Shown here: positions 1 to 64,000 of the stretch, piece after piece
How positions within the stretch are numbered: the stretch's first letter is position 1
How the letters are laid out: every line of letters starts with the position of its first letter
NCBI RefSeq assembly: GCF_900111945.1
Contig: NZ_FOYO01000001.1
Location: forward strand, 162,251 to 226,250
DNA: 64,000 nt
From: Litoreibacter janthinus
Lineage (GTDB): Bacteria; Pseudomonadota; Alphaproteobacteria; Rhodobacterales; Rhodobacteraceae
Direction of reading: 5' to 3'
Position numbers and translations under genes: made by a program
Notes under the pieces: generated by a model
Told to the model about the DNA's origin: nothing
The model's database searches: none
What the model saw: only the letters and a program-made list of their open reading frames with translations

Positions 1-590
1 CGACACAACCCTCGCTGCGGTGCGGCCCGTCAGACCAGACTTTCGCCGCAGGTGCGAAATCGAGCTTTCGGCGAACTGGTAGTCTGCGGACAGAGCAGAC
101 TTTTAAATACGGGTTCTGAGCACCGCGCTTCTTATAGAAAATCAATCTCTCGAATTGGCAGTCTTTAGCGCTCACTCAGATCTTGGCTGCACGACCTAAA
201 GTGATAAGAAGCAGACTTGTGCCATTTTTCGCACTTCTTTTCAGAACATCTCGAGCCGCTCATAAAATAATGGAAAACAACTATCTTGCCCCATATGAAT
301 CTCTACAACCTGTCAACAAAGCACATTTGTTAAAGCCCCAGTTACGAGTCTTGACTCCAAAAATGGGCGCGGATTCAAACGAAGTTCACGTATCCATGAA
401 TTCGGACTTGCCTTCTTGATCGAATCTGCTCCCCAAAAGCCATAACGTTACGTCATGCTGTGACCGAGATAGCGTTCTGCACTGTTGGGGCAGCCCGATA
501 TCAAATAGGTGTTATGTTTATTAACCATTTTCAATAGTTTCCTGCCACGTGTGAATACTGAAATTGCATTGAGACTAAAGGGCTTCTGAT
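1..590. repeat. Intergenic stretch with degenerate dispersed repeat
   Basis: No convincing gene. The first ~110 bases carry the degenerate repeat words seen in other long gaps of this window (TGCGGCCCGTCAGACCAGAC, AGTCTGCGGACAGAGCAGAC). The rest, up to the TTG start of the kinase at 591, is AT-richer and presumably holds its promoter, but no clear -35/-10 pair stands out. A 78-codon TTG-initiated frame at 183-419 has no recognisable domain and was not called. Confidence 0.5.
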
Positions 591-3500
591 TTGATTGGCG
601 TTTTTTCGAAACCGCAACTTGGCTGGGTCCCTGTCTTGATTGTGGCGATTAGCTTCACGGCAACTCTTTCACTGGCGTATTGGCTTGATGGAGACCAGAG
701 ACAAAAAAGTGAAGCCGTTTTTGGTGAGCTTACGGAAGATAATAGAGTAGCGCTTCTAGGCCGCCTTGAGAGTTACCAGCACGCCCTAATGGGTGCTGCA
801 GGTTACTATTCGGCTTCAGAAGAAGTTACCTCGGAGGAGTGGCGCGAATACGTTCAGTCGCTTTCTCTTTCTGATTGGTTGCCGGGTATTAACGGTATTG
901 GCATAATCCAACCCGTTGAAAAAATTGAGATTCCAGCTTTTTTAGAGACGGCGGCAGAGACAGGTGACCCGGATTTCAGGATACATCCGGAAACTGACTT
1001 GGATACTGCTTTTGTAATCAGGCATATTGAACCCGCCGCAAATAACTTGGAGGCGCTAGGGCTTGATATCGCTTTTGAAGATGGGCGCAGGCGTGCTGCG
1101 ATCCGCGCGCGCGACACAAGAACTCCGCAACTCACACAACGCATACTGCTCGTTCAAGATAGAACTAAGCAGCCCGGTTTTCTGCTGCTGAACCCGATCT
1201 TCCGACCTGAGAGCACTACCTTTCTGGGGTGGTCCTATATGCCATTCGTCGGAAGCAAAACTCTGCAAAACCTAACCCGTGCACAAACTCAATCGTTCTC
1301 GCTGACGGTGTATGACGGGAGCGAGCCTGATGAAGGCGCACTGATTTATGATGAGCGGGTTGCGAATTCGGACGGGCCGGCTTTCACGCGATCGCTTGTA
1401 GTCCAAGCATTTGGTCAGGATTGGCTACTCGTTTGGGAAAGCACTCCTCAATTTCAAGCTTCTGAGGCTCGGCATTCTGCAGTGTTGGCACTGGCGCTTG
1501 GACTGAACCTTACGACTCTTCTTGGCGCGCTTGCCACGATGCTTTTCCGAAAGGAGCGTGCCGTTCAAAAGCTCGCGGAAGAAAAAACGCGGGAGTCAGA
1601 GGCGCGCGAGCGCCAGACAACGTCGATCGTAGAAAATGCAATGGCTTCGATCGTGCTGCTCGACAGCGAAAATCACATCATTACTGCGAACAAGGCGACC
1701 TGTGAATTGTTCGCAGTGGACGAACGGGATTTGATCGGTGCACCACTCAGCAAGCTTGTGGATGAGATCGACCTTGTAAAATACGGTAGCTCCAAGCGGA
1801 TGAAGGCCACGACTTCAACGGGCATACCTCTTGTGTTGGACGGTCGATTGTCAAGCTGGCAGGCAATGGATGGAACCACGCAATCGGTTGTCATATTGCA
1901 GGATGTCACCAAGGAAGAAGCAAGTACCCAAAAACTGCGCGAGTCAGAGGATCGCTGGAACACCGTGCTTGTCGGTGCGGAGATCGGCGTGTTCGATGTG
2001 GATCTCAGAACGGGACAATCCATCGTATCGGATATGTGGAAGCATTTGATGGGTGTGCCAGCCAACACGGTCAACGTCGATGCTCAAAGACTGTTCCTTG
2101 AACGCATCCATCCGGATGACCTTGCTGTTTTGGAAGCGGCGGACGCAGACTGCATTGCGGGCAGAACTTCTAGGTCAGTCGCGCAATATCGCATGAAGTT
2201 TGGCGACAATGAATGGCGCTGGATGCGGTCGGATGCGGTAGTCGCCGAATGGGACGATAAAGGCCAGGCCGTTCGGCTCCTTGGCGCGCAAACGGACATT
2301 ACAGAGCTTAGACGCGCCCAAGAAAAACTGGAGCTCAGTGAGCAGCGGTTCAAATCCGTTTTGGACAATGCACCGGTTGGGATGGCCATGTGCGCAGAGA
2401 ACGGAGACTTTTTAGGCGTTAACGGCGCCTTGTGCACCCTAACGGGCTTCTCTGCGGAGTATATGGAATCCAGAAAACTGCGCGACGTCATGGTTCGTGA
2501 GGATTTTCTTCAACTATTGTCCAACGTGGAGGAGTTGCGGGCTCAAGGCTATAACTCTCTCAAAAGTGAGTGCCGCATGCTGACCAAAGACGGGGAGCCT
2601 AAGTGGGGGTTGGTTGGTGTCGCTTGGACAGCGGACGAAGTCACAAACGAAGATATGTATATCCTTCAGGTTCAAGATATTTCTGAGCTAAAGGAAGTAG
2701 AGAAAATGAAGGCGCAGTTTGTCTCGACGATGAGCCATGAGCTGCGAACGCCACTGACCTCGATCAAAGGCGCATTGTCACTTCTGGCGGGACAGCATGG
2801 ACCGCAGATGGAGGGATCTGCAAACAGACTTGTAAAAATCGCGCAACAAAACAGCGAACGCTTGATTGCCCTCGTAAATGATATTCTTGATCTGGAGAAG
2901 ATATCTTCGGGTCAATCTGAGTTCGACTGTTCTCGGACCAACATGAGCGAACTGGTGAGCCAGAAGATCGAACTGATGGAGCCGTTTGCAAAGCAGCACG
3001 GTGTCATCTTTCGAGGGCATTTTCCGACGATATCACCGCATGCAAACGTCGAGCCTGGACGCTTTCAGCAAGTCCTCTCCAACCTTCTCTCCAACGCCGC
3101 AAAATATTCATTTGACGATAGTATCGTCGATGTCTTTCTTGAGTTGGTGGATAATGATGTACGCGTCACCGTCTGTAATTCCGGCCCTGGGATCGCTGAA
3201 AGCTTCAAGCCCAAGATATTCATGCCCTTCCAACAGGCTGACAGCTCTGACACGCGTAGCAATGGGGGGACAGGCTTAGGCTTGAATATCTCGAAAAAGA
3301 TCATTGAACACATGGGCGGTGAAATCGGGTTTGACAGCGTCGTCGATGGGGAAACTCGTTTTTGGGTTACAATCCCAACGGCCGAGATTGAACTGGAGGA
3401 AGATAGCGAGGCTGCCGACACATCTTGTGACAGCAAACAGCCCATCAAGATTCTTCATTTAGAAGAAGACCAAGACTTCGCAGAGATCGTTCGCGATAGC

Positions 3501-3833
3501 TTCGGGAAACTCGCGAACGTGACGTCCGTCGGGAGTCTTGCTGCCGCTCAGAGGCAGATCAGCCATTCGAGCTACGACCTCATTATAGTCGACTGGGAAT
3601 TGCCAGATGGGCATGGTGAGGACCTATTTCCCAGCATCATAAGGCATCAAGCAAGCACGCCAGTTTTCGGGCTATCGGCGCAAGAGGTGCGAACGCGGAG
3701 CGATCTAATTGTTGCTGACCTTGTGAAATCACGCACTGACTTGAAAGACGTTGTTTCCAAAGCGATTAAGTGCGTCTATGCCCATCGCCAATCCTTGGAT
3801 TCAGCAAAAAGAGTGCCACCAGTCCTCGCTTGA
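591..3833 (+). CDS. CHASE/PAS hybrid histidine kinase with C-terminal receiver
   Basis: 1080-residue hybrid sensor kinase, TTG start. Seen: a membrane segment at about residues 13-32; an extracytoplasmic CHASE-like domain (about 75-280, with QHALMGAAGYYSAS); a second membrane segment (about 296-318); three PAS/PAC modules (about 345-455, 460-585, 590-710); HisKA with phospho-acceptor His716 in MSHELRTPLTSIKG; HATPase_c with NAAKYS and GGTGLGLNISKKI; and a receiver domain with phospho-acceptor Asp1001 in IVDWELPDGHG. The receiver has LEEDQD as its acidic pocket and its conserved Lys is followed by Ser rather than Pro, so it is somewhat divergent. By family knowledge CHASE binds small extracellular ligands; the ligand here cannot be told. 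It heads a plus-strand run with a second kinase and a lone receiver, and faces an HPt gene, which suggests a multistep phosphorelay. Confidence 0.93.
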   Translation: MIGVFSKPQLGWVPVLIVAISFTATLSLAYWLDGDQRQKSEAVFGELTEDNRVALLGRLESYQHALMGAAGYYSASEEVTSEEWREYVQSLSLSDWLPGINGIGIIQPVEKIEIPAFLETAAETGDPDFRIHPETDLDTAFVIRHIEPAANNLEALGLDIAFEDGRRRAAIRARDTRTPQLTQRILLVQDRTKQPGFLLLNPIFRPESTTFLGWSYMPFVGSKTLQNLTRAQTQSFSLTVYDGSEPDEGALIYDERVANSDGPAFTRSLVVQAFGQDWLLVWESTPQFQASEARHSAVLALALGLNLTTLLGALATMLFRKERAVQKLAEEKTRESEARERQTTSIVENAMASIVLLDSENHIITANKATCELFAVDERDLIGAPLSKLVDEIDLVKYGSSKRMKATTSTGIPLVLDGRLSSWQAMDGTTQSVVILQDVTKEEASTQKLRESEDRWNTVLVGAEIGVFDVDLRTGQSIVSDMWKHLMGVPANTVNVDAQRLFLERIHPDDLAVLEAADADCIAGRTSRSVAQYRMKFGDNEWRWMRSDAVVAEWDDKGQAVRLLGAQTDITELRRAQEKLELSEQRFKSVLDNAPVGMAMCAENGDFLGVNGALCTLTGFSAEYMESRKLRDVMVREDFLQLLSNVEELRAQGYNSLKSECRMLTKDGEPKWGLVGVAWTADEVTNEDMYILQVQDISELKEVEKMKAQFVSTMSHELRTPLTSIKGALSLLAGQHGPQMEGSANRLVKIAQQNSERLIALVNDILDLEKISSGQSEFDCSRTNMSELVSQKIELMEPFAKQHGVIFRGHFPTISPHANVEPGRFQQVLSNLLSNAAKYSFDDSIVDVFLELVDNDVRVTVCNSGPGIAESFKPKIFMPFQQADSSDTRSNGGTGLGLNISKKIIEHMGGEIGFDSVVDGETRFWVTIPTAEIELEEDSEAADTSCDSKQPIKILHLEEDQDFAEIVRDSFGKLANVTSVGSLAAAQRQISHSSYDLIIVDWELPDGHGEDLFPSIIRHQASTPVFGLSAQEVRTRSDLIVADLVKSRTDLKDVVSKAIKCVYAHRQSLDSAKRVPPVLA

Positions 3834-3938
3834 GATTTCACAACAATGCCTCATTTTCGGCATCTAGCTAACGACAATTACCTACATCTTTAACGCGGAA
3901 GCGACCTATGGAACTGGTCGCTTGGATTGTAGGTAGAG

Positions 3939-5609
3939 ATGGTGAAGAAAACAGTGACCCGCGCGATGCAATTGGCCCATAGGCCAATGGCGATTGGGCT
4001 TTGGGCATCTCTTACAATGCCAGATACAGCTTGGGCTGCTCCGTCATTGGGCTCGTATTCGAGTTTCGTCGCTTTTGGGCTCGGAGTTTGTACCGCGGCG
4101 GCGCTGGTTTCAGGTTTACACTACAAAACGAAACAAGGGAAAAACGCCAAGCTCACAAGCAAAGAGTTGGAAAACCGGCTTAAAGCACTCGATGAGCACT
4201 CCATCGTCAGCATCACTGACGCGAACGCTCGAATTATCGAGGTAAACCAGAAGTTTATTGAGACGCTCGGGTATAGTTCCGACGAACTGATCGGGAACGA
4301 AACTAACCTTATCTATCCTGAATGCGAACTTGACCTGTACCAAGAGATTAAGACCACTTTGGCGCAGGGCAAGACCTGGGCCGGAGAGATGCAACTCAAA
4401 ACTAAAAGCGGTCGCCCGATTTGGACGCAGACCACCATTTCCCCGCTCTTTTCCGCCGATGGGCGTCATGTGAGCAGCATTTCTGTTCGAACAGACATCT
4501 CAAAGATCAAGCAGGCCCAAAGCGAGCAGGACATGCGTTGCACGCTGCACATGTTACGCGATGAGGTTTACGTTTTTGACGCGGAAACGCAGCGGTTCAC
4601 GTATATGAATCAGGCTGCTATGGACCGCCACGGCTGGAACGAAGCTGAATACAAAGTTAAAACCCCTGCGGATGCAATTCCAGGATATAGTCCCGACGAG
4701 TTCCATAAACGTGCGCAACCATTACTCAATGGCGAGCATCAGCAGCTAACTTACCAGGTAAACGTTGGTGACACACCTTTGGAAATCAGGCTGCAGCAAT
4801 CCACTAGCAAGGATGGTCGCGTTCAGTTCGTTGCATTTGCAAACGACATTTCAGAACGGTTGGTGCATGAACAAGCCAAGAATGATTTTGTCTCAACTGT
4901 CAGCCATGAACTTCGTTCGCCGCTAACATCTATCAAAGGTGGGCTCGGGCTTGTGTTGTCAGGCGCGACGGGGAACCTCTCGGACAAGAGCCGTTCACTG
5001 TTGGAGATCGCACATCGAAACTCCGACAGGCTTGTTCTGCTGATCAATGACATTCTTGACCTAGAGAAAATTGCTTCTGGCCAAAGACAGCTTGAGATAG
5101 CGCCGACGGATATTCGTACGCTGATTCAGGATGCTGCAACGGCAAATGAAGCATTTTGCTCGCAGTATGGTGTTTGCATTAGGGTCGTGAGCGAAAACCG
5201 CCCTTACATCGTGGAGTGCGATTCAGGGCAGATTTTCCAGATCCTGAACAACTTAATATCAAACGCCGCGAAATTCTCGAAATCAGAGGATGAAATCGTA
5301 GTGAGTCTCGCGGCCGATGGCCCTGATACGCTTATCAGCGTCCGGGACTATGGGGTTGGCATACCGGCGGATGCCCAAGCGACAATTTTTGATCGTTTCA
5401 CACAGGTGCCCGGTCAGGACCGCAAAGCAAAAGGTGGCACGGGACTGGGCCTGAGCATCGTGAAAGCGATTGCCGAGCAACACCAGGGCACCGTAACGCT
5501 AGAAAGCTCTGAGGGTGCCGGGACTACATTTACAGTTCGCCTCCCCACCCGCTCTGACGCCGGGGGCACATTGCCGCACAGCGTCGATATGCTGGACGCG
5601 GCCCAATAA
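3939..5609 (+). CDS. PAS-domain sensor histidine kinase
   Basis: 556 residues, ATG start preceded by GGTAGAG. The N-terminus has a hydrophobic segment ending in an AWAAP signal-like site, followed by a second hydrophobic stretch (about 45-62), so it is probably membrane-anchored. Two PAS modules follow (about 75-190 and 195-305), then HisKA with His323 in VSHELRSPLTSIKG, then HATPase_c with NAAKFSKSEDE, DYGVGIP and GGTGLGLSIVKAI. It lacks its own receiver. The HisKA region is closely similar to those of the kinases at 591 and 8028, so the three kinases look like paralogues. The lone receiver starting 31 bases downstream is the likely phosphorylation target. Confidence 0.93.
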   Translation: MVKKTVTRAMQLAHRPMAIGLWASLTMPDTAWAAPSLGSYSSFVAFGLGVCTAAALVSGLHYKTKQGKNAKLTSKELENRLKALDEHSIVSITDANARIIEVNQKFIETLGYSSDELIGNETNLIYPECELDLYQEIKTTLAQGKTWAGEMQLKTKSGRPIWTQTTISPLFSADGRHVSSISVRTDISKIKQAQSEQDMRCTLHMLRDEVYVFDAETQRFTYMNQAAMDRHGWNEAEYKVKTPADAIPGYSPDEFHKRAQPLLNGEHQQLTYQVNVGDTPLEIRLQQSTSKDGRVQFVAFANDISERLVHEQAKNDFVSTVSHELRSPLTSIKGGLGLVLSGATGNLSDKSRSLLEIAHRNSDRLVLLINDILDLEKIASGQRQLEIAPTDIRTLIQDAATANEAFCSQYGVCIRVVSENRPYIVECDSGQIFQILNNLISNAAKFSKSEDEIVVSLAADGPDTLISVRDYGVGIPADAQATIFDRFTQVPGQDRKAKGGTGLGLSIVKAIAEQHQGTVTLESSEGAGTTFTVRLPTRSDAGGTLPHSVDMLDAAQ

Positions 5610-5640
5610 GTCACTAGGGTGACTTAAAAAGAGTTGAGTC

Positions 5641-6018
5641 ATGCCAGATCAAATTAAAGTGCTACATGTCGACGATGATGGCGATATCCGCGAAATTACT
5701 TTGCTCGCACTAGAAACCGTTGGCCTGATGGAAGTGGTTCAAGCGTCCTCGGGGGCGGAGGCTTTGGCAAAAGTACAATCCTTTAAGCCAGACGTCTTTT
5801 TGCTGGACGTAATGATGCCGGAAATGAGTGGTGAGGAGCTATTAGCGCGCCTTCGTACAAACCCCGATCTGGACAATACGCCCTGCATTTTTATGACGGC
5901 ACGGGTTCAAAGCAACGAGATTTCAGGGTTGATTGAAAATGGTGCCATAGACGTCATTCAAAAGCCGTTCGACCCAATGACCTTGGCCCACCAAATCAAA
6001 GAGATAATCAAGAAGTAG
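5641..6018 (+). CDS. Single-domain response regulator (CheY/DivK-like)
   Basis: 125 residues forming only a receiver domain: acidic pocket VDDDGD near residue 11, phospho-acceptor Asp56 in LLDVMMPEM, FMTAR switch Thr, and Lys108 in QKPF. No output domain. It follows the PAS kinase by 31 bases in the same direction; a short hairpin (AGTCAC/GTGACT, about 5609-5626) lies in between. Such proteins pass phosphate to an HPt domain or act by protein binding, and an HPt gene lies convergently 10 bases away. A decayed paralogue of this gene is at 7575-7763. Confidence 0.93.
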   Translation: MPDQIKVLHVDDDGDIREITLLALETVGLMEVVQASSGAEALAKVQSFKPDVFLLDVMMPEMSGEELLARLRTNPDLDNTPCIFMTARVQSNEISGLIENGAIDVIQKPFDPMTLAHQIKEIIKK

Positions 6019-6028
6019 GTTAGATTGC

Positions 6029-6379
6029 CTAACCCGCACTGTGAGCTTGTACAACTTTGACGCCGGCCTCTATCAGCTCATCAACTTGGCCCTGAATTTT
6101 TTTGATAGAGTTTTCATTACAATTTTCAGCGCAGAAACTCGCAATAGAATGATCTACCAACGCAGCAATTTGCCCTAACTCGCTGAACCCAATTACAGCT
6201 GCGGTTCCTGCGATCTTATGGGCCTCTGCTTGAATGCTGGCCAACGCGCGCGCGCGACGTTGAGGCAGCGCGATGCCGTCGATCTCTAACTCCAGTTTGT
6301 CGAGTCTTTCGTCCAGCAACGCCAAAAATCTCAGCCTTATGTGACTGAGCCCAGACTCCACTACACTTTGTTGCATCAC
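6029..6379 (-). CDS. HPt phosphotransfer protein
   Basis: 116 residues with the histidine phosphotransfer signature AEAHKIAGTAAVIGFSEL; His54 is the predicted phospho-acceptor. Length and all-helical composition fit a stand-alone HPt. Its ATG overlaps the stop of the upstream receiver gene by 4 bases (ATGA), so the two are translationally coupled and probably work together. Together with the hybrid kinase at 591 it completes the parts list for a His-Asp-His-Asp relay. Confidence 0.9.
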   Translation of the reverse strand: MMQQSVVESGLSHIRLRFLALLDERLDKLELEIDGIALPQRRARALASIQAEAHKIAGTAAVIGFSELGQIAALVDHSIASFCAENCNENSIKKIQGQVDELIEAGVKVVQAHSAG

Positions 6380-7359
6380 TGAAGAGCACCTAGTCGGAAT
6401 AATGAGTTCTTGCGCTTATTGCGGCCGAACGATCCGGTGTGTAGGGGTTCCGCTTCGACTTTAGCACTTGCTTCAAAAATAGCGCGGCGAATTGAGTCGG
6501 CCCCCCGAAAACGCAAAGGAACCACATCGCCCACCAGTATATTCATCATTAGTGGTCTTCCGTCGCCATAACACGGTTCAATCGCTTCCAAACCGTGCGC
6601 AATTTCATTTGGCAGCTGCTCTAACAGCTCGTTGGTTATACCCTCTGCCACGCAAATAAAGGTCCCGTTCCCATTATGCGCCATCAGAAACTGGCGGAAA
6701 GGGATTGCGGATGTCATCGCATCAGCGGCGTCTGTTAGCGCGCAGATGTATTCGTAATCGTTCATTGATCCGTAGAGACGGTCAATATTGCCAATCCTAA
6801 ATGCCAGAAGAGAAGAGTTGAAAAGAGACCCGCGACCAAGTTGTTTTAAATAGTTATGGAACACCGGAAGCGGGAGCATGTGGTCGATGTCTTGGACTGG
6901 ATGTGCATCTTCTAACGCGATTTGGCGATCTTGAGGCTGTTTATCGCGCAAAGAGCCGGAGATATCAGTCAGAATCTTCTGATCATGCGCCAGTCGACTT
7001 GCAACCGTCATGCGCGTCCGAAGCTCATAGATTTCGAATGGCTTGGTGATGTAGTCCGTCGCCCCCGCTTGGAAGGCGCGGTCGATGTAAGCCTTGTCTG
7101 ACATTGCTGTCAGCATCAGGATCGGCGTGTCTCTATAGCGCGCAATCTGACGTGTCCATTTCGTTAACGAAATGCCGTCCATATCGGGCATCTGAATGTC
7201 GAAAAGGAGCACGTCGAAACCGACATTGTCGTTTCGGAGTATTGAGAGCCCCTCACGTCCAGACTGCGCACATGTAACATCTTCGTACCCAAATGTAGAA
7301 AGCACCTCATTTAGGATGTCCAGAACGACTGGATCGTCATCAACTGCCAATATACGCAT
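6376..7359 (-). CDS. Response regulator with degenerate GGDEF-like output domain
   Basis: 327 residues. Residues 1-120 are a good receiver: VDDDP, Asp54 in LFDIQMPDMDG, LTAMS, and Lys in ITKPFEIYEL. The remaining ~200 residues carry a sequence that reads like a GGDEF domain without the catalytic motif: FRIGNIDRLYG corresponds to the usual substrate-site strand, and NGNGTF sits where GGDEF/GGEEF would be. If so it cannot make c-di-GMP and would act by binding. This assignment of the output domain is inference; the receiver is certain. Coupled by a 4-base overlap to the HPt gene downstream. Confidence 0.82.
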   Translation of the reverse strand: MRILAVDDDPVVLDILNEVLSTFGYEDVTCAQSGREGLSILRNDNVGFDVLLFDIQMPDMDGISLTKWTRQIARYRDTPILMLTAMSDKAYIDRAFQAGATDYITKPFEIYELRTRMTVASRLAHDQKILTDISGSLRDKQPQDRQIALEDAHPVQDIDHMLPLPVFHNYLKQLGRGSLFNSSLLAFRIGNIDRLYGSMNDYEYICALTDAADAMTSAIPFRQFLMAHNGNGTFICVAEGITNELLEQLPNEIAHGLEAIEPCYGDGRPLMMNILVGDVVPLRFRGADSIRRAIFEASAKVEAEPLHTGSFGRNKRKNSLFRLGALQ

Positions 7360-7574
7360 AGAATAGCCCCTTGTGTTCTTAACCTTCTCTAAAAATCACT
7401 CATTAAAATCACGGTCTCTCATTAAACCTTGCATCTAAACTCAGGCAAGAATGGGGCGAGAAAGAGGATTGTTTCCGAGTATCACTCAATTGAACGACTT
7501 GTGGCAAAATCTCTACATGTCAGTTTCATCCAAGTTCTCTTAAGATCGAAACCAGAAAAGGTTCGAAGTCTTCG

Positions 7575-7763
7575 CTATGCTCCCGTAGTGTCCATATTTG
7601 GCATCATCACATCAACAAGGAACACGTCGGGCTCATGGCCTGGCGCCACTTCGAGAGCTGGTTAGTCATAGGAGCATTGGTAGTCGATCAGCCCGCCAAC
7701 CGTTTCAAGTGCTATATTTGAGATTTCCAGTATATCCGGGTCATCACCTACACGAAGGATCAT
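7575..7763 (-). pseudogene. Decayed single-domain response regulator
   Basis: Reading the minus strand from an ATG at 7763 gives VGDDPDILEISNIALETVGG, an in-frame TAA at 7664-7662, then PDVFLVDVMMPNM and a TAG at 7577-7575. These segments align with VDDDGDIREITLLALETVG and PDVFLLDVMMPEM of the intact receiver at 5641, in the same order and spacing. The C-terminal third with the conserved Lys is missing. It lies directly downstream of the kinase gene at 8028, mirroring the kinase-receiver order on the plus strand, so the cluster probably arose by duplication and this copy has died. Confidence 0.8.
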
Positions 7764-8027
7764 GGGTGAGTCTTTTGGTATAATAAATGCGTTTTAAATC
7801 AAGCATTTACTTTAGAGCTTCTCTAACCGTTAAATCAGGTCGTAGCCGTTCTGGGATGTGGTCCCCGCGATTACCGGACTCCCAGAGAACAACTAGATTT
7901 CCATCTATTCAGCCAACTATTAGGAGATGTGAGTTCCGGATCTGCTGCGGACTATTGCCCCCATCGGGTGGTCTTCGGTTTAAAGCGTCCCGCTTGATAG
8001 GTAGAGCTAGATCGTCAAGCTATCTTG
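7764..8027. other. Non-coding remnant between kinase and receiver pseudogene
   Basis: No open frame or recognisable motif found on either strand. Together with the pseudogene at 7575 and the 215 bases below it, it makes a 670-base decayed interval within the minus-strand signalling operon. Confidence 0.4.
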
Positions 8028-9659
8028 CTATTTTATCCGATCGGCGGATGCAGGCGCGAAAGAGATGTTGAAAGTCGTGCCTTCGCCCTCCGAACTCTCC
8101 ATCTGAATTTCGCCACCGAAACGATCGACAATTGTTTTTACAATACTCATTCCCAAACCAGTGCCCGACTGACCTTCTGCATAGCTTCCGGGCGCTCGGG
8201 TAAAGCGATCAAAGAGAGTCTTCCTTATTGTGACAGGGATACCGTTTCCGTAGTCGCGCACCCAAAAACCAAAGCCATCTGCAGTGGTGCCAGCTTCAAC
8301 GAAGCTTCCGGGCGGGGACGCCTTCACGGCATTCGACAAAAGGTTGCTCATGACTTGTAATAGGCGATTTTCATCTCCTTGGATCCAACCGCCGGCGGCT
8401 TCACTATCGATGGCGGTCACCCTGACATTATGCTCGGCAGCGTAAGGACGTATTTCCTCGATGGCGCGCTGTAAGACATCGAACAAACTGACTTTGTGCA
8501 TGTCGTTAAAGGTGTCTTTCGAAGTATATTTTTCAAAGTCTAGAATGTCTTCGACCAACTGCGTCAGGCGTTCTGTATTCCGCAACGCCGTGTCGAGCAT
8601 TTTTTGCATTCCTGCAGATAAATTCCCTCGCTCTATCGCGAGCAATTTGAGTGCCCCCATAACGGAAGTAATCGGTGTCCGGAGTTCGTGAGAGACTGTC
8701 GCAATAAGCTCATCGCGCGCCTGATCAAGGGCTTTCCTGTCGCTAATGTCACGTGCTACCCCTACCAACCCGAGCCGGTTATTGGCCTCGTTGCGCAAGG
8801 GTGCAATGAAAACTTCGCCGTCGAATGTCGAACCGTCTCGCTTCCGCAGGCCCATTTCAAACCGATCGATTGGTTCCTTTATCGCCTTGCGAAAAATGCG
8901 CTCGCCTTGTTGTTCGTATTCATCGAGACTGGCGTAAAGGATAGACCCATTTCGCCCGATGAGTTCGTTGCGACTGAAGCCGAACAGGCGCTCCGTGGCG
9001 GCGTTAACCATCTGGATCTGCTGGTCACTGTCCGTCGCAATGATTGCATCTGGCACGGCCTCAATGACCGAATTGAGCAGCATCGTCTGTTCGGCAAGCT
9101 TCCGAGCCGTGCCCCATTTCAGCCATTCCTGACCGAGCCATCGGCCAAATAGTCCCACCAGTTCAATTTCCATTGATGTGAACGGAGTTCGTGTGTCACG
9201 GCCAGAAAAGTTCAGTGTGCCAACACTCTCTGCTCCCACGCGCAATGGAACCCCGATATAGCTTTCAAGGCCGAAACCTATATAACATGGGTGACTTGCG
9301 ATTTCGGACTGCCCCGCATGGTGAAAATGCCGCACGCCTTCAGCAGCGAGCGTATGAATGCAATAGGTTCTCGAGACGTCAAATGATGAACCTGGCTCTG
9401 GTGCCCAATCCGGCCCAGCAGTGTATTGAACTTCGTAGTCGGTCCCATTGATCCGGCTGACGATTCCAAGAGGCAAGCCAAGAACATCACATCCCAGCTC
9501 AAGAAGCCGCGAAATTTTGTCATCCAATTCGATCGAGGGATCAAGCGACAGGAAAAAGAGCTGCCGCAAAGCGTCGTCATGACGGGTGAGAGAGGTGCCA
9601 CTACCTTTCAGTGCGGTTGGTATATCGATGCTTGTCAATGCGCCTTGTCCGATCTGCAC
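8028..9659 (-). CDS. GAF-PAS sensor histidine kinase
   Basis: 543 residues, GTG start at 9659. No membrane segment is seen, so it is probably cytosolic. Order: GAF domain (about 40-185, with ESYIGVPLRVGAESVGTLNF), PAS/PAC (about 190-310, with VPDAIIATDSDQQIQMVNAA), HisKA with His324 in VSHELRTPITSVMG, HATPase_c with NAVKASPPGS, DYGNGIP and SGTGLGMSIVKTIV. No receiver is attached. It heads a minus-strand series with the dead receiver, the receiver/degenerate-GGDEF gene and the HPt gene. GAF domains bind small ligands or chromophores; no bilin-type Cys could be assigned. Confidence 0.92.
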   Translation of the reverse strand: MQIGQGALTSIDIPTALKGSGTSLTRHDDALRQLFFLSLDPSIELDDKISRLLELGCDVLGLPLGIVSRINGTDYEVQYTAGPDWAPEPGSSFDVSRTYCIHTLAAEGVRHFHHAGQSEIASHPCYIGFGLESYIGVPLRVGAESVGTLNFSGRDTRTPFTSMEIELVGLFGRWLGQEWLKWGTARKLAEQTMLLNSVIEAVPDAIIATDSDQQIQMVNAATERLFGFSRNELIGRNGSILYASLDEYEQQGERIFRKAIKEPIDRFEMGLRKRDGSTFDGEVFIAPLRNEANNRLGLVGVARDISDRKALDQARDELIATVSHELRTPITSVMGALKLLAIERGNLSAGMQKMLDTALRNTERLTQLVEDILDFEKYTSKDTFNDMHKVSLFDVLQRAIEEIRPYAAEHNVRVTAIDSEAAGGWIQGDENRLLQVMSNLLSNAVKASPPGSFVEAGTTADGFGFWVRDYGNGIPVTIRKTLFDRFTRAPGSYAEGQSGTGLGMSIVKTIVDRFGGEIQMESSEGEGTTFNISFAPASADRIK

Positions 9660-10147
9660 TTCGAAAACTAAACAACATTCTCATCGGCGACATTCGATAT
9701 CCAGCTTCAAACACCGTTCACGGCGCTTTTGGCGAATTTGCGGCTCATATGTAACGAGCTTGGAAAATTTCGCGGTCCATTTTCTCAATTGATCGATTCT
9801 TGATCTGAGCTTGTCGCGGTTTGAGGCTGTCCTCTTTGCTATCTCGCAACTGGTTTAGTTCCGTTAACCGGCTCAGGAATAGCTGTTGATACTGTTTGTC
9901 GAGTGTTCGCTTTTGACTATTTCTATTATGTTTGTGTCACTTACAACGAAAGTCCGCAACACGCCCGTTAGGTTAGTAACCTTGCACCCGCAGCGAATGT
10001 CCGCAATCCGCCCATTTTGACTGGACTACACCGTCATTGCGAGCGGTACTGCCGTCACGTTGAAACTCCTCTGTTCGGCCCCCACTATTCGGGGCTCGCC
10101 TCAGTAGCAGGAGCGCGATGTTGCTGTGGGTTTAGACGGAGATAATC
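9660..10147. repeat. Intergenic region between kinase and recombinase module
   Basis: No called gene. About 9950-10020 carries degenerate repeat words (GAAAGTCCGCAACACGCCCG, GCGAATGTCCGCAATCCGCC) of the family found in other gaps. A minus-strand frame around 9750-9940 stays open for about 65 codons with a charged, coiled-coil-like composition but has no start codon and is interrupted upstream, so it may be a gene relic. Confidence 0.4.
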
Positions 10148-10543
10148 ATGGAGCGGATCGAGACTGGAACGCGCGATGCAGTAATTGATGCATGGGCCGT
10201 AACTTTTGGCAGGCCACCAGCTAAGAAATTATCGAGTTCGTTGATGCACGCGGCTTTGGCCTATGAACGACAGTGCAAAGACGCTGATGGGCTCTCGAAG
10301 GCAGACCGGCGGCGCATAGCCTCCATGGCAGGTGTTGAACGGCTTAGGGGCGCCTCGTCGCGGACAAGGGCAGCGCCAGGGGCGCATCTCGTTCGTGAGT
10401 GGAACGGGCGTAGCTATCAAGTCGAAGTCGTAGAGGGCGGCTACGTCTTGGACGGCAAGGCCTACCGTTCCTTGTCTGCCGTAGCCAAACAGATCACAGG
10501 CGCTCATTGGTCGGGGCCGCGCTTCTTCGGGGTTTCAGGATGA
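10148..10543 (+). CDS. DUF2924 family protein
   Basis: 131 residues. The C-terminal half matches the DUF2924 style as I know it: HLVREWNGRSYQVEVVEGGY, YRSLSAVAKQITG and WSGPRFFG. The N-terminal half is helical and basic. Members of this family are regularly found directly upstream of serine recombinases in alphaproteobacteria; here the TGA overlaps the recombinase ATG (ATGA), so the two are translationally coupled. A role as recombination accessory factor is inferred from that linkage only. Confidence 0.85.
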   Translation: MERIETGTRDAVIDAWAVTFGRPPAKKLSSSLMHAALAYERQCKDADGLSKADRRRIASMAGVERLRGASSRTRAAPGAHLVREWNGRSYQVEVVEGGYVLDGKAYRSLSAVAKQITGAHWSGPRFFGVSG

Positions 10544-12213
10544 ACCGCAAGATCAGATGCGCGATCTACACGCGCAAGAGCTCCGAGGATGGCTTGGAAC
10601 AGGAGTTCAACTCACTCCATGCCCAACGGGAAGCGTGCGAGGCCTATATCCTGAGCCAGAAGGCGGAGGGTTGGGTCGCTTTGGCAACCGAGTACGACGA
10701 TGGCGGACTATCGGGCGGCACGCTGGAGCGCCCGGCCCTGCAAAGCGTACTCGCCGATCTCGATGCCGGACATATTGACCAGATCGTTGTCTATAAGATC
10801 GACCGCTTGTCTCGTTCGCTCGCGGACTTCGCCAAAATCGTGGATCGCCTTGACGCGGTTGAGGCGTCATTTGTCTCTGTAACTCAATCCTTCAACACTG
10901 CAACCAGCATGGGGCGGCTGACCCTCAATATGCTCTTGAGCTTCGCCCAGTTCGAGCGAGAAGTGACGGCAGAACGTATTCGCGACAAGATCGCGGCGTC
11001 CAAGCGCAAGGGTCTATGGATGGGTGGAACCGTGCCACTTGGATATGAACCCGACGGCAGAAGTCTCATTGTCAATGAAGCAGAAGCAGTTACCATAAGG
11101 GTGCTGTTCTCATGGTATCAGGAGCACGGGACTGTCAGTGCTGTGAAGCGGAAAGCCGATGCGGAAGGCATCGTCTCGAAGCTGCGTCACATGAACGATG
11201 GACGAACGACTGGCGGAACAGCACTGGATCGCAGCCATCTGCATTACATCCTGAGCAACCCGACCTATGCGGGCAAGATCCGCCACAAGGGTCATGTCTT
11301 TGACGGCCAGCATCCCGCCATTATTCCCCCGGAACAATGGCAGTCAGTACAGGATATGTTGGTTGGCAACGCGGCCCGCGAACGCGGGACAAGCAACAAA
11401 GCAGCCCCCTGTCCACTCGTGGGGAAGATCTTCGATGAGACAGGGGACCGGTTAACACCCTCCCACACCCGCAAGGGTGGCAAGCGGGTGCGCTACTACA
11501 TCTCCTCACGCTTGGTTAAGGGGAACCGCAAGACCCATCCGGATGCGTGGCGACTGCCAGCCCCTGAGTTCGAGAGAAGCGTGGCGATGGCCATCCGAGG
11601 GATGCTCAGTCGCCCCGCTGCTGCGTTGGGTTTGGTTGACGGCATGGATGCCAGCCAAGTGGCGCCTCTTCAACAACGCTTCGTTGATCTCGCCCGGCGG
11701 TTTGAGGCGAAATCGCCTTTGAGCAAATGGGCTCCCTTGGTCAAGCGGATCGACATCACAGCAGGATCTCTCGGCCTATGCTTGGACAAGGAGGCGATTG
11801 CAGAGGGCCTCGATATCAGGCCAGACAACCTCAGAGAAGAGGCGTTGAGCTTCAACGCACCATTCCAGCTTCGCCGCAAAGGCGTCGAAACCAAGCTCGT
11901 TTTAGGCGGAGTGTCCGAACCCACTCGGGACCTAGTCTTGCTCCGCAACATCGCCAAGGCGCATCAGTGGTCCGATCGCCTGAAAGCCGGGCGTTCAATT
12001 GCTGCAATCGCAGAGGAATTTGACACCTCACCACGACGTATCCAGCAGGTCCTGCCACTGGCCTTCCTCGCACCAGAGCTTGTCCGTCAGGTTTTGGACG
12101 GCACGCAATCCTATGATCTGACGTCCGATAAGCTGGTCAGATCCGGCGTCCCGTCTTCCTGGAGTGAGCAGCTCCGCAGGTACAAGCCGCGACCCACAAC
12201 CTGCACCGCCTGA
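10540..12213 (+). CDS. Large serine recombinase
   Basis: 557 residues from the ATG at 10540, chosen over an in-frame GTG at 10507 because it overlaps the DUF2924 stop by 4 bases. N-terminal resolvase catalytic domain with YTRKSSEDG (nucleophile Ser), YDDGGLSGG, KIDRLSRSLADF and FAQFEREVTAERIRDKI; then a recombinase domain with LSNPTYAGKIRHKG. The region equivalent to the zinc ribbon (about 295-345) has no cysteines, so zinc binding is not expected; this seems usual in the DUF2924-linked subfamily. The C-terminus has a helix-turn-helix-like AAIAEEFDTSPRRIQQVLPL. Likely catalyses integration/excision of the element carrying it; no attachment site for it was identified. Confidence 0.92.
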   Translation: MNRKIRCAIYTRKSSEDGLEQEFNSLHAQREACEAYILSQKAEGWVALATEYDDGGLSGGTLERPALQSVLADLDAGHIDQIVVYKIDRLSRSLADFAKIVDRLDAVEASFVSVTQSFNTATSMGRLTLNMLLSFAQFEREVTAERIRDKIAASKRKGLWMGGTVPLGYEPDGRSLIVNEAEAVTIRVLFSWYQEHGTVSAVKRKADAEGIVSKLRHMNDGRTTGGTALDRSHLHYILSNPTYAGKIRHKGHVFDGQHPAIIPPEQWQSVQDMLVGNAARERGTSNKAAPCPLVGKIFDETGDRLTPSHTRKGGKRVRYYISSRLVKGNRKTHPDAWRLPAPEFERSVAMAIRGMLSRPAAALGLVDGMDASQVAPLQQRFVDLARRFEAKSPLSKWAPLVKRIDITAGSLGLCLDKEAIAEGLDIRPDNLREEALSFNAPFQLRRKGVETKLVLGGVSEPTRDLVLLRNIAKAHQWSDRLKAGRSIAAIAEEFDTSPRRIQQVLPLAFLAPELVRQVLDGTQSYDLTSDKLVRSGVPSSWSEQLRRYKPRPTTCTA

Positions 12214-12355
12214 ATTGCCCACAGAGACGCATGGCTTAAACGCCCGTTCAACAGGCCTTAGACACCGTCTCGGACAAAAAAACCAAACCGCAACGCACCT
12301 GAACAACGGCATAAATCGCCAACAAAAACGCAGAGACAGAATTTACGGAGGAGGG

Positions 12356-12370
12356 TGGCTGGGATGGTAG
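12356..12370. repeat. Putative attachment site (15-bp tRNA-Gln 3' end copy)
   Basis: TGGCTGGGATGGTAG, identical and in the same orientation as 51603-51617, where it is the last 15 nt (through CCA, on the minus strand) of the intact tRNA-Gln. Position 122 bases outside the first integrase arm box fits an att core. Family knowledge: P4-type integrases commonly use tRNA 3' ends. Confidence 0.6.
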
Positions 12371-12491
12371 CAGCCATTTCAAGATCCGATGTGATCTAAG
12401 ATATTCCATCATGGCCTTGCTTTATTAACATAAATGGTTCACCTCTGTTCCGAATAGAACCGAAGTACACCTGTGCATTCCCACATTTAAA

Positions 12492-12510
12492 GTGGGAACT
12501 ATTGTGGGGA
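12492..12510. promoter_or_regulatory. Putative integrase arm-type binding sites (left)
   Basis: GTGGGAA at 12492-12498 and GTGGGGA at 12504-12510, 12 bp apart on the plus strand, preceded by ATTTAAA. The matching pair at 51528-51546 has the same spacing and a similar flank (AATTAAAGTGGGAAC). Function inferred from position. Confidence 0.45.
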
Positions 12511-12527
12511 CGAATGGCGAGAACGTT

Positions 12528-13715
12528 ATGGCAAAGAGACTTACAGTCAAGTCGGTAGAGGCCGCCAAACCAGGGCGCTACAGCGACGGCGGTGGCCTAG
12601 GCCTGATGTTGCTGGTGAAAGACAACGGAAGCCGATTTTGGGTCCAGCGCCTGACGGTTCGCGGGCGTCGTCGCGACATCGGTTTGGGGTCATTCCCTGT
12701 GATTGGACTTTCGCATGCGCGGGATCAGGCACTGGAGAACAAACGGGCCGCCCAACGCGGCGAAGACCCGTTGGCGGACAAGCGCCGCGCCAAAGCGGCT
12801 GATTCCAAGCGGATGACATTTGCCGAAGCAGCAGAATCGGCCTGCATTGAACTGAAACCGGGATGGAAAAGTGCGAAGGAAGCCAAGGCGTTCATGTCGT
12901 CTCTGAGGACCCACATATTCCACCGCTTCGGTAATATGGACGTGAGTGATGTAACCAGCGCCGAGGTCCGCCGCGCTATACTAGATTGCCGCAACAAGGT
13001 GCCCAACTTGGCGACCAAAGTGCAGCACCGAATACTATCAGTTTTCAAGTTTGCCGTTGCTGAGGGGCTTCGAGCTGATAACCCAGCGACGGCTGAGGTG
13101 CTTGCGTTGCCTAAGCTAGAGAAGCGCGCCACACCTAACCGTGCGCTACCCTACTTCGAAGTCGCGGCGGCATTGGAAATTGTGAAAGCGTCAGCCGCAT
13201 GGGCTTCCACAAAGCTGGCAATAGAATTCGTTGCGCTGACGGCTTGTCGCTCTGGTGAGGTGCGCGGAGCTAGATGGGACGAAATCGATCTGGCAACCGC
13301 AACGTGGACCATCCCCGGCACGCGGATGAAGATGGGCCGCGAACACAAGGTTCCGCTTAGCTCGGAGGCGCTAGAAATTTTACACAAAGCCGCCACTCAA
13401 AGCGACGGCGCACTCGTTTTCCCCTCAGCCACAGGAAAGCAACTGTCAGACAACACCCTTTCGAAGTTATTGCGAGAACGGAAGGTCGCCAGCACAGTTC
13501 ATGGCCTGCGTGCCTCGTTTCGCACTTGGACGCAGGAACAAACAAATGTCTCTGAAGAGGTGGCAGAAGCCGCATTGGCACATATCAATAGCAATAAGAC
13601 CGTGGCTGCTTACGCGCGATCAGATCTTTTTGAAAAGCGCCGAACCCTGATGGAGGCATGGTCCACGTACCTGAGACGGTCGACAAACAATGTAATATCG
13701 ATCAGCGAGGTCTAA
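12528..13715 (+). CDS. P4-type tyrosine integrase
   Basis: 395 residues from ATG 12528; an upstream in-frame GTG (12492) is rejected because it lies in the arm-site boxes. The N-terminus is an Arm-DNA-binding (DUF4102-like) domain (LTVKSVEAAKPGRYSDGGGL, RRDIGLGSFPVIGLSHAR), followed by a SAM-like core-binding domain and a C-terminal catalytic domain with Arg in TACRSGEVRGARW, His-x-x-Arg in VHGLRASFRTW and the Tyr nucleophile in TVAAYARSDLFEKRR. By family it catalyses site-specific integration and excision, usually at tRNA 3' ends; the adjacent tRNA-Gln fragment fits. It is the first gene of a plus-strand run to 17442. Confidence 0.93.
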   Translation: MAKRLTVKSVEAAKPGRYSDGGGLGLMLLVKDNGSRFWVQRLTVRGRRRDIGLGSFPVIGLSHARDQALENKRAAQRGEDPLADKRRAKAADSKRMTFAEAAESACIELKPGWKSAKEAKAFMSSLRTHIFHRFGNMDVSDVTSAEVRRAILDCRNKVPNLATKVQHRILSVFKFAVAEGLRADNPATAEVLALPKLEKRATPNRALPYFEVAAALEIVKASAAWASTKLAIEFVALTACRSGEVRGARWDEIDLATATWTIPGTRMKMGREHKVPLSSEALEILHKAATQSDGALVFPSATGKQLSDNTLSKLLRERKVASTVHGLRASFRTWTQEQTNVSEEVAEAALAHINSNKTVAAYARSDLFEKRRTLMEAWSTYLRRSTNNVISISEV

Positions 13716-13716
13716 C

Positions 13717-14523
13717 TTGCCCCATCGCAAGACACCTAAAGAATTCAACAACCCAGGCTTTGACCTTGATTACCAACCGTATGACGCAGCCAAGTTCAGT
13801 CAGATTGTTAAGGAGGTCGGATTCTCAGCCGTGAGGTCGAGCGCTCAAGTGCGCGAAGAATGGCTATCTCGAATGAACAACTTAGCGATCCATTTGAAGT
13901 ATGATCTTGAGAACTCTTCTCGCCCGTCAAGATCTGGTGAGCGCGCCGAGCTAGAGAGTCTAACAAAAGCAACTAAGAAGCTTGTAAATTTATTGCCACT
14001 CCAATGGGATGAAGATGATGTTGAAATTCGAAACGAGCGTGAGCCTATTAAACCTAGCTCCAACGAGATGCGCTTACGCTCAAATCACAGAGTATCCGGA
14101 CATCTCGAACGTCTATTAAGCCCTCATTTAGAGAACGAAATTGAGAATAGGCCAAACGATCCAGACGGCATTCTAGATGAATTGATTAATACTGAGAATC
14201 CGCTCGATGCTCGCGAGATCTTGATTCTAGCCTCGGTCCTCACATCTTTCATCGCAAAGGCGAGCACCGCTGCAATCGAGGCTTTGCCGATCGACCCCGA
14301 AACAAGAGCACCGAGACCAGAACATGACTTTGTTATCGGTTTGGCGCGTCTTTACCCTGACATTTTCGGGCGGGACATTGGCATTTCGAATGCGAAAGGG
14401 AAACTAGGCGGGCCCTTGGTCCGGTTCATTAATGCTGCTTCAGCTTGTGTTAAAATCGACGTAACAGCTAGAAAAATACAAAGTTGGCTGACGAAAGATG
14501 GCCTGATCGGAACATCACAGTAG
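13717..14523 (+). CDS. Hypothetical protein of the integrative element
   Basis: 268 residues, TTG start one base after the integrase stop. No recognised domain. The protein is charged and mostly helical, with a middle segment rich in Asn/Glu/Pro (about 105-150) and no signal peptide or membrane segment. The position directly behind the integrase suggests expression with it. The base composition is more AT-rich than the integrase. Confidence 0.7.
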   Translation: MPHRKTPKEFNNPGFDLDYQPYDAAKFSQIVKEVGFSAVRSSAQVREEWLSRMNNLAIHLKYDLENSSRPSRSGERAELESLTKATKKLVNLLPLQWDEDDVEIRNEREPIKPSSNEMRLRSNHRVSGHLERLLSPHLENEIENRPNDPDGILDELINTENPLDAREILILASVLTSFIAKASTAAIEALPIDPETRAPRPEHDFVIGLARLYPDIFGRDIGISNAKGKLGGPLVRFINAASACVKIDVTARKIQSWLTKDGLIGTSQ

Positions 14524-14635
14524 TCTTGGCATTATTAGAAATTTTTTTTCCTGATAATGTAATATTTTATCCGCAGAGTTCTTATGCGAGCACTAGAGGT
14601 GCGCCCAGTACCGGGCGTAAAATCTGGAGCCCGAA

Positions 14636-14833
14636 ATGAGCAATGATCAAATACTTCGCCGACCAAAAGTCGAAAGCATCGTCGGGCTTTCGCGCTCGAC
14701 GATATACGAGCTAATGGCTCAAGGAAGTTTCCCTCGCCCAATCAAACTTGGCCCGCGCGCCGTCGGGTGGCGCGAAAGGGATGTTTTGGCGTGGCTCGCT
14801 GCGCGCCCCACAGCGGATCGCAATACTCAATAA
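14636..14833 (+). CDS. alpA: AlpA-family excisionase/regulator
   Basis: 65 residues with the classic AlpA/HTH_17 pattern: ILRRPKVESIVGLSRSTIYE, MAQGSFPRPIKLGPRAVGW, and RERDVLAWLAAR. AlpA proteins are small winged-helix regulators; in P4-like elements and phage-inducible islands they activate integrase expression or assist excision. The 112-base AT-rich gap upstream (with runs of T and A) probably holds its promoter. Confidence 0.9.
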   Translation: MSNDQILRRPKVESIVGLSRSTIYELMAQGSFPRPIKLGPRAVGWRERDVLAWLAARPTADRNTQ

Positions 14834-14929
14834 AAACACCCGCACCATGAAACAGAGGGCGCGGGCGCGGGATAGTCTATACAACTAAAATCCTATCGCA
14901 TCGGGCCTCGTAAATCAACGAGACTCACA

Positions 14930-15232
14930 ATGATCAAAGATAGAAATGGTGGCTACTCGGCCAATACCACGAAGTCGCCGCAACTCATTGAAATCACATT
15001 GGGCAAATACACAAAGCCTGAGCACAAAAGTGCAGCCCGAATGCTGGGGTATGTCCTAACATTGGGAACCAATAGCGCTTGGTGGCAGTTTGCAACTCTT
15101 GTCGGCATCAGGCTATCGCACGAAGAACGGGCGGCCCTGGCTTTCATGACGCTTAACGCGTTGGATAATGACGATGCGATTATCGTCGCAGATACAGCAC
15201 TTGGCCGCTTTCCGAGATCTAAGGTGGATTGA
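14930..15232 (+). CDS. Hypothetical protein upstream of DUF3631 ATPase
   Basis: 100 residues, no recognised domain. Its stop overlaps the start of the following ATPase gene (TGATG), which indicates translational coupling and a shared role. No signal peptide; it has a weakly hydrophobic patch (LGYVLTLGTNSAWWQFATL) that is probably core packing rather than a membrane segment. Confidence 0.7.
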   Translation: MIKDRNGGYSANTTKSPQLIEITLGKYTKPEHKSAARMLGYVLTLGTNSAWWQFATLVGIRLSHEERAALAFMTLNALDNDDAIIVADTALGRFPRSKVD

Positions 15233-16527
15233 TGGGCGACCCGTACACCGATTCATATTTCGACGGACCCGATCCAATCAGGGAATTCCAAGTTGAGCCA
15301 ACACTGGAAGAATTGACTAAGGAACTGGCTACTCTGACCCCACTTGAATATGATCAACGGCGCAATGCTTTTGCAAAAGAACATGAAATTCGTTTATCGA
15401 CGCTTGATGCGGAGGTTCAGAAGGCTCGCGATGTCCCCAGTACGGATGCCGAAAAATCTGCTCCGTTTGAAAACATTTTGCCATGGGATGAGCCGGTTCA
15501 CGGTGGGGAACTTCTCGACACCCTGCAATATACGGTAGAGCGTTTCTGCGTTCTGCCCGAGCACAGCGCCCCGATAATTGCCGCCTGGTGTGTCCACGCA
15601 TGGACACATGATGCGTCTGACATCAGCCCATTGCTGGCCTTTACGTCACCAGAAAAGCGCTGCGGAAAGTCAACCGCATTGTCGGTAGTGTCTGCACTGA
15701 CGCCGCGCGCCATGCACGCGGTTAACATCTCCGTGTCGGTTCTGTTTCGTGTCATTGAGAAACACAAACCAACCATCTTAATCGACGAAGCCGATACCTT
15801 TCTCGAAGACCGATCAGATATGCGAGGGATGATCAACGGTGGTCACAATCGCCGCACCGCCAATGTTTGGCGCTCCGTGGGAGACGATCACGAGGCAAAG
15901 CCGTTCCGGGTTTGGTCGCCCAAAGCCATTGCGATGATCGGCGACCTCCCGGATACTCTTGAAGACAGAGCCTTGGTGGTTCCCCTCATGCGCAAGGATG
16001 TTGGGGAGACTGTCGAACGATTCCCAGCCCGCCGTGATGAAGAGTTGCTTCCCTTACGGCGTAAGCTGGCACGATGGGCAGAGGACAACTGGATCGAACT
16101 CGCGGATCACGAACCAAATATTCCCGAAGAACTGAACGACAGGGCGCAAGACAACGCACGCTGCCTTTGCACCATAGCAGATGTGGTCGGCGGCCATTGG
16201 CCCCAGCGCATCCGTGAGGCACTAGTGGGGCTGGCGAAGGCACAATTAGACGATGTGCCCGCTTCCAAGGGCGTGTTGTTGTTACACGACATCGCCGACA
16301 TCCTAGAAAGATGGAGGGGGAACCGGATCACGAGCAACGATTTGGTCACAGAACTTGTAGCAATCGAGGAAGGTGCGTGGGCAGTCTGGAAAGGTGGCGA
16401 TCCGATAACGGCGCGAATGGTGGCCAGCTTGTTGAAACCTTATGGAGTTAAGCCGGAACGGGACCGTTCGTCACGTTTCTATGTTCTGGACGACCTGAGG
16501 GATGCCGTCGGGAGGTATGTCTCGTGA
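15232..16527 (+). CDS. DUF3631-type P-loop ATPase (replication helicase/primase-like)
   Basis: 431 residues from ATG 15232, preferred over the TTG three bases upstream because of the overlap with the preceding stop. Walker A-like SPEKRCGKSTALSVV, Walker B ILIDEADTFLED, and the DUF3631 signature KAIAMIGDLPDTLEDRALVV. DUF3631 proteins are found in phages, plasmids and integrative elements and are related to the helicase part of replication primases. No primase domain is fused here; a separate one is not visible in the window. The likely role is replication or maintenance of the element, inferred from family and neighbours. Confidence 0.82.
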   Translation: MGDPYTDSYFDGPDPIREFQVEPTLEELTKELATLTPLEYDQRRNAFAKEHEIRLSTLDAEVQKARDVPSTDAEKSAPFENILPWDEPVHGGELLDTLQYTVERFCVLPEHSAPIIAAWCVHAWTHDASDISPLLAFTSPEKRCGKSTALSVVSALTPRAMHAVNISVSVLFRVIEKHKPTILIDEADTFLEDRSDMRGMINGGHNRRTANVWRSVGDDHEAKPFRVWSPKAIAMIGDLPDTLEDRALVVPLMRKDVGETVERFPARRDEELLPLRRKLARWAEDNWIELADHEPNIPEELNDRAQDNARCLCTIADVVGGHWPQRIREALVGLAKAQLDDVPASKGVLLLHDIADILERWRGNRITSNDLVTELVAIEEGAWAVWKGGDPITARMVASLLKPYGVKPERDRSSRFYVLDDLRDAVGRYVS

Positions 16528-16956
16528 GGTCTCGACACCCGTCGCAAGCGTCACGCACGTCACATGTGACACCAAACTCCTCCGAAAACACTATGATTGA
16601 ACGGCCGTGTCGTATGTGACTCTTGTGACGCTATTCAGCGAGGCCTCACGGGAAAGTAATACCACTGACACGAGCACAGTATCAGATCGAGCTCCGCACC
16701 TTTGACCAAAGGAGAGATGAAAGCAGGTCAAAATCGAGACCTATGGCACTTCGCAGACTTACATGATCACGTCTAACAATCACGTAACAGCACAAATCGC
16801 ACGACCCGCGACTAGTGCCCCCAATTCTCTCCAAACTTAAAAGTGGACAGTTGAAGGAGCACGAACGCACCAAGAATTGACGTGTGTATCAAACCAAACT
16901 CAGGCCAACACCGTCATTTGAACTTGGCGGGCGGGTCAAATATGGAGATCCAATAA
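16528..16956. other. 429-base intergenic region with GTCACATGTGAC palindrome
   Basis: No gene called. It contains the perfect 12-bp palindrome GTCACATGTGAC at 16559-16570 and two further TGTGAC words near 16611-16628, a cluster that could be an operator or replication-initiator site. Function is not known. Confidence 0.4.
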
Positions 16957-17442
16957 TTGCCTCATGCCCGAAAACGCTCGAATATCGTTCCTTTAACCGC
17001 CGATCCGAGGTCAAAGAATGCGTTAAAATACTTAGGGGAGGAGCATTGCAACGTAGTCAAATCGATGGCTCGAAATGGTGAATTCCCCGAGCAGTGGTGC
17101 GCAAAGATGGGTGTTGCAATGTCAACCATGTTCAACTGGGCCGCGCGCTATCCGGAGTTTGACGAGGCCTGCCGCATAGCATGGACCGCACTGTCGGCAT
17201 ATTGGACCGGTGAATTGGTCAAAGCCGCACGTGGAAACAACTGCAACACAAGACTTCTTCTCGAACTCCTTCGTCGACGTTTTCCTGACACTTGGGGCTC
17301 CAATGCCAAAAATGGTGCCGATCACTTTATCTCATGTGTCGACGTGGCCCGCTCAACCAAGGTAGATCAACAGGACTACGATGACATGACGAGTGACGAA
17401 CTTATGGCTGAAATTGCTGCTCTGAGTGGCAAGTCAGGGTAG
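16957..17442 (+). CDS. Terminase small-subunit-like protein
   Basis: 161 residues, TTG start. The central region reads like small terminase subunits and related packaging adaptors: an N-terminal helix-turn-helix (EQWCAKMGVAMSTMFNWAAR, then YPEFDEACRIAWT) followed by NTRLLLELLRRRFPDTWG. No large terminase, portal or capsid gene is nearby, so it is not part of an intact phage. In phage satellites a stand-alone small terminase redirects helper packaging; that role is an inference from the integrase-AlpA-ATPase context. It could also be a simple DNA-binding regulator. Confidence 0.6.
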   Translation: MPHARKRSNIVPLTADPRSKNALKYLGEEHCNVVKSMARNGEFPEQWCAKMGVAMSTMFNWAARYPEFDEACRIAWTALSAYWTGELVKAARGNNCNTRLLLELLRRRFPDTWGSNAKNGADHFISCVDVARSTKVDQQDYDDMTSDELMAEIAALSGKSG

Positions 17443-17585
17443 CGATGATAGGCATGCCGATTAACTAAGTTCGGAATAAGTCGGACTTATCTTCCAAATA
17501 TCGTGTGGATAAATAGGACGTAAGCTTTCTTTAAATCTTCAATATTTATTAGATAACCAATAGTTAGGCGTCAGATTTAGTCAGT

Positions 17586-17942
17586 TTGTATTGGAGAGAA
17601 ACAGGGGCAATTTCGTTGAAGTTCTTTGCGTCTGACAGCCTGATCATACGGCAAGTGTTTGGGTCGCAGATTGCCTTGGTAATGCAGAAAAATGTCAAGA
17701 TTTTTGACATACCTGAGTTCATTGGCGCGGAGGCTTCAGGGCCGAAAACTATCGCGTGCATTGAAGATGAGGACATCGCGACGAAACCAAAGGATGGTAT
17801 CAATTGGTCGAGGATAAGGGATAGCATTGGGCGGAAAGCGGTCGTTCGCTGCGGGTGCCACCATGAGTCACTGACTTGGCCAAAGCAGACATCTAATCTG
17901 CGTGAAGCCGTATTAACGTGCGCCACGCAATTGTACGCGTAG
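17586..17942 (+). CDS. Hypothetical protein
   Basis: 118 residues, TTG start. No recognised domain. It overlaps the 3' end of the subtilase gene on the opposite strand by 30 bases, and a competing minus-strand frame (17564-17995) covers the same bases. The plus-strand translation has a balanced composition (alternating hydrophobic strands, TIACIEDEDIATKPKDGINW), which is why it is preferred. Low certainty. Confidence 0.35.
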   Translation: MYWRETGAISLKFFASDSLIIRQVFGSQIALVMQKNVKIFDIPEFIGAEASGPKTIACIEDEDIATKPKDGINWSRIRDSIGRKAVVRCGCHHESLTWPKQTSNLREAVLTCATQLYA

Positions 17943-20525
17943 CTGATCCTGAATTTCTGCCTGAATGTCGAACGAGGTCTCGTTTTCCAGTTCAATGGTT
18001 ACCGCTATTGCGAACCGAATATCATCGTCCTGGCTAAGCCCACCTCCGGACGCGTCCCGGCACTGCACGCGAATAGGAAGCACCTCATCATCCGCGTAGC
18101 GCGGAACCACTGGGCCGTTATGTTTGAGCCGACGCGACCAGACACTCCCTCGCCTGATTATGTTTGCATCAATATCGTTGGTTGATAGGTCGAGACCCCA
18201 CCCATCATCTTTTAAGGGGTCTCCCAGAAGGTCCTCTCCCATAGCAACTGCATCTAGCGCAGCCAGTCGGTATCGCGCCCTTGTTGGCAGCACTGGAGAG
18301 AACCAGGTGACGGTGACTCGCATGAACCGACCAATCCGCTCGCCAGACAGCGGCGCGGGCAACGGAACTTCGAAAGTTGCGGCCTGATCGCGGCGCACTG
18401 TGCCGACACCGACAAGTGTGGCACCCAGTGCGGGTGCTTCTGTCATTAGAAAATCATCGAGGACACCATGTCCGAAGTAGCGGCAAGTCTCTTCTCTCGC
18501 CTGTGCATGCCTTTGTGCGCCGATCCTTTGTTTCTCAGCTTCGAACATGTCCTTTGCCGGATCATTCCACCGCGAAGCGCTTACTGCCAGCGCTTTGGTA
18601 ATCAGCGCAAAATCACGCCGACCCAAGTCTTGATCTTCGAATGGACCGCCTTCTTCCTGCAAGGCAGCCGCGGCATTGAGATGCGCGCGCGCAACCAATG
18701 CATTGGCACAGCTTGTGCCGCGCGTTCGGTACATTGCAGCCGCCCCTGCACCTGCAGTCGCAACATTCAAACCAGTGCGCTGCGTACGCTCGACGACTTT
18801 AAGGCGTAGATGGCCTCCAGCTGGAAGCATGCGAATATTATGACGACCGCCAGTATGAATTAAATCAGGCTTGATGGACCGCATAGCGCCAAGTCCTGTA
18901 GCTGATGTGAGAGCAGGCAGTTGTTGCCCATTTTCCTCGAGCATGATTTCGCCGGCAGGCTCTGGGCCACGGGCATCGGCCAGATCGTGGGATGTTGCCC
19001 CAACCGTTAAAACGTTGATGGCCTCAGACGGTGCCATGAGTGTGCGCGTATGGCGCGCGCTTCGCTGCGCTTGGGCGACGAGCGCTTTGCGCTCCTCATG
19101 TGTTCCGTCCTCAAACGCCAGCGATGTTGTATTTGGAATGATAAGGTCATCAGGGACATTTCCGGCCGAGACAAGGAACAGAATGCCTTGTTGATCAGCC
19201 CACCAATCCAACAAACGCGCAAGCGAACTAATCCGGCCGGAAAACCCGGCTCCCTTCACACCTATTGAAAAATTGACGAGAAACGCATCGGGGGCTAAGG
19301 GCTCATCACCAAGAAACGCGCGAGCGAGGGCAATATGTACCACGTCGACGAATAATCTATCATCGGGTGAAGTTGCACTCTGTTCGTTGTCGATGAGAAC
19401 TGGGATCGACAGCAGGCGGCTCTCCCTGACGGGAGTGCCATCGGCTAACAGGTCACCTCTGAGAATAAGGGAAGCCATCGATGTCGCATGACGTCGGTGC
19501 TGAACTTGAGATAGGCCCACCAAGTCGTGGACGTCCTCTATGATCACGCCGCCATTAAGTGAAGGGTGACCGGCAATCGGCGTTCCATCCAACAATACGG
19601 CTTTGATAGGCGCACCTTCGTCAAAAGCTGGATACTGACGTTGATCTTGGTCGTCTTCGGCGGCTGAAGGATTAGGCAGTGACTGTGCTATGGTTTGCGG
19701 TAGGACAAATTGCAGGCCTTCGACTGTTGCCAAGCCATCCGGTGCAGATGGGTTTTCGATCATTTCTCGCACAGCGGCGGCGGGCATTTCGATCAGTGCT
19801 GCTTCATAAATGAAGCCGGTTGCATTGATGGATGAAGTTGAGATGACAACGCCACCTAGCGCTTCAACGCGAACTCTTGTGTCTTGCTGCCAGCGTGTTC
19901 TTTGGTCCCTGTTGGCAGTGGGCCAAATTTCCAATTCCAATCGAACTGGATCCTGATCGTCCATTGGAAGTCTCGCGATCAGCTCTGCCTGCGCGTTTGC
20001 CGTCAACCTGTCCCTTGGTCCCCACAATCGCAAATCCGCCAGCATTGCGAATACTCGGTACCAGGGAGCTAGCCCTCGTGGGGCCTTTTCATTCTTTTGG
20101 TAGCCGCGCCAGAGCTTCAAGAGCGCATTGAGGTCTCTTGTTGATGGCATGGTCGCATAGAGTGTCGGAGATGCGTTGTCGGCATACTCGTCTTCCAATG
20201 CCTCCGGTACGTCATAGTCATCGAGATTGGACTCGATCAACACTTCTAGCTGAATCTGGTCTGCAGCGCGTTTGAAATCAGCGATCGGAACGATCGTCTC
20301 AAACACAAGCGCCCGCTCCGGCGCGATTCCAGTTGGATCCTGACGCAACACAACATCGGCATCCTCGCCAGTCAGTGCTTCTTCCAAACGATCAAACTGC
20401 TCGCCGAAACGCGCACCTTGGCCTTGAGAACCGCCACCACGCGGTCGCGGTCGTTTATCTTGTCTGCCCGGAAGGCGAGTTTCGCGGCCAGCTTCAGGAA
20501 GCCGCAGGATCGGTCGATCTGTCAT
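17913..20525 (-). CDS. ietS: S8 subtilisin-like serine protease, IetS-like
   Basis: 870 residues from ATG 20525 (an in-frame TTG six bases upstream is less likely). The catalytic triad is readable: Asp313 in AVLLDGTPIAG, His346 in RRHATSMASL, Ser605 in TRGTSCANAL, with the oxyanion Asn in FLVSAGNVPDD. No signal peptide, so it acts in the cytosol. The ~300-residue N-terminal part precedes the protease domain and has no known domain; a C-terminal ~200-residue beta-rich part follows. It overlaps the upstream AAA ATPase gene by 32 bases. The AAA/subtilase pair matches IetAS, described in Agrobacterium plasmids as a toxin/antitoxin-like stability pair and reported as an anti-phage system; the symbol rests on that architecture, not on a search. 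Confidence 0.85.
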   Translation of the reverse strand: MTDRPILRLPEAGRETRLPGRQDKRPRPRGGGSQGQGARFGEQFDRLEEALTGEDADVVLRQDPTGIAPERALVFETIVPIADFKRAADQIQLEVLIESNLDDYDVPEALEDEYADNASPTLYATMPSTRDLNALLKLWRGYQKNEKAPRGLAPWYRVFAMLADLRLWGPRDRLTANAQAELIARLPMDDQDPVRLELEIWPTANRDQRTRWQQDTRVRVEALGGVVISTSSINATGFIYEAALIEMPAAAVREMIENPSAPDGLATVEGLQFVLPQTIAQSLPNPSAAEDDQDQRQYPAFDEGAPIKAVLLDGTPIAGHPSLNGGVIIEDVHDLVGLSQVQHRRHATSMASLILRGDLLADGTPVRESRLLSIPVLIDNEQSATSPDDRLFVDVVHIALARAFLGDEPLAPDAFLVNFSIGVKGAGFSGRISSLARLLDWWADQQGILFLVSAGNVPDDLIIPNTTSLAFEDGTHEERKALVAQAQRSARHTRTLMAPSEAINVLTVGATSHDLADARGPEPAGEIMLEENGQQLPALTSATGLGAMRSIKPDLIHTGGRHNIRMLPAGGHLRLKVVERTQRTGLNVATAGAGAAAMYRTRGTSCANALVARAHLNAAAALQEEGGPFEDQDLGRRDFALITKALAVSASRWNDPAKDMFEAEKQRIGAQRHAQAREETCRYFGHGVLDDFLMTEAPALGATLVGVGTVRRDQAATFEVPLPAPLSGERIGRFMRVTVTWFSPVLPTRARYRLAALDAVAMGEDLLGDPLKDDGWGLDLSTNDIDANIIRRGSVWSRRLKHNGPVVPRYADDEVLPIRVQCRDASGGGLSQDDDIRFAIAVTIELENETSFDIQAEIQDQLRVQLRGAR

Positions 20526-21507
20526 CGCCAATTATTCTCCCATGTTGGGAGGTCCAGGCGCTAACACGATCCTTAACCAAAGTCCGGAATGTGACATTAC
20601 CTTGAGCCAGTGCAAAGCGGCGACGAATATCCAAAAAAAAGTCCTCCGCTTCTGAAAAATTCTTAGGAGCAATAGCAGCTCTTAGCCGCTTCGCTGTAAA
20701 TCCGAAATTATCCTCAAACTCTTTCATTTGCTGAAAAAAATAGTCGGTCATCTGCTCGTCGCTCGGGCGCCCTAATTCGAGTTTGATCTCGAAGCGACGC
20801 CAAGTCGCACGATCTAACAGCTCGGAATGATTGGTCGCTGCGACGAGAACGCAATAGGAGGGCAGATCATCAAGCTGCAGTAGAAGTGTTGTGACAACAC
20901 GCTTGATCTCGCCCGTTTCATGGAGATCACCACGTTCCTTACCGATGGCGTCAAACTCGTCAAAAAAGAGGACACAAGGTTCAGTTCGGACAAAGTCGAA
21001 CAATCGGCGAAGTCTTTGTGCAGTCTCTCCAAGATAACTGGTCACCACTGCATCATATCGAACAGTTAGAAGTGGAAGCGACAGTTCGTAGGACAGGCTT
21101 TCTGCCAGAGATGTCTTTCCGTTTCCGGGCGGGCCCACAAGTAGCAATCGATGTCGTGGCTCGTATCCATGAGCGCGAAGAACGTCCCCACGTTGCTGTT
21201 CTTCTATGAGTTCCTGGCAGGCCGTTCGGGTGTGTTTTTCAAGGAAAAGAGTTTCAAGAGGCCGCTCCGGTTCGCGGCGCTGGATCGCACCACCGCCGTC
21301 CCGAGCGCGCAGGCCTTGCGTTCGGGATTGACCGTTCACACCGTGTTTGGGAGGCGCTGTGAGCGCTTTGGAAATTCGATCAGCGACCCCGGTATGTTTC
21401 TTGGCACGTTCTTCGGCAGCGATAGCTTCAGCTGTGACGCGCACGGAGTCAGGATTTCCTGAGACACCGGCCTTCACCAGGTCCACAATTAGGTCGCTAC
21501 GTGCCAT
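20494..21507 (-). CDS. ietA: AAA+ ATPase, IetA-like
   Basis: 337 residues from ATG 21507 (a GTG at 21546 is possible). The N-terminal ~60 residues (MARSDLIVDLVKAG, AEAIAAEERAKKH) are followed by the AAA+ domain: Walker A VGPPGNGKTSLAE, Walker B LFFDEFDAIGKERG, sensor-1-like VAATNHSELLD, and an arginine-finger region RATWRRFEIKLELGRP. Co-directional with and overlapping the subtilase. In IetAS the ATPase is thought to restrain or regulate the protease; what triggers release is not known. Lies in the cargo zone of the putative satellite. Confidence 0.88.
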   Translation of the reverse strand: MARSDLIVDLVKAGVSGNPDSVRVTAEAIAAEERAKKHTGVADRISKALTAPPKHGVNGQSRTQGLRARDGGGAIQRREPERPLETLFLEKHTRTACQELIEEQQRGDVLRAHGYEPRHRLLLVGPPGNGKTSLAESLSYELSLPLLTVRYDAVVTSYLGETAQRLRRLFDFVRTEPCVLFFDEFDAIGKERGDLHETGEIKRVVTTLLLQLDDLPSYCVLVAATNHSELLDRATWRRFEIKLELGRPSDEQMTDYFFQQMKEFEDNFGFTAKRLRAAIAPKNFSEAEDFFLDIRRRFALAQGNVTFRTLVKDRVSAWTSQHGRIIGDDRSTDPAAS

Positions 21508-21653
21508 TGAAATCCGTTCGTTTACGTCCGCCAGTGGACAAATCACATAAAAGAAGTATAGTCGGATTCATGAAATTGTCACCCGATATTTCCGATACTT
21601 AACCGATTTCGCAAATTTTTGACCGATCAATGCTCTCTTGAGGCGAATCCGAT

Positions 21654-21856
21654 TCACACTACACGCCGGACCTCCTCAAGGCAGAAACCGTCATAGTTAC
21701 CAATGAAGCCCAGCAGACATCAACCTCTTCGCCATCCTGCTCGACGATATATCCATAAGCGTTGCCGCCGAAGTAGTCGCTATAGGTCGCAACCTCCTGT
21801 TTAAGAGCCTCAGCTATGGGCCGGGAATAACGACACGGTCTGGGCAGACCCGGCAT
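21654..21856 (-). pseudogene. Frameshifted small conserved protein
   Basis: The minus-strand frame from 21856 reads AEALKQEVATYSDYFGGNAY, GYIVEQDGEEVDVCW and then loses sense. Adding one base after TGCTGG restores GFIGNYDGFCLEEVRRVV with a TGA at 21656-21654. The join gives a smooth small acidic protein, so a one-base deletion is likely. The function of the family is not known to me. The start is uncertain because the first ten residues look unrelated. Confidence 0.6.
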
Positions 21857-22035
21857 GATGCTGCAAAGCGGAGAATGGCGGCAACGAGCCCAACTCGCTC
21901 ATCCATCAAGTCGTAGCGCACGACCTAGTGCGTTCAGCCAAGACAAGGTGCTCAATTCCTGCTCTTCCAGCCTTGCTTAGTTGGTCGGTTCTGAGATCTG
22001 TGATATATTTGATAGCAGTTGTTGTTGGACAGGAG
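21857..22035. other. Intergenic region upstream of secreted Cys-rich gene
   Basis: No gene. It contains words related to the dispersed repeats (GATGCTGCAAAGCGGAGAAT, GGCGGCAACGAGCCCAAC around 21860-21895), then an AT-rich stretch that probably holds the promoter of the gene at 22036. Part of the longer 21508-22035 interval, whose only gene trace is the pseudogene at 21654. Confidence 0.4.
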
Positions 22036-22383
22036 ATGAACATGAAAGCAATTCTCACGTATCTATTTAGTACTATTTTGGTTCTTAGCTCTCCCGCATT
22101 GGGACAGGGAATAGACACAACGGGCCTAAGCGAAGAAGAAATTAGCATTTTTCAAGGAGAAGAATCTAATTCAAACAAGAGTGAATTTTCATTGCTTTTG
22201 GAATCATTTCTCCAGAGCATTCAGGATGATCAATTTGCGATTGCTGCGTCGCAGAGTTGCGGAGCGCGCTGTCAGCAAGCGGCAAAGAGCTGCGTACGAC
22301 TATGCAACGGTAGCAATGATCCCACAAATTGTCGGCGGGGCTGCATGGACAGGTACAGAACTTGCAAAGCCGGATGCCCTTAA
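22036..22383 (+). CDS. Secreted protein with duplicated CX3C-X6-CX3C motif
   Basis: 115 residues from ATG 22036, preceded by AGGAG. Signal peptide MNMKAILTYLFSTILVLSSPALG, an acidic spacer, then a Cys-rich tail with eight cysteines spaced C-x3-C-x6-C-x3-C-x8-C-x3-C-x6-C-x3-C, i.e. two copies of the same four-Cys unit. This is the spacing style of disulfide-stapled helical hairpins (alpha-hairpinin-like). Exported through Sec and probably oxidised in the periplasm. Function is unknown; it could be a toxin-like peptide, an inhibitor or a metal binder. A longer in-frame start at 21928 is rejected because it would bury the signal peptide and ribosome site. Confidence 0.75.
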   Translation: MNMKAILTYLFSTILVLSSPALGQGIDTTGLSEEEISIFQGEESNSNKSEFSLLLESFLQSIQDDQFAIAASQSCGARCQQAAKSCVRLCNGSNDPTNCRRGCMDRYRTCKAGCP

Positions 22384-22498
22384 TTGGTCGGTCAAAGAGG
22401 AAATCAGAGAGATAATCTAGCTGTCACATCTCCAAAGGACGATTAGCTGGTATTGATTTCCTAACTCACGTGAACTTCGGAAAAAGGAGGAGTCCGTT

Positions 22499-22828
22499 AT
22501 GAATTTTGGATTTGGACCCGCAGCAACAATCGTCATTATCTCGACCATCTCGGCATCAACCCCAGCGGTTTCTGAATGCGTTAGAGAACTCAATTGGTTG
22601 GTAGTCCAAAATAGTTGCGACAGATGCATAAAAGTTGAGGTGGAATCGGAAAACTGCTTTGGTACCAAATATTCGAAAGTCGATTTACGAGCAAATGAAA
22701 CCAAGAAATTGAGGGTTGCATTTCCTCAACCGCCTTCTGCTCAGTTTCAGTGCAATTCAGCAAGTTTCAAATTGGTTGGTGAAGAGCCTTGCGTTCGTGC
22801 AGGCAGAGCCATCTCGGGTTCCAACTGA
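22499..22828 (+). CDS. Small secreted Cys-containing protein
   Basis: 109 residues, ATG preceded by AAAAAGGAGGAG, a strong ribosome site. Signal peptide (FGPAATIVIISTISASTPAV) followed by a beta-rich domain with six cysteines (SECVRE, NSCDRCIK, ENCFG, FQCNS, EPCVRA). No known family recognised. 115 bases after the duplicated-CX3C gene and in the same direction, so the two may be co-expressed. Its stop runs into the dispersed intergenic repeat. Confidence 0.7.
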   Translation: MNFGFGPAATIVIISTISASTPAVSECVRELNWLVVQNSCDRCIKVEVESENCFGTKYSKVDLRANETKKLRVAFPQPPSAQFQCNSASFKLVGEEPCVRAGRAISGSN

Positions 22829-23080
22829 TCGACAGCGTTATTAGTGATTTGCAGTCTTAGAACGTTTGCTTCGAAGTTGAGCGCCGCTGAATATTTCCTG
22901 AAAGCCTGTTTGTGCGAGCAGATTGAGTGTCGGTTATGTCCCGCACAGCCGACCTCTAGATCCTGAAAACGCTGCGCGATACATGAACGGCCGCTTTTGG
23001 GAAGCTGCTCTGCAGCGTCGCGACCCTTGGCGAAGGTCCGGTTTGGGCCGCGAGCGAAGAGCCCGCGTAGACCTCTGAAG
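22829..23080. repeat. Dispersed intergenic repeat copy
   Basis: Non-coding. About 22960-23075 shows the repeat words GAACGGCCGCTTTTGGGAAG, CTGCTCTGCAG and GGTCCGGTTTGGGCCG that recur in other gaps. Confidence 0.55.
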
Positions 23081-23902
23081 CTACCCATCAGTTGGGAAGT
23101 CCTTCAGTCGCTTGACTGACGCGATCAATGCAAGCCGGAGACCATCTTTCACTTCATCATAGTGCAATCGCCGATGGCAGTTTGGGCAGCACGCGGCTGC
23201 GTTCTCTGTTGTGTCCCGGCCGCCTTCGCCCAGCGGTCTCAAGTGATGTACCTCTAAGAAGGGTTCACCGTTCGGCCGTTTGAAAGGCGCAGGGTTACCG
23301 CAATTCTCACAAACTCCGGCAGCTTCAGCAAGGACCCAAGCGATGACCTCTGGATCTCGAACATATCGCTCCGATGATGTGGAGATTTTCGAAACCCTCC
23401 CTTGCCCCTTTGGCGGTGTCGATTTTTTTGTGCGTATTCGCTGAAGTGCGCGCTGAACTCGATCGGATAGTTCTTTTGGATCGGCCGTAGGTTTTTCTGG
23501 CAAAACTGGACGCAACACCCAATATCTACGCTGACGATGGTGCTGCGAAGGCCTGATACCTTTTCGATTGCAGTAATTCAAAAAACCTCGATCTACGGCG
23601 TCATAGCCCTGGTCACCGGCTTCCAATGCGTCGCCAATGAGGCTGGACAGCGCCACATTTGTCTTCCGACCGTCCCGATCACTAAGATTGTCCCCATGGC
23701 TAATGTCGTTGTTTACGTATCCAGCGAATTTGCTAGGGGCATATCGAAAACTGCGACGAACCTGTACAGCAGCAAAGAGTTTACCGTTTTTGATCCGGGT
23801 ATCGTGAAATTTTCTTTCGTCTTGGTTGTTGCTCTCACCGTACCGGAAGAGTGTTTCGATGTTATCGACTACTTGTTCAATGGTGCTGACGAGGTCGGCC
23901 AT
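23081..23902 (-). CDS. HNH endonuclease domain protein
   Basis: 273 residues. The C-terminal third is an HNH nuclease with a zinc-binding frame: CENCGNP, then LEVHHLRPLGEGGRDTTENA, CCPNCHRRLHYDEVKDG. The N-terminal ~150 residues (KLFAAVQVRRSFRYAPSKFA and following) are not recognised and may form a DNA- or modification-sensing domain, as in many restriction-type HNH proteins. Lies in the cargo zone between IetAS and the CHAT gene, so a defence role is plausible but not shown. Confidence 0.82.
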   Translation of the reverse strand: MADLVSTIEQVVDNIETLFRYGESNNQDERKFHDTRIKNGKLFAAVQVRRSFRYAPSKFAGYVNNDISHGDNLSDRDGRKTNVALSSLIGDALEAGDQGYDAVDRGFLNYCNRKGIRPSQHHRQRRYWVLRPVLPEKPTADPKELSDRVQRALQRIRTKKSTPPKGQGRVSKISTSSERYVRDPEVIAWVLAEAAGVCENCGNPAPFKRPNGEPFLEVHHLRPLGEGGRDTTENAAACCPNCHRRLHYDEVKDGLRLALIASVKRLKDFPTDG

Positions 23903-24097
23903 AACAATCCCAATTGCTGATGCGATCTATTCACCAGTACCATACTCAGCAATTGGGCAGTGAACACCCACTCGACGTCTGCTTTGAAGAAGCTGCGCCG
24001 CGGCGTAAAGCAGGAGGACCAATGTCGGCTCTGGGCCGTCCTGTTTCTGTGTCTCAAAGACAAGAGTGCGCATTGGCGAACGCCAGTGCACCTCAGA
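23903..24097. repeat. Short gap with dispersed repeat
   Basis: Contains AATGTCGGCTCTGGGCCG at about 24021-24038 and flanking words of the dispersed family. It must also hold the promoter of the HNH gene. Confidence 0.45.
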
Positions 24098-24466
24098 TTA
24101 GAATAGCGAGAATGCCTCAAGCCAAATCATCCAACTCGGGATGTTTTCTGTGGCACCACTTCGTGTGGCTTCGAAAATTCCTTCCGGTAAAGTGCGCGCG
24201 GCGATAGAAGAAGCTCCACCCACGATAGAAGGGAATAAAATCCCCACGAGCGTAGCGTTAAAAGGGGTGCTTCGCCGACCGTATGGAAATATCGTTGCAA
24301 GAAACGCGGCTGCAAAAAGATAGATCAGTCCAGCGACCAACCATTGTGTATTTGTTGGAAAAGTGAACCAGTCTGTCTTCCCAGCAATCGAAACGACGGA
24401 AGGTAGCACAGCGCCGAACGCGCCATAAGGAAAGAGCTTCCACTTAGGTGATTGATTTCTTGCCAC
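24098..24466 (-). CDS. Small multi-pass membrane protein next to CHAT gene
   Basis: 122 residues with about three hydrophobic segments (AVLPSVVSIAG; WLVAGLIYLFAAAFLATIF; ATLVGILFPSIVGGASSI). No known family recognised. Starts 13 bases after the CHAT-protein stop in the same direction, so it is probably the second gene of a two-gene operon. It may be the membrane anchor, target or regulator of the exported caspase-like protein; this is inference from position. Confidence 0.72.
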   Translation of the reverse strand: MARNQSPKWKLFPYGAFGAVLPSVVSIAGKTDWFTFPTNTQWLVAGLIYLFAAAFLATIFPYGRRSTPFNATLVGILFPSIVGGASSIAARTLPEGIFEATRSGATENIPSWMIWLEAFSLF

Positions 24467-24479
24467 TGGCCCAACTCTC

Positions 24480-27400
24480 CTACAATTCGAGCTCTGGGTC
24501 GCCTATCAAAATGAAAGCGCTCCAGAAACGAGGGTGTCTGTATGAGGGGTTATTAAAAACTCTCTTCTTTGCGTTGAGAAGTGCTTGTCCAACGGAAGCA
24601 TCGTTTTCCGTCATTTCCTCTGCAAAATACGTTGTGAGATAGTAGCTCGAACGGCTTTCAACGTCCCACAGGCTCGCGAGTACGCTTTGCGCCCCTGCGA
24701 TCATGAAAGCACGAACCAAGCCTGACATGCCACTCGCCGCAAACGTCCCGTCAGACGAAGCCGTGGAACAGGCCGAAAGCATTACCAACTTCGCTTGTAA
24801 CTCTAAGGAAAGGACTTCCGACATATTCAACTTTGCCTCGTCAGGCACACCAGTAGCGCTAGGGCTGATTGAAGAAAGCAACAAGAAGGGCTCATCAAAA
24901 ACCTGCCCATTCGACAAACCTGCAGCTATCGCATGCGTAGCAAAGGCTAGGACCTCGGTTGATCCAATAGCTGAACTATTTCGAAAGTTCCCGAGCGTGG
25001 CGGTATCCCTCAGGTAAACGTCCTCCTTTCGGCCATCAAAAAGTGCCCGAAGATCGCGGATTTCAGAACTTGTGGCCGGCAAAGTTGCCAAAGGTTCCGA
25101 ACCGGTCTCTGATCTAAGTAGCCAGTCTGTGATGCTTGCGATTTCTTGACGCAATGTTGGTTGTCCAATGATTGGATCACCAAACCCAACAAACCTGACC
25201 TTGCCGCCTTGGGTCGTTGGAAGTGCCCTTTTCTCTAACCTGTTTTTGAGCACCTGTAGCGACGGCATGTACGTAATCTGTTGCTCCAACCCCAAGAAGC
25301 GCAACTGATCTATCTCTCTGTGATCGTAAGTCTTTTCCGGAACTTCACCCAAAGGGATCGCTTCAAAAGGTACGTTTCTTAGTGAGCCGTATGGAACAAG
25401 GATCAAACGCTTCCCCTCAACCAGGTCAGAAATATTGTCAAAAACGATCTCGCGGAATTTCAGAAGCGGTTCCGTGTTCAGTCTATGCCCATTCGACCTA
25501 ATCGAACGTGTATCTTTCGGCCACGAAACCTCGCTTTGATAGCTTTTCAGAATCTTATCGAATGCAAATCGATGCACATGTGAAAAATGAAAATATATAC
25601 TTGAATTTTCGACAATCAGAAAATTCACTCCGAAATGGAGCGGCAAGGCCAGCACCACGGTCTCACCATCGGTGAGCATCGACTGTATCGCGGTAATCTC
25701 GTCGACGCTGGCCGCCGGCCCGCTTTCACCATAGATCGCGGCCTGCAGGAATTTCTCGGCAATTTGTACGGCGTCGAGGATGGTTTCACGTTTCTGTCTC
25801 AGCTCGGTCTCAATGGCGCGCTTCCGTTCAGAAACCTGCTCGAACTCGGCAGAAATGGCCAAGCGCCGATCTATTGTTTCCAGCTCGCCCGCGAGACCAC
25901 GCCATTCTGCCAACCTGTCTAGCACTGCGCTCTTTCCTGTCGCAGACGCCCGCGCTTGCGATGCGTAGGAAATTGCTTGAAGCGCATCTATCCTGTCATA
26001 CGCAACAAACAACTTGGCGTATTCACGCAAGATTGTGAGCGTGTCGATATCGCCTGCCTCATGCAGGTTCCGCAGCATACTGAGCCATAAATCAAGTGTC
26101 TGGCGCTGCGTTGCCTTTGAGAGAATGGGAGGGATCGGTCGCTCGCCTGCATCCGATAACTCCCAACCCAGTGCCGTCGCCAGGCTCGCCAGCAGGTCCT
26201 TCTCTTCGACGCCCTCGAGAAGACTATAGAATGTCAGGGCGCGGGTGAGACTAACAACTCTTTCTGATCCAATAGCGCTCTTTTCTAGCGCAACCTCCGT
26301 AGCGAAGCGCATTGCGTTCTCCGCGTCGTCGAACCGGTTGAGCTGAAAATAGACTCGCGCCAAATTTTCTGCACCAGGGGCAAGCATTGACCTCAAATCG
26401 AACTCGATACTTCCAGTATCCACCTGCGGAACAGGGAAGGGCCTTGGAAGAGGTTCTCCATGCAGTGCAACACCTGCGTCTGTACGCGCGTAACCGAATA
26501 CTCTACGGGCTACATCTTCTGCAACTTCAGTCTCTCCGGAGAAATATAGCGCGTCAGATAACAGAGTAATCTGTTCAACAAATGCACTGACATTGTCACC
26601 ATCCGTCTCATGCAGGAGCTCTCTTGCGGTAAATTCCGCCAGGAACATCGTCGCATCTTCGTAGTTTTCATTTGAATATGAGAGCTTCGCCCGCTCAAAT
26701 AGCAAATCTCCCCAAAGATGCGGCAAAATCTTCGCCATATCCGCTTGCGGATCAAACGCGCCATCTTCGGCCGTAATCGTGTTCACAGCGGTAGAGAGGT
26801 TTTGTGCGAAGGCCCGGTTCAAGACCGCATTTGCCAGATTCAGGTCATCCTGAGCTTGATATATTTGTGAAAGTGCAATGAGCCCGGCGATCTGGAATTC
26901 ACTATGATATCCGAAAAGGTCTGAAGAAATTTCCAGTGACCGCTCCGTGTACTCTATCGCAGCTTTATGATGCCCCAGTTGCAGCTGCACCCTACCCAAT
27001 TCCAAGAGGATTCCGGCAGCTTCGCTGTTATGCAGGCCGCGTTGTACCGCTTGATTGAACAAATAGGCGGAATACAACCTGTCAAGTGCTTCGAAATCAC
27101 GGCTGATTTGCGCGGCGGCGCGCATTGCGTAGAAAATCGCGGCAGTATCACCCTGATCCTGTTTTTTTGGAGCGTAGCGCTCGGTGAGCCATCCAATAGC
27201 CGTATCGCCATCGAATAGGACTGGATACCCACCGGGTTCCCAAAGATGGTCGATCTCTGGCGGGTAGGTTCCAGGCAAGTCGGTCACGAGCCGCCACGTG
27301 TCAGGAGCGCCGACACCACTCGGATCAATGTGCGTGATCAGCACGACACCATCAGGAACGGTCCAGGAAAACTCGGCAGCGCCATTTCGATATGAAAACA

Positions 27401-28805
27401 TCGTCCCAGATCGAATTCGGCTGGTCACCGATTCTTCCGGCAGATAAAAAAAGAAATTCTCCGAGCCAGGTTGAAAGACCTCCGTATCGCGATCTTCTGC
27501 GAAAAAATCGAAAAACCTCAAGAAGCTGCAATTCTGCGAGAAGTGCGACTTAAAAAAATTAGCCGTAAAGAAAAGGGCACAATCGTTTGAGCCGCTCGAC
27601 GTTTCCATTATCCAGGAACCGTTATCTCTCGAAGATTGGATGAGCTTTGGAGGATTGGCGAGCAGGTCGACTTCCGAAAGGTAGGGCCAGCCCGCATGAT
27701 TTGGCGCCGAGTTCATGGCGTCTGGAGCAAACAGTTCATGGTCACCCGTTGGCAGAGTGAGCGTGCCAAGATGATCGGAAGTGAATGATGCCTCCAACAG
27801 AAGTCTCTCATCTCCGTCTCCAGACAATCGAATTGACTCTCCTTTTGGGACATAACTCTGAAAGCGGCGGTTACCTTCAGAATCAAGAATGGCGATCTCC
27901 TGCCCGGTGACCGCGGTAAAAATCGGAGCCGCCCAATCTAGTTTCCGCGGATAGGTGGCCATATCCGGTTCGGAAGCATAGAGAAGATCCACGTAGTTGA
28001 GGTTTTGCAGCCAGGAAATCAACTGAGCATTCTGCCTCATCCGCTCTAGCGAAATTACTGCGGCACGATGCTTGTTTCGCGCCAACTCTTCGAATATTCC
28101 TCTCGCTTTCTCGGCATCAAGCGCTTGCCCGAGGCCACGTTCTGCAGCAAAGCCTAAAAGGAATTGGCTTTCTGCATGCCCCTGCCTTGCTGCTTGCTCA
28201 AGCAAGGGGATCGCGACTTTTGGATTTGGGGGCCAATCACTTCCATCGCCGTTCGTGTTTCTTTTGCCCAAAAGTTCTATCGTTCCAAGACGAGAAGTGA
28301 CGTTTACGTCGGGCTTTGCTTCAAGAACAGCTCTATAATAGGAAACCGCCTTGGATGTGCTTTGTTGATAGCCTGAACTTGATGTCCATCCATCATCCCA
28401 CACTTTTCCAGCCAAAGCGGACGCACTTGGATCTTCCAGTTCGAGAAATGGCTCAAGCAGTGCCAAAGCTCGTTCGCCATTCCTCTCGGCGTGTCGCCCC
28501 GTAACATATGCTTCTGCGGCGATGAGAGTTGCTACAGAGGAGCCCAATCTCGCGAGGTTTTCCAACTCCGCGAGCGCTTCAAGTCCAGCGGTGGTACTGT
28601 CAGCGGCTTCAAATTTCTCAGCAGCGACTTCAACTTGGGCTGCTAGACTCGCGCCTCCGGCAGTTTTTGGTTGAGAAGTGGAGCCCTGAGCGAACAGGTG
28701 TGTCATCGATCCGCAAGTGACCAATAAGACAAGAATAAACTTCAAAAACCAGTGAAACTTATTTGTTGAGGTTTTGTTTTCACTCGAAGTTGCATTGAAA
28801 TACAT
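24480..28805 (-). CDS. Exported TPR/Sel1-repeat CHAT caspase-like protein
   Basis: 1441 residues. Signal peptide (FILVLLVTCGSMTHLFAQG), then Sel1-like repeats (about 100-260, with AARQGHAESQFLLGFAAERG), a central unassigned beta-rich region (about 290-560), TPR-type helical repeats (about 570-900), and a C-terminal CHAT protease domain (about 1050-1441). The catalytic pair is readable: His1291 in FATHAIAAG and Cys1346 in LSACSTAS, with GSLRNVPFEAIPLG and GDPELEL typical of CHAT. CHAT proteases usually act in the cytosol, for example in defence; an N-terminal export signal is unusual. Substrate unknown. A 13-base gap separates it from a membrane-protein gene downstream. Confidence 0.9.
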   Translation of the reverse strand: MYFNATSSENKTSTNKFHWFLKFILVLLVTCGSMTHLFAQGSTSQPKTAGGASLAAQVEVAAEKFEAADSTTAGLEALAELENLARLGSSVATLIAAEAYVTGRHAERNGERALALLEPFLELEDPSASALAGKVWDDGWTSSSGYQQSTSKAVSYYRAVLEAKPDVNVTSRLGTIELLGKRNTNGDGSDWPPNPKVAIPLLEQAARQGHAESQFLLGFAAERGLGQALDAEKARGIFEELARNKHRAAVISLERMRQNAQLISWLQNLNYVDLLYASEPDMATYPRKLDWAAPIFTAVTGQEIAILDSEGNRRFQSYVPKGESIRLSGDGDERLLLEASFTSDHLGTLTLPTGDHELFAPDAMNSAPNHAGWPYLSEVDLLANPPKLIQSSRDNGSWIMETSSGSNDCALFFTANFFKSHFSQNCSFLRFFDFFAEDRDTEVFQPGSENFFFYLPEESVTSRIRSGTMFSYRNGAAEFSWTVPDGVVLITHIDPSGVGAPDTWRLVTDLPGTYPPEIDHLWEPGGYPVLFDGDTAIGWLTERYAPKKQDQGDTAAIFYAMRAAAQISRDFEALDRLYSAYLFNQAVQRGLHNSEAAGILLELGRVQLQLGHHKAAIEYTERSLEISSDLFGYHSEFQIAGLIALSQIYQAQDDLNLANAVLNRAFAQNLSTAVNTITAEDGAFDPQADMAKILPHLWGDLLFERAKLSYSNENYEDATMFLAEFTARELLHETDGDNVSAFVEQITLLSDALYFSGETEVAEDVARRVFGYARTDAGVALHGEPLPRPFPVPQVDTGSIEFDLRSMLAPGAENLARVYFQLNRFDDAENAMRFATEVALEKSAIGSERVVSLTRALTFYSLLEGVEEKDLLASLATALGWELSDAGERPIPPILSKATQRQTLDLWLSMLRNLHEAGDIDTLTILREYAKLFVAYDRIDALQAISYASQARASATGKSAVLDRLAEWRGLAGELETIDRRLAISAEFEQVSERKRAIETELRQKRETILDAVQIAEKFLQAAIYGESGPAASVDEITAIQSMLTDGETVVLALPLHFGVNFLIVENSSIYFHFSHVHRFAFDKILKSYQSEVSWPKDTRSIRSNGHRLNTEPLLKFREIVFDNISDLVEGKRLILVPYGSLRNVPFEAIPLGEVPEKTYDHREIDQLRFLGLEQQITYMPSLQVLKNRLEKRALPTTQGGKVRFVGFGDPIIGQPTLRQEIASITDWLLRSETGSEPLATLPATSSEIRDLRALFDGRKEDVYLRDTATLGNFRNSSAIGSTEVLAFATHAIAAGLSNGQVFDEPFLLLSSISPSATGVPDEAKLNMSEVLSLELQAKLVMLSACSTASSDGTFAASGMSGLVRAFMIAGAQSVLASLWDVESRSSYYLTTYFAEEMTENDASVGQALLNAKKRVFNNPSYRHPRFWSAFILIGDPELEL

Positions 28806-29273
28806 GGCTAATAACCCAAACGCACCCTTTTATCAAATTCCGAGACTATAGCAGAATCTTCGCTTGCGCGCCACATGTCACATGCCAAACGGAAAGGGAC
28901 TGCGTTCTATTTCGCGCCTGCGGCGAATGTCTGCAATGCGTGCTGCGGGCGCAGAATGTTGACCGCTCAGTGAAGGGCAGGTTTGGGCCGTCCTCAACTG
29001 AGGAAGTCAGCTTCAGAGCCCAGATGCTGCACTAACCACGATGGCTGCAACGAGCCCACTTTACCGAGTTTCTGATAGGCGGCGAATGTCTGGTTTCTGT
29101 AACTCGCAGAGGCGTCACTTATTACGTTGGGATTTCGACAACAAACCGGACGCAGCATCTCGAGCCGTTTCAAATTTAGCCGGTGTCTCCGAGAATAAGT
29201 GAAAGGCTCATAACGCCCTCGATTAGGATCAACAGCGACGAAGTAGGGAACATATCGATCGATTTTCCCGAAG
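28806..29273. repeat. Intergenic region with long dispersed repeat copy
   Basis: No gene. About 28910-29110 is one of the fullest copies of the degenerate family: GGCGAATGTCTGCAATGCG, GGGCAGGTTTGGGCCGTCC, AGCCCAGATGCTGCACTAAC and GGCGGCGAATGTCTGG. The part nearest 28806 holds the promoter of the CHAT operon. Confidence 0.55.
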
Positions 29274-29561
29274 TCAGAGACCCGCGACTAATATAAGATC
29301 CGTTTCTGAAATCCTCTCTCTAACAGCACGTGCTTGACTGTAAGCTTCTGAATCATAGAACGCTTGCGCTGCTTCAAGAGACTCGAATTCAATCACGATT
29401 GCCAGGCCCTTCGCGGCCCCCTCACGATGATCGGGCTTTGGATTTCGGACAAGAACTTTACCATTGTGCGATTTGATCGCCGCTCCTGAGAGAGCCTTGA
29501 ACTCTTCAAAGGCCTCTTTGTCCTGCACTCGAATGTGCGCGATTAAATAACCTTTGGACAT
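29274..29561 (-). CDS. DUF1330 family protein
   Basis: 95 residues from ATG 29561, preceded by GGGGAGG. Typical DUF1330 (dimeric alpha/beta barrel) features: MSKGYLIAHIRVQDKEAFEE, KVLVRNPKPDHREG, LAIVIEFESLEAAQAFYDS and EYSQ-like SEAYSQARAVRE. Biochemical role of the family is not established. No obvious partner. Confidence 0.85.
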   Translation of the reverse strand: MSKGYLIAHIRVQDKEAFEEFKALSGAAIKSHNGKVLVRNPKPDHREGAAKGLAIVIEFESLEAAQAFYDSEAYSQARAVRERISETDLILVAGL

Positions 29562-29805
29562 ACGTTTTGCCTCCCCACTTGATTTCCTCGAGATGCACGA
29601 CATTCGAGATCAATCCAGAGGGCACGTCAAGTTTTCCGGCGTTTGTCGGCTTTGAGCCCAAAGTGCAGTATTTCCGCAATGCAGCTAATGTCGGCTTTCA
29701 GGTTTTAATTGCCGACTACTCATCGGTGGGCGAGTAACTGGTGAGCAAGGCGACGTCACTTTCGCCGTGATTATCCTCTTCAATCATCGCCGACACCTTG
29801 ATGTA
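29562..29805. repeat. Gap with dispersed repeat words
   Basis: Contains GTTTGTCGGCTTTGAGCCCAAAGTGCAG and GCAGCTAATGTCGGCTTTCA (about 29640-29702). No gene seen. Confidence 0.45.
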
Positions 29806-30495
29806 TCAACTGGCCATCCGTTCTTCGTGGGCGAAGGGGCTGAGGCCAAGCCATTTCTGCATGCAATTTGCGATCTCGGGGGTGCCCGTCAGGACCATCC
29901 GTCCGCCTTCCACCGCTTTCTCGACGGTATCGACGCCCATCCATATTGCAGTCATGGTTCGCAGTTGGCTTTCCGCGTAGAGGTCAACTTCGTGACCTGG
30001 GTCAGTATAACAAGCCTCGACGCCGGTATTTGGATCTACCAAAAGCCAGTTATTTTGCTTTGCGGTCGCAAGATCATTGAAGACGAACTGAAGGCACACT
30101 CGTTTCTTGGGCAACGGGTCAATGTTTAGGCCGCGGTGCATGTCCCAGATCAGCAGTTCTGGGTCGAGATTGTCGAGCGAAAGCCCGCTTTCGACCCATC
30201 GTTGCCCCCACACACCGATCCCCATGATGAGGGGCCTCAATTCTTCGCCAGCCGCTGTCAGACGATATTCTTTGACGCCTTTGTCTTTCTTGGCGGACTT
30301 GATCACGCCTGCCGCTTCCAGCTCGCCTAGTCGCTTTGACAGAAGCGAAGGCGACATGCGCGGTAAGCCACGCCTGAGGTCATTGAATCGAGTGCTGCCG
30401 CACAGGAATTCCCGTAGTAAAAGAGGCGTCCAGCGCGAACACAAGATCTCCGCTGCCATCGCAATCGGGCAAAACTGACCGTAACCACCACTCAT
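29806..30495 (-). CDS. HxlR-family transcriptional regulator
   Basis: 229 residues. N-terminal winged helix of the HxlR type: YGQFCPIAMAAEILCSRWTP with the conserved Cys9, FNDLRRGLPRMSPSLLSKRL, ELEAAGVI. The C-terminal ~120 residues are an extra sterol-carrier-like or ligand-binding region, longer than the minimal family. Divergent from the acyl-CoA-dehydrogenase-like gene at 30640, so it probably controls that gene and the nitrilase. The HxlR Cys often senses electrophiles or oxidants. Confidence 0.88.
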   Translation of the reverse strand: MSGGYGQFCPIAMAAEILCSRWTPLLLREFLCGSTRFNDLRRGLPRMSPSLLSKRLGELEAAGVIKSAKKDKGVKEYRLTAAGEELRPLIMGIGVWGQRWVESGLSLDNLDPELLIWDMHRGLNIDPLPKKRVCLQFVFNDLATAKQNNWLLVDPNTGVEACYTDPGHEVDLYAESQLRTMTAIWMGVDTVEKAVEGGRMVLTGTPEIANCMQKWLGLSPFAHEERMAS

Positions 30496-30639
30496 GATAT
30501 CACTCCTTTTTGGGCTGCCAAAGCATCATCTTGAGCGTAGTCGGGATGGCAAATTGCAGCCAGTACAGTTTCTGGACTATCGCCAAGGCGTCGTCCGCGT
30601 GATCCTGATGTTGCATTTTGATGGAACGGAGAATTCGCT

Positions 30640-31791
30640 ATGAACAAATTTATTGATCGCGCTAAAACCGCTGCCAACCTGAATGAGACCGCCAAAACTC
30701 TGGCAAAAACGTTCGCTGCAAGGGCGGTTGACCATGATGACAATGACAGGTTTATCTACGCCAATTACGCCGACCTGAAAAGCGCCGGGCTGATTTCGGC
30801 AGGTGTTCCTGTCGAGCTTGGCGGCGGTGGGGCCGACGTGCGCGCGCTATGTGACATGCTGCGCATTATCGCCGGTGCCTGTGGGTCAACTGGGCTTGCC
30901 CTATCAATGCATACCCACCAAGTCGCAATCCCCGCTTGGCGTTGGCATCATCAGGAACCCTCGCGTCCTATGGTCGAACCACTCCTGCGGCGAGTCGTCG
31001 ACGAAAAAATCGTACTGTTGAGTTCGGGCGGATCAGATTGGATTGGTGGCTCCGGCACGGCCGAAAAAGTAGACGGCGGGTATCGGATTACCGCCCGAAA
31101 GGTGTTCTCGTCCGGCGCGCCTGCGGGTGATCTGCTCATGACTGGTGCCATTAGTGCCGAACACGGAAAAAAGACGGTCCTGCATTTCAGCGTACCGCTT
31201 TCTGCACCCGAAGTCACTGTGCTGGATACGTGGCGCACCATGGGCATGCGCGGCACCGGATCGCACGACATAACAATCGACGGGTTGTTCGTCGCGGACG
31301 ACAAAATCCCCCTCAAACGCGCAGCAGGCGAGTGGCACCCAGCGTTTCAAATGATCGCCACCATCGCGTTTCCGCTGATCTATTCAGTGTATCTGGGCAT
31401 TGCCGAAAGCGCGCGAGAAATTGCGATCGACATTGCCGCAAAGAAACCGATCTGCAGCCGCACCCAGTCTATTGCCGGACGTATGGATACGGCTTTGGCC
31501 GCCGCACGCATGGCGCAAACCTTTATGATCGAAGCTGTCGAGCGCAACGAACCCTCGGCAGAGACCATCAATGACGTGATGATTGGCCGACGTCTGGTCG
31601 AAGAAAACGCGATCCGGACGGTGGAGCTGGCTATGGAGTTGGCTGGCGGCGCGAGCTTCTATCGCAAGACTGAGCTTGAGCGGCGTTTCCGCGACATTCA
31701 GGCCGCGCGGTATCATCCGCTGCAAAAAGAGGTGCAGGCCGAATATGCCGGAGCAATGGCGCTGAGACAGCCAATCGACCAAATATTCTAG
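30640..31791 (+). CDS. Acyl-CoA dehydrogenase-family flavoprotein
   Basis: 383 residues, ATG preceded by GGAACGGAGA. Acyl-CoA dehydrogenase fold: N-terminal helical part (SAGVPVELGGGGADVRAL), beta-domain with GGSDWIGGSGTAEKVDGGYR and RKVFSSG, and C-terminal helices with AMELAGGASFYRKTELERRF and RDIQAARYHPLQKEVQAEYA. The motif set resembles the DszC/SfnB-type branch, which includes FMN- or FAD-dependent monooxygenases, more than classical beta-oxidation enzymes. Substrate unknown; co-location with a nitrilase suggests use of a small nitrogen- or sulfur-containing compound. Confidence 0.82.
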   Translation: MNKFIDRAKTAANLNETAKTLAKTFAARAVDHDDNDRFIYANYADLKSAGLISAGVPVELGGGGADVRALCDMLRIIAGACGSTGLALSMHTHQVAIPAWRWHHQEPSRPMVEPLLRRVVDEKIVLLSSGGSDWIGGSGTAEKVDGGYRITARKVFSSGAPAGDLLMTGAISAEHGKKTVLHFSVPLSAPEVTVLDTWRTMGMRGTGSHDITIDGLFVADDKIPLKRAAGEWHPAFQMIATIAFPLIYSVYLGIAESAREIAIDIAAKKPICSRTQSIAGRMDTALAAARMAQTFMIEAVERNEPSAETINDVMIGRRLVEENAIRTVELAMELAGGASFYRKTELERRFRDIQAARYHPLQKEVQAEYAGAMALRQPIDQIF

Positions 31792-31860
31792 CGCCGTACT
31801 TGCTCAATTTCGAGTAAACTCAGCACGTCAGGGCTGATCACAACAAAAATGGAATTCGTC

Positions 31861-32793
31861 ATGAAAGTCGCAGTTGTCCAGGAACCGCCCGTCTATCTGA
31901 ACCTCGCGGCCAGTATGGAGCGTGCGATCAACCTTGTCGCGCAGGCCGCAAAAGATGGTGCCAAATTGATGGTCTTTCCTGAAACATGGTTTCCCGGATA
32001 CCCGACGTTTTGCTGGCGACTGTCGCCGGGCGCGGACATGGGCAAGACGGATGAATTGTTTGCGTTGTCACAAGCCAATTCCATCGACCTTAGCCGCAAT
32101 GGCATGGCCCCGTTGCAAGAAGCCGCAGCAGAGCACGAGATGGTCATTGTGGTCGGCTATCAGGAAATCGACGGAGATGTATCGGGCTCGACGATTTTCA
32201 ATTCCTGCGCGATCATTGATGCCGACGGTCGGATCATGAACAACCATCGCAAGCTGATGCCAACCAACCCTGAACGCATGATTTGGGGCTTTGGCGACGG
32301 GTCTGGCCTGAACGTGGTCGAAACTGCGGTCGGGCGTATCGGCGCGCTACTGTGTTGGGAAAACTACATGCCCTTGGCGCGCTATGCGCTTTATGCACAG
32401 AACATCGACATATACGTCGCCCCGACCTGGGACACAGGTGACACGTGGCTTGCCACGATGCAGCACATCGCGCGCGAGGGCGGGTGTTGGGTCATTGGAT
32501 GCGCAACGGCGCTTGAGGCGTCTGACATTCCCGAAGGTATTCCTCATCGCGACATTCTATTCCCGAACAACGATGAATGGGTCAATCCCGGCGACGCCGT
32601 CATCTATAAACCCTTCGGTGGAATCGCAGCCGGTCCGATGCACCGCGAAAAGGGGCTTCTTTGGGCCGATATAGATGTATCCGCTGCCCGCGCCTCACGT
32701 CGGAAATTCGATGCAAGCGGCCACTATGCCCGCCCGGATGTATTCTCGCTCACCGTCGACAGAAGCCGAAAAGTGCCGGTTTCATTTAGCTGA
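31861..32793 (+). CDS. Nitrilase-type carbon-nitrogen hydrolase
   Basis: 310 residues from ATG 31861, chosen because MKVAVVQEPPVYLNL is the usual nitrilase N-terminus (an ATG 12 bases upstream is also in frame). Catalytic triad readable: Glu41 in VFPETWFPGYP, Lys131 in NNHRKLMPTN, Cys165 in GALLCWENYMPLARYAL. The CWENY-MP-R context fits true nitrilases that turn nitriles into acids and ammonia rather than amidases. Follows the acyl-CoA-dehydrogenase-like gene by about 70 bases, so a two-step catabolic pair under the divergent HxlR regulator is plausible. Confidence 0.9.
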   Translation: MKVAVVQEPPVYLNLAASMERAINLVAQAAKDGAKLMVFPETWFPGYPTFCWRLSPGADMGKTDELFALSQANSIDLSRNGMAPLQEAAAEHEMVIVVGYQEIDGDVSGSTIFNSCAIIDADGRIMNNHRKLMPTNPERMIWGFGDGSGLNVVETAVGRIGALLCWENYMPLARYALYAQNIDIYVAPTWDTGDTWLATMQHIAREGGCWVIGCATALEASDIPEGIPHRDILFPNNDEWVNPGDAVIYKPFGGIAAGPMHREKGLLWADIDVSAARASRRKFDASGHYARPDVFSLTVDRSRKVPVSFS

Positions 32794-33156
32794 CCGACTG
32801 TCGCTAATTGCGAATACGCATGCATTTCACACGCTCAATTGGCAGGGGTGTTTTCAACATTGGCTCGTTCCGAACGCGTTGATAGCAGCCATTCGTGCGC
32901 GCGCTGCGAAAGCTCGGTTTGTCCGCTAACCAGACCTCTCCAAACACTTCAAACAAGCTCCTGCAGCGAACGGCGGCTTTGACGCGCTGCGGCGCAGCTT
33001 CAGGATTGCCAGGTGAACGGCAGGTTTGGGCCGTCCTTGCTTCTGCAACGTATCGAGAAGTGGCAGATGCTGCGCCGCACCCGAGGTCAGGTTGAGCCCA
33101 AACCTTCCAAGATGCCGCACTATAGCGAAGGTCTGCTTCTGCAATTGGCCATTTGA
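32794..33156. repeat. Intergenic region with dispersed repeat copy
   Basis: No gene. About 32945-33145 carries GCTGCGGCGCAGCTTCAGG, GAACGGCAGGTTTGGGCCGT, GCAGATGCTGCGCCGCACCC, GAGCCCAAACC and AGCGAAGGTCTGCTTCTGCA, in the same order as the 28910 copy. Confidence 0.55.
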
Positions 33157-33708
33157 CTAGAGGAACCTTCTGACCTTTGCCTTATAGTGCTTAAACGCTG
33201 ATCCATATTGCTCCTTAAGCCACGGCTCTTCGGCGAAGGGCGCAGCTATAAGGACGATAATTCCAGCCAAGCTGACAAGCGCAGCCCCTGCCGAAGCACA
33301 AAGCACGATCCAACCAACAATCATTGCAATATCCGCTACGTATTGTGGATTGCGGGAATAGCGATACATGCCGCTGGTTCGGAGCGATCCTTTCGCACCC
33401 CCGGTCTGGGCTATTCCGAACTTCGTGACCTCAGACCAAACAATGATGTTGCCAACAATGATCAGTAGAATTCCAAAGCCAAACCGCAACAGAATTGGGA
33501 TTGGCAGGCTTCCCCATTCCATGACGCCGAGGACGATCAAGATCCCAAAGAGGGTGAATGTCGGAACCCAAACCAGAATAGGGGTCGCCTAAGTGTAACG
33601 CCTTGGCGGCCAAATGCGACGGTCAGGATATGCGATGGACCAAAGTATCGCGGCAAAGGTAGCGGCTGCGATCATAAGGCCGACGAAAAATAAGACAGTC
33701 GGCATCAT
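33157..33708 (-). pseudogene. Isoprenylcysteine-methyltransferase-like protein with in-frame stop
   Basis: The minus-strand frame from ATG 33708 reads MMPTVLFFVGLMIAAATFAA, continues as a membrane protein, meets a TAG at 33591-33589, and continues in the same frame through LVWVPTFTLFGILIVLGVME to the C-terminal methyltransferase signature SRNPQYVADI and EEPWLKEQYGSAFKHYKAKV. The restored protein would be about 183 residues, normal for the ICMT/PEMT-like group. The ATG overlaps the stop of the CDF gene. A shorter protein starting at 33540 (127 residues, with the signature) could still be made. A sequencing error cannot be excluded. Confidence 0.75.
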
Positions 33709-34343
33709 GCGGCCTCATGTTCATGCTGGGTCAATTCGCGTCGTTCTTCCAAGGCTTGGCGCACGATTTGGAAGGCCGATGACAGAAACAACGCGGCCAT
33801 GATTGTCGCCACAATCAGGTCTGGCCAACCCGTTGTCGTGCCCCATACACCAAGGGCTGCAAACATTACTGCCACGTTCCCAATCGCGTCATTGCGCGAA
33901 CACAGCCAGACCGACCGGACATTGGCGTCGCCGTCCTTGTAGCGGAGCAATAAAAGAACGCTTGCCAGATTGGTGAGCAAGGCAAGAAAGCCGACAACGC
34001 CCATGATTTCTGCCGTAGGGACGCCAGCAAAGAAGACGCGGTAGACCGTCGATCCGAACACCCAATGGCCCATTAGAAGAAGGCTGACCCCTTTGAACAA
34101 TGCCGCGTTCGTCCGCGCGCGGAGCGAGGCCCCGATGACTGCAAGCGAAATGCCATAGGTGAGCGCATCGCCCGCAAAGTCGAGCGCGTCTGCTTGCAAC
34201 GCTTGAGACTTGGCCAAATGCCCCGCTGTCATCTCGACGAAGAACATCGTCGCATTGAGCGCGATGACGGTCCACAGCCGCCTTTTGTAGTCACCTGAAA
34301 CGCCGTCGAACTTGGCGTCTTGTCCGCAGCAACCGGCCATCAC
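33705..34343 (-). CDS. CDF-type cation transporter
   Basis: 212 residues with five or six membrane segments. CDF/CzcD-like metal sites are visible as ADALDFAGDALTYG and CSRNDAIGNVAVMF (the HxxxD/DxxxD-type motifs). The N-terminus has MMAGCCGQD and the C-terminus HEHEAA, both possible metal ligands; the usual C-terminal cytosolic domain is absent, so it is a short CDF. It presumably exports a divalent metal. Coupled by 4-base overlaps to the genes on both sides and controlled by the divergent MerR gene. Confidence 0.85.
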   Translation of the reverse strand: MMAGCCGQDAKFDGVSGDYKRRLWTVIALNATMFFVEMTAGHLAKSQALQADALDFAGDALTYGISLAVIGASLRARTNAALFKGVSLLLMGHWVFGSTVYRVFFAGVPTAEIMGVVGFLALLTNLASVLLLLRYKDGDANVRSVWLCSRNDAIGNVAVMFAALGVWGTTTGWPDLIVATIMAALFLSSAFQIVRQALEERRELTQHEHEAA

Positions 34344-35110
34344 ACGACCTCCTTTTCCAGCAAAGTGGATTTCGCGGGCAAAAGGTTTTTATCCCCACCA
34401 GGAATCGTCGGGACACGTCCTGCACGCATCTGCACAACCCGTCTGTTCATCCAATGTCGAATGAACAGACGATAGGCTAGCCCGCGAAATCCCGTAAGTT
34501 GCCGATGATCCTCATAGAAGGCATCCGGGCTATCAAAGACCCCGAAAACCCGATTGATCCCCGTCTTTTGGATGTAAGTGCTTTGACCGGTCCAAGCGAC
34601 GTTCGGCGCTTGCAGGCAATCGGTGCCTGCTCCGTATGCGCAAAGCGAAGAGCGCTCTGGAAACGCGGCTTGAAGCGCCGTCAAAACGCCCTGATCCAGA
34701 ATGAAGCCCTCAAGCTCAAGCCATTCTCCGCGATACTGCGCTTCAACCCACGAGTGGATGATATTGCGCGGCGCAAGCGGATAGACCAGCTCCGGCACCA
34801 CACCACGTTGCAACCGTTTGTCGATGGTAAAGCCGCGAAACCGACAAGGGATGCCCAAGGCGCGCAGCAATGCCATGAGCAGCGTGCCCTTGGTGTTGCA
34901 CTGGCCGTAGCTATCCGCCAGCACCTTTGAGGCGGGTAAGGCATCGTTAGAATTGTAGCCGAACAAGACCTCGTTGCGGACAAAGTCATAGGCTGCTCCG
35001 ATGCGTTCGCCCTCTGACAGTTCTGCCCATCCGCGTCGCGCGATGAGCTCTTGAATTGAGGGCGCTTGATAGTCGAGGAGTGGCGTTTCAGATAGATAAT
35101 CGTGGGACAT
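34340..35110 (-). CDS. Transglutaminase-like cysteine protease-fold protein
   Basis: 256 residues. Transglutaminase-like core with Cys71 in SYGQCNTKGTLLMALLRALG, His119 in NIIHSWVEAQY and the downstream acidic stretch EWLELEGFILD. No signal peptide. First gene of the MerR-controlled operon; its stop overlaps the CDF start by 4 bases. This pairing with a metal transporter is not one I know in detail, so the substrate and role are open. Confidence 0.82.
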   Translation of the reverse strand: MSHDYLSETPLLDYQAPSIQELIARRGWAELSEGERIGAAYDFVRNEVLFGYNSNDALPASKVLADSYGQCNTKGTLLMALLRALGIPCRFRGFTIDKRLQRGVVPELVYPLAPRNIIHSWVEAQYRGEWLELEGFILDQGVLTALQAAFPERSSLCAYGAGTDCLQAPNVAWTGQSTYIQKTGINRVFGVFDSPDAFYEDHRQLTGFRGLAYRLFIRHWMNRRVVQMRAGRVPTIPGGDKNLLPAKSTLLEKEVV

Positions 35111-35138
35111 TTTGAACTCTTCTTTTGTCGTCCCAATT

Positions 35139-35169
35139 TATATACAGTCTCTAGTAACTAGAGGTTCAA
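35139..35169 (-). promoter_or_regulatory. MerR-type promoter/operator with 19-bp spacer
   Basis: Read on the minus strand: -35 TTGAAC (35169-35164), -10 TATATA (35144-35139), spacer 19 bp, and a 15-bp inverted repeat CTCTAGT-t-ACTAGAG (35163-35149) inside the spacer. An over-long 19-20 bp spacer with the dyad between the two boxes is the hallmark of MerR-activated promoters. It drives the transglutaminase/CDF/methyltransferase operon and lies in front of the divergent merR-family gene. Confidence 0.75.
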
Positions 35170-35180
35170 GAGGTATCTTT

Positions 35181-35606
35181 ATGTTTTCGATCGGAGAGCT
35201 TTCAAAGCGAACAAAGGTCAAGGTTCCGACCATACGCTACTACGAAGAAATGGGGTTGTTGCCCGAAGCAGAGCGCACGTCCGGCAATCAACGGCGATAC
35301 GACAACGCTGGGTTGGAACGGCTAAGCTTCATTCGCCATGCGCGTGATCTTGGGTTCTCCATCGAGGCAATCTCATCTTTGATCGAACTCCAAGATCATC
35401 CGGATCGGTCATGTGAGGCCGCAACGGTTATTGCAGCTTCGCAGCTTGCGGACGTTCAGGCAAAGATCAAACGTTTACGAACGCTTGAGAAGGAGCTCAG
35501 TCGGATATCGAAAGGCTGCGACGGTGAAGGGGCGTCAGAAGATTGCTACGTGCTGGCGTCATTGGCTGACCACAATTTGTGCGTCGGCGAACACAAAAAA
35601 CCGTGA
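35181..35606 (+). CDS. MerR-family metal-type regulator
   Basis: 141 residues from ATG 35181 (the longer frame from 35112 would cross the operator). N-terminal MerR helix-turn-helix FSIGELSKRTKVKVPTIRYY, EEMGLLPEAERTSGNQRRY, long dimerisation helix, and a C-terminal tail with Cys residues in KGCDGEGASEDCYVL and HNLCVGEH. The length and Cys pattern resemble Cd/Zn/Pb-type sensors (CadR/ZntR/PbrR group); the exact metal is not deducible. Divergent from the operon it most likely controls. Confidence 0.9.
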   Translation: MFSIGELSKRTKVKVPTIRYYEEMGLLPEAERTSGNQRRYDNAGLERLSFIRHARDLGFSIEAISSLIELQDHPDRSCEAATVIAASQLADVQAKIKRLRTLEKELSRISKGCDGEGASEDCYVLASLADHNLCVGEHKKP

Positions 35607-36061
35607 ATGCGGACATTGGACTGTCGAGAGCGAACGGCAGAAATGTCCCGCACAGCTGCCGTCCGATCATCAGAATGCTGCACTCCCTTTCCAATGTCTG
35701 CTTCGGGGAAGCTGCGGTGCGGCGCAGTGACACTCAGCCAAGGTCCGCAAAGGGCCGTAGCTCAACGTGACAAGGTGACGAGGTTATAGCTGGCTCGCTA
35801 TTGTTTGGATAATTTTTTTCCAGTTTCAAGAATGCCGCTTTAGCTTCATCGGTCAACCCATACCGCTCGACGTATTGGGCAAGGACGGAAGCTAATTCGT
35901 CACACATACAAGCCTTAGTTATCACAAACATCTCCCGAAAATCGAAGCCTACCGTGAGTTTCTTAACATTTGGTTAAGGAAATCAGCATAGACCAATGAG
36001 ATGCTCAATACACGTCTCTCGATGCATGGCATGGTCGTTAGTCTCTTGATGGAGAAACAGA
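35607..36061. repeat. Intergenic region with dispersed repeat
   Basis: About 35605-35760 carries GCACTCCCTTTCCAATGTCT, GCTTCGGGGAAGCTGCGGTG and AAGGTCCGCAAAGGGCCGTA. The remainder includes a possible short minus-strand gene (35734-35931) and the promoter of the recombinase at 36062. Confidence 0.5.
35734..35931 (-). CDS. Possible small protein (uncertain)
   Basis: 65 codons. The first two thirds (CDELASVLAQYVERYGLTDE, AKAAFLKLEKNYP) have a real-protein look, while the tail reads into the dispersed repeat, suggesting that the repeat replaced the original C-terminus. No family recognised. Confidence 0.3.
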   Translation of the reverse strand: MFVITKACMCDELASVLAQYVERYGLTDEAKAAFLKLEKNYPNNSEPAITSSPCHVELRPFADLG

Positions 36062-37054
36062 ATGTATTCCACCTATAAGCGCGCCGAACAGAGTATTCGG
36101 TTTCAGACAGATTCAAACGCCCCTTTGGAGGTAACCGCGGAAACCCTGAAAGAATATCAGCGGCAGTATAGAGCGGCGCTTGCTCCGGGCACATTGCGTC
36201 ATCTTGATCAGTCGCTGAAGTTATTCAAGCGATGGTGCGACGAGAATAGTTTGCCGAACAAGCCTCCGGTTTCACCGCTTCAAGTTGCAAAGTACGTCGA
36301 ATACTTGGGTGGAAAAGTAAGCCTTCAAACCATCAAAAACCGAATCTGGGCTATCGGTGAGCTCCATAAAGCCCAATTCTTACCGACACCTAGTAGGCAC
36401 AGATTAGTCGTGCTTACAGTGCGCGCCATGCAAAAACGCTATGGGTCAAGAATTAAGCAAGCGCCTCCCCTTTGCAAGGCTGAGGTCATTGAAGTTTGCA
36501 ATAGGCTTGGCAAAACTCCGTACGATATACGAGATCGAGCACTATTACTCATGGCGTCTGACAGTTGGTGCCGGGCGTCAGAATTGGTGGCAATGCGCGT
36601 TTCAGACATTGACGAACAGTCAGACGGTTCAGGGACAGTGCATTTATTGAACTCTAAGTTTGATCCATATGGGAGAGGAGAGCATGCCTATCTGTCAAAG
36701 GTAGGCCTTCGTGCCATAAAGCACCTCATAAAGACCTCTGGTAAAGGTTCGGAGGATTATCTCTTCACATCGCTACGGCCTGTGAAACCCAAAAGCCCAA
36801 TTGTCCCGACTACAGTTTCTAGAATATTCAAGAAAGTTACAGGGCGCCCTGAAATCTCGGCCCACAGCACGCGCATTGGCGGAGTGCACGATGCATTACG
36901 GCTTGGATGTGACTTGGTGCAAATTATGACCTCTGGACGATGGGCCTCACCTGAAATGCCTGCCATATATGGTCGTAAACTCTTAGCTTCCAAGTCGGCC
37001 GCTGCTGATGTCTGTAGGGCCTATGAAGACCTCTACCGCGATAACGACTTTTGA
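36062..37054 (+). CDS. Tyrosine recombinase (first of tandem pair)
   Basis: 330 residues. N-terminal core-binding SAM-like domain (ETLKEYQRQYRAALAPGTLR) and C-terminal catalytic domain: Arg in DSWCRASELVAMRVSDID, His-x-x-Arg in SAHSTRIGGVHDALRLG, a Trp in the box-III position (TSGRW) and the Tyr nucleophile in PEMPAIYGRKLLAS. ATG preceded by ATGGAGAAAC. Followed after 173 bases by a second recombinase of a different subtype in the same direction. No att site recognised. Confidence 0.9.
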   Translation: MYSTYKRAEQSIRFQTDSNAPLEVTAETLKEYQRQYRAALAPGTLRHLDQSLKLFKRWCDENSLPNKPPVSPLQVAKYVEYLGGKVSLQTIKNRIWAIGELHKAQFLPTPSRHRLVVLTVRAMQKRYGSRIKQAPPLCKAEVIEVCNRLGKTPYDIRDRALLLMASDSWCRASELVAMRVSDIDEQSDGSGTVHLLNSKFDPYGRGEHAYLSKVGLRAIKHLIKTSGKGSEDYLFTSLRPVKPKSPIVPTTVSRIFKKVTGRPEISAHSTRIGGVHDALRLGCDLVQIMTSGRWASPEMPAIYGRKLLASKSAAADVCRAYEDLYRDNDF

Positions 37055-37227
37055 CGAGATCCAGATATGCTCACCCGTAGCAAGCAGCGAAATACTCAAT
37101 TTTGCTGATCAAAAGGGCAATGCCACTAATGAAACGCAAGCAAGCCAAGGAGCCCTAACGAAGCTAGGCATGAATGCAGGCACGCATTGAATCGTTGTTG
37201 GATTTCGTTTAAGTTGGAGGACGCCGT

Positions 37228-38652
37228 ATGCAACATAAACTACATTCACCGTCACTATCTTGCTCTGAAAACATCGGCTTACTTCCAAATAGAAATTCAC
37301 CGTACTGGAATATCCTAGAGTATTGTCGGCACATCGGTCTCGAGAAGTTACCCGATGGGCGTCGACATTGGATGGCTCGAGTTAGGTGTCGGAGCGGAAA
37401 ATACAAACAAACGCGCCTGGGTCTTGTCGGACTATTTGATCAAGGAGGTCTGACATACGAAGATGCACTAACTGCCGCGAACCAATGGTTTCGCCTTCCA
37501 GAGATCCAAGCTGAAGCCTCTGAACCCTATGCTGTCGGGGGCACAACAAGACTCAACTACGTTAAATCGAAAGAAGGTTTCACGATAGGGGACGCCTTAC
37601 AGGATTTTGTCGAGTGGAAGCGGGTTTCAGCGGCAAAAACATACTTCGCGACTAGCTTGTCACTTATCAACCATCATATCGTTCCCAGACTTGGAAGTGT
37701 TCTTGTTGAAGAATTCACTGGCCGAACATTTACAGATTTTTGTGTCGATATTCTTGAGTCACCTCCGAAACGAGGTCGGAAAACGCCTGGCCCGAGGGTC
37801 CGCTTGGAGGACTTGAGCCATGAAGCGCTTCGAAAACGCAAGAAAACACTTAACACAGTAATCGGTATCTTGCGGCTAGCTCTTCAGATGGCTTGGGAGA
37901 ACGGCGACATCAAATCTGAAAGGACTTGGCGTTGCATTCGCCGTGTACCACATGCTGATACGCCGAGGCAGTATTTTTTAACGCGAAGTCAGGCGAAACA
38001 GTTGTTATCTGCGTGCCGATCAGACCTTTCGAAGCTCGTCCTTGCAGCACTATATACTGGATGTAGGGTCTCAGAACTTGCAATGCTGAGGGTACGCGAT
38101 GTTGGGGGACATGTTTTTGGTGTCTATGTAGCGCCAATGAAGAGCTACAGAGGTCGGTACGTATTCCTTCCAGATGAAGGGATGTCTTTCATGTTGGATC
38201 AAATCGATGGCAAAGATGAAGAAGATTTGGTTTTCAGAATGTCCTCGGGCAAGGCTTGGACAGGCTGCCATAAGCACTTGTTCAAAGACGCGGTTCGACG
38301 AGCTGGGCTTCCCGAAGCTTTTGTATTCCATGGCTTGCGTCACACTTATGCCAGCCAACTCGTACAAGCCGGGACACCACTAGCGGTCGTTGCAAGACAG
38401 CTTGGACACTCTAATACGGACACCGTGAGCCGCACCTACGGCCACCTATGCTGCGAAACAATTGAGAAAGAGCTTTCGCGAAGGTTCGCACCCCTAAGGC
38501 GCGTGCGGAACGACACTCGACTAAAGAAACTACGAGCTTCGCTTCAAACTGATGAAGTACCGATCTGGTCATGGCCGGTTAGCAACCGGAGCAAAGCGTC
38601 TGGTACCCTAGTCTCGCTCCTGCGCGCGCGAGAAGATGAATTGAGAAGCTAG
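37228..38652 (+). CDS. Tyrosine recombinase (second of tandem pair)
   Basis: 474 residues, ATG preceded by TTGGAGGA. Long N-terminal part (~150 residues, with RVRCRSGKYKQTRLGLVGLF) like an integrase arm-binding domain, SAM-like core-binding domain (about 120-240), and catalytic domain with Arg in LYTGCRVSELAMLRV, His-x-x-Arg in FHGLRHTYASQLVQAG, LGHSNTDTVSRTYGHLCCE with the Tyr nucleophile. The complete active site suggests an active enzyme. Together with the gene at 36062 it marks a second mobile module inside the putative island. Confidence 0.92.
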   Translation: MQHKLHSPSLSCSENIGLLPNRNSPYWNILEYCRHIGLEKLPDGRRHWMARVRCRSGKYKQTRLGLVGLFDQGGLTYEDALTAANQWFRLPEIQAEASEPYAVGGTTRLNYVKSKEGFTIGDALQDFVEWKRVSAAKTYFATSLSLINHHIVPRLGSVLVEEFTGRTFTDFCVDILESPPKRGRKTPGPRVRLEDLSHEALRKRKKTLNTVIGILRLALQMAWENGDIKSERTWRCIRRVPHADTPRQYFLTRSQAKQLLSACRSDLSKLVLAALYTGCRVSELAMLRVRDVGGHVFGVYVAPMKSYRGRYVFLPDEGMSFMLDQIDGKDEEDLVFRMSSGKAWTGCHKHLFKDAVRRAGLPEAFVFHGLRHTYASQLVQAGTPLAVVARQLGHSNTDTVSRTYGHLCCETIEKELSRRFAPLRRVRNDTRLKKLRASLQTDEVPIWSWPVSNRSKASGTLVSLLRAREDELRS

Positions 38653-38932
38653 GACTTGCTGAGCCGAAGAATTCTCTCTTGGTATGAAACCCTTCGAATG
38701 GTGATGAGGTGTAAACCCAGTGTTGCGCTATGGCATGGGAAGGCAAAGTGAACGGCAGCTAAGGGCCGTGCTGAACAATAGGTTTGGAATGTTAGATGCC
38801 TATGATGGGACACCGCCGATGGCTCCGTGGCGTTCTGTCCACCGAGCATGCCCGCTCGAAAAGTTGCGGTTTCCGATATTTGAACAAACGCGCACAAGGC
38901 GCGCGTTTCTCGATGTGTAAATTGTAAACAGT
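38653..38932. repeat. Intergenic region with partial dispersed repeat
   Basis: About 38745-38810 has GTGAACGGCAGCTAAGGGCC and GTGCTGAACAATAGG, a short eroded copy of the dispersed family. No gene seen. Confidence 0.4.
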
Positions 38933-40486
38933 TTAAGCTGGCAACATCATACTTGGAGTCAAAAGACGCTCCAGCACGAATGGTGTCAAAGCAACGAACT
39001 GCGATCCTGTGTGTACTGGCGCTTCAATTGCGGAGGGGGATGGCGCAAAGACGATGTTGGTCGAAGATGACTTCTCGAATTCGATGCGCTCTTTGATTGG
39101 TTCACTGCCACTCCGGACGAGGCCGGCCAGAATATATTGCTTGCGTTTGACAGTCTTTGCACCGCCCCGTCGTGAAATGGTGCGCTCAATCCACGCAGGC
39201 CCGCCACTGTTACCTGGCATGGTATCAAGCCGGCTGCCAATCAGCGCGCGGTTCATAAAGTCCGGATAGTCATTGGCGCTCTGCGACCTCCCACCGGAGA
39301 CCCAATTTAGCGCAAAATCGAGCGGTCTAACCCGGTCCACGGCCTGCATCATTTCACCGAGCCGATCGGCCGGATACCCGGCTGCAAATACTCTTTCCTG
39401 TCCGACTGTGCGAAGCAATCTACGGGTATGTGTCGGATCCGAACTGATGGTCGCATCTTGTCCTGCCGGATTGGCTGCCTGAGGGGCAGTGAGTGCAAGA
39501 TTTCTGGATACTGAGGTCCAGCCGTCGAGGCTTTTGACCTTTTTCCCACCTATGTGTTTTGCGCCATTGAAGTCCACAGCAGCGAAATCAGCGGTCATAT
39601 CACCCAACCCGCGATATTCGCTTGGCAGATGAAAGTTTGCAACGCCGCCATGGTGTCGCGGAATTAACCAGACACCGAACGGTGCCGCGTCGTCATCTAG
39701 GCGTGTAACATCCGGTGGGTCTGCCTTCGAAAAACCAGGGATGACGATTAGAGCAGAAGCTGTGCCGAAGTCGCTCGATATCACGTGAGCATTGGTCGCC
39801 ATTCGGTTTCCGGTCAGCAGCACCCCACTCCCATGTCCAATGGGCCAATTGCCCGTTGATTGCCGGGGGAAGATACTGATGATCTTACACACCCATCGAT
39901 AGGGTGTTCTGGTGCGCATTCGGTCGGAAACACGAATGCGGTCGTCTTCGCCGATTAACAAATTTGGATAGAATCGTCTCTTGCAGATCCGCCCTGTATC
40001 GAGCTTTCGGACAAGTTGCTTTGCCGCTCCACTTGCAGTTCTTCTCCCCGCAAATTTGTGGGTCGAGAACGTCATATCAAACGGGCCACTGACGGATTGT
40101 GACGGGATCCACACGACGGCAAAGCTTTTCTTTTCGCCGCGCAGTGCCCTGCGTTGGGGAACCGTCGAGGTAAAGCGTTTGGCGAAGGATATAATGCCTC
40201 CTGAAAAGTACTTTCGTTCGTATGCATTCTTGGGCGCAACCAAAAGGTCCCGATTAACTGGGTGATTGCAAATGCGTTGCGCAAGTCGCAACCGTTCAGC
40301 GCCGCCGGACACGCCATATGCTTTGCCCGTCGTTGTCATCAAACCGCCTTTTCCGAACTGGATACGATAAAAGCTTCCGGGTTTTGGCGTAGTCAGGATT
40401 GGCGCTTGCCTGGTCGAATGGCGAATAAATGCATCTTCCTGAGTATGGATTCCGATATCATTCATTTGATTGGCTCCGCGACGCAA
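38933..40486 (-). CDS. Trypsin-like serine protease with unassigned N-terminal domain
   Basis: 517 residues; a start at Met8 (40465) is equally possible. C-terminal ~330 residues are a chymotrypsin-fold peptidase: GSGVLLTGNRMATNAHVISS (His), DFAAVDFNGAKH (Asp), RLDTMPGNSGGPAWIE (Ser). The N-terminal part has GSFYRIQFGKGGLMTTTGKA and RLRLAQRICNHPVNRDLL, which resembles a LysM-like or tail-type binding module; this is inference. No signal peptide seen, so it may act in the cytosol or leave by another route. Isolated gene, flanked by repeats, possibly cargo of the neighbouring recombinases. Confidence 0.85.
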   Translation of the reverse strand: MRRGANQMNDIGIHTQEDAFIRHSTRQAPILTTPKPGSFYRIQFGKGGLMTTTGKAYGVSGGAERLRLAQRICNHPVNRDLLVAPKNAYERKYFSGGIISFAKRFTSTVPQRRALRGEKKSFAVVWIPSQSVSGPFDMTFSTHKFAGRRTASGAAKQLVRKLDTGRICKRRFYPNLLIGEDDRIRVSDRMRTRTPYRWVCKIISIFPRQSTGNWPIGHGSGVLLTGNRMATNAHVISSDFGTASALIVIPGFSKADPPDVTRLDDDAAPFGVWLIPRHHGGVANFHLPSEYRGLGDMTADFAAVDFNGAKHIGGKKVKSLDGWTSVSRNLALTAPQAANPAGQDATISSDPTHTRRLLRTVGQERVFAAGYPADRLGEMMQAVDRVRPLDFALNWVSGGRSQSANDYPDFMNRALIGSRLDTMPGNSGGPAWIERTISRRGGAKTVKRKQYILAGLVRSGSEPIKERIEFEKSSSTNIVFAPSPSAIEAPVHTGSQFVALTPFVLERLLTPSMMLPA

Positions 40487-40895
40487 CCAGCTGTTTTGTC
40501 GGACAGCGGAGGGGCGCTAAAAAAAGGGTCAGATTTCAAAAACAGACTTCGTCTTCAAAATTTTGTTTGCCAAGAAGCACATTAGGCTGACTGACCGACT
40601 GGCTAGTAAATTATCGACCTAAGTTTACAACTCGTCAATGGTTTCGACTGAAATGGGTGCTTCAGAGCCGCAATCCAACCAGTTTAACATGCTGCGCAAT
40701 GCGCGAATGTCTGTTTCGGGGAAGCTGCTAACTCGCTTGTTTAAGTGATGCAAAAGTCGGCTTTGGGCCGTGCCCGTCGTCGGTTTCGTGGACATATGGT
40801 TCAGCTGCTGCGCCGCATCCGATGGCGGCAGAGAGCCCAGAGTGAACGATGCTGCATTCCGCGTAGATGCCATTTTCAGACCGGTCGTTGCATCT
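40487..40895. repeat. Intergenic region with dispersed repeat copy
   Basis: About 40685-40860 carries GCGCGAATGTCTGTTTCGGG, AAGTCGGCTTTGGGCCGTGC, CAGCTGCTGCGCCGCATCCG and AGAGCCCAGAGTGAACGATG, in the same order as in the other full copies. An 82-codon frame across it (40625-40873, minus) is taken to be a chance product of the repeat. Confidence 0.55.
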
Positions 40896-41396
40896 TCATT
40901 GCGCCTCGTTAGGGTCGAACGAATGATGGATGTGGATCGCTTTCCATCTGCCTTCGTCCTTTATGAGAACGAACGTGCTGCGCACACCTGGCGTCGGCGC
41001 ACTTTGATACCGTAGGAGCGCCGTCACCAATGCAAAGCCGTTGCAGCTTCTAATTTGGGCGTCCTTTATCAAGAGGGGTTCAATTTCCCCTGATTCCGTT
41101 TGCTTACCTTTCTGAAAGAACTCGGAAACTTTGGTGAAATGATCTTCAAGGTTTCGAGAATCACAGCCCGAATGATTGTCCCAGAAAGCCGTAAAAGCGC
41201 TCGTTGCATAAAGCTGTTTTAATGCTTCAATATCTCGGTGATAGAAGCACAGATTGTACTCACCGATGAAGTCCATTCCTTCTTGATGAACCTCGCTATT
41301 GTCTTCCACCTCAATCTCCCACACTGCCTTCCCTCCCTCAGCTTTTGGTTCAGGAGAAACGATGTGGATGTTCGCGCAAAATTTGATCTGGTTCAA
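40896..41396 (-). CDS. SnoaL/NTF2-like protein
   Basis: 166 residues. The C-terminal ~125 residues fit the NTF2/SnoaL-like cone fold used by many small enzymes and DUF4440 proteins: FIGEYNLCFYHRDIEALKQL, FWDNHSGCDSRNLEDHFTKV, STFVLIKDEGRWKAIHIHHS. The N-terminal ~35 residues look like an extension. Substrate or ligand unknown. Single gene between two repeat copies. Confidence 0.75.
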   Translation of the reverse strand: MNQIKFCANIHIVSPEPKAEGGKAVWEIEVEDNSEVHQEGMDFIGEYNLCFYHRDIEALKQLYATSAFTAFWDNHSGCDSRNLEDHFTKVSEFFQKGKQTESGEIEPLLIKDAQIRSCNGFALVTALLRYQSAPTPGVRSTFVLIKDEGRWKAIHIHHSFDPNEAQ

Positions 41397-41713
41397 CCGT
41401 CACTAAGTCCCGCGATGCAGCCATGCGGCATGTCGAAATGCTGCGCGCGTGAGGCAATGTCCGCTATGCGGACTGCAACTGCAGCATCCGATAAAGGAGT
41501 CGAGAGACCGCAATGGGCCGTGAGTGACCGCCAATGTCGAACCTAAAGGCAGGAATGCTGCAGGGCGGAGAATGGTAGGATTGAGCCCCGAGTGTCACAT
41601 GCTGCAACCAGAACAAACGACTGATTTAAGCGCTAGGCAGACCTTCGCTGTAGGAGTGGCGGCGCTGGCATCGCGCGAATTAAAGCCGACTTTCGGGTGA
41701 AGGACGCCGCAGC
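41397..41713. repeat. Intergenic region with dispersed repeat copy
   Basis: Almost entirely repeat: AATGCTGCGCGCGTGAGGCA, ATGTCCGCTATGCGGAC (an inverted repeat), CGCAATGGGCCGTGAGTGAC, GGAATGCTGCAGGGCGGAGA, TTGAGCCCCGAGTGTCACAT. No gene seen. Confidence 0.55.
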
Positions 41714-42886
41714 TTATTGTGCGCCGCCGTCCTGTACGCGTTCAACCATGCGCAACGCCAATAGCGTAGCTGGGGGCCCAATAACTTCAAAGAATACTGT
41801 GGTTGTAATGGTCAGCGTCATTATGGTTGCTCCCCATTGGGGAAACGTATCTGCAGCGACCAGTGCCATGCCAACTGCCACGCCTGCTTGCGGAAGAAGA
41901 GCAGGGCCGTAAATATGCCTATGCGCGACGGGCACGCTGCCAATTCGCGCACCTATTTCACAACTCACAATTCGCGCGGCGATCCGAAGTCCGGCATAGG
42001 TCAGACTGAACCATCCAAGTGCCCAAAGCGCGTGCAATTCGAGTGATGCCCCCGCGAGCAAGAAGAAGAGTAACATGAATGGCCATTCAATATGCTCGAT
42101 TTCGTTGAAAGTGCGCTCGTGATGGCGAGCAAAGTTTGCAATATACGCGCCTGCCGTCATGCCCGCAACGAGGCATGAGACGTCGAGCCATATCGCAATC
42201 CCCGCAGTCATCAGCACGACACCAATCGCCTCCGTCTGGAGCGGTTCACCGGGCGTCAAGCGACCAGTCAGAATGGCGGACGGAATGCCGACACACAGGC
42301 CAAGCAGAATTGCGCCTCCGATATCGCGCCCCGCCCCCAGCATCGGTGCTGCCCAGCCACCGGACTGATCCACAAGCGCAAGACAGATGCTGAACATCAA
42401 TAGACCCCAAACATCGTCAATCGCGACAATGCCTTTGAGTGTCGACGTGAAGCCGTTGCGCATACCAGACTGGCGGATGACCTCTGAGATCGCAGCAGGG
42501 TCCGTTGCCGTCGCAATCGCCCCAAGCAACAGCGCAAGGCGAGGGTCGAGACCAAAAGCTGTGAGGCCGGCCCAGATGGCCAAAGTTGTCCCGATCACGA
42601 CGCTCAGCGAGATCGAGAAGATCGCCCGCCCATTGCTGGTCATATTCTCGCGCGTCAGCTCGCCACCAAGGAGAAACGCGACCATCGTCAAAGCCACGAC
42701 AGAAACCGGCTCGAATAGGTCTGTGGCGGATTGTGGCAGGATGTTCAGACCTGCCTGCCCCACAAGAACGCCGAGGAGCAAAAGCATCGTGACGCGCGGC
42801 AAACGTGTGAGGTGACCAACCTTGTCAGCCAGCAACCCACCCAAGAACAGCACGCCAAGCGTGATAAGCAGCAGCGCCTGTTCCAT
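41714..42886 (-). CDS. CPA2-type cation:proton antiporter
   Basis: 390 residues, about 11-12 hydrophobic segments. Sodium/hydrogen exchanger (CPA2/KefB-like) features: ADKVGHLTRLPRVTMLLLLG, LLLGAIATATDPAAISEVIR, and the ion-site pair in GIVAIDDVWGLLMF. No C-terminal RCK/TrkA domain. It probably swaps Na+ or K+ for protons. Next to the cytochrome/nqr region, where a sodium pump operates, so it may help return sodium; that link is inferred. Confidence 0.87.
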   Translation of the reverse strand: MEQALLLITLGVLFLGGLLADKVGHLTRLPRVTMLLLLGVLVGQAGLNILPQSATDLFEPVSVVALTMVAFLLGGELTRENMTSNGRAIFSISLSVVIGTTLAIWAGLTAFGLDPRLALLLGAIATATDPAAISEVIRQSGMRNGFTSTLKGIVAIDDVWGLLMFSICLALVDQSGGWAAPMLGAGRDIGGAILLGLCVGIPSAILTGRLTPGEPLQTEAIGVVLMTAGIAIWLDVSCLVAGMTAGAYIANFARHHERTFNEIEHIEWPFMLLFFLLAGASLELHALWALGWFSLTYAGLRIAARIVSCEIGARIGSVPVAHRHIYGPALLPQAGVAVGMALVAADTFPQWGATIMTLTITTTVFFEVIGPPATLLALRMVERVQDGGAQ

Positions 42887-42945
42887 CCGGTGTCATCCCT
42901 TTTGTTGACCGCCCAGGTTTGAACAAGCAGTCGACGTTTAACGCG

Positions 42946-44127
42946 TTATCTCAACAGGTTGAGGTCATCCATATCGATCCCCAGCGGGTCACTCAGATCC
43001 TCGATCGAGTCATAGAGAAGCTCAAGCGCGTAATGAGGGTTGTGCGCGTAGCTGCCCGGATCAGCGGTGACCAGTTTCCAGTTGTAGGCGGCGCGCAGGC
43101 TGCGAGGCGTCCACACGTTATAGGCGACGGGCTGACCATCGATTTGGTCAATGGCCGCGTCACCGTTCGCATCCAGGAAGAAGTACGGATAACGGGTTCC
43201 GTCATACACCATCGGTGCAGCAGCCACATCACGCGCGTAGGTCTTGATCGTGTCCAACAACAAACCAGCGTTGGCTTGAATATCGGCGCGAATACCGACG
43301 GTCGTATCACCTGTGCCGGAATAGCTCTGCCGTGAAATGCGAATATCTTGCGGAGTATTGGCTTGGTGGCATGTCAGACACGGCTCGAACTCGACCTCAA
43401 GGGTGTGGGGTTCGTGACACGAATTGCAGGTTGAAACCGGACGGGCGTGAAAGAAGCGACCGGAATAATCGCGCCCCTCGTACTGATAGCCAGCACCGCC
43501 ATATCCGCCAAGCCACGAGGCCGCTGCGGTTGCATAGTGCGGGTTGACGAAACGCAACTCGGCGTTCGGGGTATCTAAATTCATTCCCGAAATGGCTGTT
43601 TCAACATTGACGCCAGCAGTGCGGCCTTGGTGGCAGGTCATACAAGCGGCTTCGACGCCCTGAACGGGATGCATCAGGCCACTTGGGAATCGCACTACAT
43701 CAACCTCGGCCAGTCCAGCGTTATGGCAGGTGCCACAATCCACGACCCCGCCCACGTCAATTGGGCCTTCCACGACACCCGCCTCACTTCCGTCCAATCC
43801 ATGGAACGCACGGAATCCTTCACCCGAATGGCACGACGCACAGGCGGGTCGAATTTCCTCATCTTCATCCCAATGTCTGAACGCTTCGGACGCGACGTTA
43901 GCGTGACCCGAACGGAACCAGTCCATAATCGCGTCATTGTTCTCAATTTGGATATCTGCCGCGTTAAACGGTCCTGACTGCGGCAAAGCAAACGGGATGA
44001 TGCCGTTGCCAGCGCCGGGATCTGCATCCGCATCTTGGCTTTGCACATCATGGGCGCCAAAAATGAACACCAAGAGCAGAAAAGATGCCAAAAGGAAGGT
44101 GAAACTTTTAAAGTTAACTCTTTTCAT
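42946..44127 (-). CDS. Five-haem c-type cytochrome
   Basis: 393 residues with signal peptide (FKSFTFLLASFLLLVFIFGA) and five CXXCH haem sites: CASCH, CGTCH, CMTCH, CNSCH, CLTCH, all in the first ~260 residues. The C-terminal ~130 residues lack haem motifs. Periplasmic electron carrier or terminal reductase; I do not recognise a named subfamily. Divergent from nqrA with an FNR-like box in the shared promoter region, which suggests joint control and possibly an electron-transfer link with the NQR complex. Confidence 0.9.
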   Translation of the reverse strand: MKRVNFKSFTFLLASFLLLVFIFGAHDVQSQDADADPGAGNGIIPFALPQSGPFNAADIQIENNDAIMDWFRSGHANVASEAFRHWDEDEEIRPACASCHSGEGFRAFHGLDGSEAGVVEGPIDVGGVVDCGTCHNAGLAEVDVVRFPSGLMHPVQGVEAACMTCHQGRTAGVNVETAISGMNLDTPNAELRFVNPHYATAAASWLGGYGGAGYQYEGRDYSGRFFHARPVSTCNSCHEPHTLEVEFEPCLTCHQANTPQDIRISRQSYSGTGDTTVGIRADIQANAGLLLDTIKTYARDVAAAPMVYDGTRYPYFFLDANGDAAIDQIDGQPVAYNVWTPRSLRAAYNWKLVTADPGSYAHNPHYALELLYDSIEDLSDPLGIDMDDLNLLR

Positions 44128-44188
44128 CGGACCCTCGCTTCAAATCTGACTGACTGTTCAGCTATATTACGGCACTGTATGTGTGGCA

Positions 44189-44202
44189 TTGAGCCAAATC
44201 AA
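44189..44202. promoter_or_regulatory. FNR/FnrL-like box between cytochrome and nqrA
   Basis: TTGAGCCAAATCAA matches the FNR consensus TTGAT-N4-ATCAA at 9 of 10 positions. It lies 61 bases upstream of the cytochrome ATG and 51 bases upstream of the nqrA ATG, so it could control either or both. Suggests oxygen-dependent expression. Confidence 0.45.
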
Positions 44203-44252
44203 ATCGGGAGCCCTTTTTTCCTGTTAGGCTGCCGATGGCGCGGGGAGAGATA

Positions 44253-45521
44253 ATGCGGATTCTCAGGTTTGGTTCAGGTTTGAATCCGTCGTTTCCGTCA
44301 CCGCCACTGCGTGATTTGAAACCGGTTGAGATCATCACCCAAGAGGCCGCAATACGCGCGTCATCTGGTCAGACACTTCGCATCGATACACTGGTGCGCG
44401 AAAACGACGATGTCCCGCAGGGCGCACCTGTCGCCTGCCTGCGGGACGCTCCGGACGTGAAATTCGTGGCTCCGATGGCCGGACGTATTGCACGGATAAA
44501 GCTTCAGCCTGGGCGCAAACTGACTGAAATCGTGATATTTCGTGAAGAAGGCGAGGTGGTTCGCCATGATATCAGCAATGCGGCCGAGAAAATGGGTCTG
44601 CGGCGTCTAATGCAAAACTCCGGCATTTGGCCCCTTCTGCGACGGCGGCCATTCGGCGGAATGCCGACACCGGATGAAACCCCCGCGGCGATCCTTGTTA
44701 TGGCTTTGGACACCCGCCCCTACGCACCCGATCCGCGACAGGCCCTTCAGGGGCGCGAAGCAGCCTTTGAACGCGGCCTTCTGGCGCTGTCCCTGCTATG
44801 TGACGGCGAAATTTTCGTGTGCCAAGCCTCAGGTCCAACACTGCTCCAGCGCGCTTCAGGTCGCGGCAAAATCCGTGCGGTAGAGTGTACGGACCGCCAT
44901 CCGCATGGCTCGGCTGGACTATGCAGTCATGGCCTTGCTCCGGCGACGATCGAAACGCCGGTTTGGGACATTCACGCCGAAGACGTTGCCGCACTTGGCG
45001 ATCTTGTGATGACAGGAATACTGCCAATGAAACAGCTGGTGCAGATCGACGGAGAGGGCCTAAAGGAAAGCCGACTGGTGAGAACACAACCCGGTGCCGA
45101 TCTACGTGAACTGACGCTGCGGGCAGCCGCCCACGGTGCGCACGCCCTGATGTCCGGTTCGCCGTTGGACGGGCACGAAGCACATTGGCTTGCGCCGCGT
45201 CACAGGCAAGTGACAGTTCTGCCCCGCGGTTCAAATTCAGCATCGCCACATTGGTTTACCGCGGCGCTCACCCGATCCAGCCTTCCCAAACCGGTGATCC
45301 CGACGGCGGCGCTCAGGCAGGCGTTTGGAGTAGCCTTGCCCGCTGTCGCGCTGGTGCGGGCATTAAGTTCGGGTGATGACGAACTGGCGATGAAGCTTGG
45401 CGCGCTTTCCCTGCTTGAAGAGGATTTAGGGCTAGCCGATTATGTCCTCGGCGGCGAGGCCCATTTGGCCGTGCTGTTGCGCCGAATGCTGGACCGCGTT
45501 CAAACGGAATTCGCGCCATGA
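44253..45521 (+). CDS. nqrA: Na+-NQR subunit A
   Basis: 422 residues from ATG 44253, preceded by GGGGAGAG (an in-frame ATG at 44235 would place this site inside the gene). NqrA-like: barrel-sandwich region VRENDDVPQGAPVACLRDAP, FVAPMAGRIARIKLQPGRKL and TEIVIFREEGEVV. No 4Fe-4S cysteines, which argues against RnfC. Slightly shorter and divergent compared with the ~446-residue NqrA of Vibrio. By family it is the cytoplasmic quinone-site subunit of the Na+-translocating NADH:quinone reductase. First of nine tightly packed genes. Confidence 0.88.
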   Translation: MRILRFGSGLNPSFPSPPLRDLKPVEIITQEAAIRASSGQTLRIDTLVRENDDVPQGAPVACLRDAPDVKFVAPMAGRIARIKLQPGRKLTEIVIFREEGEVVRHDISNAAEKMGLRRLMQNSGIWPLLRRRPFGGMPTPDETPAAILVMALDTRPYAPDPRQALQGREAAFERGLLALSLLCDGEIFVCQASGPTLLQRASGRGKIRAVECTDRHPHGSAGLCSHGLAPATIETPVWDIHAEDVAALGDLVMTGILPMKQLVQIDGEGLKESRLVRTQPGADLRELTLRAAAHGAHALMSGSPLDGHEAHWLAPRHRQVTVLPRGSNSASPHWFTAALTRSSLPKPVIPTAALRQAFGVALPAVALVRALSSGDDELAMKLGALSLLEEDLGLADYVLGGEAHLAVLLRRMLDRVQTEFAP

Positions 45522-46300
45522 TGAAAGGGCTGTGGGATCGCGAAACGACTGCGTTGATGCTGCTGGCCGCCTATATGCCACTGGCCCTGTTCTGGCTTTG
45601 GTATGGCGGTTCGCAGGCGCTAGCAGGTCTTGGGCTTGCCATGTTGTGTCTGACTGTCTGGAACCTCGTTTTTATGCTGGCCCGCGCCCAGCCCCCGTCA
45701 TTTGCGGCGATAATTACAGCTTTGGCTTTCGCGATGCTCGCTCCCGAAGAACTCGGGGCGTTCAGGCTGGTGTTGGGGCTCAGTTTTGGGGCGGTGATGG
45801 GGGAACTCGTTTTTGGAGGCTGGGGGCGAAACGTCGTCAATCCGGCGACCGTGGCGCTGTCATTTCTTGGTTTCGGGTTTCAGGGTTTTGACTGGCCCGT
45901 CTTTGATGTTCCGGTCGTTTGGGCCGCTATTCCGGCCGCAGTCATCGGGGTCGCGACAGGTGTGATGCCTGCGGCTGTCATTCTGGGTGCAGTGGCCTTA
46001 GGAGTGGTGGCACTGGCTTTGGGCGCGCCCATCGATGCCGCGCTCCCTGCCGCTGGTGTTGTTCTTGTCCTTCTGGTCGCTGATCCGGTGACAAGTGCGG
46101 CAACCACGCTTGGCCGTTGGTTAAACGGCATGGTCTATGGCGGGCTTGTAATCATGTTTGCAACCGGTTGGACCGGGGCCGCGCCAGTTCAAATCGCAGT
46201 TGCAGCGGCGCTTTTGGCCTCACTGGCCGCGCCGCTTTTGGATGAAATTGCGGTCAATCTCTGGATCGTACAACGCAGGAGGCGACATGGCCGGAACTGA
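45518..46300 (+). CDS. nqrB: Na+-NQR subunit B, short form
   Basis: 260 residues, overlapping nqrA by 4 bases. Membrane protein with about eight hydrophobic segments. NqrB/RnfD landmarks: GELVFGGWGRNVVNPATVAL and, near the end, LLVADPVTSAATTLGRWLNG (matching the ATDPVSAS..GKW region). Typical NqrB is ~410 residues; this one lacks ~100 N-terminal residues and the periplasmic loop with the D-x-x-S/T-G-A-T motif whose Thr carries covalent FMN. SAAT in the second landmark is not in that position. NqrC, NqrD, NqrE and NqrF keep their cofactor residues, so the complex is likely real but modified. Confidence 0.85.
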   Translation: MMKGLWDRETTALMLLAAYMPLALFWLWYGGSQALAGLGLAMLCLTVWNLVFMLARAQPPSFAAIITALAFAMLAPEELGAFRLVLGLSFGAVMGELVFGGWGRNVVNPATVALSFLGFGFQGFDWPVFDVPVVWAAIPAAVIGVATGVMPAAVILGAVALGVVALALGAPIDAALPAAGVVLVLLVADPVTSAATTLGRWLNGMVYGGLVIMFATGWTGAAPVQIAVAAALLASLAAPLLDEIAVNLWIVQRRRRHGRN

Positions 46301-47081
46301 CTGGAATCCTTGGCGTCGCCTATTGGCACTGCCGAATACAAGCCGCACCAAGACAATCGTCGTGGCGTTCTTGGTATCGGCCATTTGTGCTGTGCTGGTA
46401 AGCGGCGCCACCGTTCTTTTGCGGCCTATACAAACTGCAAACCGCGCGGCAGAGGAACAGGCGCGGATCGCAGATCTTGTGCAACGGATTCCTGGAATGT
46501 CCGCCCTGTTGGAACAAGCAGGCGGAACGCTGTCGACGGTTGTGATCGACCTAGAAAGTGGCCGCGCGGCGACGGACATTTCGACCGAAACACTCGAAAC
46601 CGCACTTGCCGATCAGGCGAATTGGACAGCGCTAGAGGCCGGATCAGACCTTGCTGGCCTTGGCTACCGGCCCAATTATGCGCAGATATTTCTGCTGCGC
46701 GACGGCGATACCATCCTTTTGGCGCTCCTGCCGGTTGCTGGACAAGGGTATGGCGGACGCATTGATGCAATCGTCGCTGTGAATGGCGACATGAACACCA
46801 TCGCAGGGATCGCGATTACCCAACATTCAGAAACCCCTGGTCTTGGCGCGCGTATCGAAGACCGGTCGTGGCAGGGCAGTTTCCCCGGCACGCTGATCCG
46901 TGACCCAAGTGGGCAAATCCGGTTCAATGTGGCGCGGTCCACCGCAAGCACGGATTATCAGGTCGATGGCATCACTGGCGCGACCCGTACTGGCAACGGC
47001 ATCACGAACATGATGCGGTTCTGGTTGGGGCCGGACGGTTATGGCCCGCTGATCGGCGCAATCCAACGGGGGGAGTTCTAG
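46287..47081 (+). CDS. nqrC: Na+-NQR subunit C
   Basis: 264 residues from ATG 46287 (site AGGAGGCGAC), overlapping nqrB by 14 bases. One N-terminal membrane anchor (TIVVAFLVSAICAVLVSGA) and a periplasmic FMN-binding domain with HSETPGLGARIEDRSWQGSF and the ApbE target motif DGITGATRTGNG; Thr233 is the predicted covalent-FMN residue. Normal length for NqrC. Confidence 0.93.
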   Translation: MAGTDWNPWRRLLALPNTSRTKTIVVAFLVSAICAVLVSGATVLLRPIQTANRAAEEQARIADLVQRIPGMSALLEQAGGTLSTVVIDLESGRAATDISTETLETALADQANWTALEAGSDLAGLGYRPNYAQIFLLRDGDTILLALLPVAGQGYGGRIDAIVAVNGDMNTIAGIAITQHSETPGLGARIEDRSWQGSFPGTLIRDPSGQIRFNVARSTASTDYQVDGITGATRTGNGITNMMRFWLGPDGYGPLIGAIQRGEF

Positions 47082-47084
47082 CCG

Positions 47085-47750
47085 ATGACGTCGCGCACCT
47101 CTTTCTGGACGACATTGACCGATCCGCTGATCCGGCAAAATCCGGTGACACTGCAAATCCTTGGAATATGTTCGGCACTGGCGGTGACGACGACACTGGC
47201 CACGGCTGTGACAATGTCGGTTTCGCTGACAGTTGTTCTGACGCTGGCGGCAGGGATCATCAGTGTCATTCGCAGGCACATCCCCGACACAATCCGGCTG
47301 ATTGTTCAGATCGTGATTGTGGCGTCGCTGGTGATCGTGATCGACCAAATTTTGCAGGCATATTTTGCCGATATCAGTCGCGCATTGTCGGTTTATGTCG
47401 GGCTTATTACAACGAACTGTCTGGTTCTTGGCCGCACCGAAGCCTACGCGCGATACCATGCGCCGTTGCCGTCAATGGTCGATGCATTTGGCAACGGGCT
47501 TGGCTATTCGTTCGTTTTGATCGTGATCGGAACGATCCGAGAGTTGTTCGGTCAGGGACAGTTGTTCGGTGCCCAAGTGCTACCGCTTGCTGATGAAGGC
47601 GGCTGGTTCACGCCGCTTGGCATGATGCTGCTGGCACCTTCGGCCTTCTTTCTTTTGGGCGGCCTTGTTTGGGTCGTGCGGTCCGTGTGGTCAGAACAAG
47701 CCGAACCGCCCGAGCATTCGCCCCCCTTGCGACCGGAGCCCGTAGAATGA
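47085..47750 (+). CDS. nqrD: Na+-NQR subunit D
   Basis: 221 residues, six membrane segments. Cys29 in LQILGICSALAVTT and Cys112 in GLITTNCLVLGRTEAYA are at the positions that hold half of the intramembrane iron-sulfur site shared with NqrE. NPVTLQ and GTIRELFGQG are typical. The C-terminal tail of ~20 residues is Pro/Glu-rich and longer than usual. Confidence 0.93.
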   Translation: MTSRTSFWTTLTDPLIRQNPVTLQILGICSALAVTTTLATAVTMSVSLTVVLTLAAGIISVIRRHIPDTIRLIVQIVIVASLVIVIDQILQAYFADISRALSVYVGLITTNCLVLGRTEAYARYHAPLPSMVDAFGNGLGYSFVLIVIGTIRELFGQGQLFGAQVLPLADEGGWFTPLGMMLLAPSAFFLLGGLVWVVRSVWSEQAEPPEHSPPLRPEPVE

Positions 47751-48361
47751 ACGACGCCTGGTCCTTTTTCCTGTTTGCCGCCTTCATCGACAACATGCCC
47801 CTGACGTTGTTCTTGGGCCTGTGCACGTTCCTTGCGCTGTCGCGTCGGACCGAAAGCGCGATTGGTCTTGGCATTGCGATGATCGGCGTTCTGGGGGTGA
47901 CGGTGCCGCTGAATAATCTGATCTATAAGGGATTGCTTGCTCCAGGCGCTTGGGCTTGGGCCGGACAGCCTGATCTTGATTTGTCGTATCTGGCACTGAT
48001 TGCTTTTATCGGCGTGATCGCCGCAACTGTGCAGCTCTTGGAGATGCTGCTTGATCGGTATTTCCCTGCCATTCACTCAGCGTTTGGCGTGTTCCTACCG
48101 CTGTTGACGGTGCAATGCGCGATCCTGGCCGGAAGCCTTTTCATGGTTGAACGTCAGTACACGCTGACAGAATCCGCAGTTTTTGGTGTGGGCAGTGGCG
48201 TTGGGTTTGCCGTGGCAGTTATTATGCTTAGCGCGATCCGCGCACGCCTGTCCTATGCCGACTTACCTGCAGGGCTGCGGGGGCTTGGCATCGCGTTCAT
48301 TCTTACGGGGCTGATGTCTTTGGGCTTTGCCTCTTTCGCTCAAATGGCGGCGTCGCCATGA
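47747..48361 (+). CDS. nqrE: Na+-NQR subunit E
   Basis: 204 residues from ATG 47747, which overlaps the nqrD stop (ATGA). Six membrane segments; Cys26 in LFLGLCTFLAL and Cys124 in LPLLTVQCAILAGSLF complete the NqrD/NqrE iron-sulfur site. FIDNMPLTLFLG replaces the common N-terminal ENM-type motif. Normal family length. Confidence 0.92.
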   Translation: MNDAWSFFLFAAFIDNMPLTLFLGLCTFLALSRRTESAIGLGIAMIGVLGVTVPLNNLIYKGLLAPGAWAWAGQPDLDLSYLALIAFIGVIAATVQLLEMLLDRYFPAIHSAFGVFLPLLTVQCAILAGSLFMVERQYTLTESAVFGVGSGVGFAVAVIMLSAIRARLSYADLPAGLRGLGIAFILTGLMSLGFASFAQMAASP

Positions 48362-49581
48362 ATGAAATCGTACTTGGCAGCATGGTCATCGCCCTCCTCG
48401 TCGTCGGCTTGGCGATCGGCCTTTTGGTCGCGCGGAGCAGATTGGTGCCAAGCGGGACCATTATGGTGTCGGTTAACGACATCCCACCCATTGTGGCACA
48501 AAGGGGCGCAAAGCTTCTGGGTGTCTTGCACGACGCCGACATTCGCATTCCCGCTGCCTGCGGTGGATCGGGTACCTGTGGGCTATGTCGTGTGACTGTG
48601 TCAGGCGAAGGTGCCGGAGAACCGCAAGCGACCGAGCGCGGGGTTCTTTCCCCAAAGGAAAGGCGCGACCATGTTCGCCTTGCTTGCCAGACAACATTGC
48701 GGGGCGATTGCGCGGTGCAGGTGGCCGACGATATCCTCAGCGCGGGCGGCGGCGTTGTGTGTTCCGTCGCATCCAGCCGGATGCTTGCGCCGCTTATTCG
48801 CGAGATCGTTCTTGATTTACCCAAAGATCATTCATCGGCCTTTCGGGCTGGCGATTTTATGCAAATCACCGCACCAGCCTATGAGCTCGACTTTGCATCG
48901 TTTGACGTAGACGCGCGGTTTGCCGACGTCTGGGACATCAATCGGTGGAACAGCTTGACCGTTAGGTCTGAAACCGATGTCACCCGCGCTTATTCGCTCG
49001 CCAGTCGCCCCGAAGACATCGGGCGTGCGGTGTTTAATATCCGTCTTGCCGTGCCACCTGCGGGGCGCGAAGCGGATGTGCTGCCAGGGCTGGTGTCGTC
49101 GTGGCTGTTTTCGCTCAAGCCGGGCGATCTGGTCAACGTATCGGGGCCGTTCGGGGACTTCCACGTTCAACCGACAAAGCGCGACATGGTCTTTGTCGGG
49201 GGCGGCGTGGGCATGGCACCATTACGTTCGATGATCCATCAGGAACTCGGGCGCGGCACGACGCGGCGCATCCAGTATTTCTATGGCGCGCGTGCTGCGG
49301 CCGATATGTTCTACGCGGATGAATTCGAAGACCTCGCGGCAAAGTTCGAGACTTTTAGTTGGACCCCGGCCCTATCGGACCCCGCACCGGGCGACCGATG
49401 GACCGGCGAGACTGGTTTCATCCATGAGACAGTCAAGACGGTATTGGGCGCACATTCCGCACCCGAGGATTGCGAATACTATTTGTGCGGTCCGCCAGTG
49501 ATGATCTCAGCCGTTCTGGGCACACTGGAACGGCTCGGCGTCGAACGGAGTTCGATTTTCTACGATGATTTTGGAGGCTAA
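48358..49581 (+). CDS. nqrF: Na+-NQR subunit F (NADH dehydrogenase)
   Basis: 407 residues, overlapping nqrE by 4 bases. N-terminal membrane anchor (VLGSMVIALLVVGLAIGLLV); 2Fe-2S domain with Cys68, Cys74, Cys77 (ACGGSGTCGLC) and Cys110 (RLACQT); FAD-binding TRAYSLASRP; NADH-binding FVGGGVGMAPLRSMIHQELG; C-terminal YLCGPPVM and YDDFGG. Complete electron-entry subunit. Confidence 0.95.
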   Translation: MNEIVLGSMVIALLVVGLAIGLLVARSRLVPSGTIMVSVNDIPPIVAQRGAKLLGVLHDADIRIPAACGGSGTCGLCRVTVSGEGAGEPQATERGVLSPKERRDHVRLACQTTLRGDCAVQVADDILSAGGGVVCSVASSRMLAPLIREIVLDLPKDHSSAFRAGDFMQITAPAYELDFASFDVDARFADVWDINRWNSLTVRSETDVTRAYSLASRPEDIGRAVFNIRLAVPPAGREADVLPGLVSSWLFSLKPGDLVNVSGPFGDFHVQPTKRDMVFVGGGVGMAPLRSMIHQELGRGTTRRIQYFYGARAAADMFYADEFEDLAAKFETFSWTPALSDPAPGDRWTGETGFIHETVKTVLGAHSAPEDCEYYLCGPPVMISAVLGTLERLGVERSSIFYDDFGG

Positions 49582-49584
49582 GAA

Positions 49585-50562
49585 ATGACAAACAGCGCCC
49601 TACGCCCGACTCGTCGCAATGCCCTCGGCATGATCGGGGCAACAATCGTCTTGCCGCAAATTGCGCAGGCCGCAACAACGCAAAGCATAGAAGGCGCAGC
49701 ATTCGGAACGACATGGCAGTTGGTCGCGTCGCATCATGATGACCTTGAACGCCTGCGGGCAGACATTGACGCGTTGTTCGCTATAATTGATCAACAAATG
49801 TCGCCGTGGCGTTCAGACAGCGACATCAGCCGGTTCAATACGATGGGCGCAGGTCGGCATCGCGCAGATCCAGAGATGATCCTAGTTACGACGGCAGCGC
49901 TGGACCTTGCGAAGGCAAGTCATGGTGCATTTGATCCCACGGTCGGCCCCCTTGTTGCGCGGTGGGGATTTGGGCCAATCCTCGGTAGCCCTACCGCGGA
50001 TTGGCGCGGGCTTTCAGTTGGCAGTGGTGACATCGGCAAAACCCACGACGACCTTACGCTGGATTTGTGCGGAATCGCCAAAGGCCGCGCCCTCGACCTC
50101 GCCGTTGATCTGGTTAAGGCCCGCGGCGTCGATAATTTCTTGTTCGATGTGGGTGGGGAGCTAAAGGCTGTTGGGCAGCATCCTGCGGGTCGATCGTTTC
50201 AGGTCGCGGTGCAACACCCCGCGGCAGGCCAGCCTGCCCCAGCCACCCTCAAGCTTGCCGATGGTATGGCCGTGGCAACATCGGGACTGCGCACGCAGAG
50301 CTATGAACTCGCGGACAACACGTATGGGCACATCATCGACCCCAGAACGCGTGCGCCTGCCAAGAGTCACCTTTTGTCGGTCACGGTCATGGGACGGGAT
50401 GCAATGATAGCGGACGGCTGGGCGACAGCGCTGTTCGCGGCAGGCCTGTCAAGCGGTCCAGACCTCGCCCAAAGCAAGAATATTGATGCCTTTTTTCTTA
50501 CTGGAGAAGGCGCTGGAATCTCGTCTGTAAGAACCGGCGCGATAGAGGGAGCGTTGTTATGA
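49585..50562 (+). CDS. apbE: FAD:protein FMN transferase
   Basis: 325 residues. N-terminus with RRNALGMIGATIVLPQIAQA, a Tat-like or Sec signal. ApbE features: EGAAFGTTWQLVAS, DQQMSPWRSDSDISRFN, LDLCGIAKGRALDLA, DVGGELKAVG, and a C-terminal ATSGLRTQSYELADNTYGHI with IIDPRTRAPA. It attaches FMN to Thr in the periplasm; NqrC here carries the target motif. 3 bases after nqrF. Confidence 0.93.
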   Translation: MTNSALRPTRRNALGMIGATIVLPQIAQAATTQSIEGAAFGTTWQLVASHHDDLERLRADIDALFAIIDQQMSPWRSDSDISRFNTMGAGRHRADPEMILVTTAALDLAKASHGAFDPTVGPLVARWGFGPILGSPTADWRGLSVGSGDIGKTHDDLTLDLCGIAKGRALDLAVDLVKARGVDNFLFDVGGELKAVGQHPAGRSFQVAVQHPAAGQPAPATLKLADGMAVATSGLRTQSYELADNTYGHIIDPRTRAPAKSHLLSVTVMGRDAMIADGWATALFAAGLSSGPDLAQSKNIDAFFLTGEGAGISSVRTGAIEGALL

Positions 50563-50741
50563 TGGAGCTCTTGATTTCAATTTTTGTCTTCGGGCTTGCG
50601 GCAGCTGGGCTTGGGCTGGGGCTTACCTTTGGGCGTGGACCAGTGCGCACCAGTTGTGGAGCTGCGGCTGGTTTGAAAAACGATCGCTGTTTGGACTGTC
50701 CTTTGCGCCGAAACACCGCAGCGGAAAGGGCAGAGCAATGA
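50559..50741 (+). CDS. nqrM: NqrM-like maturation protein
   Basis: 60 residues, overlapping apbE by 4 bases. One membrane segment (LLISIFVFGLAAAGLGLGLT) and then Cys33, Cys44 and Cys47 (TSCGAAAG, DRCLDCPLRR). Size, layout and position match NqrM (DUF539), which is needed to insert the iron-sulfur site in NqrD/NqrE. The Cys spacing is not identical to that of Vibrio. Confidence 0.8.
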   Translation: MMELLISIFVFGLAAAGLGLGLTFGRGPVRTSCGAAAGLKNDRCLDCPLRRNTAAERAEQ

Positions 50742-51130
50742 TCGAGCACCGGATCACATCGATCATGCGGCGCGACGTCCAGACACTTGCGCCAGAAACA
50801 CCGATACGGCAGGCGATCTCCATTCTGCTCGAAGCACGCGCAGCCGCCGCACCCGTGCTGGGCGAAGACGGACAACTCGTCGGCATTTTGACCCAGAAGG
50901 ACTGCTTCCGTCCTGCCTTGCACGCAAGTTATCATCAGGAATGGACTGGCAGCGTGGACGATCAAATGTCTCTGAACGTCATTACCGTTTATGCAAGCGA
51001 CGACGTGATCCGCGTCGCAGAAATGTTCTTGTCCCACTCACACCGTGTCTTTCCGGTCTTGGAGGGAACCCAAGTCATTGGGATGGCGCATCGCTCTGAT
51101 GTGCTCACATTCATGTTGCGAGAGGGATAA
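50738..51130 (+). CDS. Tandem CBS-domain protein
   Basis: 130 residues from ATG 50738, overlapping nqrM by 4 bases. Two CBS units: TSIMRRDVQTLAPETPIRQA to VGILTQKDCF, and MSLNVITVYASDDVIRVAEM to VIGMAHRSDVL. CBS pairs bind adenosyl nucleotides and tune the activity of partners. Ninth gene of the nqr operon; a role in regulating NQR according to nucleotide level is an inference from the coupling. Confidence 0.88.
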   Translation: MIEHRITSIMRRDVQTLAPETPIRQAISILLEARAAAAPVLGEDGQLVGILTQKDCFRPALHASYHQEWTGSVDDQMSLNVITVYASDDVIRVAEMFLSHSHRVFPVLEGTQVIGMAHRSDVLTFMLREG

Positions 51131-51602
51131 ACTTGACCGCCGCGGCTTGCGCAAAGCCGACGTCGGGCACCAAGAAGTGTTGAGCATCGCGAAAGGTTAG
51201 CTAAGTGTGAGGGTCCGCTTTGGAGATACCGCACCACAGCTTATGTGGTTGCGATGAGCGGCAGCTTTAGGCACGAAGCACCAGTTGGCATCAAAAACCC
51301 CAAGGTCTGCAAAGTCCGCATAGCGGACATCGAACCTGCAAGAATACTACTCGATCGATCAATGTCCGGTCTGGGAGAGCTGCGCCGCGGCATTGCAATG
51401 GAGACGGCATGTCCGGTATTTGGGCCGTTAGCAGTCGGTCATCGTTTTCTAAAGTGTGACCCCACTAGCCAGCGAGTCCATCAGATCAACAAATTCCATC
51501 TGACTGAAAACGACCCATTTTCCGAAAGTGGGAATTAAAGTGGGAACACCCTTCATAACATTTAGTTAAATCGTTATAAATCAATGACGTGAGCGGAAAG
51601 TA
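51131..51602. repeat. Intergenic region with dispersed repeat and right-end integrase sites
   Basis: About 51140-51440 carries repeat words (GTCTGCAAAGTCCGCATAGC, AATGTCCGGTCTGGGAGAGC, TGCGCCGCGGCATTGCAATG, GTCCGGTATTTGGGCCG). A 6-bp stem CGGCTT/AAGCCG at 51143-51159 follows the CBS gene but has no T-run. From 51460 the sequence changes to the arm-site region described separately. No gene seen. Confidence 0.5.
51528..51546. promoter_or_regulatory. Putative integrase arm-type binding sites (right)
   Basis: GTGGGAA at 51528-51534 and again at 51540-51546, 12 bp apart, in the same orientation and spacing as the pair at 12492-12510. Lies 57 bases inside the tRNA-Gln att copy. Confidence 0.45.
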
Positions 51603-51617
51603 TGGCTGGGATGGTAG
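51603..51617. repeat. Putative attachment site at tRNA-Gln 3' end
   Basis: TGGCTGGGATGGTAG, identical to 12356-12370, formed by the last 15 nt of the minus-strand tRNA-Gln including CCA. Confidence 0.6.
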
Positions 51618-51677
51618 GATTCGAACCTACGGTACACTGTACCAAAAACAGTTGCCTTACCACTTGGCTACATCCCA
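51603..51677 (-). tRNA. tRNA-Gln (anticodon TTG)
   Basis: Minus-strand 75-nt tRNA with encoded CCA. Acceptor stem TGGGATG/CATCCCA, anticodon stem ACTGT/ACAGT with loop TTTTGGT (anticodon TTG), T-arm GTAGGTTCGAATCCTAC. All four arms fold normally, so the gene is intact. Its 3' end is duplicated at 12356. Confidence 0.95.
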
Positions 51678-51769
51678 ACAGTGAGGGGTGATTTAATGCG
51701 CCTTGACGAGCGCTTCAACCCCAAAATCGCGGGTTGTGGCATCGCAGGGTGCGGTTTAAGCCCAACTTT

Positions 51770-52948
51770 ATGGACGCACGGGTTATAATCATCGGCGCAG
51801 GCGCTGCGGGCATGATGTGCGCGATTGAAGCAGCGCGACGCGGGCGCTCGGTTTTGGTACTCGATCACGCCAAAGCGGCAGGCGAAAAGATCCGCATTTC
51901 CGGCGGTGGGCGGTGCAACTTCACCAACCTCGATATCCAGCCTGAACGGTTCTTGTCGCAAAATCCACGCTTCGCGCTTTCGGCCCTCAAGCGGTTTACG
52001 CAATGGGATTTTATCGCGATGGTCGATGCAGCGGGTATTCCGTGGCATGAGAAAACGCTTGGCCAGTTGTTCTGCGATCGGTCCGCCAACGACATCATCG
52101 CCCTGCTGCTTGATCAGATGGAAAAAGCGGGCGCGCGCCTCAGGTTGAACGCCACTGTTCACGAGGTCGGCCAGTCAACTGACGGTAGGTTCCAGATAGA
52201 AAGCTCGGCCGGAGCGCTGACCTGCGAGAGCCTCGTGATTGCCAGCGGCGGTAAGTCCATTCCAAAAATGGGCGCGTCAGGCTTTGGCTACCGCGTGGCG
52301 GAGCAATTCGGCCTGCCGCTGATCGAAACACGCCCTGGCCTCGTTCCCCTGACCTTTGCCGAACAAGAACTGGCTCAGACCCGCCCGTTGGCCGGAACGT
52401 CCGTTCAGGCGGAGGTGGCTTGTAACGCCGCAAGGTTCAGCGAGGGGCTACTTTTCACCCATCGCGGACTATCGGGGCCATCGATACTCCAAGCGTCGTC
52501 CTACTGGAGGGAAGGCGATGCCCTCACCGTCAATCTGGCTGCAGGATCGGATGTTGTCGCTGAATTGAGCGCAATGCGCACAGAAGCTGGGCGGGTGTCA
52601 GTCAAGAACGCACTCGCGCGGATCATCCCTGAAAAGCTCGCGGCAATTGCGGTCGCAGAAACTGGATTACACGGAAATCTGGCGGATCAGAGCAATGCCG
52701 CCTTGGAGGTCTTAGGCGCACGGGTGCATGGATGGCGCATCAAGCCTGTCGGCTCGGAAGGATATCGAACCGCAGAGGTCACGCTTGGGGGTGTAGATAC
52801 AGACGCGTTGGATGCGAAAACGATGCAATCCCGATCTGTGCAGGGCCTGTACTTCATCGGCGAAGTTGTTGACGTGACCGGCTGGCTCGGCGGTTACAAC
52901 TTCCAGTGGGCGTGGTCCTCTGGCTGGGCCGCTGGGCAGGTTGCCTGA
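51770..52948 (+). CDS. HI0933/YhiN-family FAD flavoprotein
   Basis: 392 residues from ATG 51770 (an in-frame ATG at 51734 is less likely, because the Rossmann motif normally starts near residue 5). N-terminal FAD site VIIIGAGAAGMMCAIEAARR, then KIRISGGGRCNFTNLD, VIASGGKSIPKMGASGFGYR, and C-terminal GLYFIGEVVDVTGWLGGYNF, FQWAWSSGWAAG. This is the conserved NAD(P)/FAD-dependent oxidoreductase family YhiN; its substrate is not established. First chromosomal gene to the right of tRNA-Gln. Confidence 0.92.
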   Translation: MDARVIIIGAGAAGMMCAIEAARRGRSVLVLDHAKAAGEKIRISGGGRCNFTNLDIQPERFLSQNPRFALSALKRFTQWDFIAMVDAAGIPWHEKTLGQLFCDRSANDIIALLLDQMEKAGARLRLNATVHEVGQSTDGRFQIESSAGALTCESLVIASGGKSIPKMGASGFGYRVAEQFGLPLIETRPGLVPLTFAEQELAQTRPLAGTSVQAEVACNAARFSEGLLFTHRGLSGPSILQASSYWREGDALTVNLAAGSDVVAELSAMRTEAGRVSVKNALARIIPEKLAAIAVAETGLHGNLADQSNAALEVLGARVHGWRIKPVGSEGYRTAEVTLGGVDTDALDAKTMQSRSVQGLYFIGEVVDVTGWLGGYNFQWAWSSGWAAGQVA

Positions 52949-52972
52949 TCTCCGGACCTAATCCCCCGCGCG

Positions 52973-53806
52973 CTAAACGCGGCAGGGGTCGGCTTTTGCC
53001 AAAGCGTCAAATTGCATCAGGCCTTTGATGAGCGCAGCCATTTGATCCAACGGGATCATGTTCGGGCCGTCCGATGGGGCATTGTCGGGATCTTCGTGAG
53101 TTTCGATGAACACGCCCGCAATGCCAAGACTGACCGCCGCGCGTGCCATCACTGGCGCAAATTCTCGTTGACCTCCGGTCGAGCCGCCCTTCCCGCCCGG
53201 TTGTTGCACCGAATGGGTCGCGTCCATGATCACCGGATAGCCACCCTTCGCCATCGTGGGAAGGGCGCGCATGTCTGCCACCAGCGCGTTGTAGCCAAAG
53301 GACGTGCCGCGTTCGGTCAATAGGATGTTGGTATTGCCGGTGCTTTCCACCTTGGAGACCACATTCGGCATGTCCCACGGGGCCAAGAACTGGCCCTTCT
53401 TGATATTGACCACAGCACCCGTTTCGCCAGCGGCAATAAGCAGGTCGGTCTGGCGACACAAGAACGCCGGAATTTGCATCACGGTCACCGCTTGCGCGAC
53501 GGCTGCGCAGTGCTCTGGAGCGTGAACGTCGGTCAGGGTCGGGCAGCCGATTTCAGCGCGCACTTCGTCCATGACGCGCAGTCCTTCATCGATACCAAGA
53601 CCACGTTTACCAGACAGCGATGTCCGGTTGGCCTTGTCATAGCTCGCCTTGAACACATAGCCCGCGCCCGCTTCTGCACAGACCTTTGCCATGGTTTCCG
53701 CGATCATCAGGGCGTGGTCGAGGCTTTCCAACTGGCAAGGCCCAGCAATCACCGTCAAGGGCAGGTCATTGCTGCATTTGAGCGCGCCGATATGGATGGT
53801 TTTCAT
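52973..53806 (-). CDS. kdsA: 3-deoxy-8-phosphooctulonate synthase
   Basis: 277 residues. Condenses phosphoenolpyruvate and arabinose 5-phosphate to Kdo-8-phosphate. Motifs: VIAGPCQLESLDHALMIAE, FKASYDKANRTS, GRG-type KRGLGIDEGL, TDVHAPEHCA, IPAFLCRQTDLL, VNIKKGQFLAPWDM, TERGTSFGYNALVADMRA, DATHSVQQPGG. Last gene of a minus-strand run after the KpsT/KpsE-like exporter genes, where Kdo may serve as linker of an exported polysaccharide as well as in lipopolysaccharide. Confidence 0.96.
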   Translation of the reverse strand: MKTIHIGALKCSNDLPLTVIAGPCQLESLDHALMIAETMAKVCAEAGAGYVFKASYDKANRTSLSGKRGLGIDEGLRVMDEVRAEIGCPTLTDVHAPEHCAAVAQAVTVMQIPAFLCRQTDLLIAAGETGAVVNIKKGQFLAPWDMPNVVSKVESTGNTNILLTERGTSFGYNALVADMRALPTMAKGGYPVIMDATHSVQQPGGKGGSTGGQREFAPVMARAAVSLGIAGVFIETHEDPDNAPSDGPNMIPLDQMAALIKGLMQFDALAKADPCRV

Positions 53807-53811
53807 GGGAA

Positions 53812-55491
53812 TTACACCTGTTCGCGAAGGATGGAGGCCGTCAGCGAGACCATCAGGTAAATTCCGGCGAAGATCAAGAAGGCCAGAATGGTGTTCTCAA
53901 AGGAACGCGGATAAGTCGGCTCGTCGGGGGCCACTGGGCTCACGCCCACCGACAGGTAACGCACCTGACGATTGGCTTCCAAGCGGGCGGCTTCAAACTG
54001 CGCCTCTGCAGCAGCGAGGAATTCCTGACGCATCGCCAGATCCCCCTGCGCCACCATCAGTTCTCCCGAGATACGCGCAAGTGATCCGGTGTTGGCATTG
54101 CTCTCGGTGAGTTGCGCACGGTATTCCGCGATGAGCTTTTGAAGCTCCCCGATCTTGTTTTCCGATGCGCTGACTTTTGCTTGGTTCGGACGCGGGTTTG
54201 CAAGGAACTGCTGCAACGAAATGCGTTCGGTCAAAAGCTCGGTCTCAAGCTGGGTGATCTGTCCGAAAATTGCCTGCACTTCGCTCTCGGGGCTCAACAC
54301 GCCCAGCTTTTCCTGAAGTTCGATTATGCGCTCTTGAGCGGCCCGCATCTTTTCTTCGGCTTCGATGCGGCTCTCTGCAGCTCCGTCCATCTGATCCCCG
54401 CGCAAGCGCGATGTCAGTTGGTCGACACGCTCTTCGGCGTAGTTGATAAGTTTCTTGGAAAACGCAGCGGATGTTTCAGGGTCAGCGGCGCTGACTTCCA
54501 TCTTGATCACGCCCTCGGCAGGGTCGTAGCCGATCCTGACGTGTTTTTTGTAAAGCGAGTAAGCCGCCTCGTTGGTGCTATCGAGCTCAATGCGTTGAAG
54601 CGCGTCAATATTCGCTTGCGAGAAATGGGTTTTGAACCCTTCGTCCTCGTTCAGACGCACCATCGCGTCCCGCGACTGAAGGTAACCCTGAACGGTGATA
54701 CTGTCCTGCGATGTCGCGAGCCCCGTTCCAGAGAACAGACCGCCCAGCTGACCGGCAGAGGATGGCTCTGCGGTCTGAATGATGAACTCTGACTTGGTGG
54801 CGTACATAGGTGTCGCCACGAGGTAGTAATAGTATCCGGCAACAAAGGTCGGGAGCATCACAAATACCATCATCCGGATGGCCAGCAGCGTCGCACGGCG
54901 GCGACGGCGTTTCGCGATATCGCGTTGGATTGCCATAATATCAGAGGCGCGGCGATCCTCAGTTATTACTTCCGTCGAAGGCAAGGACGGCTTCACGGAA
55001 ACCGTTGAGGGAAGTTGCGTCTTCGCTGTCTCCCCGTCATCCAGTCCGGTTTTATCAGGGACCACCAACTCCAGCATGTTGGAGCGTTTGAAAGGGTCGA
55101 TCCCCTTTTCGCGCAGCAACCGCACCGCATCATAGTCGGATACAGGCGCTAGCCCCTGCTTTTGCGCGACGCGCCGCGCCATACGCAATTGGCGCCCCGT
55201 AAGTCCTTCGCGACGGATCGCATCGATAACTTCTGCGGGTGATTGTGGGGGCACTGAAGGAGCTTCCGTGGCGTCTGGCGAAGACCGGAAATCCTGTGCC
55301 CCAAACCCGTCGTCACGGGGCGTGTCGAACATCATTTCCTCTTTCTGCAAAACCTCAGCCACTGCGGCTTTGGCCGCGTCAAGGGACGGCGCAGCGACGG
55401 TGTCCGATGCAGTCGGTGCAGCACGCATCATCGGCGAAGCCCCTTCGCTGCGACGGATGCGATACTTCTTAGCTTTGGGTTTCGTAGTCAT
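53812..55491 (-). CDS. kpsE: Capsule polysaccharide export inner-membrane protein (KpsE/BexC type)
   Basis: 559 residues. Long, low-complexity cytosolic N-terminus (~190 residues, containing LTGRQLRMARRVAQKQGLAP), membrane segment at about 205-228 (MMVFVMLPTFVAGYYYYLVA), periplasmic region with ATPMYATKSEFIIQ, coiled coil (about 370-500) and a second membrane segment near the C-terminus (ILAFLIFAGIYLMVSLTASI). This is the polysaccharide co-polymerase layout that links the ABC exporter to the outer-membrane channel. The N-terminal extension is longer than in E. coli KpsE. Confidence 0.87.
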   Translation of the reverse strand: MTTKPKAKKYRIRRSEGASPMMRAAPTASDTVAAPSLDAAKAAVAEVLQKEEMMFDTPRDDGFGAQDFRSSPDATEAPSVPPQSPAEVIDAIRREGLTGRQLRMARRVAQKQGLAPVSDYDAVRLLREKGIDPFKRSNMLELVVPDKTGLDDGETAKTQLPSTVSVKPSLPSTEVITEDRRASDIMAIQRDIAKRRRRRATLLAIRMMVFVMLPTFVAGYYYYLVATPMYATKSEFIIQTAEPSSAGQLGGLFSGTGLATSQDSITVQGYLQSRDAMVRLNEDEGFKTHFSQANIDALQRIELDSTNEAAYSLYKKHVRIGYDPAEGVIKMEVSAADPETSAAFSKKLINYAEERVDQLTSRLRGDQMDGAAESRIEAEEKMRAAQERIIELQEKLGVLSPESEVQAIFGQITQLETELLTERISLQQFLANPRPNQAKVSASENKIGELQKLIAEYRAQLTESNANTGSLARISGELMVAQGDLAMRQEFLAAAEAQFEAARLEANRQVRYLSVGVSPVAPDEPTYPRSFENTILAFLIFAGIYLMVSLTASILREQV

Positions 55492-56128
55492 ACAGTCGCT
55501 TCGCTTCTTCCAAGGTGTCGAACATCACCAGCTTGCCCTTGCTCAGGACCGCCGCTGACCGACAGAATTTCTCCAGCGTTTCCGCCTGATGGGATACCAC
55601 AATCACCGTGGCCTTCTTCAACCGATCTTTGAGGATGGAGCCCGCCTTGCGGTTAAACTCCACGTCGGTGGTGGCTGGCATGCCTTCGTCGATAAGGTAG
55701 ATGTCAAATTCCAACGCCAGCATGAGCGCAAATGTGAACCGCGCCTTCATACCCTGGCTGTAAGTGCCAACCGGCATGTCGAAGTATTCCTCTAGCCCGC
55801 ACAAGTACCGGCAGAAGGCTTCGATATAGTCGGGATCAAGGGAGTAGAGCTTGGCAATGTAACGCGCATTTTCGCGGGCCGTGTGCTTGGGCACGACGCC
55901 TCCCATGAAGCCCAGCGGGAACGAGATACGTGACGTGCGAATGATTTCGCCCTCGTCCGGCTTCTCTAGCCCCGCCATCATGTTGATAATTGTCGTCTTG
56001 CCAGTCCCGTTCGGCGCAAGAATTCCTATGGAATGACCCAGTTCCACGCGAAAGGACGCGCGGTCAAGGATCACCTTGCGCTGCGTGCCAGTCCAGAAAG
56101 ACTTGCTGACGTCCTGAAACTCTATCAT
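55469..56128 (-). CDS. kpsT: Capsule polysaccharide ABC transporter ATPase (KpsT type)
   Basis: 219 residues. Walker A GILAPNGTGKTTIINMMAG, signature YSQGMKARFTFALML, Walker B IYLIDEGMPATTDVEF, switch His in VVSHQAETLEKF. The size and the SQGMKAR signature fit KpsT/BexA. It overlaps kpsE by 23 bases. The partner permease KpsM is not next to it in this window. Confidence 0.92.
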   Translation of the reverse strand: MIEFQDVSKSFWTGTQRKVILDRASFRVELGHSIGILAPNGTGKTTIINMMAGLEKPDEGEIIRTSRISFPLGFMGGVVPKHTARENARYIAKLYSLDPDYIEAFCRYLCGLEEYFDMPVGTYSQGMKARFTFALMLALEFDIYLIDEGMPATTDVEFNRKAGSILKDRLKKATVIVVSHQAETLEKFCRSAAVLSKGKLVMFDTLEEAKRLYDYETQS

Positions 56129-56330
56129 CTCCGGGGAAACCCCCTACCTCATCTAGTCCGCATGTCCCCTGCGGATCCTTTGGGGCATTCTAGGCACCCT
56201 TTAAGGCCGCATTATGTCGGATCGGCCCCCTACATTTCAACGCTATAACGTTAAATAAGGCGTGAATCGAACAAGACGGCACAGTTTATTGCGCCAACTT
56301 GCGAAACAATCACACTGTCAGAGGCGGAAA

Positions 56331-57629
56331 TTAGCCGTGTTGTTTCTCAACCCGACACAGTTTTCCGACCAATATCGAGATCAACGCCGCAGCAAACGAG
56401 AACAGTGCGCCCATTTTCGCCGCGTCCTGAACAGGCCCTGCGTCAAACGCGACGGAGGCCACGAACAACGATACCGTGAAGCCGATAGCGGCCACACAGC
56501 CGATCACAACTAGATCGATGATACGCATCCCTTGCGGAATTCCTAAGCCCAATGGTCGCGCAGCGACCCATCCGAACAGCAAGATGCCCACAGGTTTGCC
56601 GATCATCAGCCCCGCCAGCACCAGCCACGTCGCAGCGCCCATAGAACTAAACTCCACCCCCGCATTCAGCAGCCCGAAGAAGAACAGAATGATTTCAACC
56701 GGATGCTTCAGCGCATGCTCAATTTGGTTGAGCAAGTCGGTCAGATATTGCTCGGCTTCCGAGAAGATGCCGAATGCGCGGTCCGCGTGCGGAATGGTAG
56801 GTACAATCGGCAGCAGGCCCAAAGCAGGATGCAGGCCGCTTTCGGCAAAGCCATACCAGCTCAGACAGGCCGCAATCAGGTAGGGCACAAAGTGCAACTT
56901 GGTACGCACAAAGGTCGACACAGGGCGTTCCTGATTACCGCGATCCAGTTTGCGGGGCAGCCAGTTGGCCAGAACAAACACACCAACAGATGCAGCGAGG
57001 GACAGCAGAAGCCACTCTGGCGCAAGGTCGCCCGACGGGTAGAAGATCGCCAAGATCACAAGACCAGCGGCGTCGTCCGCAATTGCAAGCAACAGTAAGA
57101 AGCGCACTGCTGGGTGGCCCGCGCCGAATACCATGCGGCCCACAAGGTAGCTGAATGCAATGTCAGTCGCGGTCGGGATGGCCCAGCCATTTGCGACTGC
57201 GTCGTAGGTGTCCGAGCCCATAAAATAGGCCAGACCAAGATACACAGCGATAGGGCCGAACATGCCGCCTGCCGTCGCAAACAAGGGCGTTGCCGCCTTC
57301 TTGCCACGCAGCGACCCTTTCTCGAGGATTACGGCCTCCCAGACTTCTTTCGCAGCGATCGCGAAGAACAAGGCCATGAGCAAGTCGTTGACGAGGTAGT
57401 GCAGGCTCAACACCTTGGTAATGTCGCCCACTTCGTATCTCTCATAGCCCTCGCCATAGGACTTGGCCCAGTAGGAATAATCCATACCGATCCAGTCATT
57501 GAACCACAGCGGGTGCTCGACGAAATGGTGATAACCAAGAGGATCGGAATTCGCCCATAAAAGCGCGATAACGGCGCCGAGGATCAGCAACAAGGAATAG
57601 TTGGTGACAAAATTCCAGACGCGATACAT
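56331..57629 (-). CDS. nhaA: Na+/H+ antiporter NhaA
   Basis: 432 residues, about 12 membrane segments. NhaA landmarks: VNDLLMALFFAIAAKEVWEA, PTATDIAFSYLVGRMVFG, LLLAIADDAAGLVILAIFYP with the adjacent Asp pair, and IGKPVGILLFGW. An N-terminal insert after the first helix (GYHHFVEHPLWFNDWIGMDY) is longer than in E. coli. Exports Na+ in exchange for protons. Confidence 0.93.
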   Translation of the reverse strand: MYRVWNFVTNYSLLLILGAVIALLWANSDPLGYHHFVEHPLWFNDWIGMDYSYWAKSYGEGYERYEVGDITKVLSLHYLVNDLLMALFFAIAAKEVWEAVILEKGSLRGKKAATPLFATAGGMFGPIAVYLGLAYFMGSDTYDAVANGWAIPTATDIAFSYLVGRMVFGAGHPAVRFLLLLAIADDAAGLVILAIFYPSGDLAPEWLLLSLAASVGVFVLANWLPRKLDRGNQERPVSTFVRTKLHFVPYLIAACLSWYGFAESGLHPALGLLPIVPTIPHADRAFGIFSEAEQYLTDLLNQIEHALKHPVEIILFFFGLLNAGVEFSSMGAATWLVLAGLMIGKPVGILLFGWVAARPLGLGIPQGMRIIDLVVIGCVAAIGFTVSLFVASVAFDAGPVQDAAKMGALFSFAAALISILVGKLCRVEKQHG

Positions 57630-57636
57630 GCCGCTT

Positions 57637-57664
57637 CCCCGCTCTTGGTCTCTAAGAAGCGGGG
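57637..57664. other. Hairpin upstream of nhaA
   Basis: CCCCGCT(C)TT ... AAGAAGCGGGG inverted repeat in the gap between the permease stop and the nhaA start. No T-run on either side, so it is not a clear terminator; it may be a 5' leader structure of nhaA. Confidence 0.3.
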
Positions 57665-57695
57665 TTAAAGCAATCTCAAGCGCGGGGCAATGAAC

Positions 57696-58718
57696 TCAGG
57701 CAACTGCATTCCAAATCAGGCCCGCAAACACGCTACCGACAAAAGCGAAGCCCAGATAGGCCGCGAAAACCCGTGGTTTGACCAACGCCCAAACCGCAAT
57801 GGCAGCAGGAATACAGCTGACACCGCCCGCAAGCATGAACGACATCGCGGCACCGTTGCTCATCCCTTGCGTCAGAAGCGCATCCACCAGTGGAACCGCC
57901 GCATAACCGTTCAGGTAAGCCGGTGCGCCGACCAGCGCGCCCAGAAGAATTGGCCCAACGCCGGAGCCGCCAAGAACCGACGACACCAAATCCGCTGGCA
58001 CATACCGAAGCATGATGTTTTCCAAAAGGTAGGCCAAGAACAGCCATTTGGCGAGGAAGGCAAGGTTCTCCAGCGCTGCAGATTTAAATACCGCCACACG
58101 CTTGGGATCCTGCCAGAAGCGCCAGTTCGGCGTACCTTTGAAGGGTGATCCACACCCACACCCGCCCTGCGTGACTTCCCTCAATGGGTCAGCAAACAAC
58201 GCAGTCTTTGCAAATGTCATCGTTGCGAACCCGCCGAACAAGCCCAAGCCGACCGCCGCCAATGTCTTCGCAATCGCGAAATCAAACCCAAGTGTGCCCG
58301 AAGTTATTAAGAACATCGCGGGGTCCATCAACGGCGACGCCAGCCAGAACGCCATCACAGCGGACAGTGGAACGCCAGCGACCAACAACGCCGCAATAAA
58401 GGGGATCACCTCACACGAACAGAACGGGGCCAACCCGCCAAGAGCGGCAGCCAGAAAGATCATACGGGTTTCGCGCCCCTTGAAGGCCTCTGCAACCACC
58501 GCCTCGGCGCCGGTCGCCTTGAGATATCCAATCGCCAATACCGCAAAGATGATGAACCCCGCCGTATGCCCAAGTGCCTCGAAGGTCCCTGTGAGAATCG
58601 GCAACCCTTGTGGCGGGTCGAGCAAGAAGACCAAGGCCAGAACTAATGCGCTGGCGACCCAAACTTTGGGCAGTTTGTTCCAGAATGCAGGTGCAGGGGC
58701 TTGCGTGAGATCAGCCAT
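57696..58718 (-). CDS. ArsP-like (DUF318) permease
   Basis: 340 residues from ATG 58718, overlapping the arsR-family stop by 8 bases. About 8-10 membrane segments. Features of the permease family: LGGLAPFCSCEVIPFIAALL, GVPLSAVMAFWLASPLMDPA, cytosolic loop with TQGGCGCGSPF, and GAPAYLNGYAAVPLVDALL. Family members (ArsP and relatives) export organoarsenicals or other thiophilic compounds; the substrate here is not known. The Cys pairs CSC and CGC may bind it. Operon with an ArsR regulator. Confidence 0.85.
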   Translation of the reverse strand: MADLTQAPAPAFWNKLPKVWVASALVLALVFLLDPPQGLPILTGTFEALGHTAGFIIFAVLAIGYLKATGAEAVVAEAFKGRETRMIFLAAALGGLAPFCSCEVIPFIAALLVAGVPLSAVMAFWLASPLMDPAMFLITSGTLGFDFAIAKTLAAVGLGLFGGFATMTFAKTALFADPLREVTQGGCGCGSPFKGTPNWRFWQDPKRVAVFKSAALENLAFLAKWLFLAYLLENIMLRYVPADLVSSVLGGSGVGPILLGALVGAPAYLNGYAAVPLVDALLTQGMSNGAAMSFMLAGGVSCIPAAIAVWALVKPRVFAAYLGFAFVGSVFAGLIWNAVA

Positions 58719-59043
58719 GTTTGTGGTCCTCAAGATCGGCGCAGCATTCCGCCAGTAAAAAGTCGTTCAGTCGTTTGAAGGTCGCATAATCGGCCATTGC
58801 GCAGATGATAGAGCGACCCTGACGCGTTTGGCGGATCAATCCAGCCTGCGCCAGAATCTTCAGATGGTGGGTCAAATTCGCCCCGCTCAGCCCCGTTGCG
58901 TCCCCCAATGCGCCAATGTTCATCCCTTTGTCGCCCGCCCGTGTGAGGGTGCGCAGCAAGGACAGGCGTTGTTCGGAACCAAGAGCCGCATAAGCGCTCG
59001 CAGCTTGGACAAGGGACAGACTCGGGTCGGTAAATGATTTCAT
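58711..59043 (-). CDS. ArsR-family transcriptional regulator
   Basis: 110 residues, winged helix: ALGSEQRLSLLRTLTRAGDK, ALGDATGLSGANLTHHLKIL, AQAGLIRQTRQGRSIICAMA. C-terminal ECCADLEDHKHG offers a Cys-Cys/His metalloid site. A TATAATTATAGAAATA stretch with dyad symmetry just upstream of its start (about 59041-59065) could be the operator. Presumably represses itself and the permease. Confidence 0.9.
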   Translation of the reverse strand: MKSFTDPSLSLVQAASAYAALGSEQRLSLLRTLTRAGDKGMNIGALGDATGLSGANLTHHLKILAQAGLIRQTRQGRSIICAMADYATFKRLNDFLLAECCADLEDHKHG

Positions 59044-59266
59044 ATTTCTATAATTATAGAAATATTAAAACTTCGCAACAGCTTTGTGTGATTGTTCGGG
59101 TGCTCGCTCGTTTACTTTGCCCCCAACACAACGCGCTGTTCCATTTTGCCGTGCAGTTTGCCCTTGCCGCATCCGCCTTGTGGCAATACCCGATGGTGCA
59201 ACAAAACCCGTGGTCCTAGGTGAAGCCAAACTTCGCCAAGACACCGCGCGAAGAAGGGCCGGCCTC

Positions 59267-60046
59267 ATGAACACACCGCTTGATCAAGCCCATACCGCAA
59301 TGGACGCCTCTCCCGAAGACGACGCCGCGCGCCTGCGCTTCTACGAACGCTTGGGCGACTCAGAGCTGTTCTTGCTGTTGGAGGCCGAACCCGATGGCGA
59401 TCAAATCTCCCCTCATGTGTTCGAAGTCGAAGACGCGTCATATATTCTAGCCTTCGACCGTGAACAGCGGCTCGCAGAGTTTGCCGAAGGCTCCGCCCCC
59501 TATGTCGGCCTGTCGGGTCGCGCGTTGGCGGAAATGCTCGCAGGTCAGAACCTGGGTCTAGGTGTCAACTTGGGTGTCGCGCCGTCGTCCATCCTGATCC
59601 CTCCGGCCGCCGTAGATTGGTTACACACAACCCTGTCCCACGCCCCGGCCGAAGCGGCAGAGATCCCAACCGAAATCACTCCACCGAAGGGCCTACCAGA
59701 CAGCCTTGTCACCGCCATCGACATGAAGCTCACCACCGCCGCTGGCCTTGCCCAATGTGCGTATCTGGCAGGTGTGACCTATGCGAGCGGTCAAAGGTCG
59801 CACATTTTGGCATTTGTCGGGGCGGAACCTGCGGCGGAAACCGCGCTCGCCCGCGCCGCGAACGAAGCGCTGGTGTTTTCCGGTATCGAAGCAGGCGCAT
59901 TGGACGTGGCGTTCTTTGATGCGAGCCACCCCATCGTCGGTGCGCTCGAGGCCCAAGCATTGCGTTTCGATTTGCCGCAGCCGATCCAACCAACTGAGCG
60001 CCCAGCGCCAGGAAGTGACCCCTCAAAACCGCCGAAACTCGTCTAG
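59267..60046 (+). CDS. SseB-family protein
   Basis: 259 residues from ATG 59267, preceded by GAAGAAGG; the frame is open further upstream to 59084 but that part has no protein character. SseB-type features: RLRFYERLGDSELFLLLEAE, YILAFDREQRLAEFAEGSAP, VGLSGRALAEMLAGQNLGLG, and a C-terminal repeat-like domain. Function of the family is unclear. Convergent with ghrA, only one base between stops. Confidence 0.82.
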   Translation: MNTPLDQAHTAMDASPEDDAARLRFYERLGDSELFLLLEAEPDGDQISPHVFEVEDASYILAFDREQRLAEFAEGSAPYVGLSGRALAEMLAGQNLGLGVNLGVAPSSILIPPAAVDWLHTTLSHAPAEAAEIPTEITPPKGLPDSLVTAIDMKLTTAAGLAQCAYLAGVTYASGQRSHILAFVGAEPAAETALARAANEALVFSGIEAGALDVAFFDASHPIVGALEAQALRFDLPQPIQPTERPAPGSDPSKPPKLV

Positions 60047-60047
60047 G

Positions 60048-60983
60048 TCAGTAGCCCGCCGCGCGATCCACGATATGGATGAACGGCTCCCCTGCTTCAC
60101 CACGTCGGATATTCTCGGCAATCACGTCAGACGCTGTCGTCGCTTTGGTCTCTGCCGCGATGTGAGGTGTGACCGTGACCTTGGGATGTGACCAGAAAAC
60201 GTGCCCCGCCGGCAGCGGCTCGATGCGGAATACATCAAGCGTCGCGTGAGCCAGCTGGCCACTATCAAGCGCCGCGATCAAAGCAGTGTCGTCGACCAGC
60301 GGGCCGCGACCGGGATTAACCACGAAGCCGCCGCGCTTCATCAGCGCCATACCCTCTGCGTTCAGAACATTCTCAGTTGCGGGCGTGTCGGGGAGCAGCA
60401 GGGCCACCATCGTCGCGTCCCGCAAAGCATCAGCCAATCCGTCCGCCCCGTGATGACAAGTCACACCATCAACGTCCTTGGGCCCCCGCGCCCAGCCATG
60501 GACGTCAAAATTCAACTGTGCCAGGGCCTGCGCACATGCTGCCCCCAAGGCGCCCAACCCAAGCACGCAAACTTTGCGATCCCGCGCCAATGGGGCGACA
60601 GTTCCGGCGCGCCACACTCCATCCTGTCCTAAGATATTTTGGTCAATGCCCAAATGGTATCGCAGCACGTGCCCCGTCACCCACTCGACCATGCTTTCGG
60701 TCAGGCCATGGTCCACCATGCGGCACAGCGGGACAGTGAGGGTCGGATTGTCGACCATCGTCTCCACACCAGCCCACAAGCTCAGAACCGCCTTTAGCTT
60801 GGTAAACGGGGCAAAATCACTGACAGGGCCGTTGGGCGCATAGACGATGTAGTCCACTTCTTCCGGCGCGAACTCCGTGGCAAGCCGCGCATCAAGGCCC
60901 GCTTTGGTAAGGGCCGCGCGTAGCGGCGCCTCATATTCGGCCCAACGTTTAGAAAGGGCCGAGAACAACACATTCACCATCAC
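60048..60983 (-). CDS. ghrA: Glyoxylate/hydroxypyruvate reductase A
   Basis: 311 residues (start at 60983 or the adjacent ATG at 60980). D-isomer-specific 2-hydroxyacid dehydrogenase: NAD(P) site VCVLGLGALGAACAQALAQL, catalytic NPGRGPLVDDTALIAALDSG and HPKVTVTPHIAAETK with the catalytic His. LWAGVETM and RMVDHGLTESMVEWV are typical of the GhrA branch. Reduces glyoxylate and hydroxypyruvate. Confidence 0.92.
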   Translation of the reverse strand: MMVNVLFSALSKRWAEYEAPLRAALTKAGLDARLATEFAPEEVDYIVYAPNGPVSDFAPFTKLKAVLSLWAGVETMVDNPTLTVPLCRMVDHGLTESMVEWVTGHVLRYHLGIDQNILGQDGVWRAGTVAPLARDRKVCVLGLGALGAACAQALAQLNFDVHGWARGPKDVDGVTCHHGADGLADALRDATMVALLLPDTPATENVLNAEGMALMKRGGFVVNPGRGPLVDDTALIAALDSGQLAHATLDVFRIEPLPAGHVFWSHPKVTVTPHIAAETKATTASDVIAENIRRGEAGEPFIHIVDRAAGY

Positions 60984-60986
60984 CCG

Positions 60987-62126
60987 TTACCTCGGTCTGT
61001 GGACATGAGCGCTTTGCATCAAGCCGAAGGCCAGCAGCAGCACAATCATTGCGGAGCCGCCATAGCTTACCATTGGCAACGGTACGCCAACCACGGGGGC
61101 CAACCCCATGACCATCGACATGTTCACCGCGAAGAACAAAAAGAACGTCAGCCCGATCCCCATGGTCAGAAGCGACGCAAACCGGTCTTTGTTGCTGAGC
61201 GCGGAAATAACGCAGAACACCAGTACCAGCACATAAAGGCTCAACAGCGAGATGCCGCCAATGAACCCGAATTCCTCGGCCAGAGTGGTAAAGATAAAGT
61301 CCGTATGCTTCTCCGGCAGGAAGTTCAGGCGACTTTGGGTGCCTTGCATGTACCCCCGCCCTGTCCAGCCCCCGGAGCCAAGCGCAATCTTGGACTGCGT
61401 GATGTGATAGCCCGCCCCAAGAGGGTCGGACGCGGGGTCGATAAACGTGTCGATCCGCCGATACTGGTAGTCTTTAAGAAGTTGCCACGTCGTCCCTCGG
61501 CTTTCGAATACCGCGCCAACCAGTCCCGCGGCACCACCGACAACAGCAGCGAAATAGGCCCAATGGACCCCGGCCAAAAACATGATCCCGCCGCCCCCGA
61601 ATACCAACAACAACGCCGTCCCAAGGTCAGGCTGCCTTAGTGTCAAGAACACGGGCACCGCAATAATCGCCACCGGGATAAGCACCCAAAGCGGGCGGGA
61701 AATCTTCTTGATATCGACCCAGTCGTAATATGCTGCCAGAAACATGATCAGGGTCACTTTGGTCAGCTCGGACGGTTGCAACCGCATAAAGCCAAGGTCG
61801 ATCCAGCGCTGCGCGCCCATGCCGGTAGACCCGAAAAATTCCACAGCCAGCAACAGGACCACCGAAAGTCCGTAGGCCAACCCCGCGATGTTGCGCAAGA
61901 ACCATACGGGGATCATCGCCACGCTCAGCATCAGGAAGACACCTATAGCGAACCGCTTCATCTGCGGCTCGGCCCACGGCGTCATCGACCCGCCAGCCAC
62001 CGAGTAAAGCATAAGGAACCCGACGCTGGCGATGGCAGTCAACAAAACGACCACTGGCCAGTTGAGATACAGCACTTTGGACAGCCCGCTGGGGACTGAC
62101 TTCACGTTGTATTCAAGATAGCTCAC
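60987..62126 (-). CDS. rodA: Rod-shape-determining glycosyltransferase RodA
   Basis: 379 residues, about ten membrane segments. SEDS family: GAQRWIDLGFMRLQPSELTK, RQPDLGTALLLVFGGGGIMF, GYHITQSKIALGSGGWTGRG, LPEKHTDFIFTTLAEEFGF, and VVGVPLPMVSYGGSAMIVLL. Polymerises peptidoglycan strands for cell elongation. Overlaps mrdA by 4 bases. Confidence 0.96.
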   Translation of the reverse strand: MSYLEYNVKSVPSGLSKVLYLNWPVVVLLTAIASVGFLMLYSVAGGSMTPWAEPQMKRFAIGVFLMLSVAMIPVWFLRNIAGLAYGLSVVLLLAVEFFGSTGMGAQRWIDLGFMRLQPSELTKVTLIMFLAAYYDWVDIKKISRPLWVLIPVAIIAVPVFLTLRQPDLGTALLLVFGGGGIMFLAGVHWAYFAAVVGGAAGLVGAVFESRGTTWQLLKDYQYRRIDTFIDPASDPLGAGYHITQSKIALGSGGWTGRGYMQGTQSRLNFLPEKHTDFIFTTLAEEFGFIGGISLLSLYVLVLVFCVISALSNKDRFASLLTMGIGLTFFLFFAVNMSMVMGLAPVVGVPLPMVSYGGSAMIVLLLAFGLMQSAHVHRPR

Positions 62127-64000
62127 GCTTGGGACTCCGGCGCCTTCGGCTCATCCGGATCCCACAATTGCAACTTCTTCAAAGCCGAGCTGATACGACC
62201 GCGTTGCGAACTCGGATAGGCCGATAGAGGCGGTATCCCGTCGGCTTGCGCAGCCAGAATAATATCACGCGCAATCGGGGCCGCCGCAGTCGATCCGCCG
62301 CCACCATGTTCTACCACCACCGAAACCGCGTATTTCGGCGCATCTGCGGGGGCAAAGCCCACATAAAGCGCGTGATCGCGGCGCTCCCAAGGCAGATCGG
62401 CGTTGCTCGACACACCACGTGCGCGCTCCGCCTTAGTGATGTTGCGCACCTGACTGGTACCCGTCTTGCCCGCCATGCGCATCGATTTGTCGTCGATCCG
62501 AGTGCCGTAGGCCGTGCCGCCACTTTCGTTGGCAACCGCAAACATGCCGCCCTGCACCTGAGCCATCATCTCGCGGCTTAGGCCCAGCGGCTCCCCTGCG
62601 CCTGATGGCGTCTCGACCCCGTCGATGGACTTAACCAAACGCGGCGTCACAGACCGGTTCGTCGCGAGGCGCGCCGTCATCACCGCAAGTTGCAACGGTG
62701 ACGTCAGCACAAAACCCTGTCCAATCGAGGCGTTCAAGCTGTCGCCGATCACCCAGTCCTTGCCGCGATTTTCCTTTTTCCACGCCTTGGTTGGCATCAA
62801 GCCTGCGGCAACGGCGGACATTGGCACGTCATGCCGCTCGCCCAGCCCCAGCCTGCGCGCCATGGCCGAAATCTTCTCGACCCCGACGCGCTGCGCCAAA
62901 TCATAGTAATACACGTCACAGGACTGTTTGAGCGAGTTGCGCAGGTTCATCCGGCCATGACCGCCCCGCTTCCAACAATGGAACCTGCGGCTGGCAACTT
63001 CGGTGTATCCGACGCAGCGGATCGTCTCGTCCGGCGTGATTTCTCCCGCCTCAAGCGCCGCCAGCGCGGTCACCATCTTGAAGGTGGAGCCCGGAGGATA
63101 CGTTCCCTGCACCGCCTTATTGGCCAGCGGGCGGTATTTGTTGCTCGTCAGGTCACCGTAATCCTTGACGGAGATACCGCGCACAAACAGGTTCGGGTCA
63201 AACGCGGGGGCAGAGCCAATCGAAAGCAAATCGCCAGTCTCGACATCAATCACAACGGCGGCGGCACTTTCGCCGGCCAACCGCGCCTGCACAAAGTTTT
63301 GCAATCGCGTGTCGATGGTCAATTGTACATTGGCGCCTTTCTGGCTTTCGTCCCGACCCAGCTCGCGCATCACCCGCCCGATAGCGTTCACTTCTACGCG
63401 TTTGGTGCCCGCTTTGCCGCGCAGCTCATGCTCCAGCTTGTTCTCCGCGCCTGTCTTGCCGATCTGGAATTTGGGAATTTGCAGCAGCGGGTCTTTATCT
63501 TCGATACGGCTGAGATCATAGTCACTGACCGGCCCTACATAGCCAACGATATGGGCAAAATCGGCGCCTCGCGGATACGCGCGACTAAGGCCAACCTCAG
63601 GCGTAATTCCGGGTAAAGCTGGTGCGTTCACGGCGACCTGACTCAGGTCTTCCCAGGACAGCCGATCCGCAATCGTCACGGGCACCAGTCGCGACCGCTT
63701 GCGCAGCTCTTCACGCGCCCGCTCCATATCTTCTTCGGTCATCGGGATCAGCCGCGCGAGGGCGTGGAGAACCTGTTCCGGATCATCAACCTCGTCGCGC
63801 ACCATGGTGACGCGGTAATTCTGTTCGTTGCCTGCCAGCAAAAGCCCGTTGCGATCGAACACCTGCCCACGGGCGGGCGGCAGCAAGCGAATGTTGATCC
63901 GGTTTTCTTCAGCCAGCAGCCTGAATTGGTCTGCCTGATCAACCTGAAGGTGGCGCATCCGAAGCCCCAGCACTCCCGCGAACGCAGCCATGCCGCTGCC
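62123..64000 (-). CDS. mrdA: Penicillin-binding protein 2 (5' end outside window)
   Basis: At least 625 residues; the frame runs off the right edge, so the true start lies beyond 64000. Readable parts: N-terminal FDRNGLLLAGNEQNYRVTM, transpeptidase active site YPPGSTFKMVTALAALEAG (Ser of STFK), KQSCDVYYYDLAQRVG and MAGKTGTSQVRN. The transglycosylase domain is absent, as in class B enzymes. Works with RodA in side-wall synthesis; operon partner downstream. Confidence 0.95.
   Translation of the reverse strand, partial: GSGMAAFAGVLGLRMRHLQVDQADQFRLLAEENRINIRLLPPARGQVFDRNGLLLAGNEQNYRVTMVRDEVDDPEQVLHALARLIPMTEEDMERAREELRKRSRLVPVTIADRLSWEDLSQVAVNAPALPGITPEVGLSRAYPRGADFAHIVGYVGPVSDYDLSRIEDKDPLLQIPKFQIGKTGAENKLEHELRGKAGTKRVEVNAIGRVMRELGRDESQKGANVQLTIDTRLQNFVQARLAGESAAAVVIDVETGDLLSIGSAPAFDPNLFVRGISVKDYGDLTSNKYRPLANKAVQGTYPPGSTFKMVTALAALEAGEITPDETIRCVGYTEVASRRFHCWKRGGHGRMNLRNSLKQSCDVYYYDLAQRVGVEKISAMARRLGLGERHDVPMSAVAAGLMPTKAWKKENRGKDWVIGDSLNASIGQGFVLTSPLQLAVMTARLATNRSVTPRLVKSIDGVETPSGAGEPLGLSREMMAQVQGGMFAVANESGGTAYGTRIDDKSMRMAGKTGTSQVRNITKAERARGVSSNADLPWERRDHALYVGFAPADAPKYAVSVVVEHGGGGSTAAAPIARDIILAAQADGIPPLSAYPSSQRGRISSALKKLQLWDPDEPKAPESQA

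Follow-up and report, generated by a model that had tools for sequence, protein, structure and literature searches.

The stretch from 12356 to 51617 in the analysed window (64,000 nucleotides of a Litoreibacter janthinus contig) is, taken as a whole, best explained as one integrative element, or genomic island, inserted at a tRNA-Gln gene; judged from the sequence, this reading has a probability of about 0.92. The element is of a known kind, the tRNA-targeted genomic islands with P4-type integrases, and it appears to carry phage-defence genes together with a respiratory enzyme of the sodium-pumping type which is apparently missing from relatives.

Attachment sites, integrase and backbone genes

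The two ends and the genes following the left end are:

12356..12376, + strand: left (tRNA-distal) attachment junction, with the 15-bp core inside the inverted core TGGCTGG-GATGGTA-GCAGCCA
12492..12510, + strand: left box pair GTGGGAACTATTGTGGGGA, 12-bp period, upstream of the integrase gene; putative integrase arm sites
12528..13715, + strand: P4-type tyrosine integrase, 395 aa (Arm-DNA-bind_3, Phage_int_M, Phage_integrase)
13717..14523, + strand: 268-aa protein directly after the integrase, no family match
14636..14833, + strand: AlpA-family protein, putative excision factor (Phage_AlpA, E 1.4e-18 at 14648-14797)
15229..16527, + strand: DUF3631 protein, possible replication gene
16957..17442, + strand: 161-aa protein, weak terminase-small-subunit match (phrog_309, E 2.4e-7), no Pfam match
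51528..51546, + strand: right box pair GTGGGAATTAAAGTGGGAA; putative integrase arm sites
51603..51617, + strand: right attachment core, the tRNA-Gln 3' end
51603..51677, - strand: tRNA-Gln (TTG), the target gene, intact (ARAGORN)

An earlier note on this DNA had described a 15-mer repeated in the same orientation at both ends, an intact tRNA-Gln carrying the right copy, and pairs of GTGGGRA boxes with similar flanks just inside each end, all of which were borne out. At up to two mismatches, the window contains TGGCTGGGATGGTAG just twice, at 12356-12370 and at 51603-51617, on the same strand, whereas shuffling gives a mean of 0.07 copies per window (100 shuffles); 39,247 bp separate the starts of the two cores, for an element size of 39.2 kb. 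Since the tRNA is called by both ARAGORN and Rfam (51606-51677 in the latter), the right 15-mer is its 3' end, with the CCA encoded, and the element is flanked by direct repeats of which one closes an intact tRNA gene. The inverted core around the left copy suggests a crossover within its 7-bp middle, GATGGTA, and the overlap would lie at 12363-12369 on the left and 51610-51616 on the right. A nearer third core was looked for, as the possible end of a smaller element; none exists between the ends at up to two mismatches, and such an element was rejected.

The pattern GTGGGRA-N5-GTGGGRA, with up to one mismatch, matches the window twice, at the two box pairs (0.02 expected), and in the whole genome (3.75 Mb, four contigs) the exact pair matches at these proposed ends and nowhere else, while its reversed control gives no match. 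The flank ATTTAAAGTGGGAAC accompanies the first box of the left pair and AATTAAAGTGGGAAC the second box of the right pair. That the 15-mer and the boxes arose by chance was rejected on the basis of the shuffles, the expected counts and the whole-genome pattern counts. An inverted TTCCCAC box stands just ahead of the left pair. Joining the ends would give an attP ordered arms, core, arms, integrase, with the pairs at -76 and +135 from its centre; this previously proposed layout is supported, and in other genera it correctly foretold where homologous elements end. The evidence supports the view that both ends behave as those of a single P4-type-integrase element.

The integrase had been placed with its start at the left boxes. 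A P4-type integrase is indeed present, with its reading frame and three domains complete, and provides the element with a site-specific recombinase of its own at one end, but it starts at 12528 and not at 12492. The GTG at 12492 is a mechanical ORF start within a box, and a 76% identical homologue (L091) supports the ATG at 12528, which leaves the boxes upstream of the gene.

The integrase would recombine the attP core with the tRNA-Gln 3' end at a predicted crossover position within the 7-bp overlap, so that one junction would keep an intact tRNA and the other would be left with a 15-bp copy. The integrase would bind the boxes, paired at a 12-bp period to either side of the core, as its arm sites, the AlpA-family factor encoded after it probably directs excision, and the element may still be active.

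Cargo and relatives within the genus

The remaining genes of the element, and those immediately outside its left end, are:

17913..21546, - strand: IetS (subtilase) and IetA (AAA ATPase) defence pair
23081..23902, - strand: HNH protein with matches to type IV restriction models
24480..28805, - strand: TPR-CHAT protein, 1441 aa
29274..32793: DUF1330 gene and nitrilase module (HxlR regulator, acyl-CoA dehydrogenase-like protein, carbon-nitrogen hydrolase)
33705..35606: metal module (cation efflux, transglutaminase-like, MerR regulator)
36062..38652, + strand: two further tyrosine recombinase genes
41714..51130: cation/proton exchanger, multihaem cytochrome c, nqrABCDEF-like genes, apbE, CBS protein
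10148..12213, + strand, not part of the element: genes for a DUF2924 protein and a serine recombinase, homologues of which abut tRNA-Gln in four relatives

The element would thereby carry phage-defence genes and metal, nitrilase and Na+-NQR-type respiratory modules, and would adjoin other accessory DNA at the same tRNA. That the last three modules belong to it, as the earlier note held, is supported together with the bounds. A 47-nt repeat around the nitrilase module is a dispersed motif with four copies. Among the 33 element ORFs scanned, no primase family was found, only the DUF3631 protein.

Relatives with nqr genes at this place and no integrase were looked for as well: NqrF (E <= 1e-80) was not found in any of the 20 other genus genomes searched, three of which are less than 90% complete; among 21, only the source genome gave a match. 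The nqr genes as a native neighbour of the tRNA are unsupported in the genus. In the proposed comparison with empty sites, the gene order expected without the island turned up in 4 of the 14 relatives compared, which are separated from the source by species distance; no exact empty allele was found among them. Of 20 congeners, these 14 had a left flank that could be used; the six excluded were G009 and G011 (tRNA 75 bp from the contig end), G012 (335 bp) and G018 (57 bp), and also G010 and G019, which lack a full-length match. Across the 14, a common empty site for the genus was not found.

The left flank of the element is itself accessory DNA, and the 15-mer has a third exact copy beyond the window, at -10356; this extra core makes the element one unit in a stacked tRNA-Gln region. 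A leftmost core near -32.4 kb, expected if the entire stack had inserted at the tRNA, was not found at up to three mismatches.

Homologous elements in other genera

Starting from the core, six homologous elements (G240, G217, G021, G169, G145 and G093) were delimited, each with a second core at the 3' end of an intact tRNA-Ser or tRNA-Arg, 7.6-19.9 kb from the first. They share the core form, box layout and integrase position of the present element, and five of the six contain AlpA, while their sizes, targets and other cargo set them apart. In all six, the integrase occupies the tRNA-distal end. Under the strict pattern, a tRNA-side box pair was found in three of them; with a box matrix trained on the integrase-side pairs of 20 other loci (two more of the 22 candidates, L083 and L084, scored too low), the best tRNA-side site stood at an equal offset in 7/7 elements. 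The matrix score was only moderate in the window (5/500 shuffles as good) and not significant in G240 (68/500).

Starting from the boxes, 12 genomes gave a pool of 38 box-pair matches (9 with the reversed control; none in G207), of which the analysis covered 14: the 8 integrase-side pairs and 6 others that were chosen. All six chosen matches are 76-78 bp from a tRNA-Ser 3' end. Five of the six are co-oriented second copies near the integrase, in G033, G118, G094, G151 and G091, and the sixth, in G185, is 362 kb away; in G091 and G185, no core common to the tRNA side and the stretch upstream of the integrase was found. For L091, a MAG locus with the closest integrase relative, the int-side core was found and the far end was not. 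In weaker homologues (L088-L090, L109, L115), tRNA-Ser is immediately upstream of the integrase.

Rival readings and known systems

That the bounds are right and the integration is old, with cargo gained stepwise and excision lost, is a serious possibility, at somewhat less than even odds. The G+C content, about 0.51 over much of 13-30 kb against about 0.58 in the nqr part, makes the cargo composite; the length is two to five times that of the six homologous elements, and pieces of the 28.9-33.2 kb stretch and of the recombinase pair recur in the left neighbour. Against such a fixed state stand the intact three-domain integrase frame, the AlpA gene, two exact cores and both box pairs. Movement of a larger unit of about 62 kb, from -10356 to 51617, or departure of stacked units in varying combinations, is unlikely: it would fit the exact third core and the repeated cores adjoining tRNA-Gln in G002, G007 and G017, but the element has both ends of its own and, as the genome has no exact box pair other than those at 12492 and 51528, the copy at -10356 lacks the integrase's putative arm sites. 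An element ending before about 41 kb beside a native chromosomal nqr block is very improbable, even though the G+C of the nqr part is near that of the right flank and the module is conserved in other genera, given that NqrF was not found in the 20 congeners, that the right box pair and core separate nqr from the tRNA and stand at the distance predicted, and that no 15-mer at up to two mismatches occurs between the ends.

Many tRNA islands have the integrase beside the tRNA. The single element favoured here resembles the P4-type (Arm-DNA-bind_3) islands in its integrase domains, in its direct repeats with the tRNA 3' end and in accessory cargo not found in relatives, and differs in having the integrase away from the tRNA and an NQR module among its cargo. 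Relaxase or conjugation genes, which mark an ICE or integrative mobilizable element, were not found in the 33 ORFs (Pfam scan of ORFs of at least 100 aa, plus AlpA).

In PMC10111431, the sole literature match found for the doubled attP motif, the attP of helper-embedded PICIs is flanked on each side by a doubled motif of co-oriented copies, -81 and +132 from its centre, close to the -76 and +135 seen here, and in both cases int and AlpA point inward. The motif letters differ, as does the target (prophage late genes there, a tRNA here), and the present element is larger. Similar spacing with other letters suggests a general arm-site geometry for P4-type integrases. By the Gram-negative PICI definition given there, inward int and alpA are present, and the 39.2-kb length falls outside the 10-20 kb range. 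A PICI would also have a primase gene (pri), for which the ORF scan offered just the DUF3631 protein, and the one possible sign of mobilisation by a helper phage is the weak terminase-like match. It is conceivable, at rather long odds, that a PICI-like satellite backbone (integrase, AlpA, replication-type gene, terminase-like gene, doubled-arm attP) has expanded to a 39-kb metabolic island which a helper phage would still excise and package; if so, the NQR module, flavin transferase and multihaem cytochrome would travel between bacteria as satellite cargo.

On the favoured reading of one integrative element, a complete NQR-type respiratory module sits on a tRNA island which also bears phage defence. 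The integrase clade concerned is one with the integrase away from the tRNA. In ten other genera, the attachment layout (inverted core, doubled boxes at about -76 and +133) led to another end on the tRNA side that has the same core, so this layout can be of use in delimiting the islands of the clade.

Ends of the element and the attachment core

The 15-mer, the tRNA-Gln gene and the box pairs described in the earlier note were recovered in the window where it had placed them:

12356-12376, left core copy, containing the 15-mer
12492-12510, left box pair, GTGGGRA-N5-GTGGGRA, putative integrase arm sites
51528-51546, right box pair, same pattern
51603-51617, right 15-mer copy, where an intact minus-strand tRNA-Gln gene (TTG) has its 3' end

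Even when two mismatches are tolerated, the window contains just two copies of the 15-mer, and the exact box pair is found twice in the whole genome, once per proposed end, against no occurrence of a reversed control pattern. The P4-type tyrosine integrase gene (int) had been proposed to start at the left box pair; a mechanical reading frame does begin inside the first box, with GTG at 12492, but ATG at 12528 is favoured by alignment to L091, a metagenome-assembled locus carrying the closest homologue (76% identical), so that both left boxes lie upstream of int. The closest integrase record suggests a Rhodobacteraceae-type host. In the integrase we read R, H-x-x-R and Y residues as the catalytic ones.

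The left core copy extends into CAGCCA, giving TGGCTGG-GATGGTA-GCAGCCA, in which inverted arms flank 7 bp. The same form with other letters stands upstream of homologous integrases, e.g. TGGCGGA-GACGAAG-TCCGCCA, whose left part is a tRNA-Ser 3' end; G021 and G217, both of other genera, have an imperfect right arm. At the tRNA-side copy the right arm is absent, as expected if it belongs to the other end of the element. Since that copy consists of just the left arm and the middle, we place the putative crossover in GATGGTA; an exchange segment of 7 bp is described as typical of tyrosine integrases (PMC10111431).

Homologous elements and the layout of the box pairs

The core was read upstream of int in six homologous elements of other genera (G240, G217, G021, G169, G145, G093), and their genomes were searched with a degenerate pattern, which yields 3 to 15 matches per genome. 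Each of the six proved to have a second identical, co-oriented copy, located 7.6-19.9 kb past int where an intact tRNA gene has its 3' end; the tRNA is Ser GCT in four and Arg CCG in two, and int occupies the tRNA-distal end.

The strict pattern recovered a tRNA-side box pair in the window and in three of the six homologues. A weight matrix, trained on the int-side pairs of 20 other loci with these seven left out, was then scanned over the 400 bp inside the tRNA-side end, and its best site fell at an identical offset (-76) in 7/7. The shuffles scoring at least as high as the real site, out of 500, numbered 5 for the window, 68 for G240, 4 for G021 and 0 for G217, G169, G145 and G093. Relative to the core centre, the pairs are centred at -76 or -77 (7/7) and at +122 to +144 (mean 133), on box strings chosen by hand after the pattern and matrix results. 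A box-first search of 12 further genomes gave 38 pair matches with at most one mismatch, versus 9 for the reversed control. Six of these 38 were fetched, each of them 76-78 bp away from the 3' end of a tRNA-Ser; four (G033, G118, G094, G151) share a core with the stretch upstream of int.

The tRNA-Gln site in congeners and the left flank

The earlier note had proposed comparison with relatives lacking the element. Gene order without the island was found in 4 of the 14 congeners with usable flank (G001, G016, G004, G006), but the comparison is between species and offers no exact empty allele. In these four, tRNA-Gln is adjoined by a DUF2924 gene and a serine recombinase gene that are 44-57% identical to their counterparts directly left of 12356, and the match to the recombinase stops 197-245 bp short of the core, versus about 184 bp in the window. 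Removal of 12356-51602 would thus leave the window matching their arrangement. The flanks fetched for these 14 congeners yielded no match to the integrase at E <= 1e-6. In G009:C19 and G011:C5 the contig starts 75 bp before the tRNA-Gln match, which could happen if element ends are repeated at that place. A GCCGGACAAGTTGCGATTC stretch, beside tRNA-Gln and just before the core, is common to four congeners (loci L029, L030, L032 and L039 of G013, G005, G003 and G012).

The left flank is also not core chromosome. A third exact copy of the 15-mer is found at -10356, and long DNA similarity to congeners (G013, G007) restarts only left of about -32.4 kb, so that accessory DNA may extend over about 84 kb, 12356-51617 being its putative tRNA-side unit; a search for a core copy near -32.4 kb found none. 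Repeated cores also occur in G002, G007 and G017. In two of these congeners, about 2.6 kb lies between inverted core copies beside tRNA-Gln (L026 of G007, 16453-19046; L034 of G017, reversed, 14598-17197), with gene pairs of similar sizes in opposite directions, DUF5906 and HNH_3 in G007. The segment may be invertible, the likeness of the G017 pair resting on gene sizes.

In the left neighbour the DUF1330 stretch is present as an inverted copy (28906-29660 against 63..-690, 94% over 758 bp), which continues directly into post-33092 sequence (33092-33236 against -682..-826, 89% over 145 bp); the 3.4-kb nitrilase module is therefore absent there, and the two sides share about 9 bp, TTGAGCCCA, at the joint. 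The left neighbour also carries an inverted remnant of the tyrosine recombinase pair (351 bp, 80% identical; 36978-37312 against -4082..-4432). In G016, the second recombinase has a 68% identical homologue at a distance of 18 kb from tRNA-Gln.

Gene content, mobility and classification

The element carries:

int, then a 268-aa unknown protein
an AlpA gene
a DUF3631 gene
a weak terminase-small-subunit match
IetAS and a type IV restriction-like HNH gene
a TPR-CHAT gene
a nitrilase module and a metal module
a second recombinase pair
a respiratory module, exchanger-cytochrome-nqrABCDEF-apbE-CBS

No relaxase family was found among the 33 element ORFs scanned. The 25-nt motif GTGAANGGCAGNTNNGGGCCGTNCT has four genome copies (at most two mismatches): three between cargo modules of the element (28970, 33013, 38748) and a fourth at G000:C1:1104412, where a second P4-type integrase gene is about 18 kb away.

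Within the genus, NqrF was detected in 1/21 genomes, the source itself (1/18 among those at least 90% complete; E <= 1e-80), and in 104/394 genomes of the family (E <= 1e-90). Cytochrome, nqrA-F, apbE and CBS genes cluster in all seven loci fetched from these 104, all of other genera, four with the exchanger. The nqrB-like gene (45518-46300) encodes 260 aa aligning only to part 114-208 of NqrB models of 406-413 residues; copies of similar length stand beside a multihaem cytochrome gene in 7/7 other genera examined. This may be a variant NQR complex.

This anatomy gives good support to P4-type integrase-mediated integration at the 3' end of tRNA-Gln. Rhodobacteraceae prophages are reported to use tRNA-Gln among other tRNA genes (PMC8224337). 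The integrase would bind the boxes. Helper-embedded PICIs, a class of phage-inducible satellites, have a doubled motif of period 12 by our count from the printed string, present in two copies of the same orientation at -81 and +132 relative to the attP centre (PMC10111431); that paper reports it as not found in other PICIs. The box layout of the island is close to theirs, whereas its motif letters differ. Int and AlpA point inward as in PICIs, from which the island differs in size. Since the size misfits and any use of a helper would be hypothetical, the element is filed with the tRNA islands, as one that would integrate in PICI fashion, rather than with the PICIs. AlpA relatives have been described as recombination directionality factors or excisionases (PMC10111431); AlpA would direct excision here, and the island may still be mobile.
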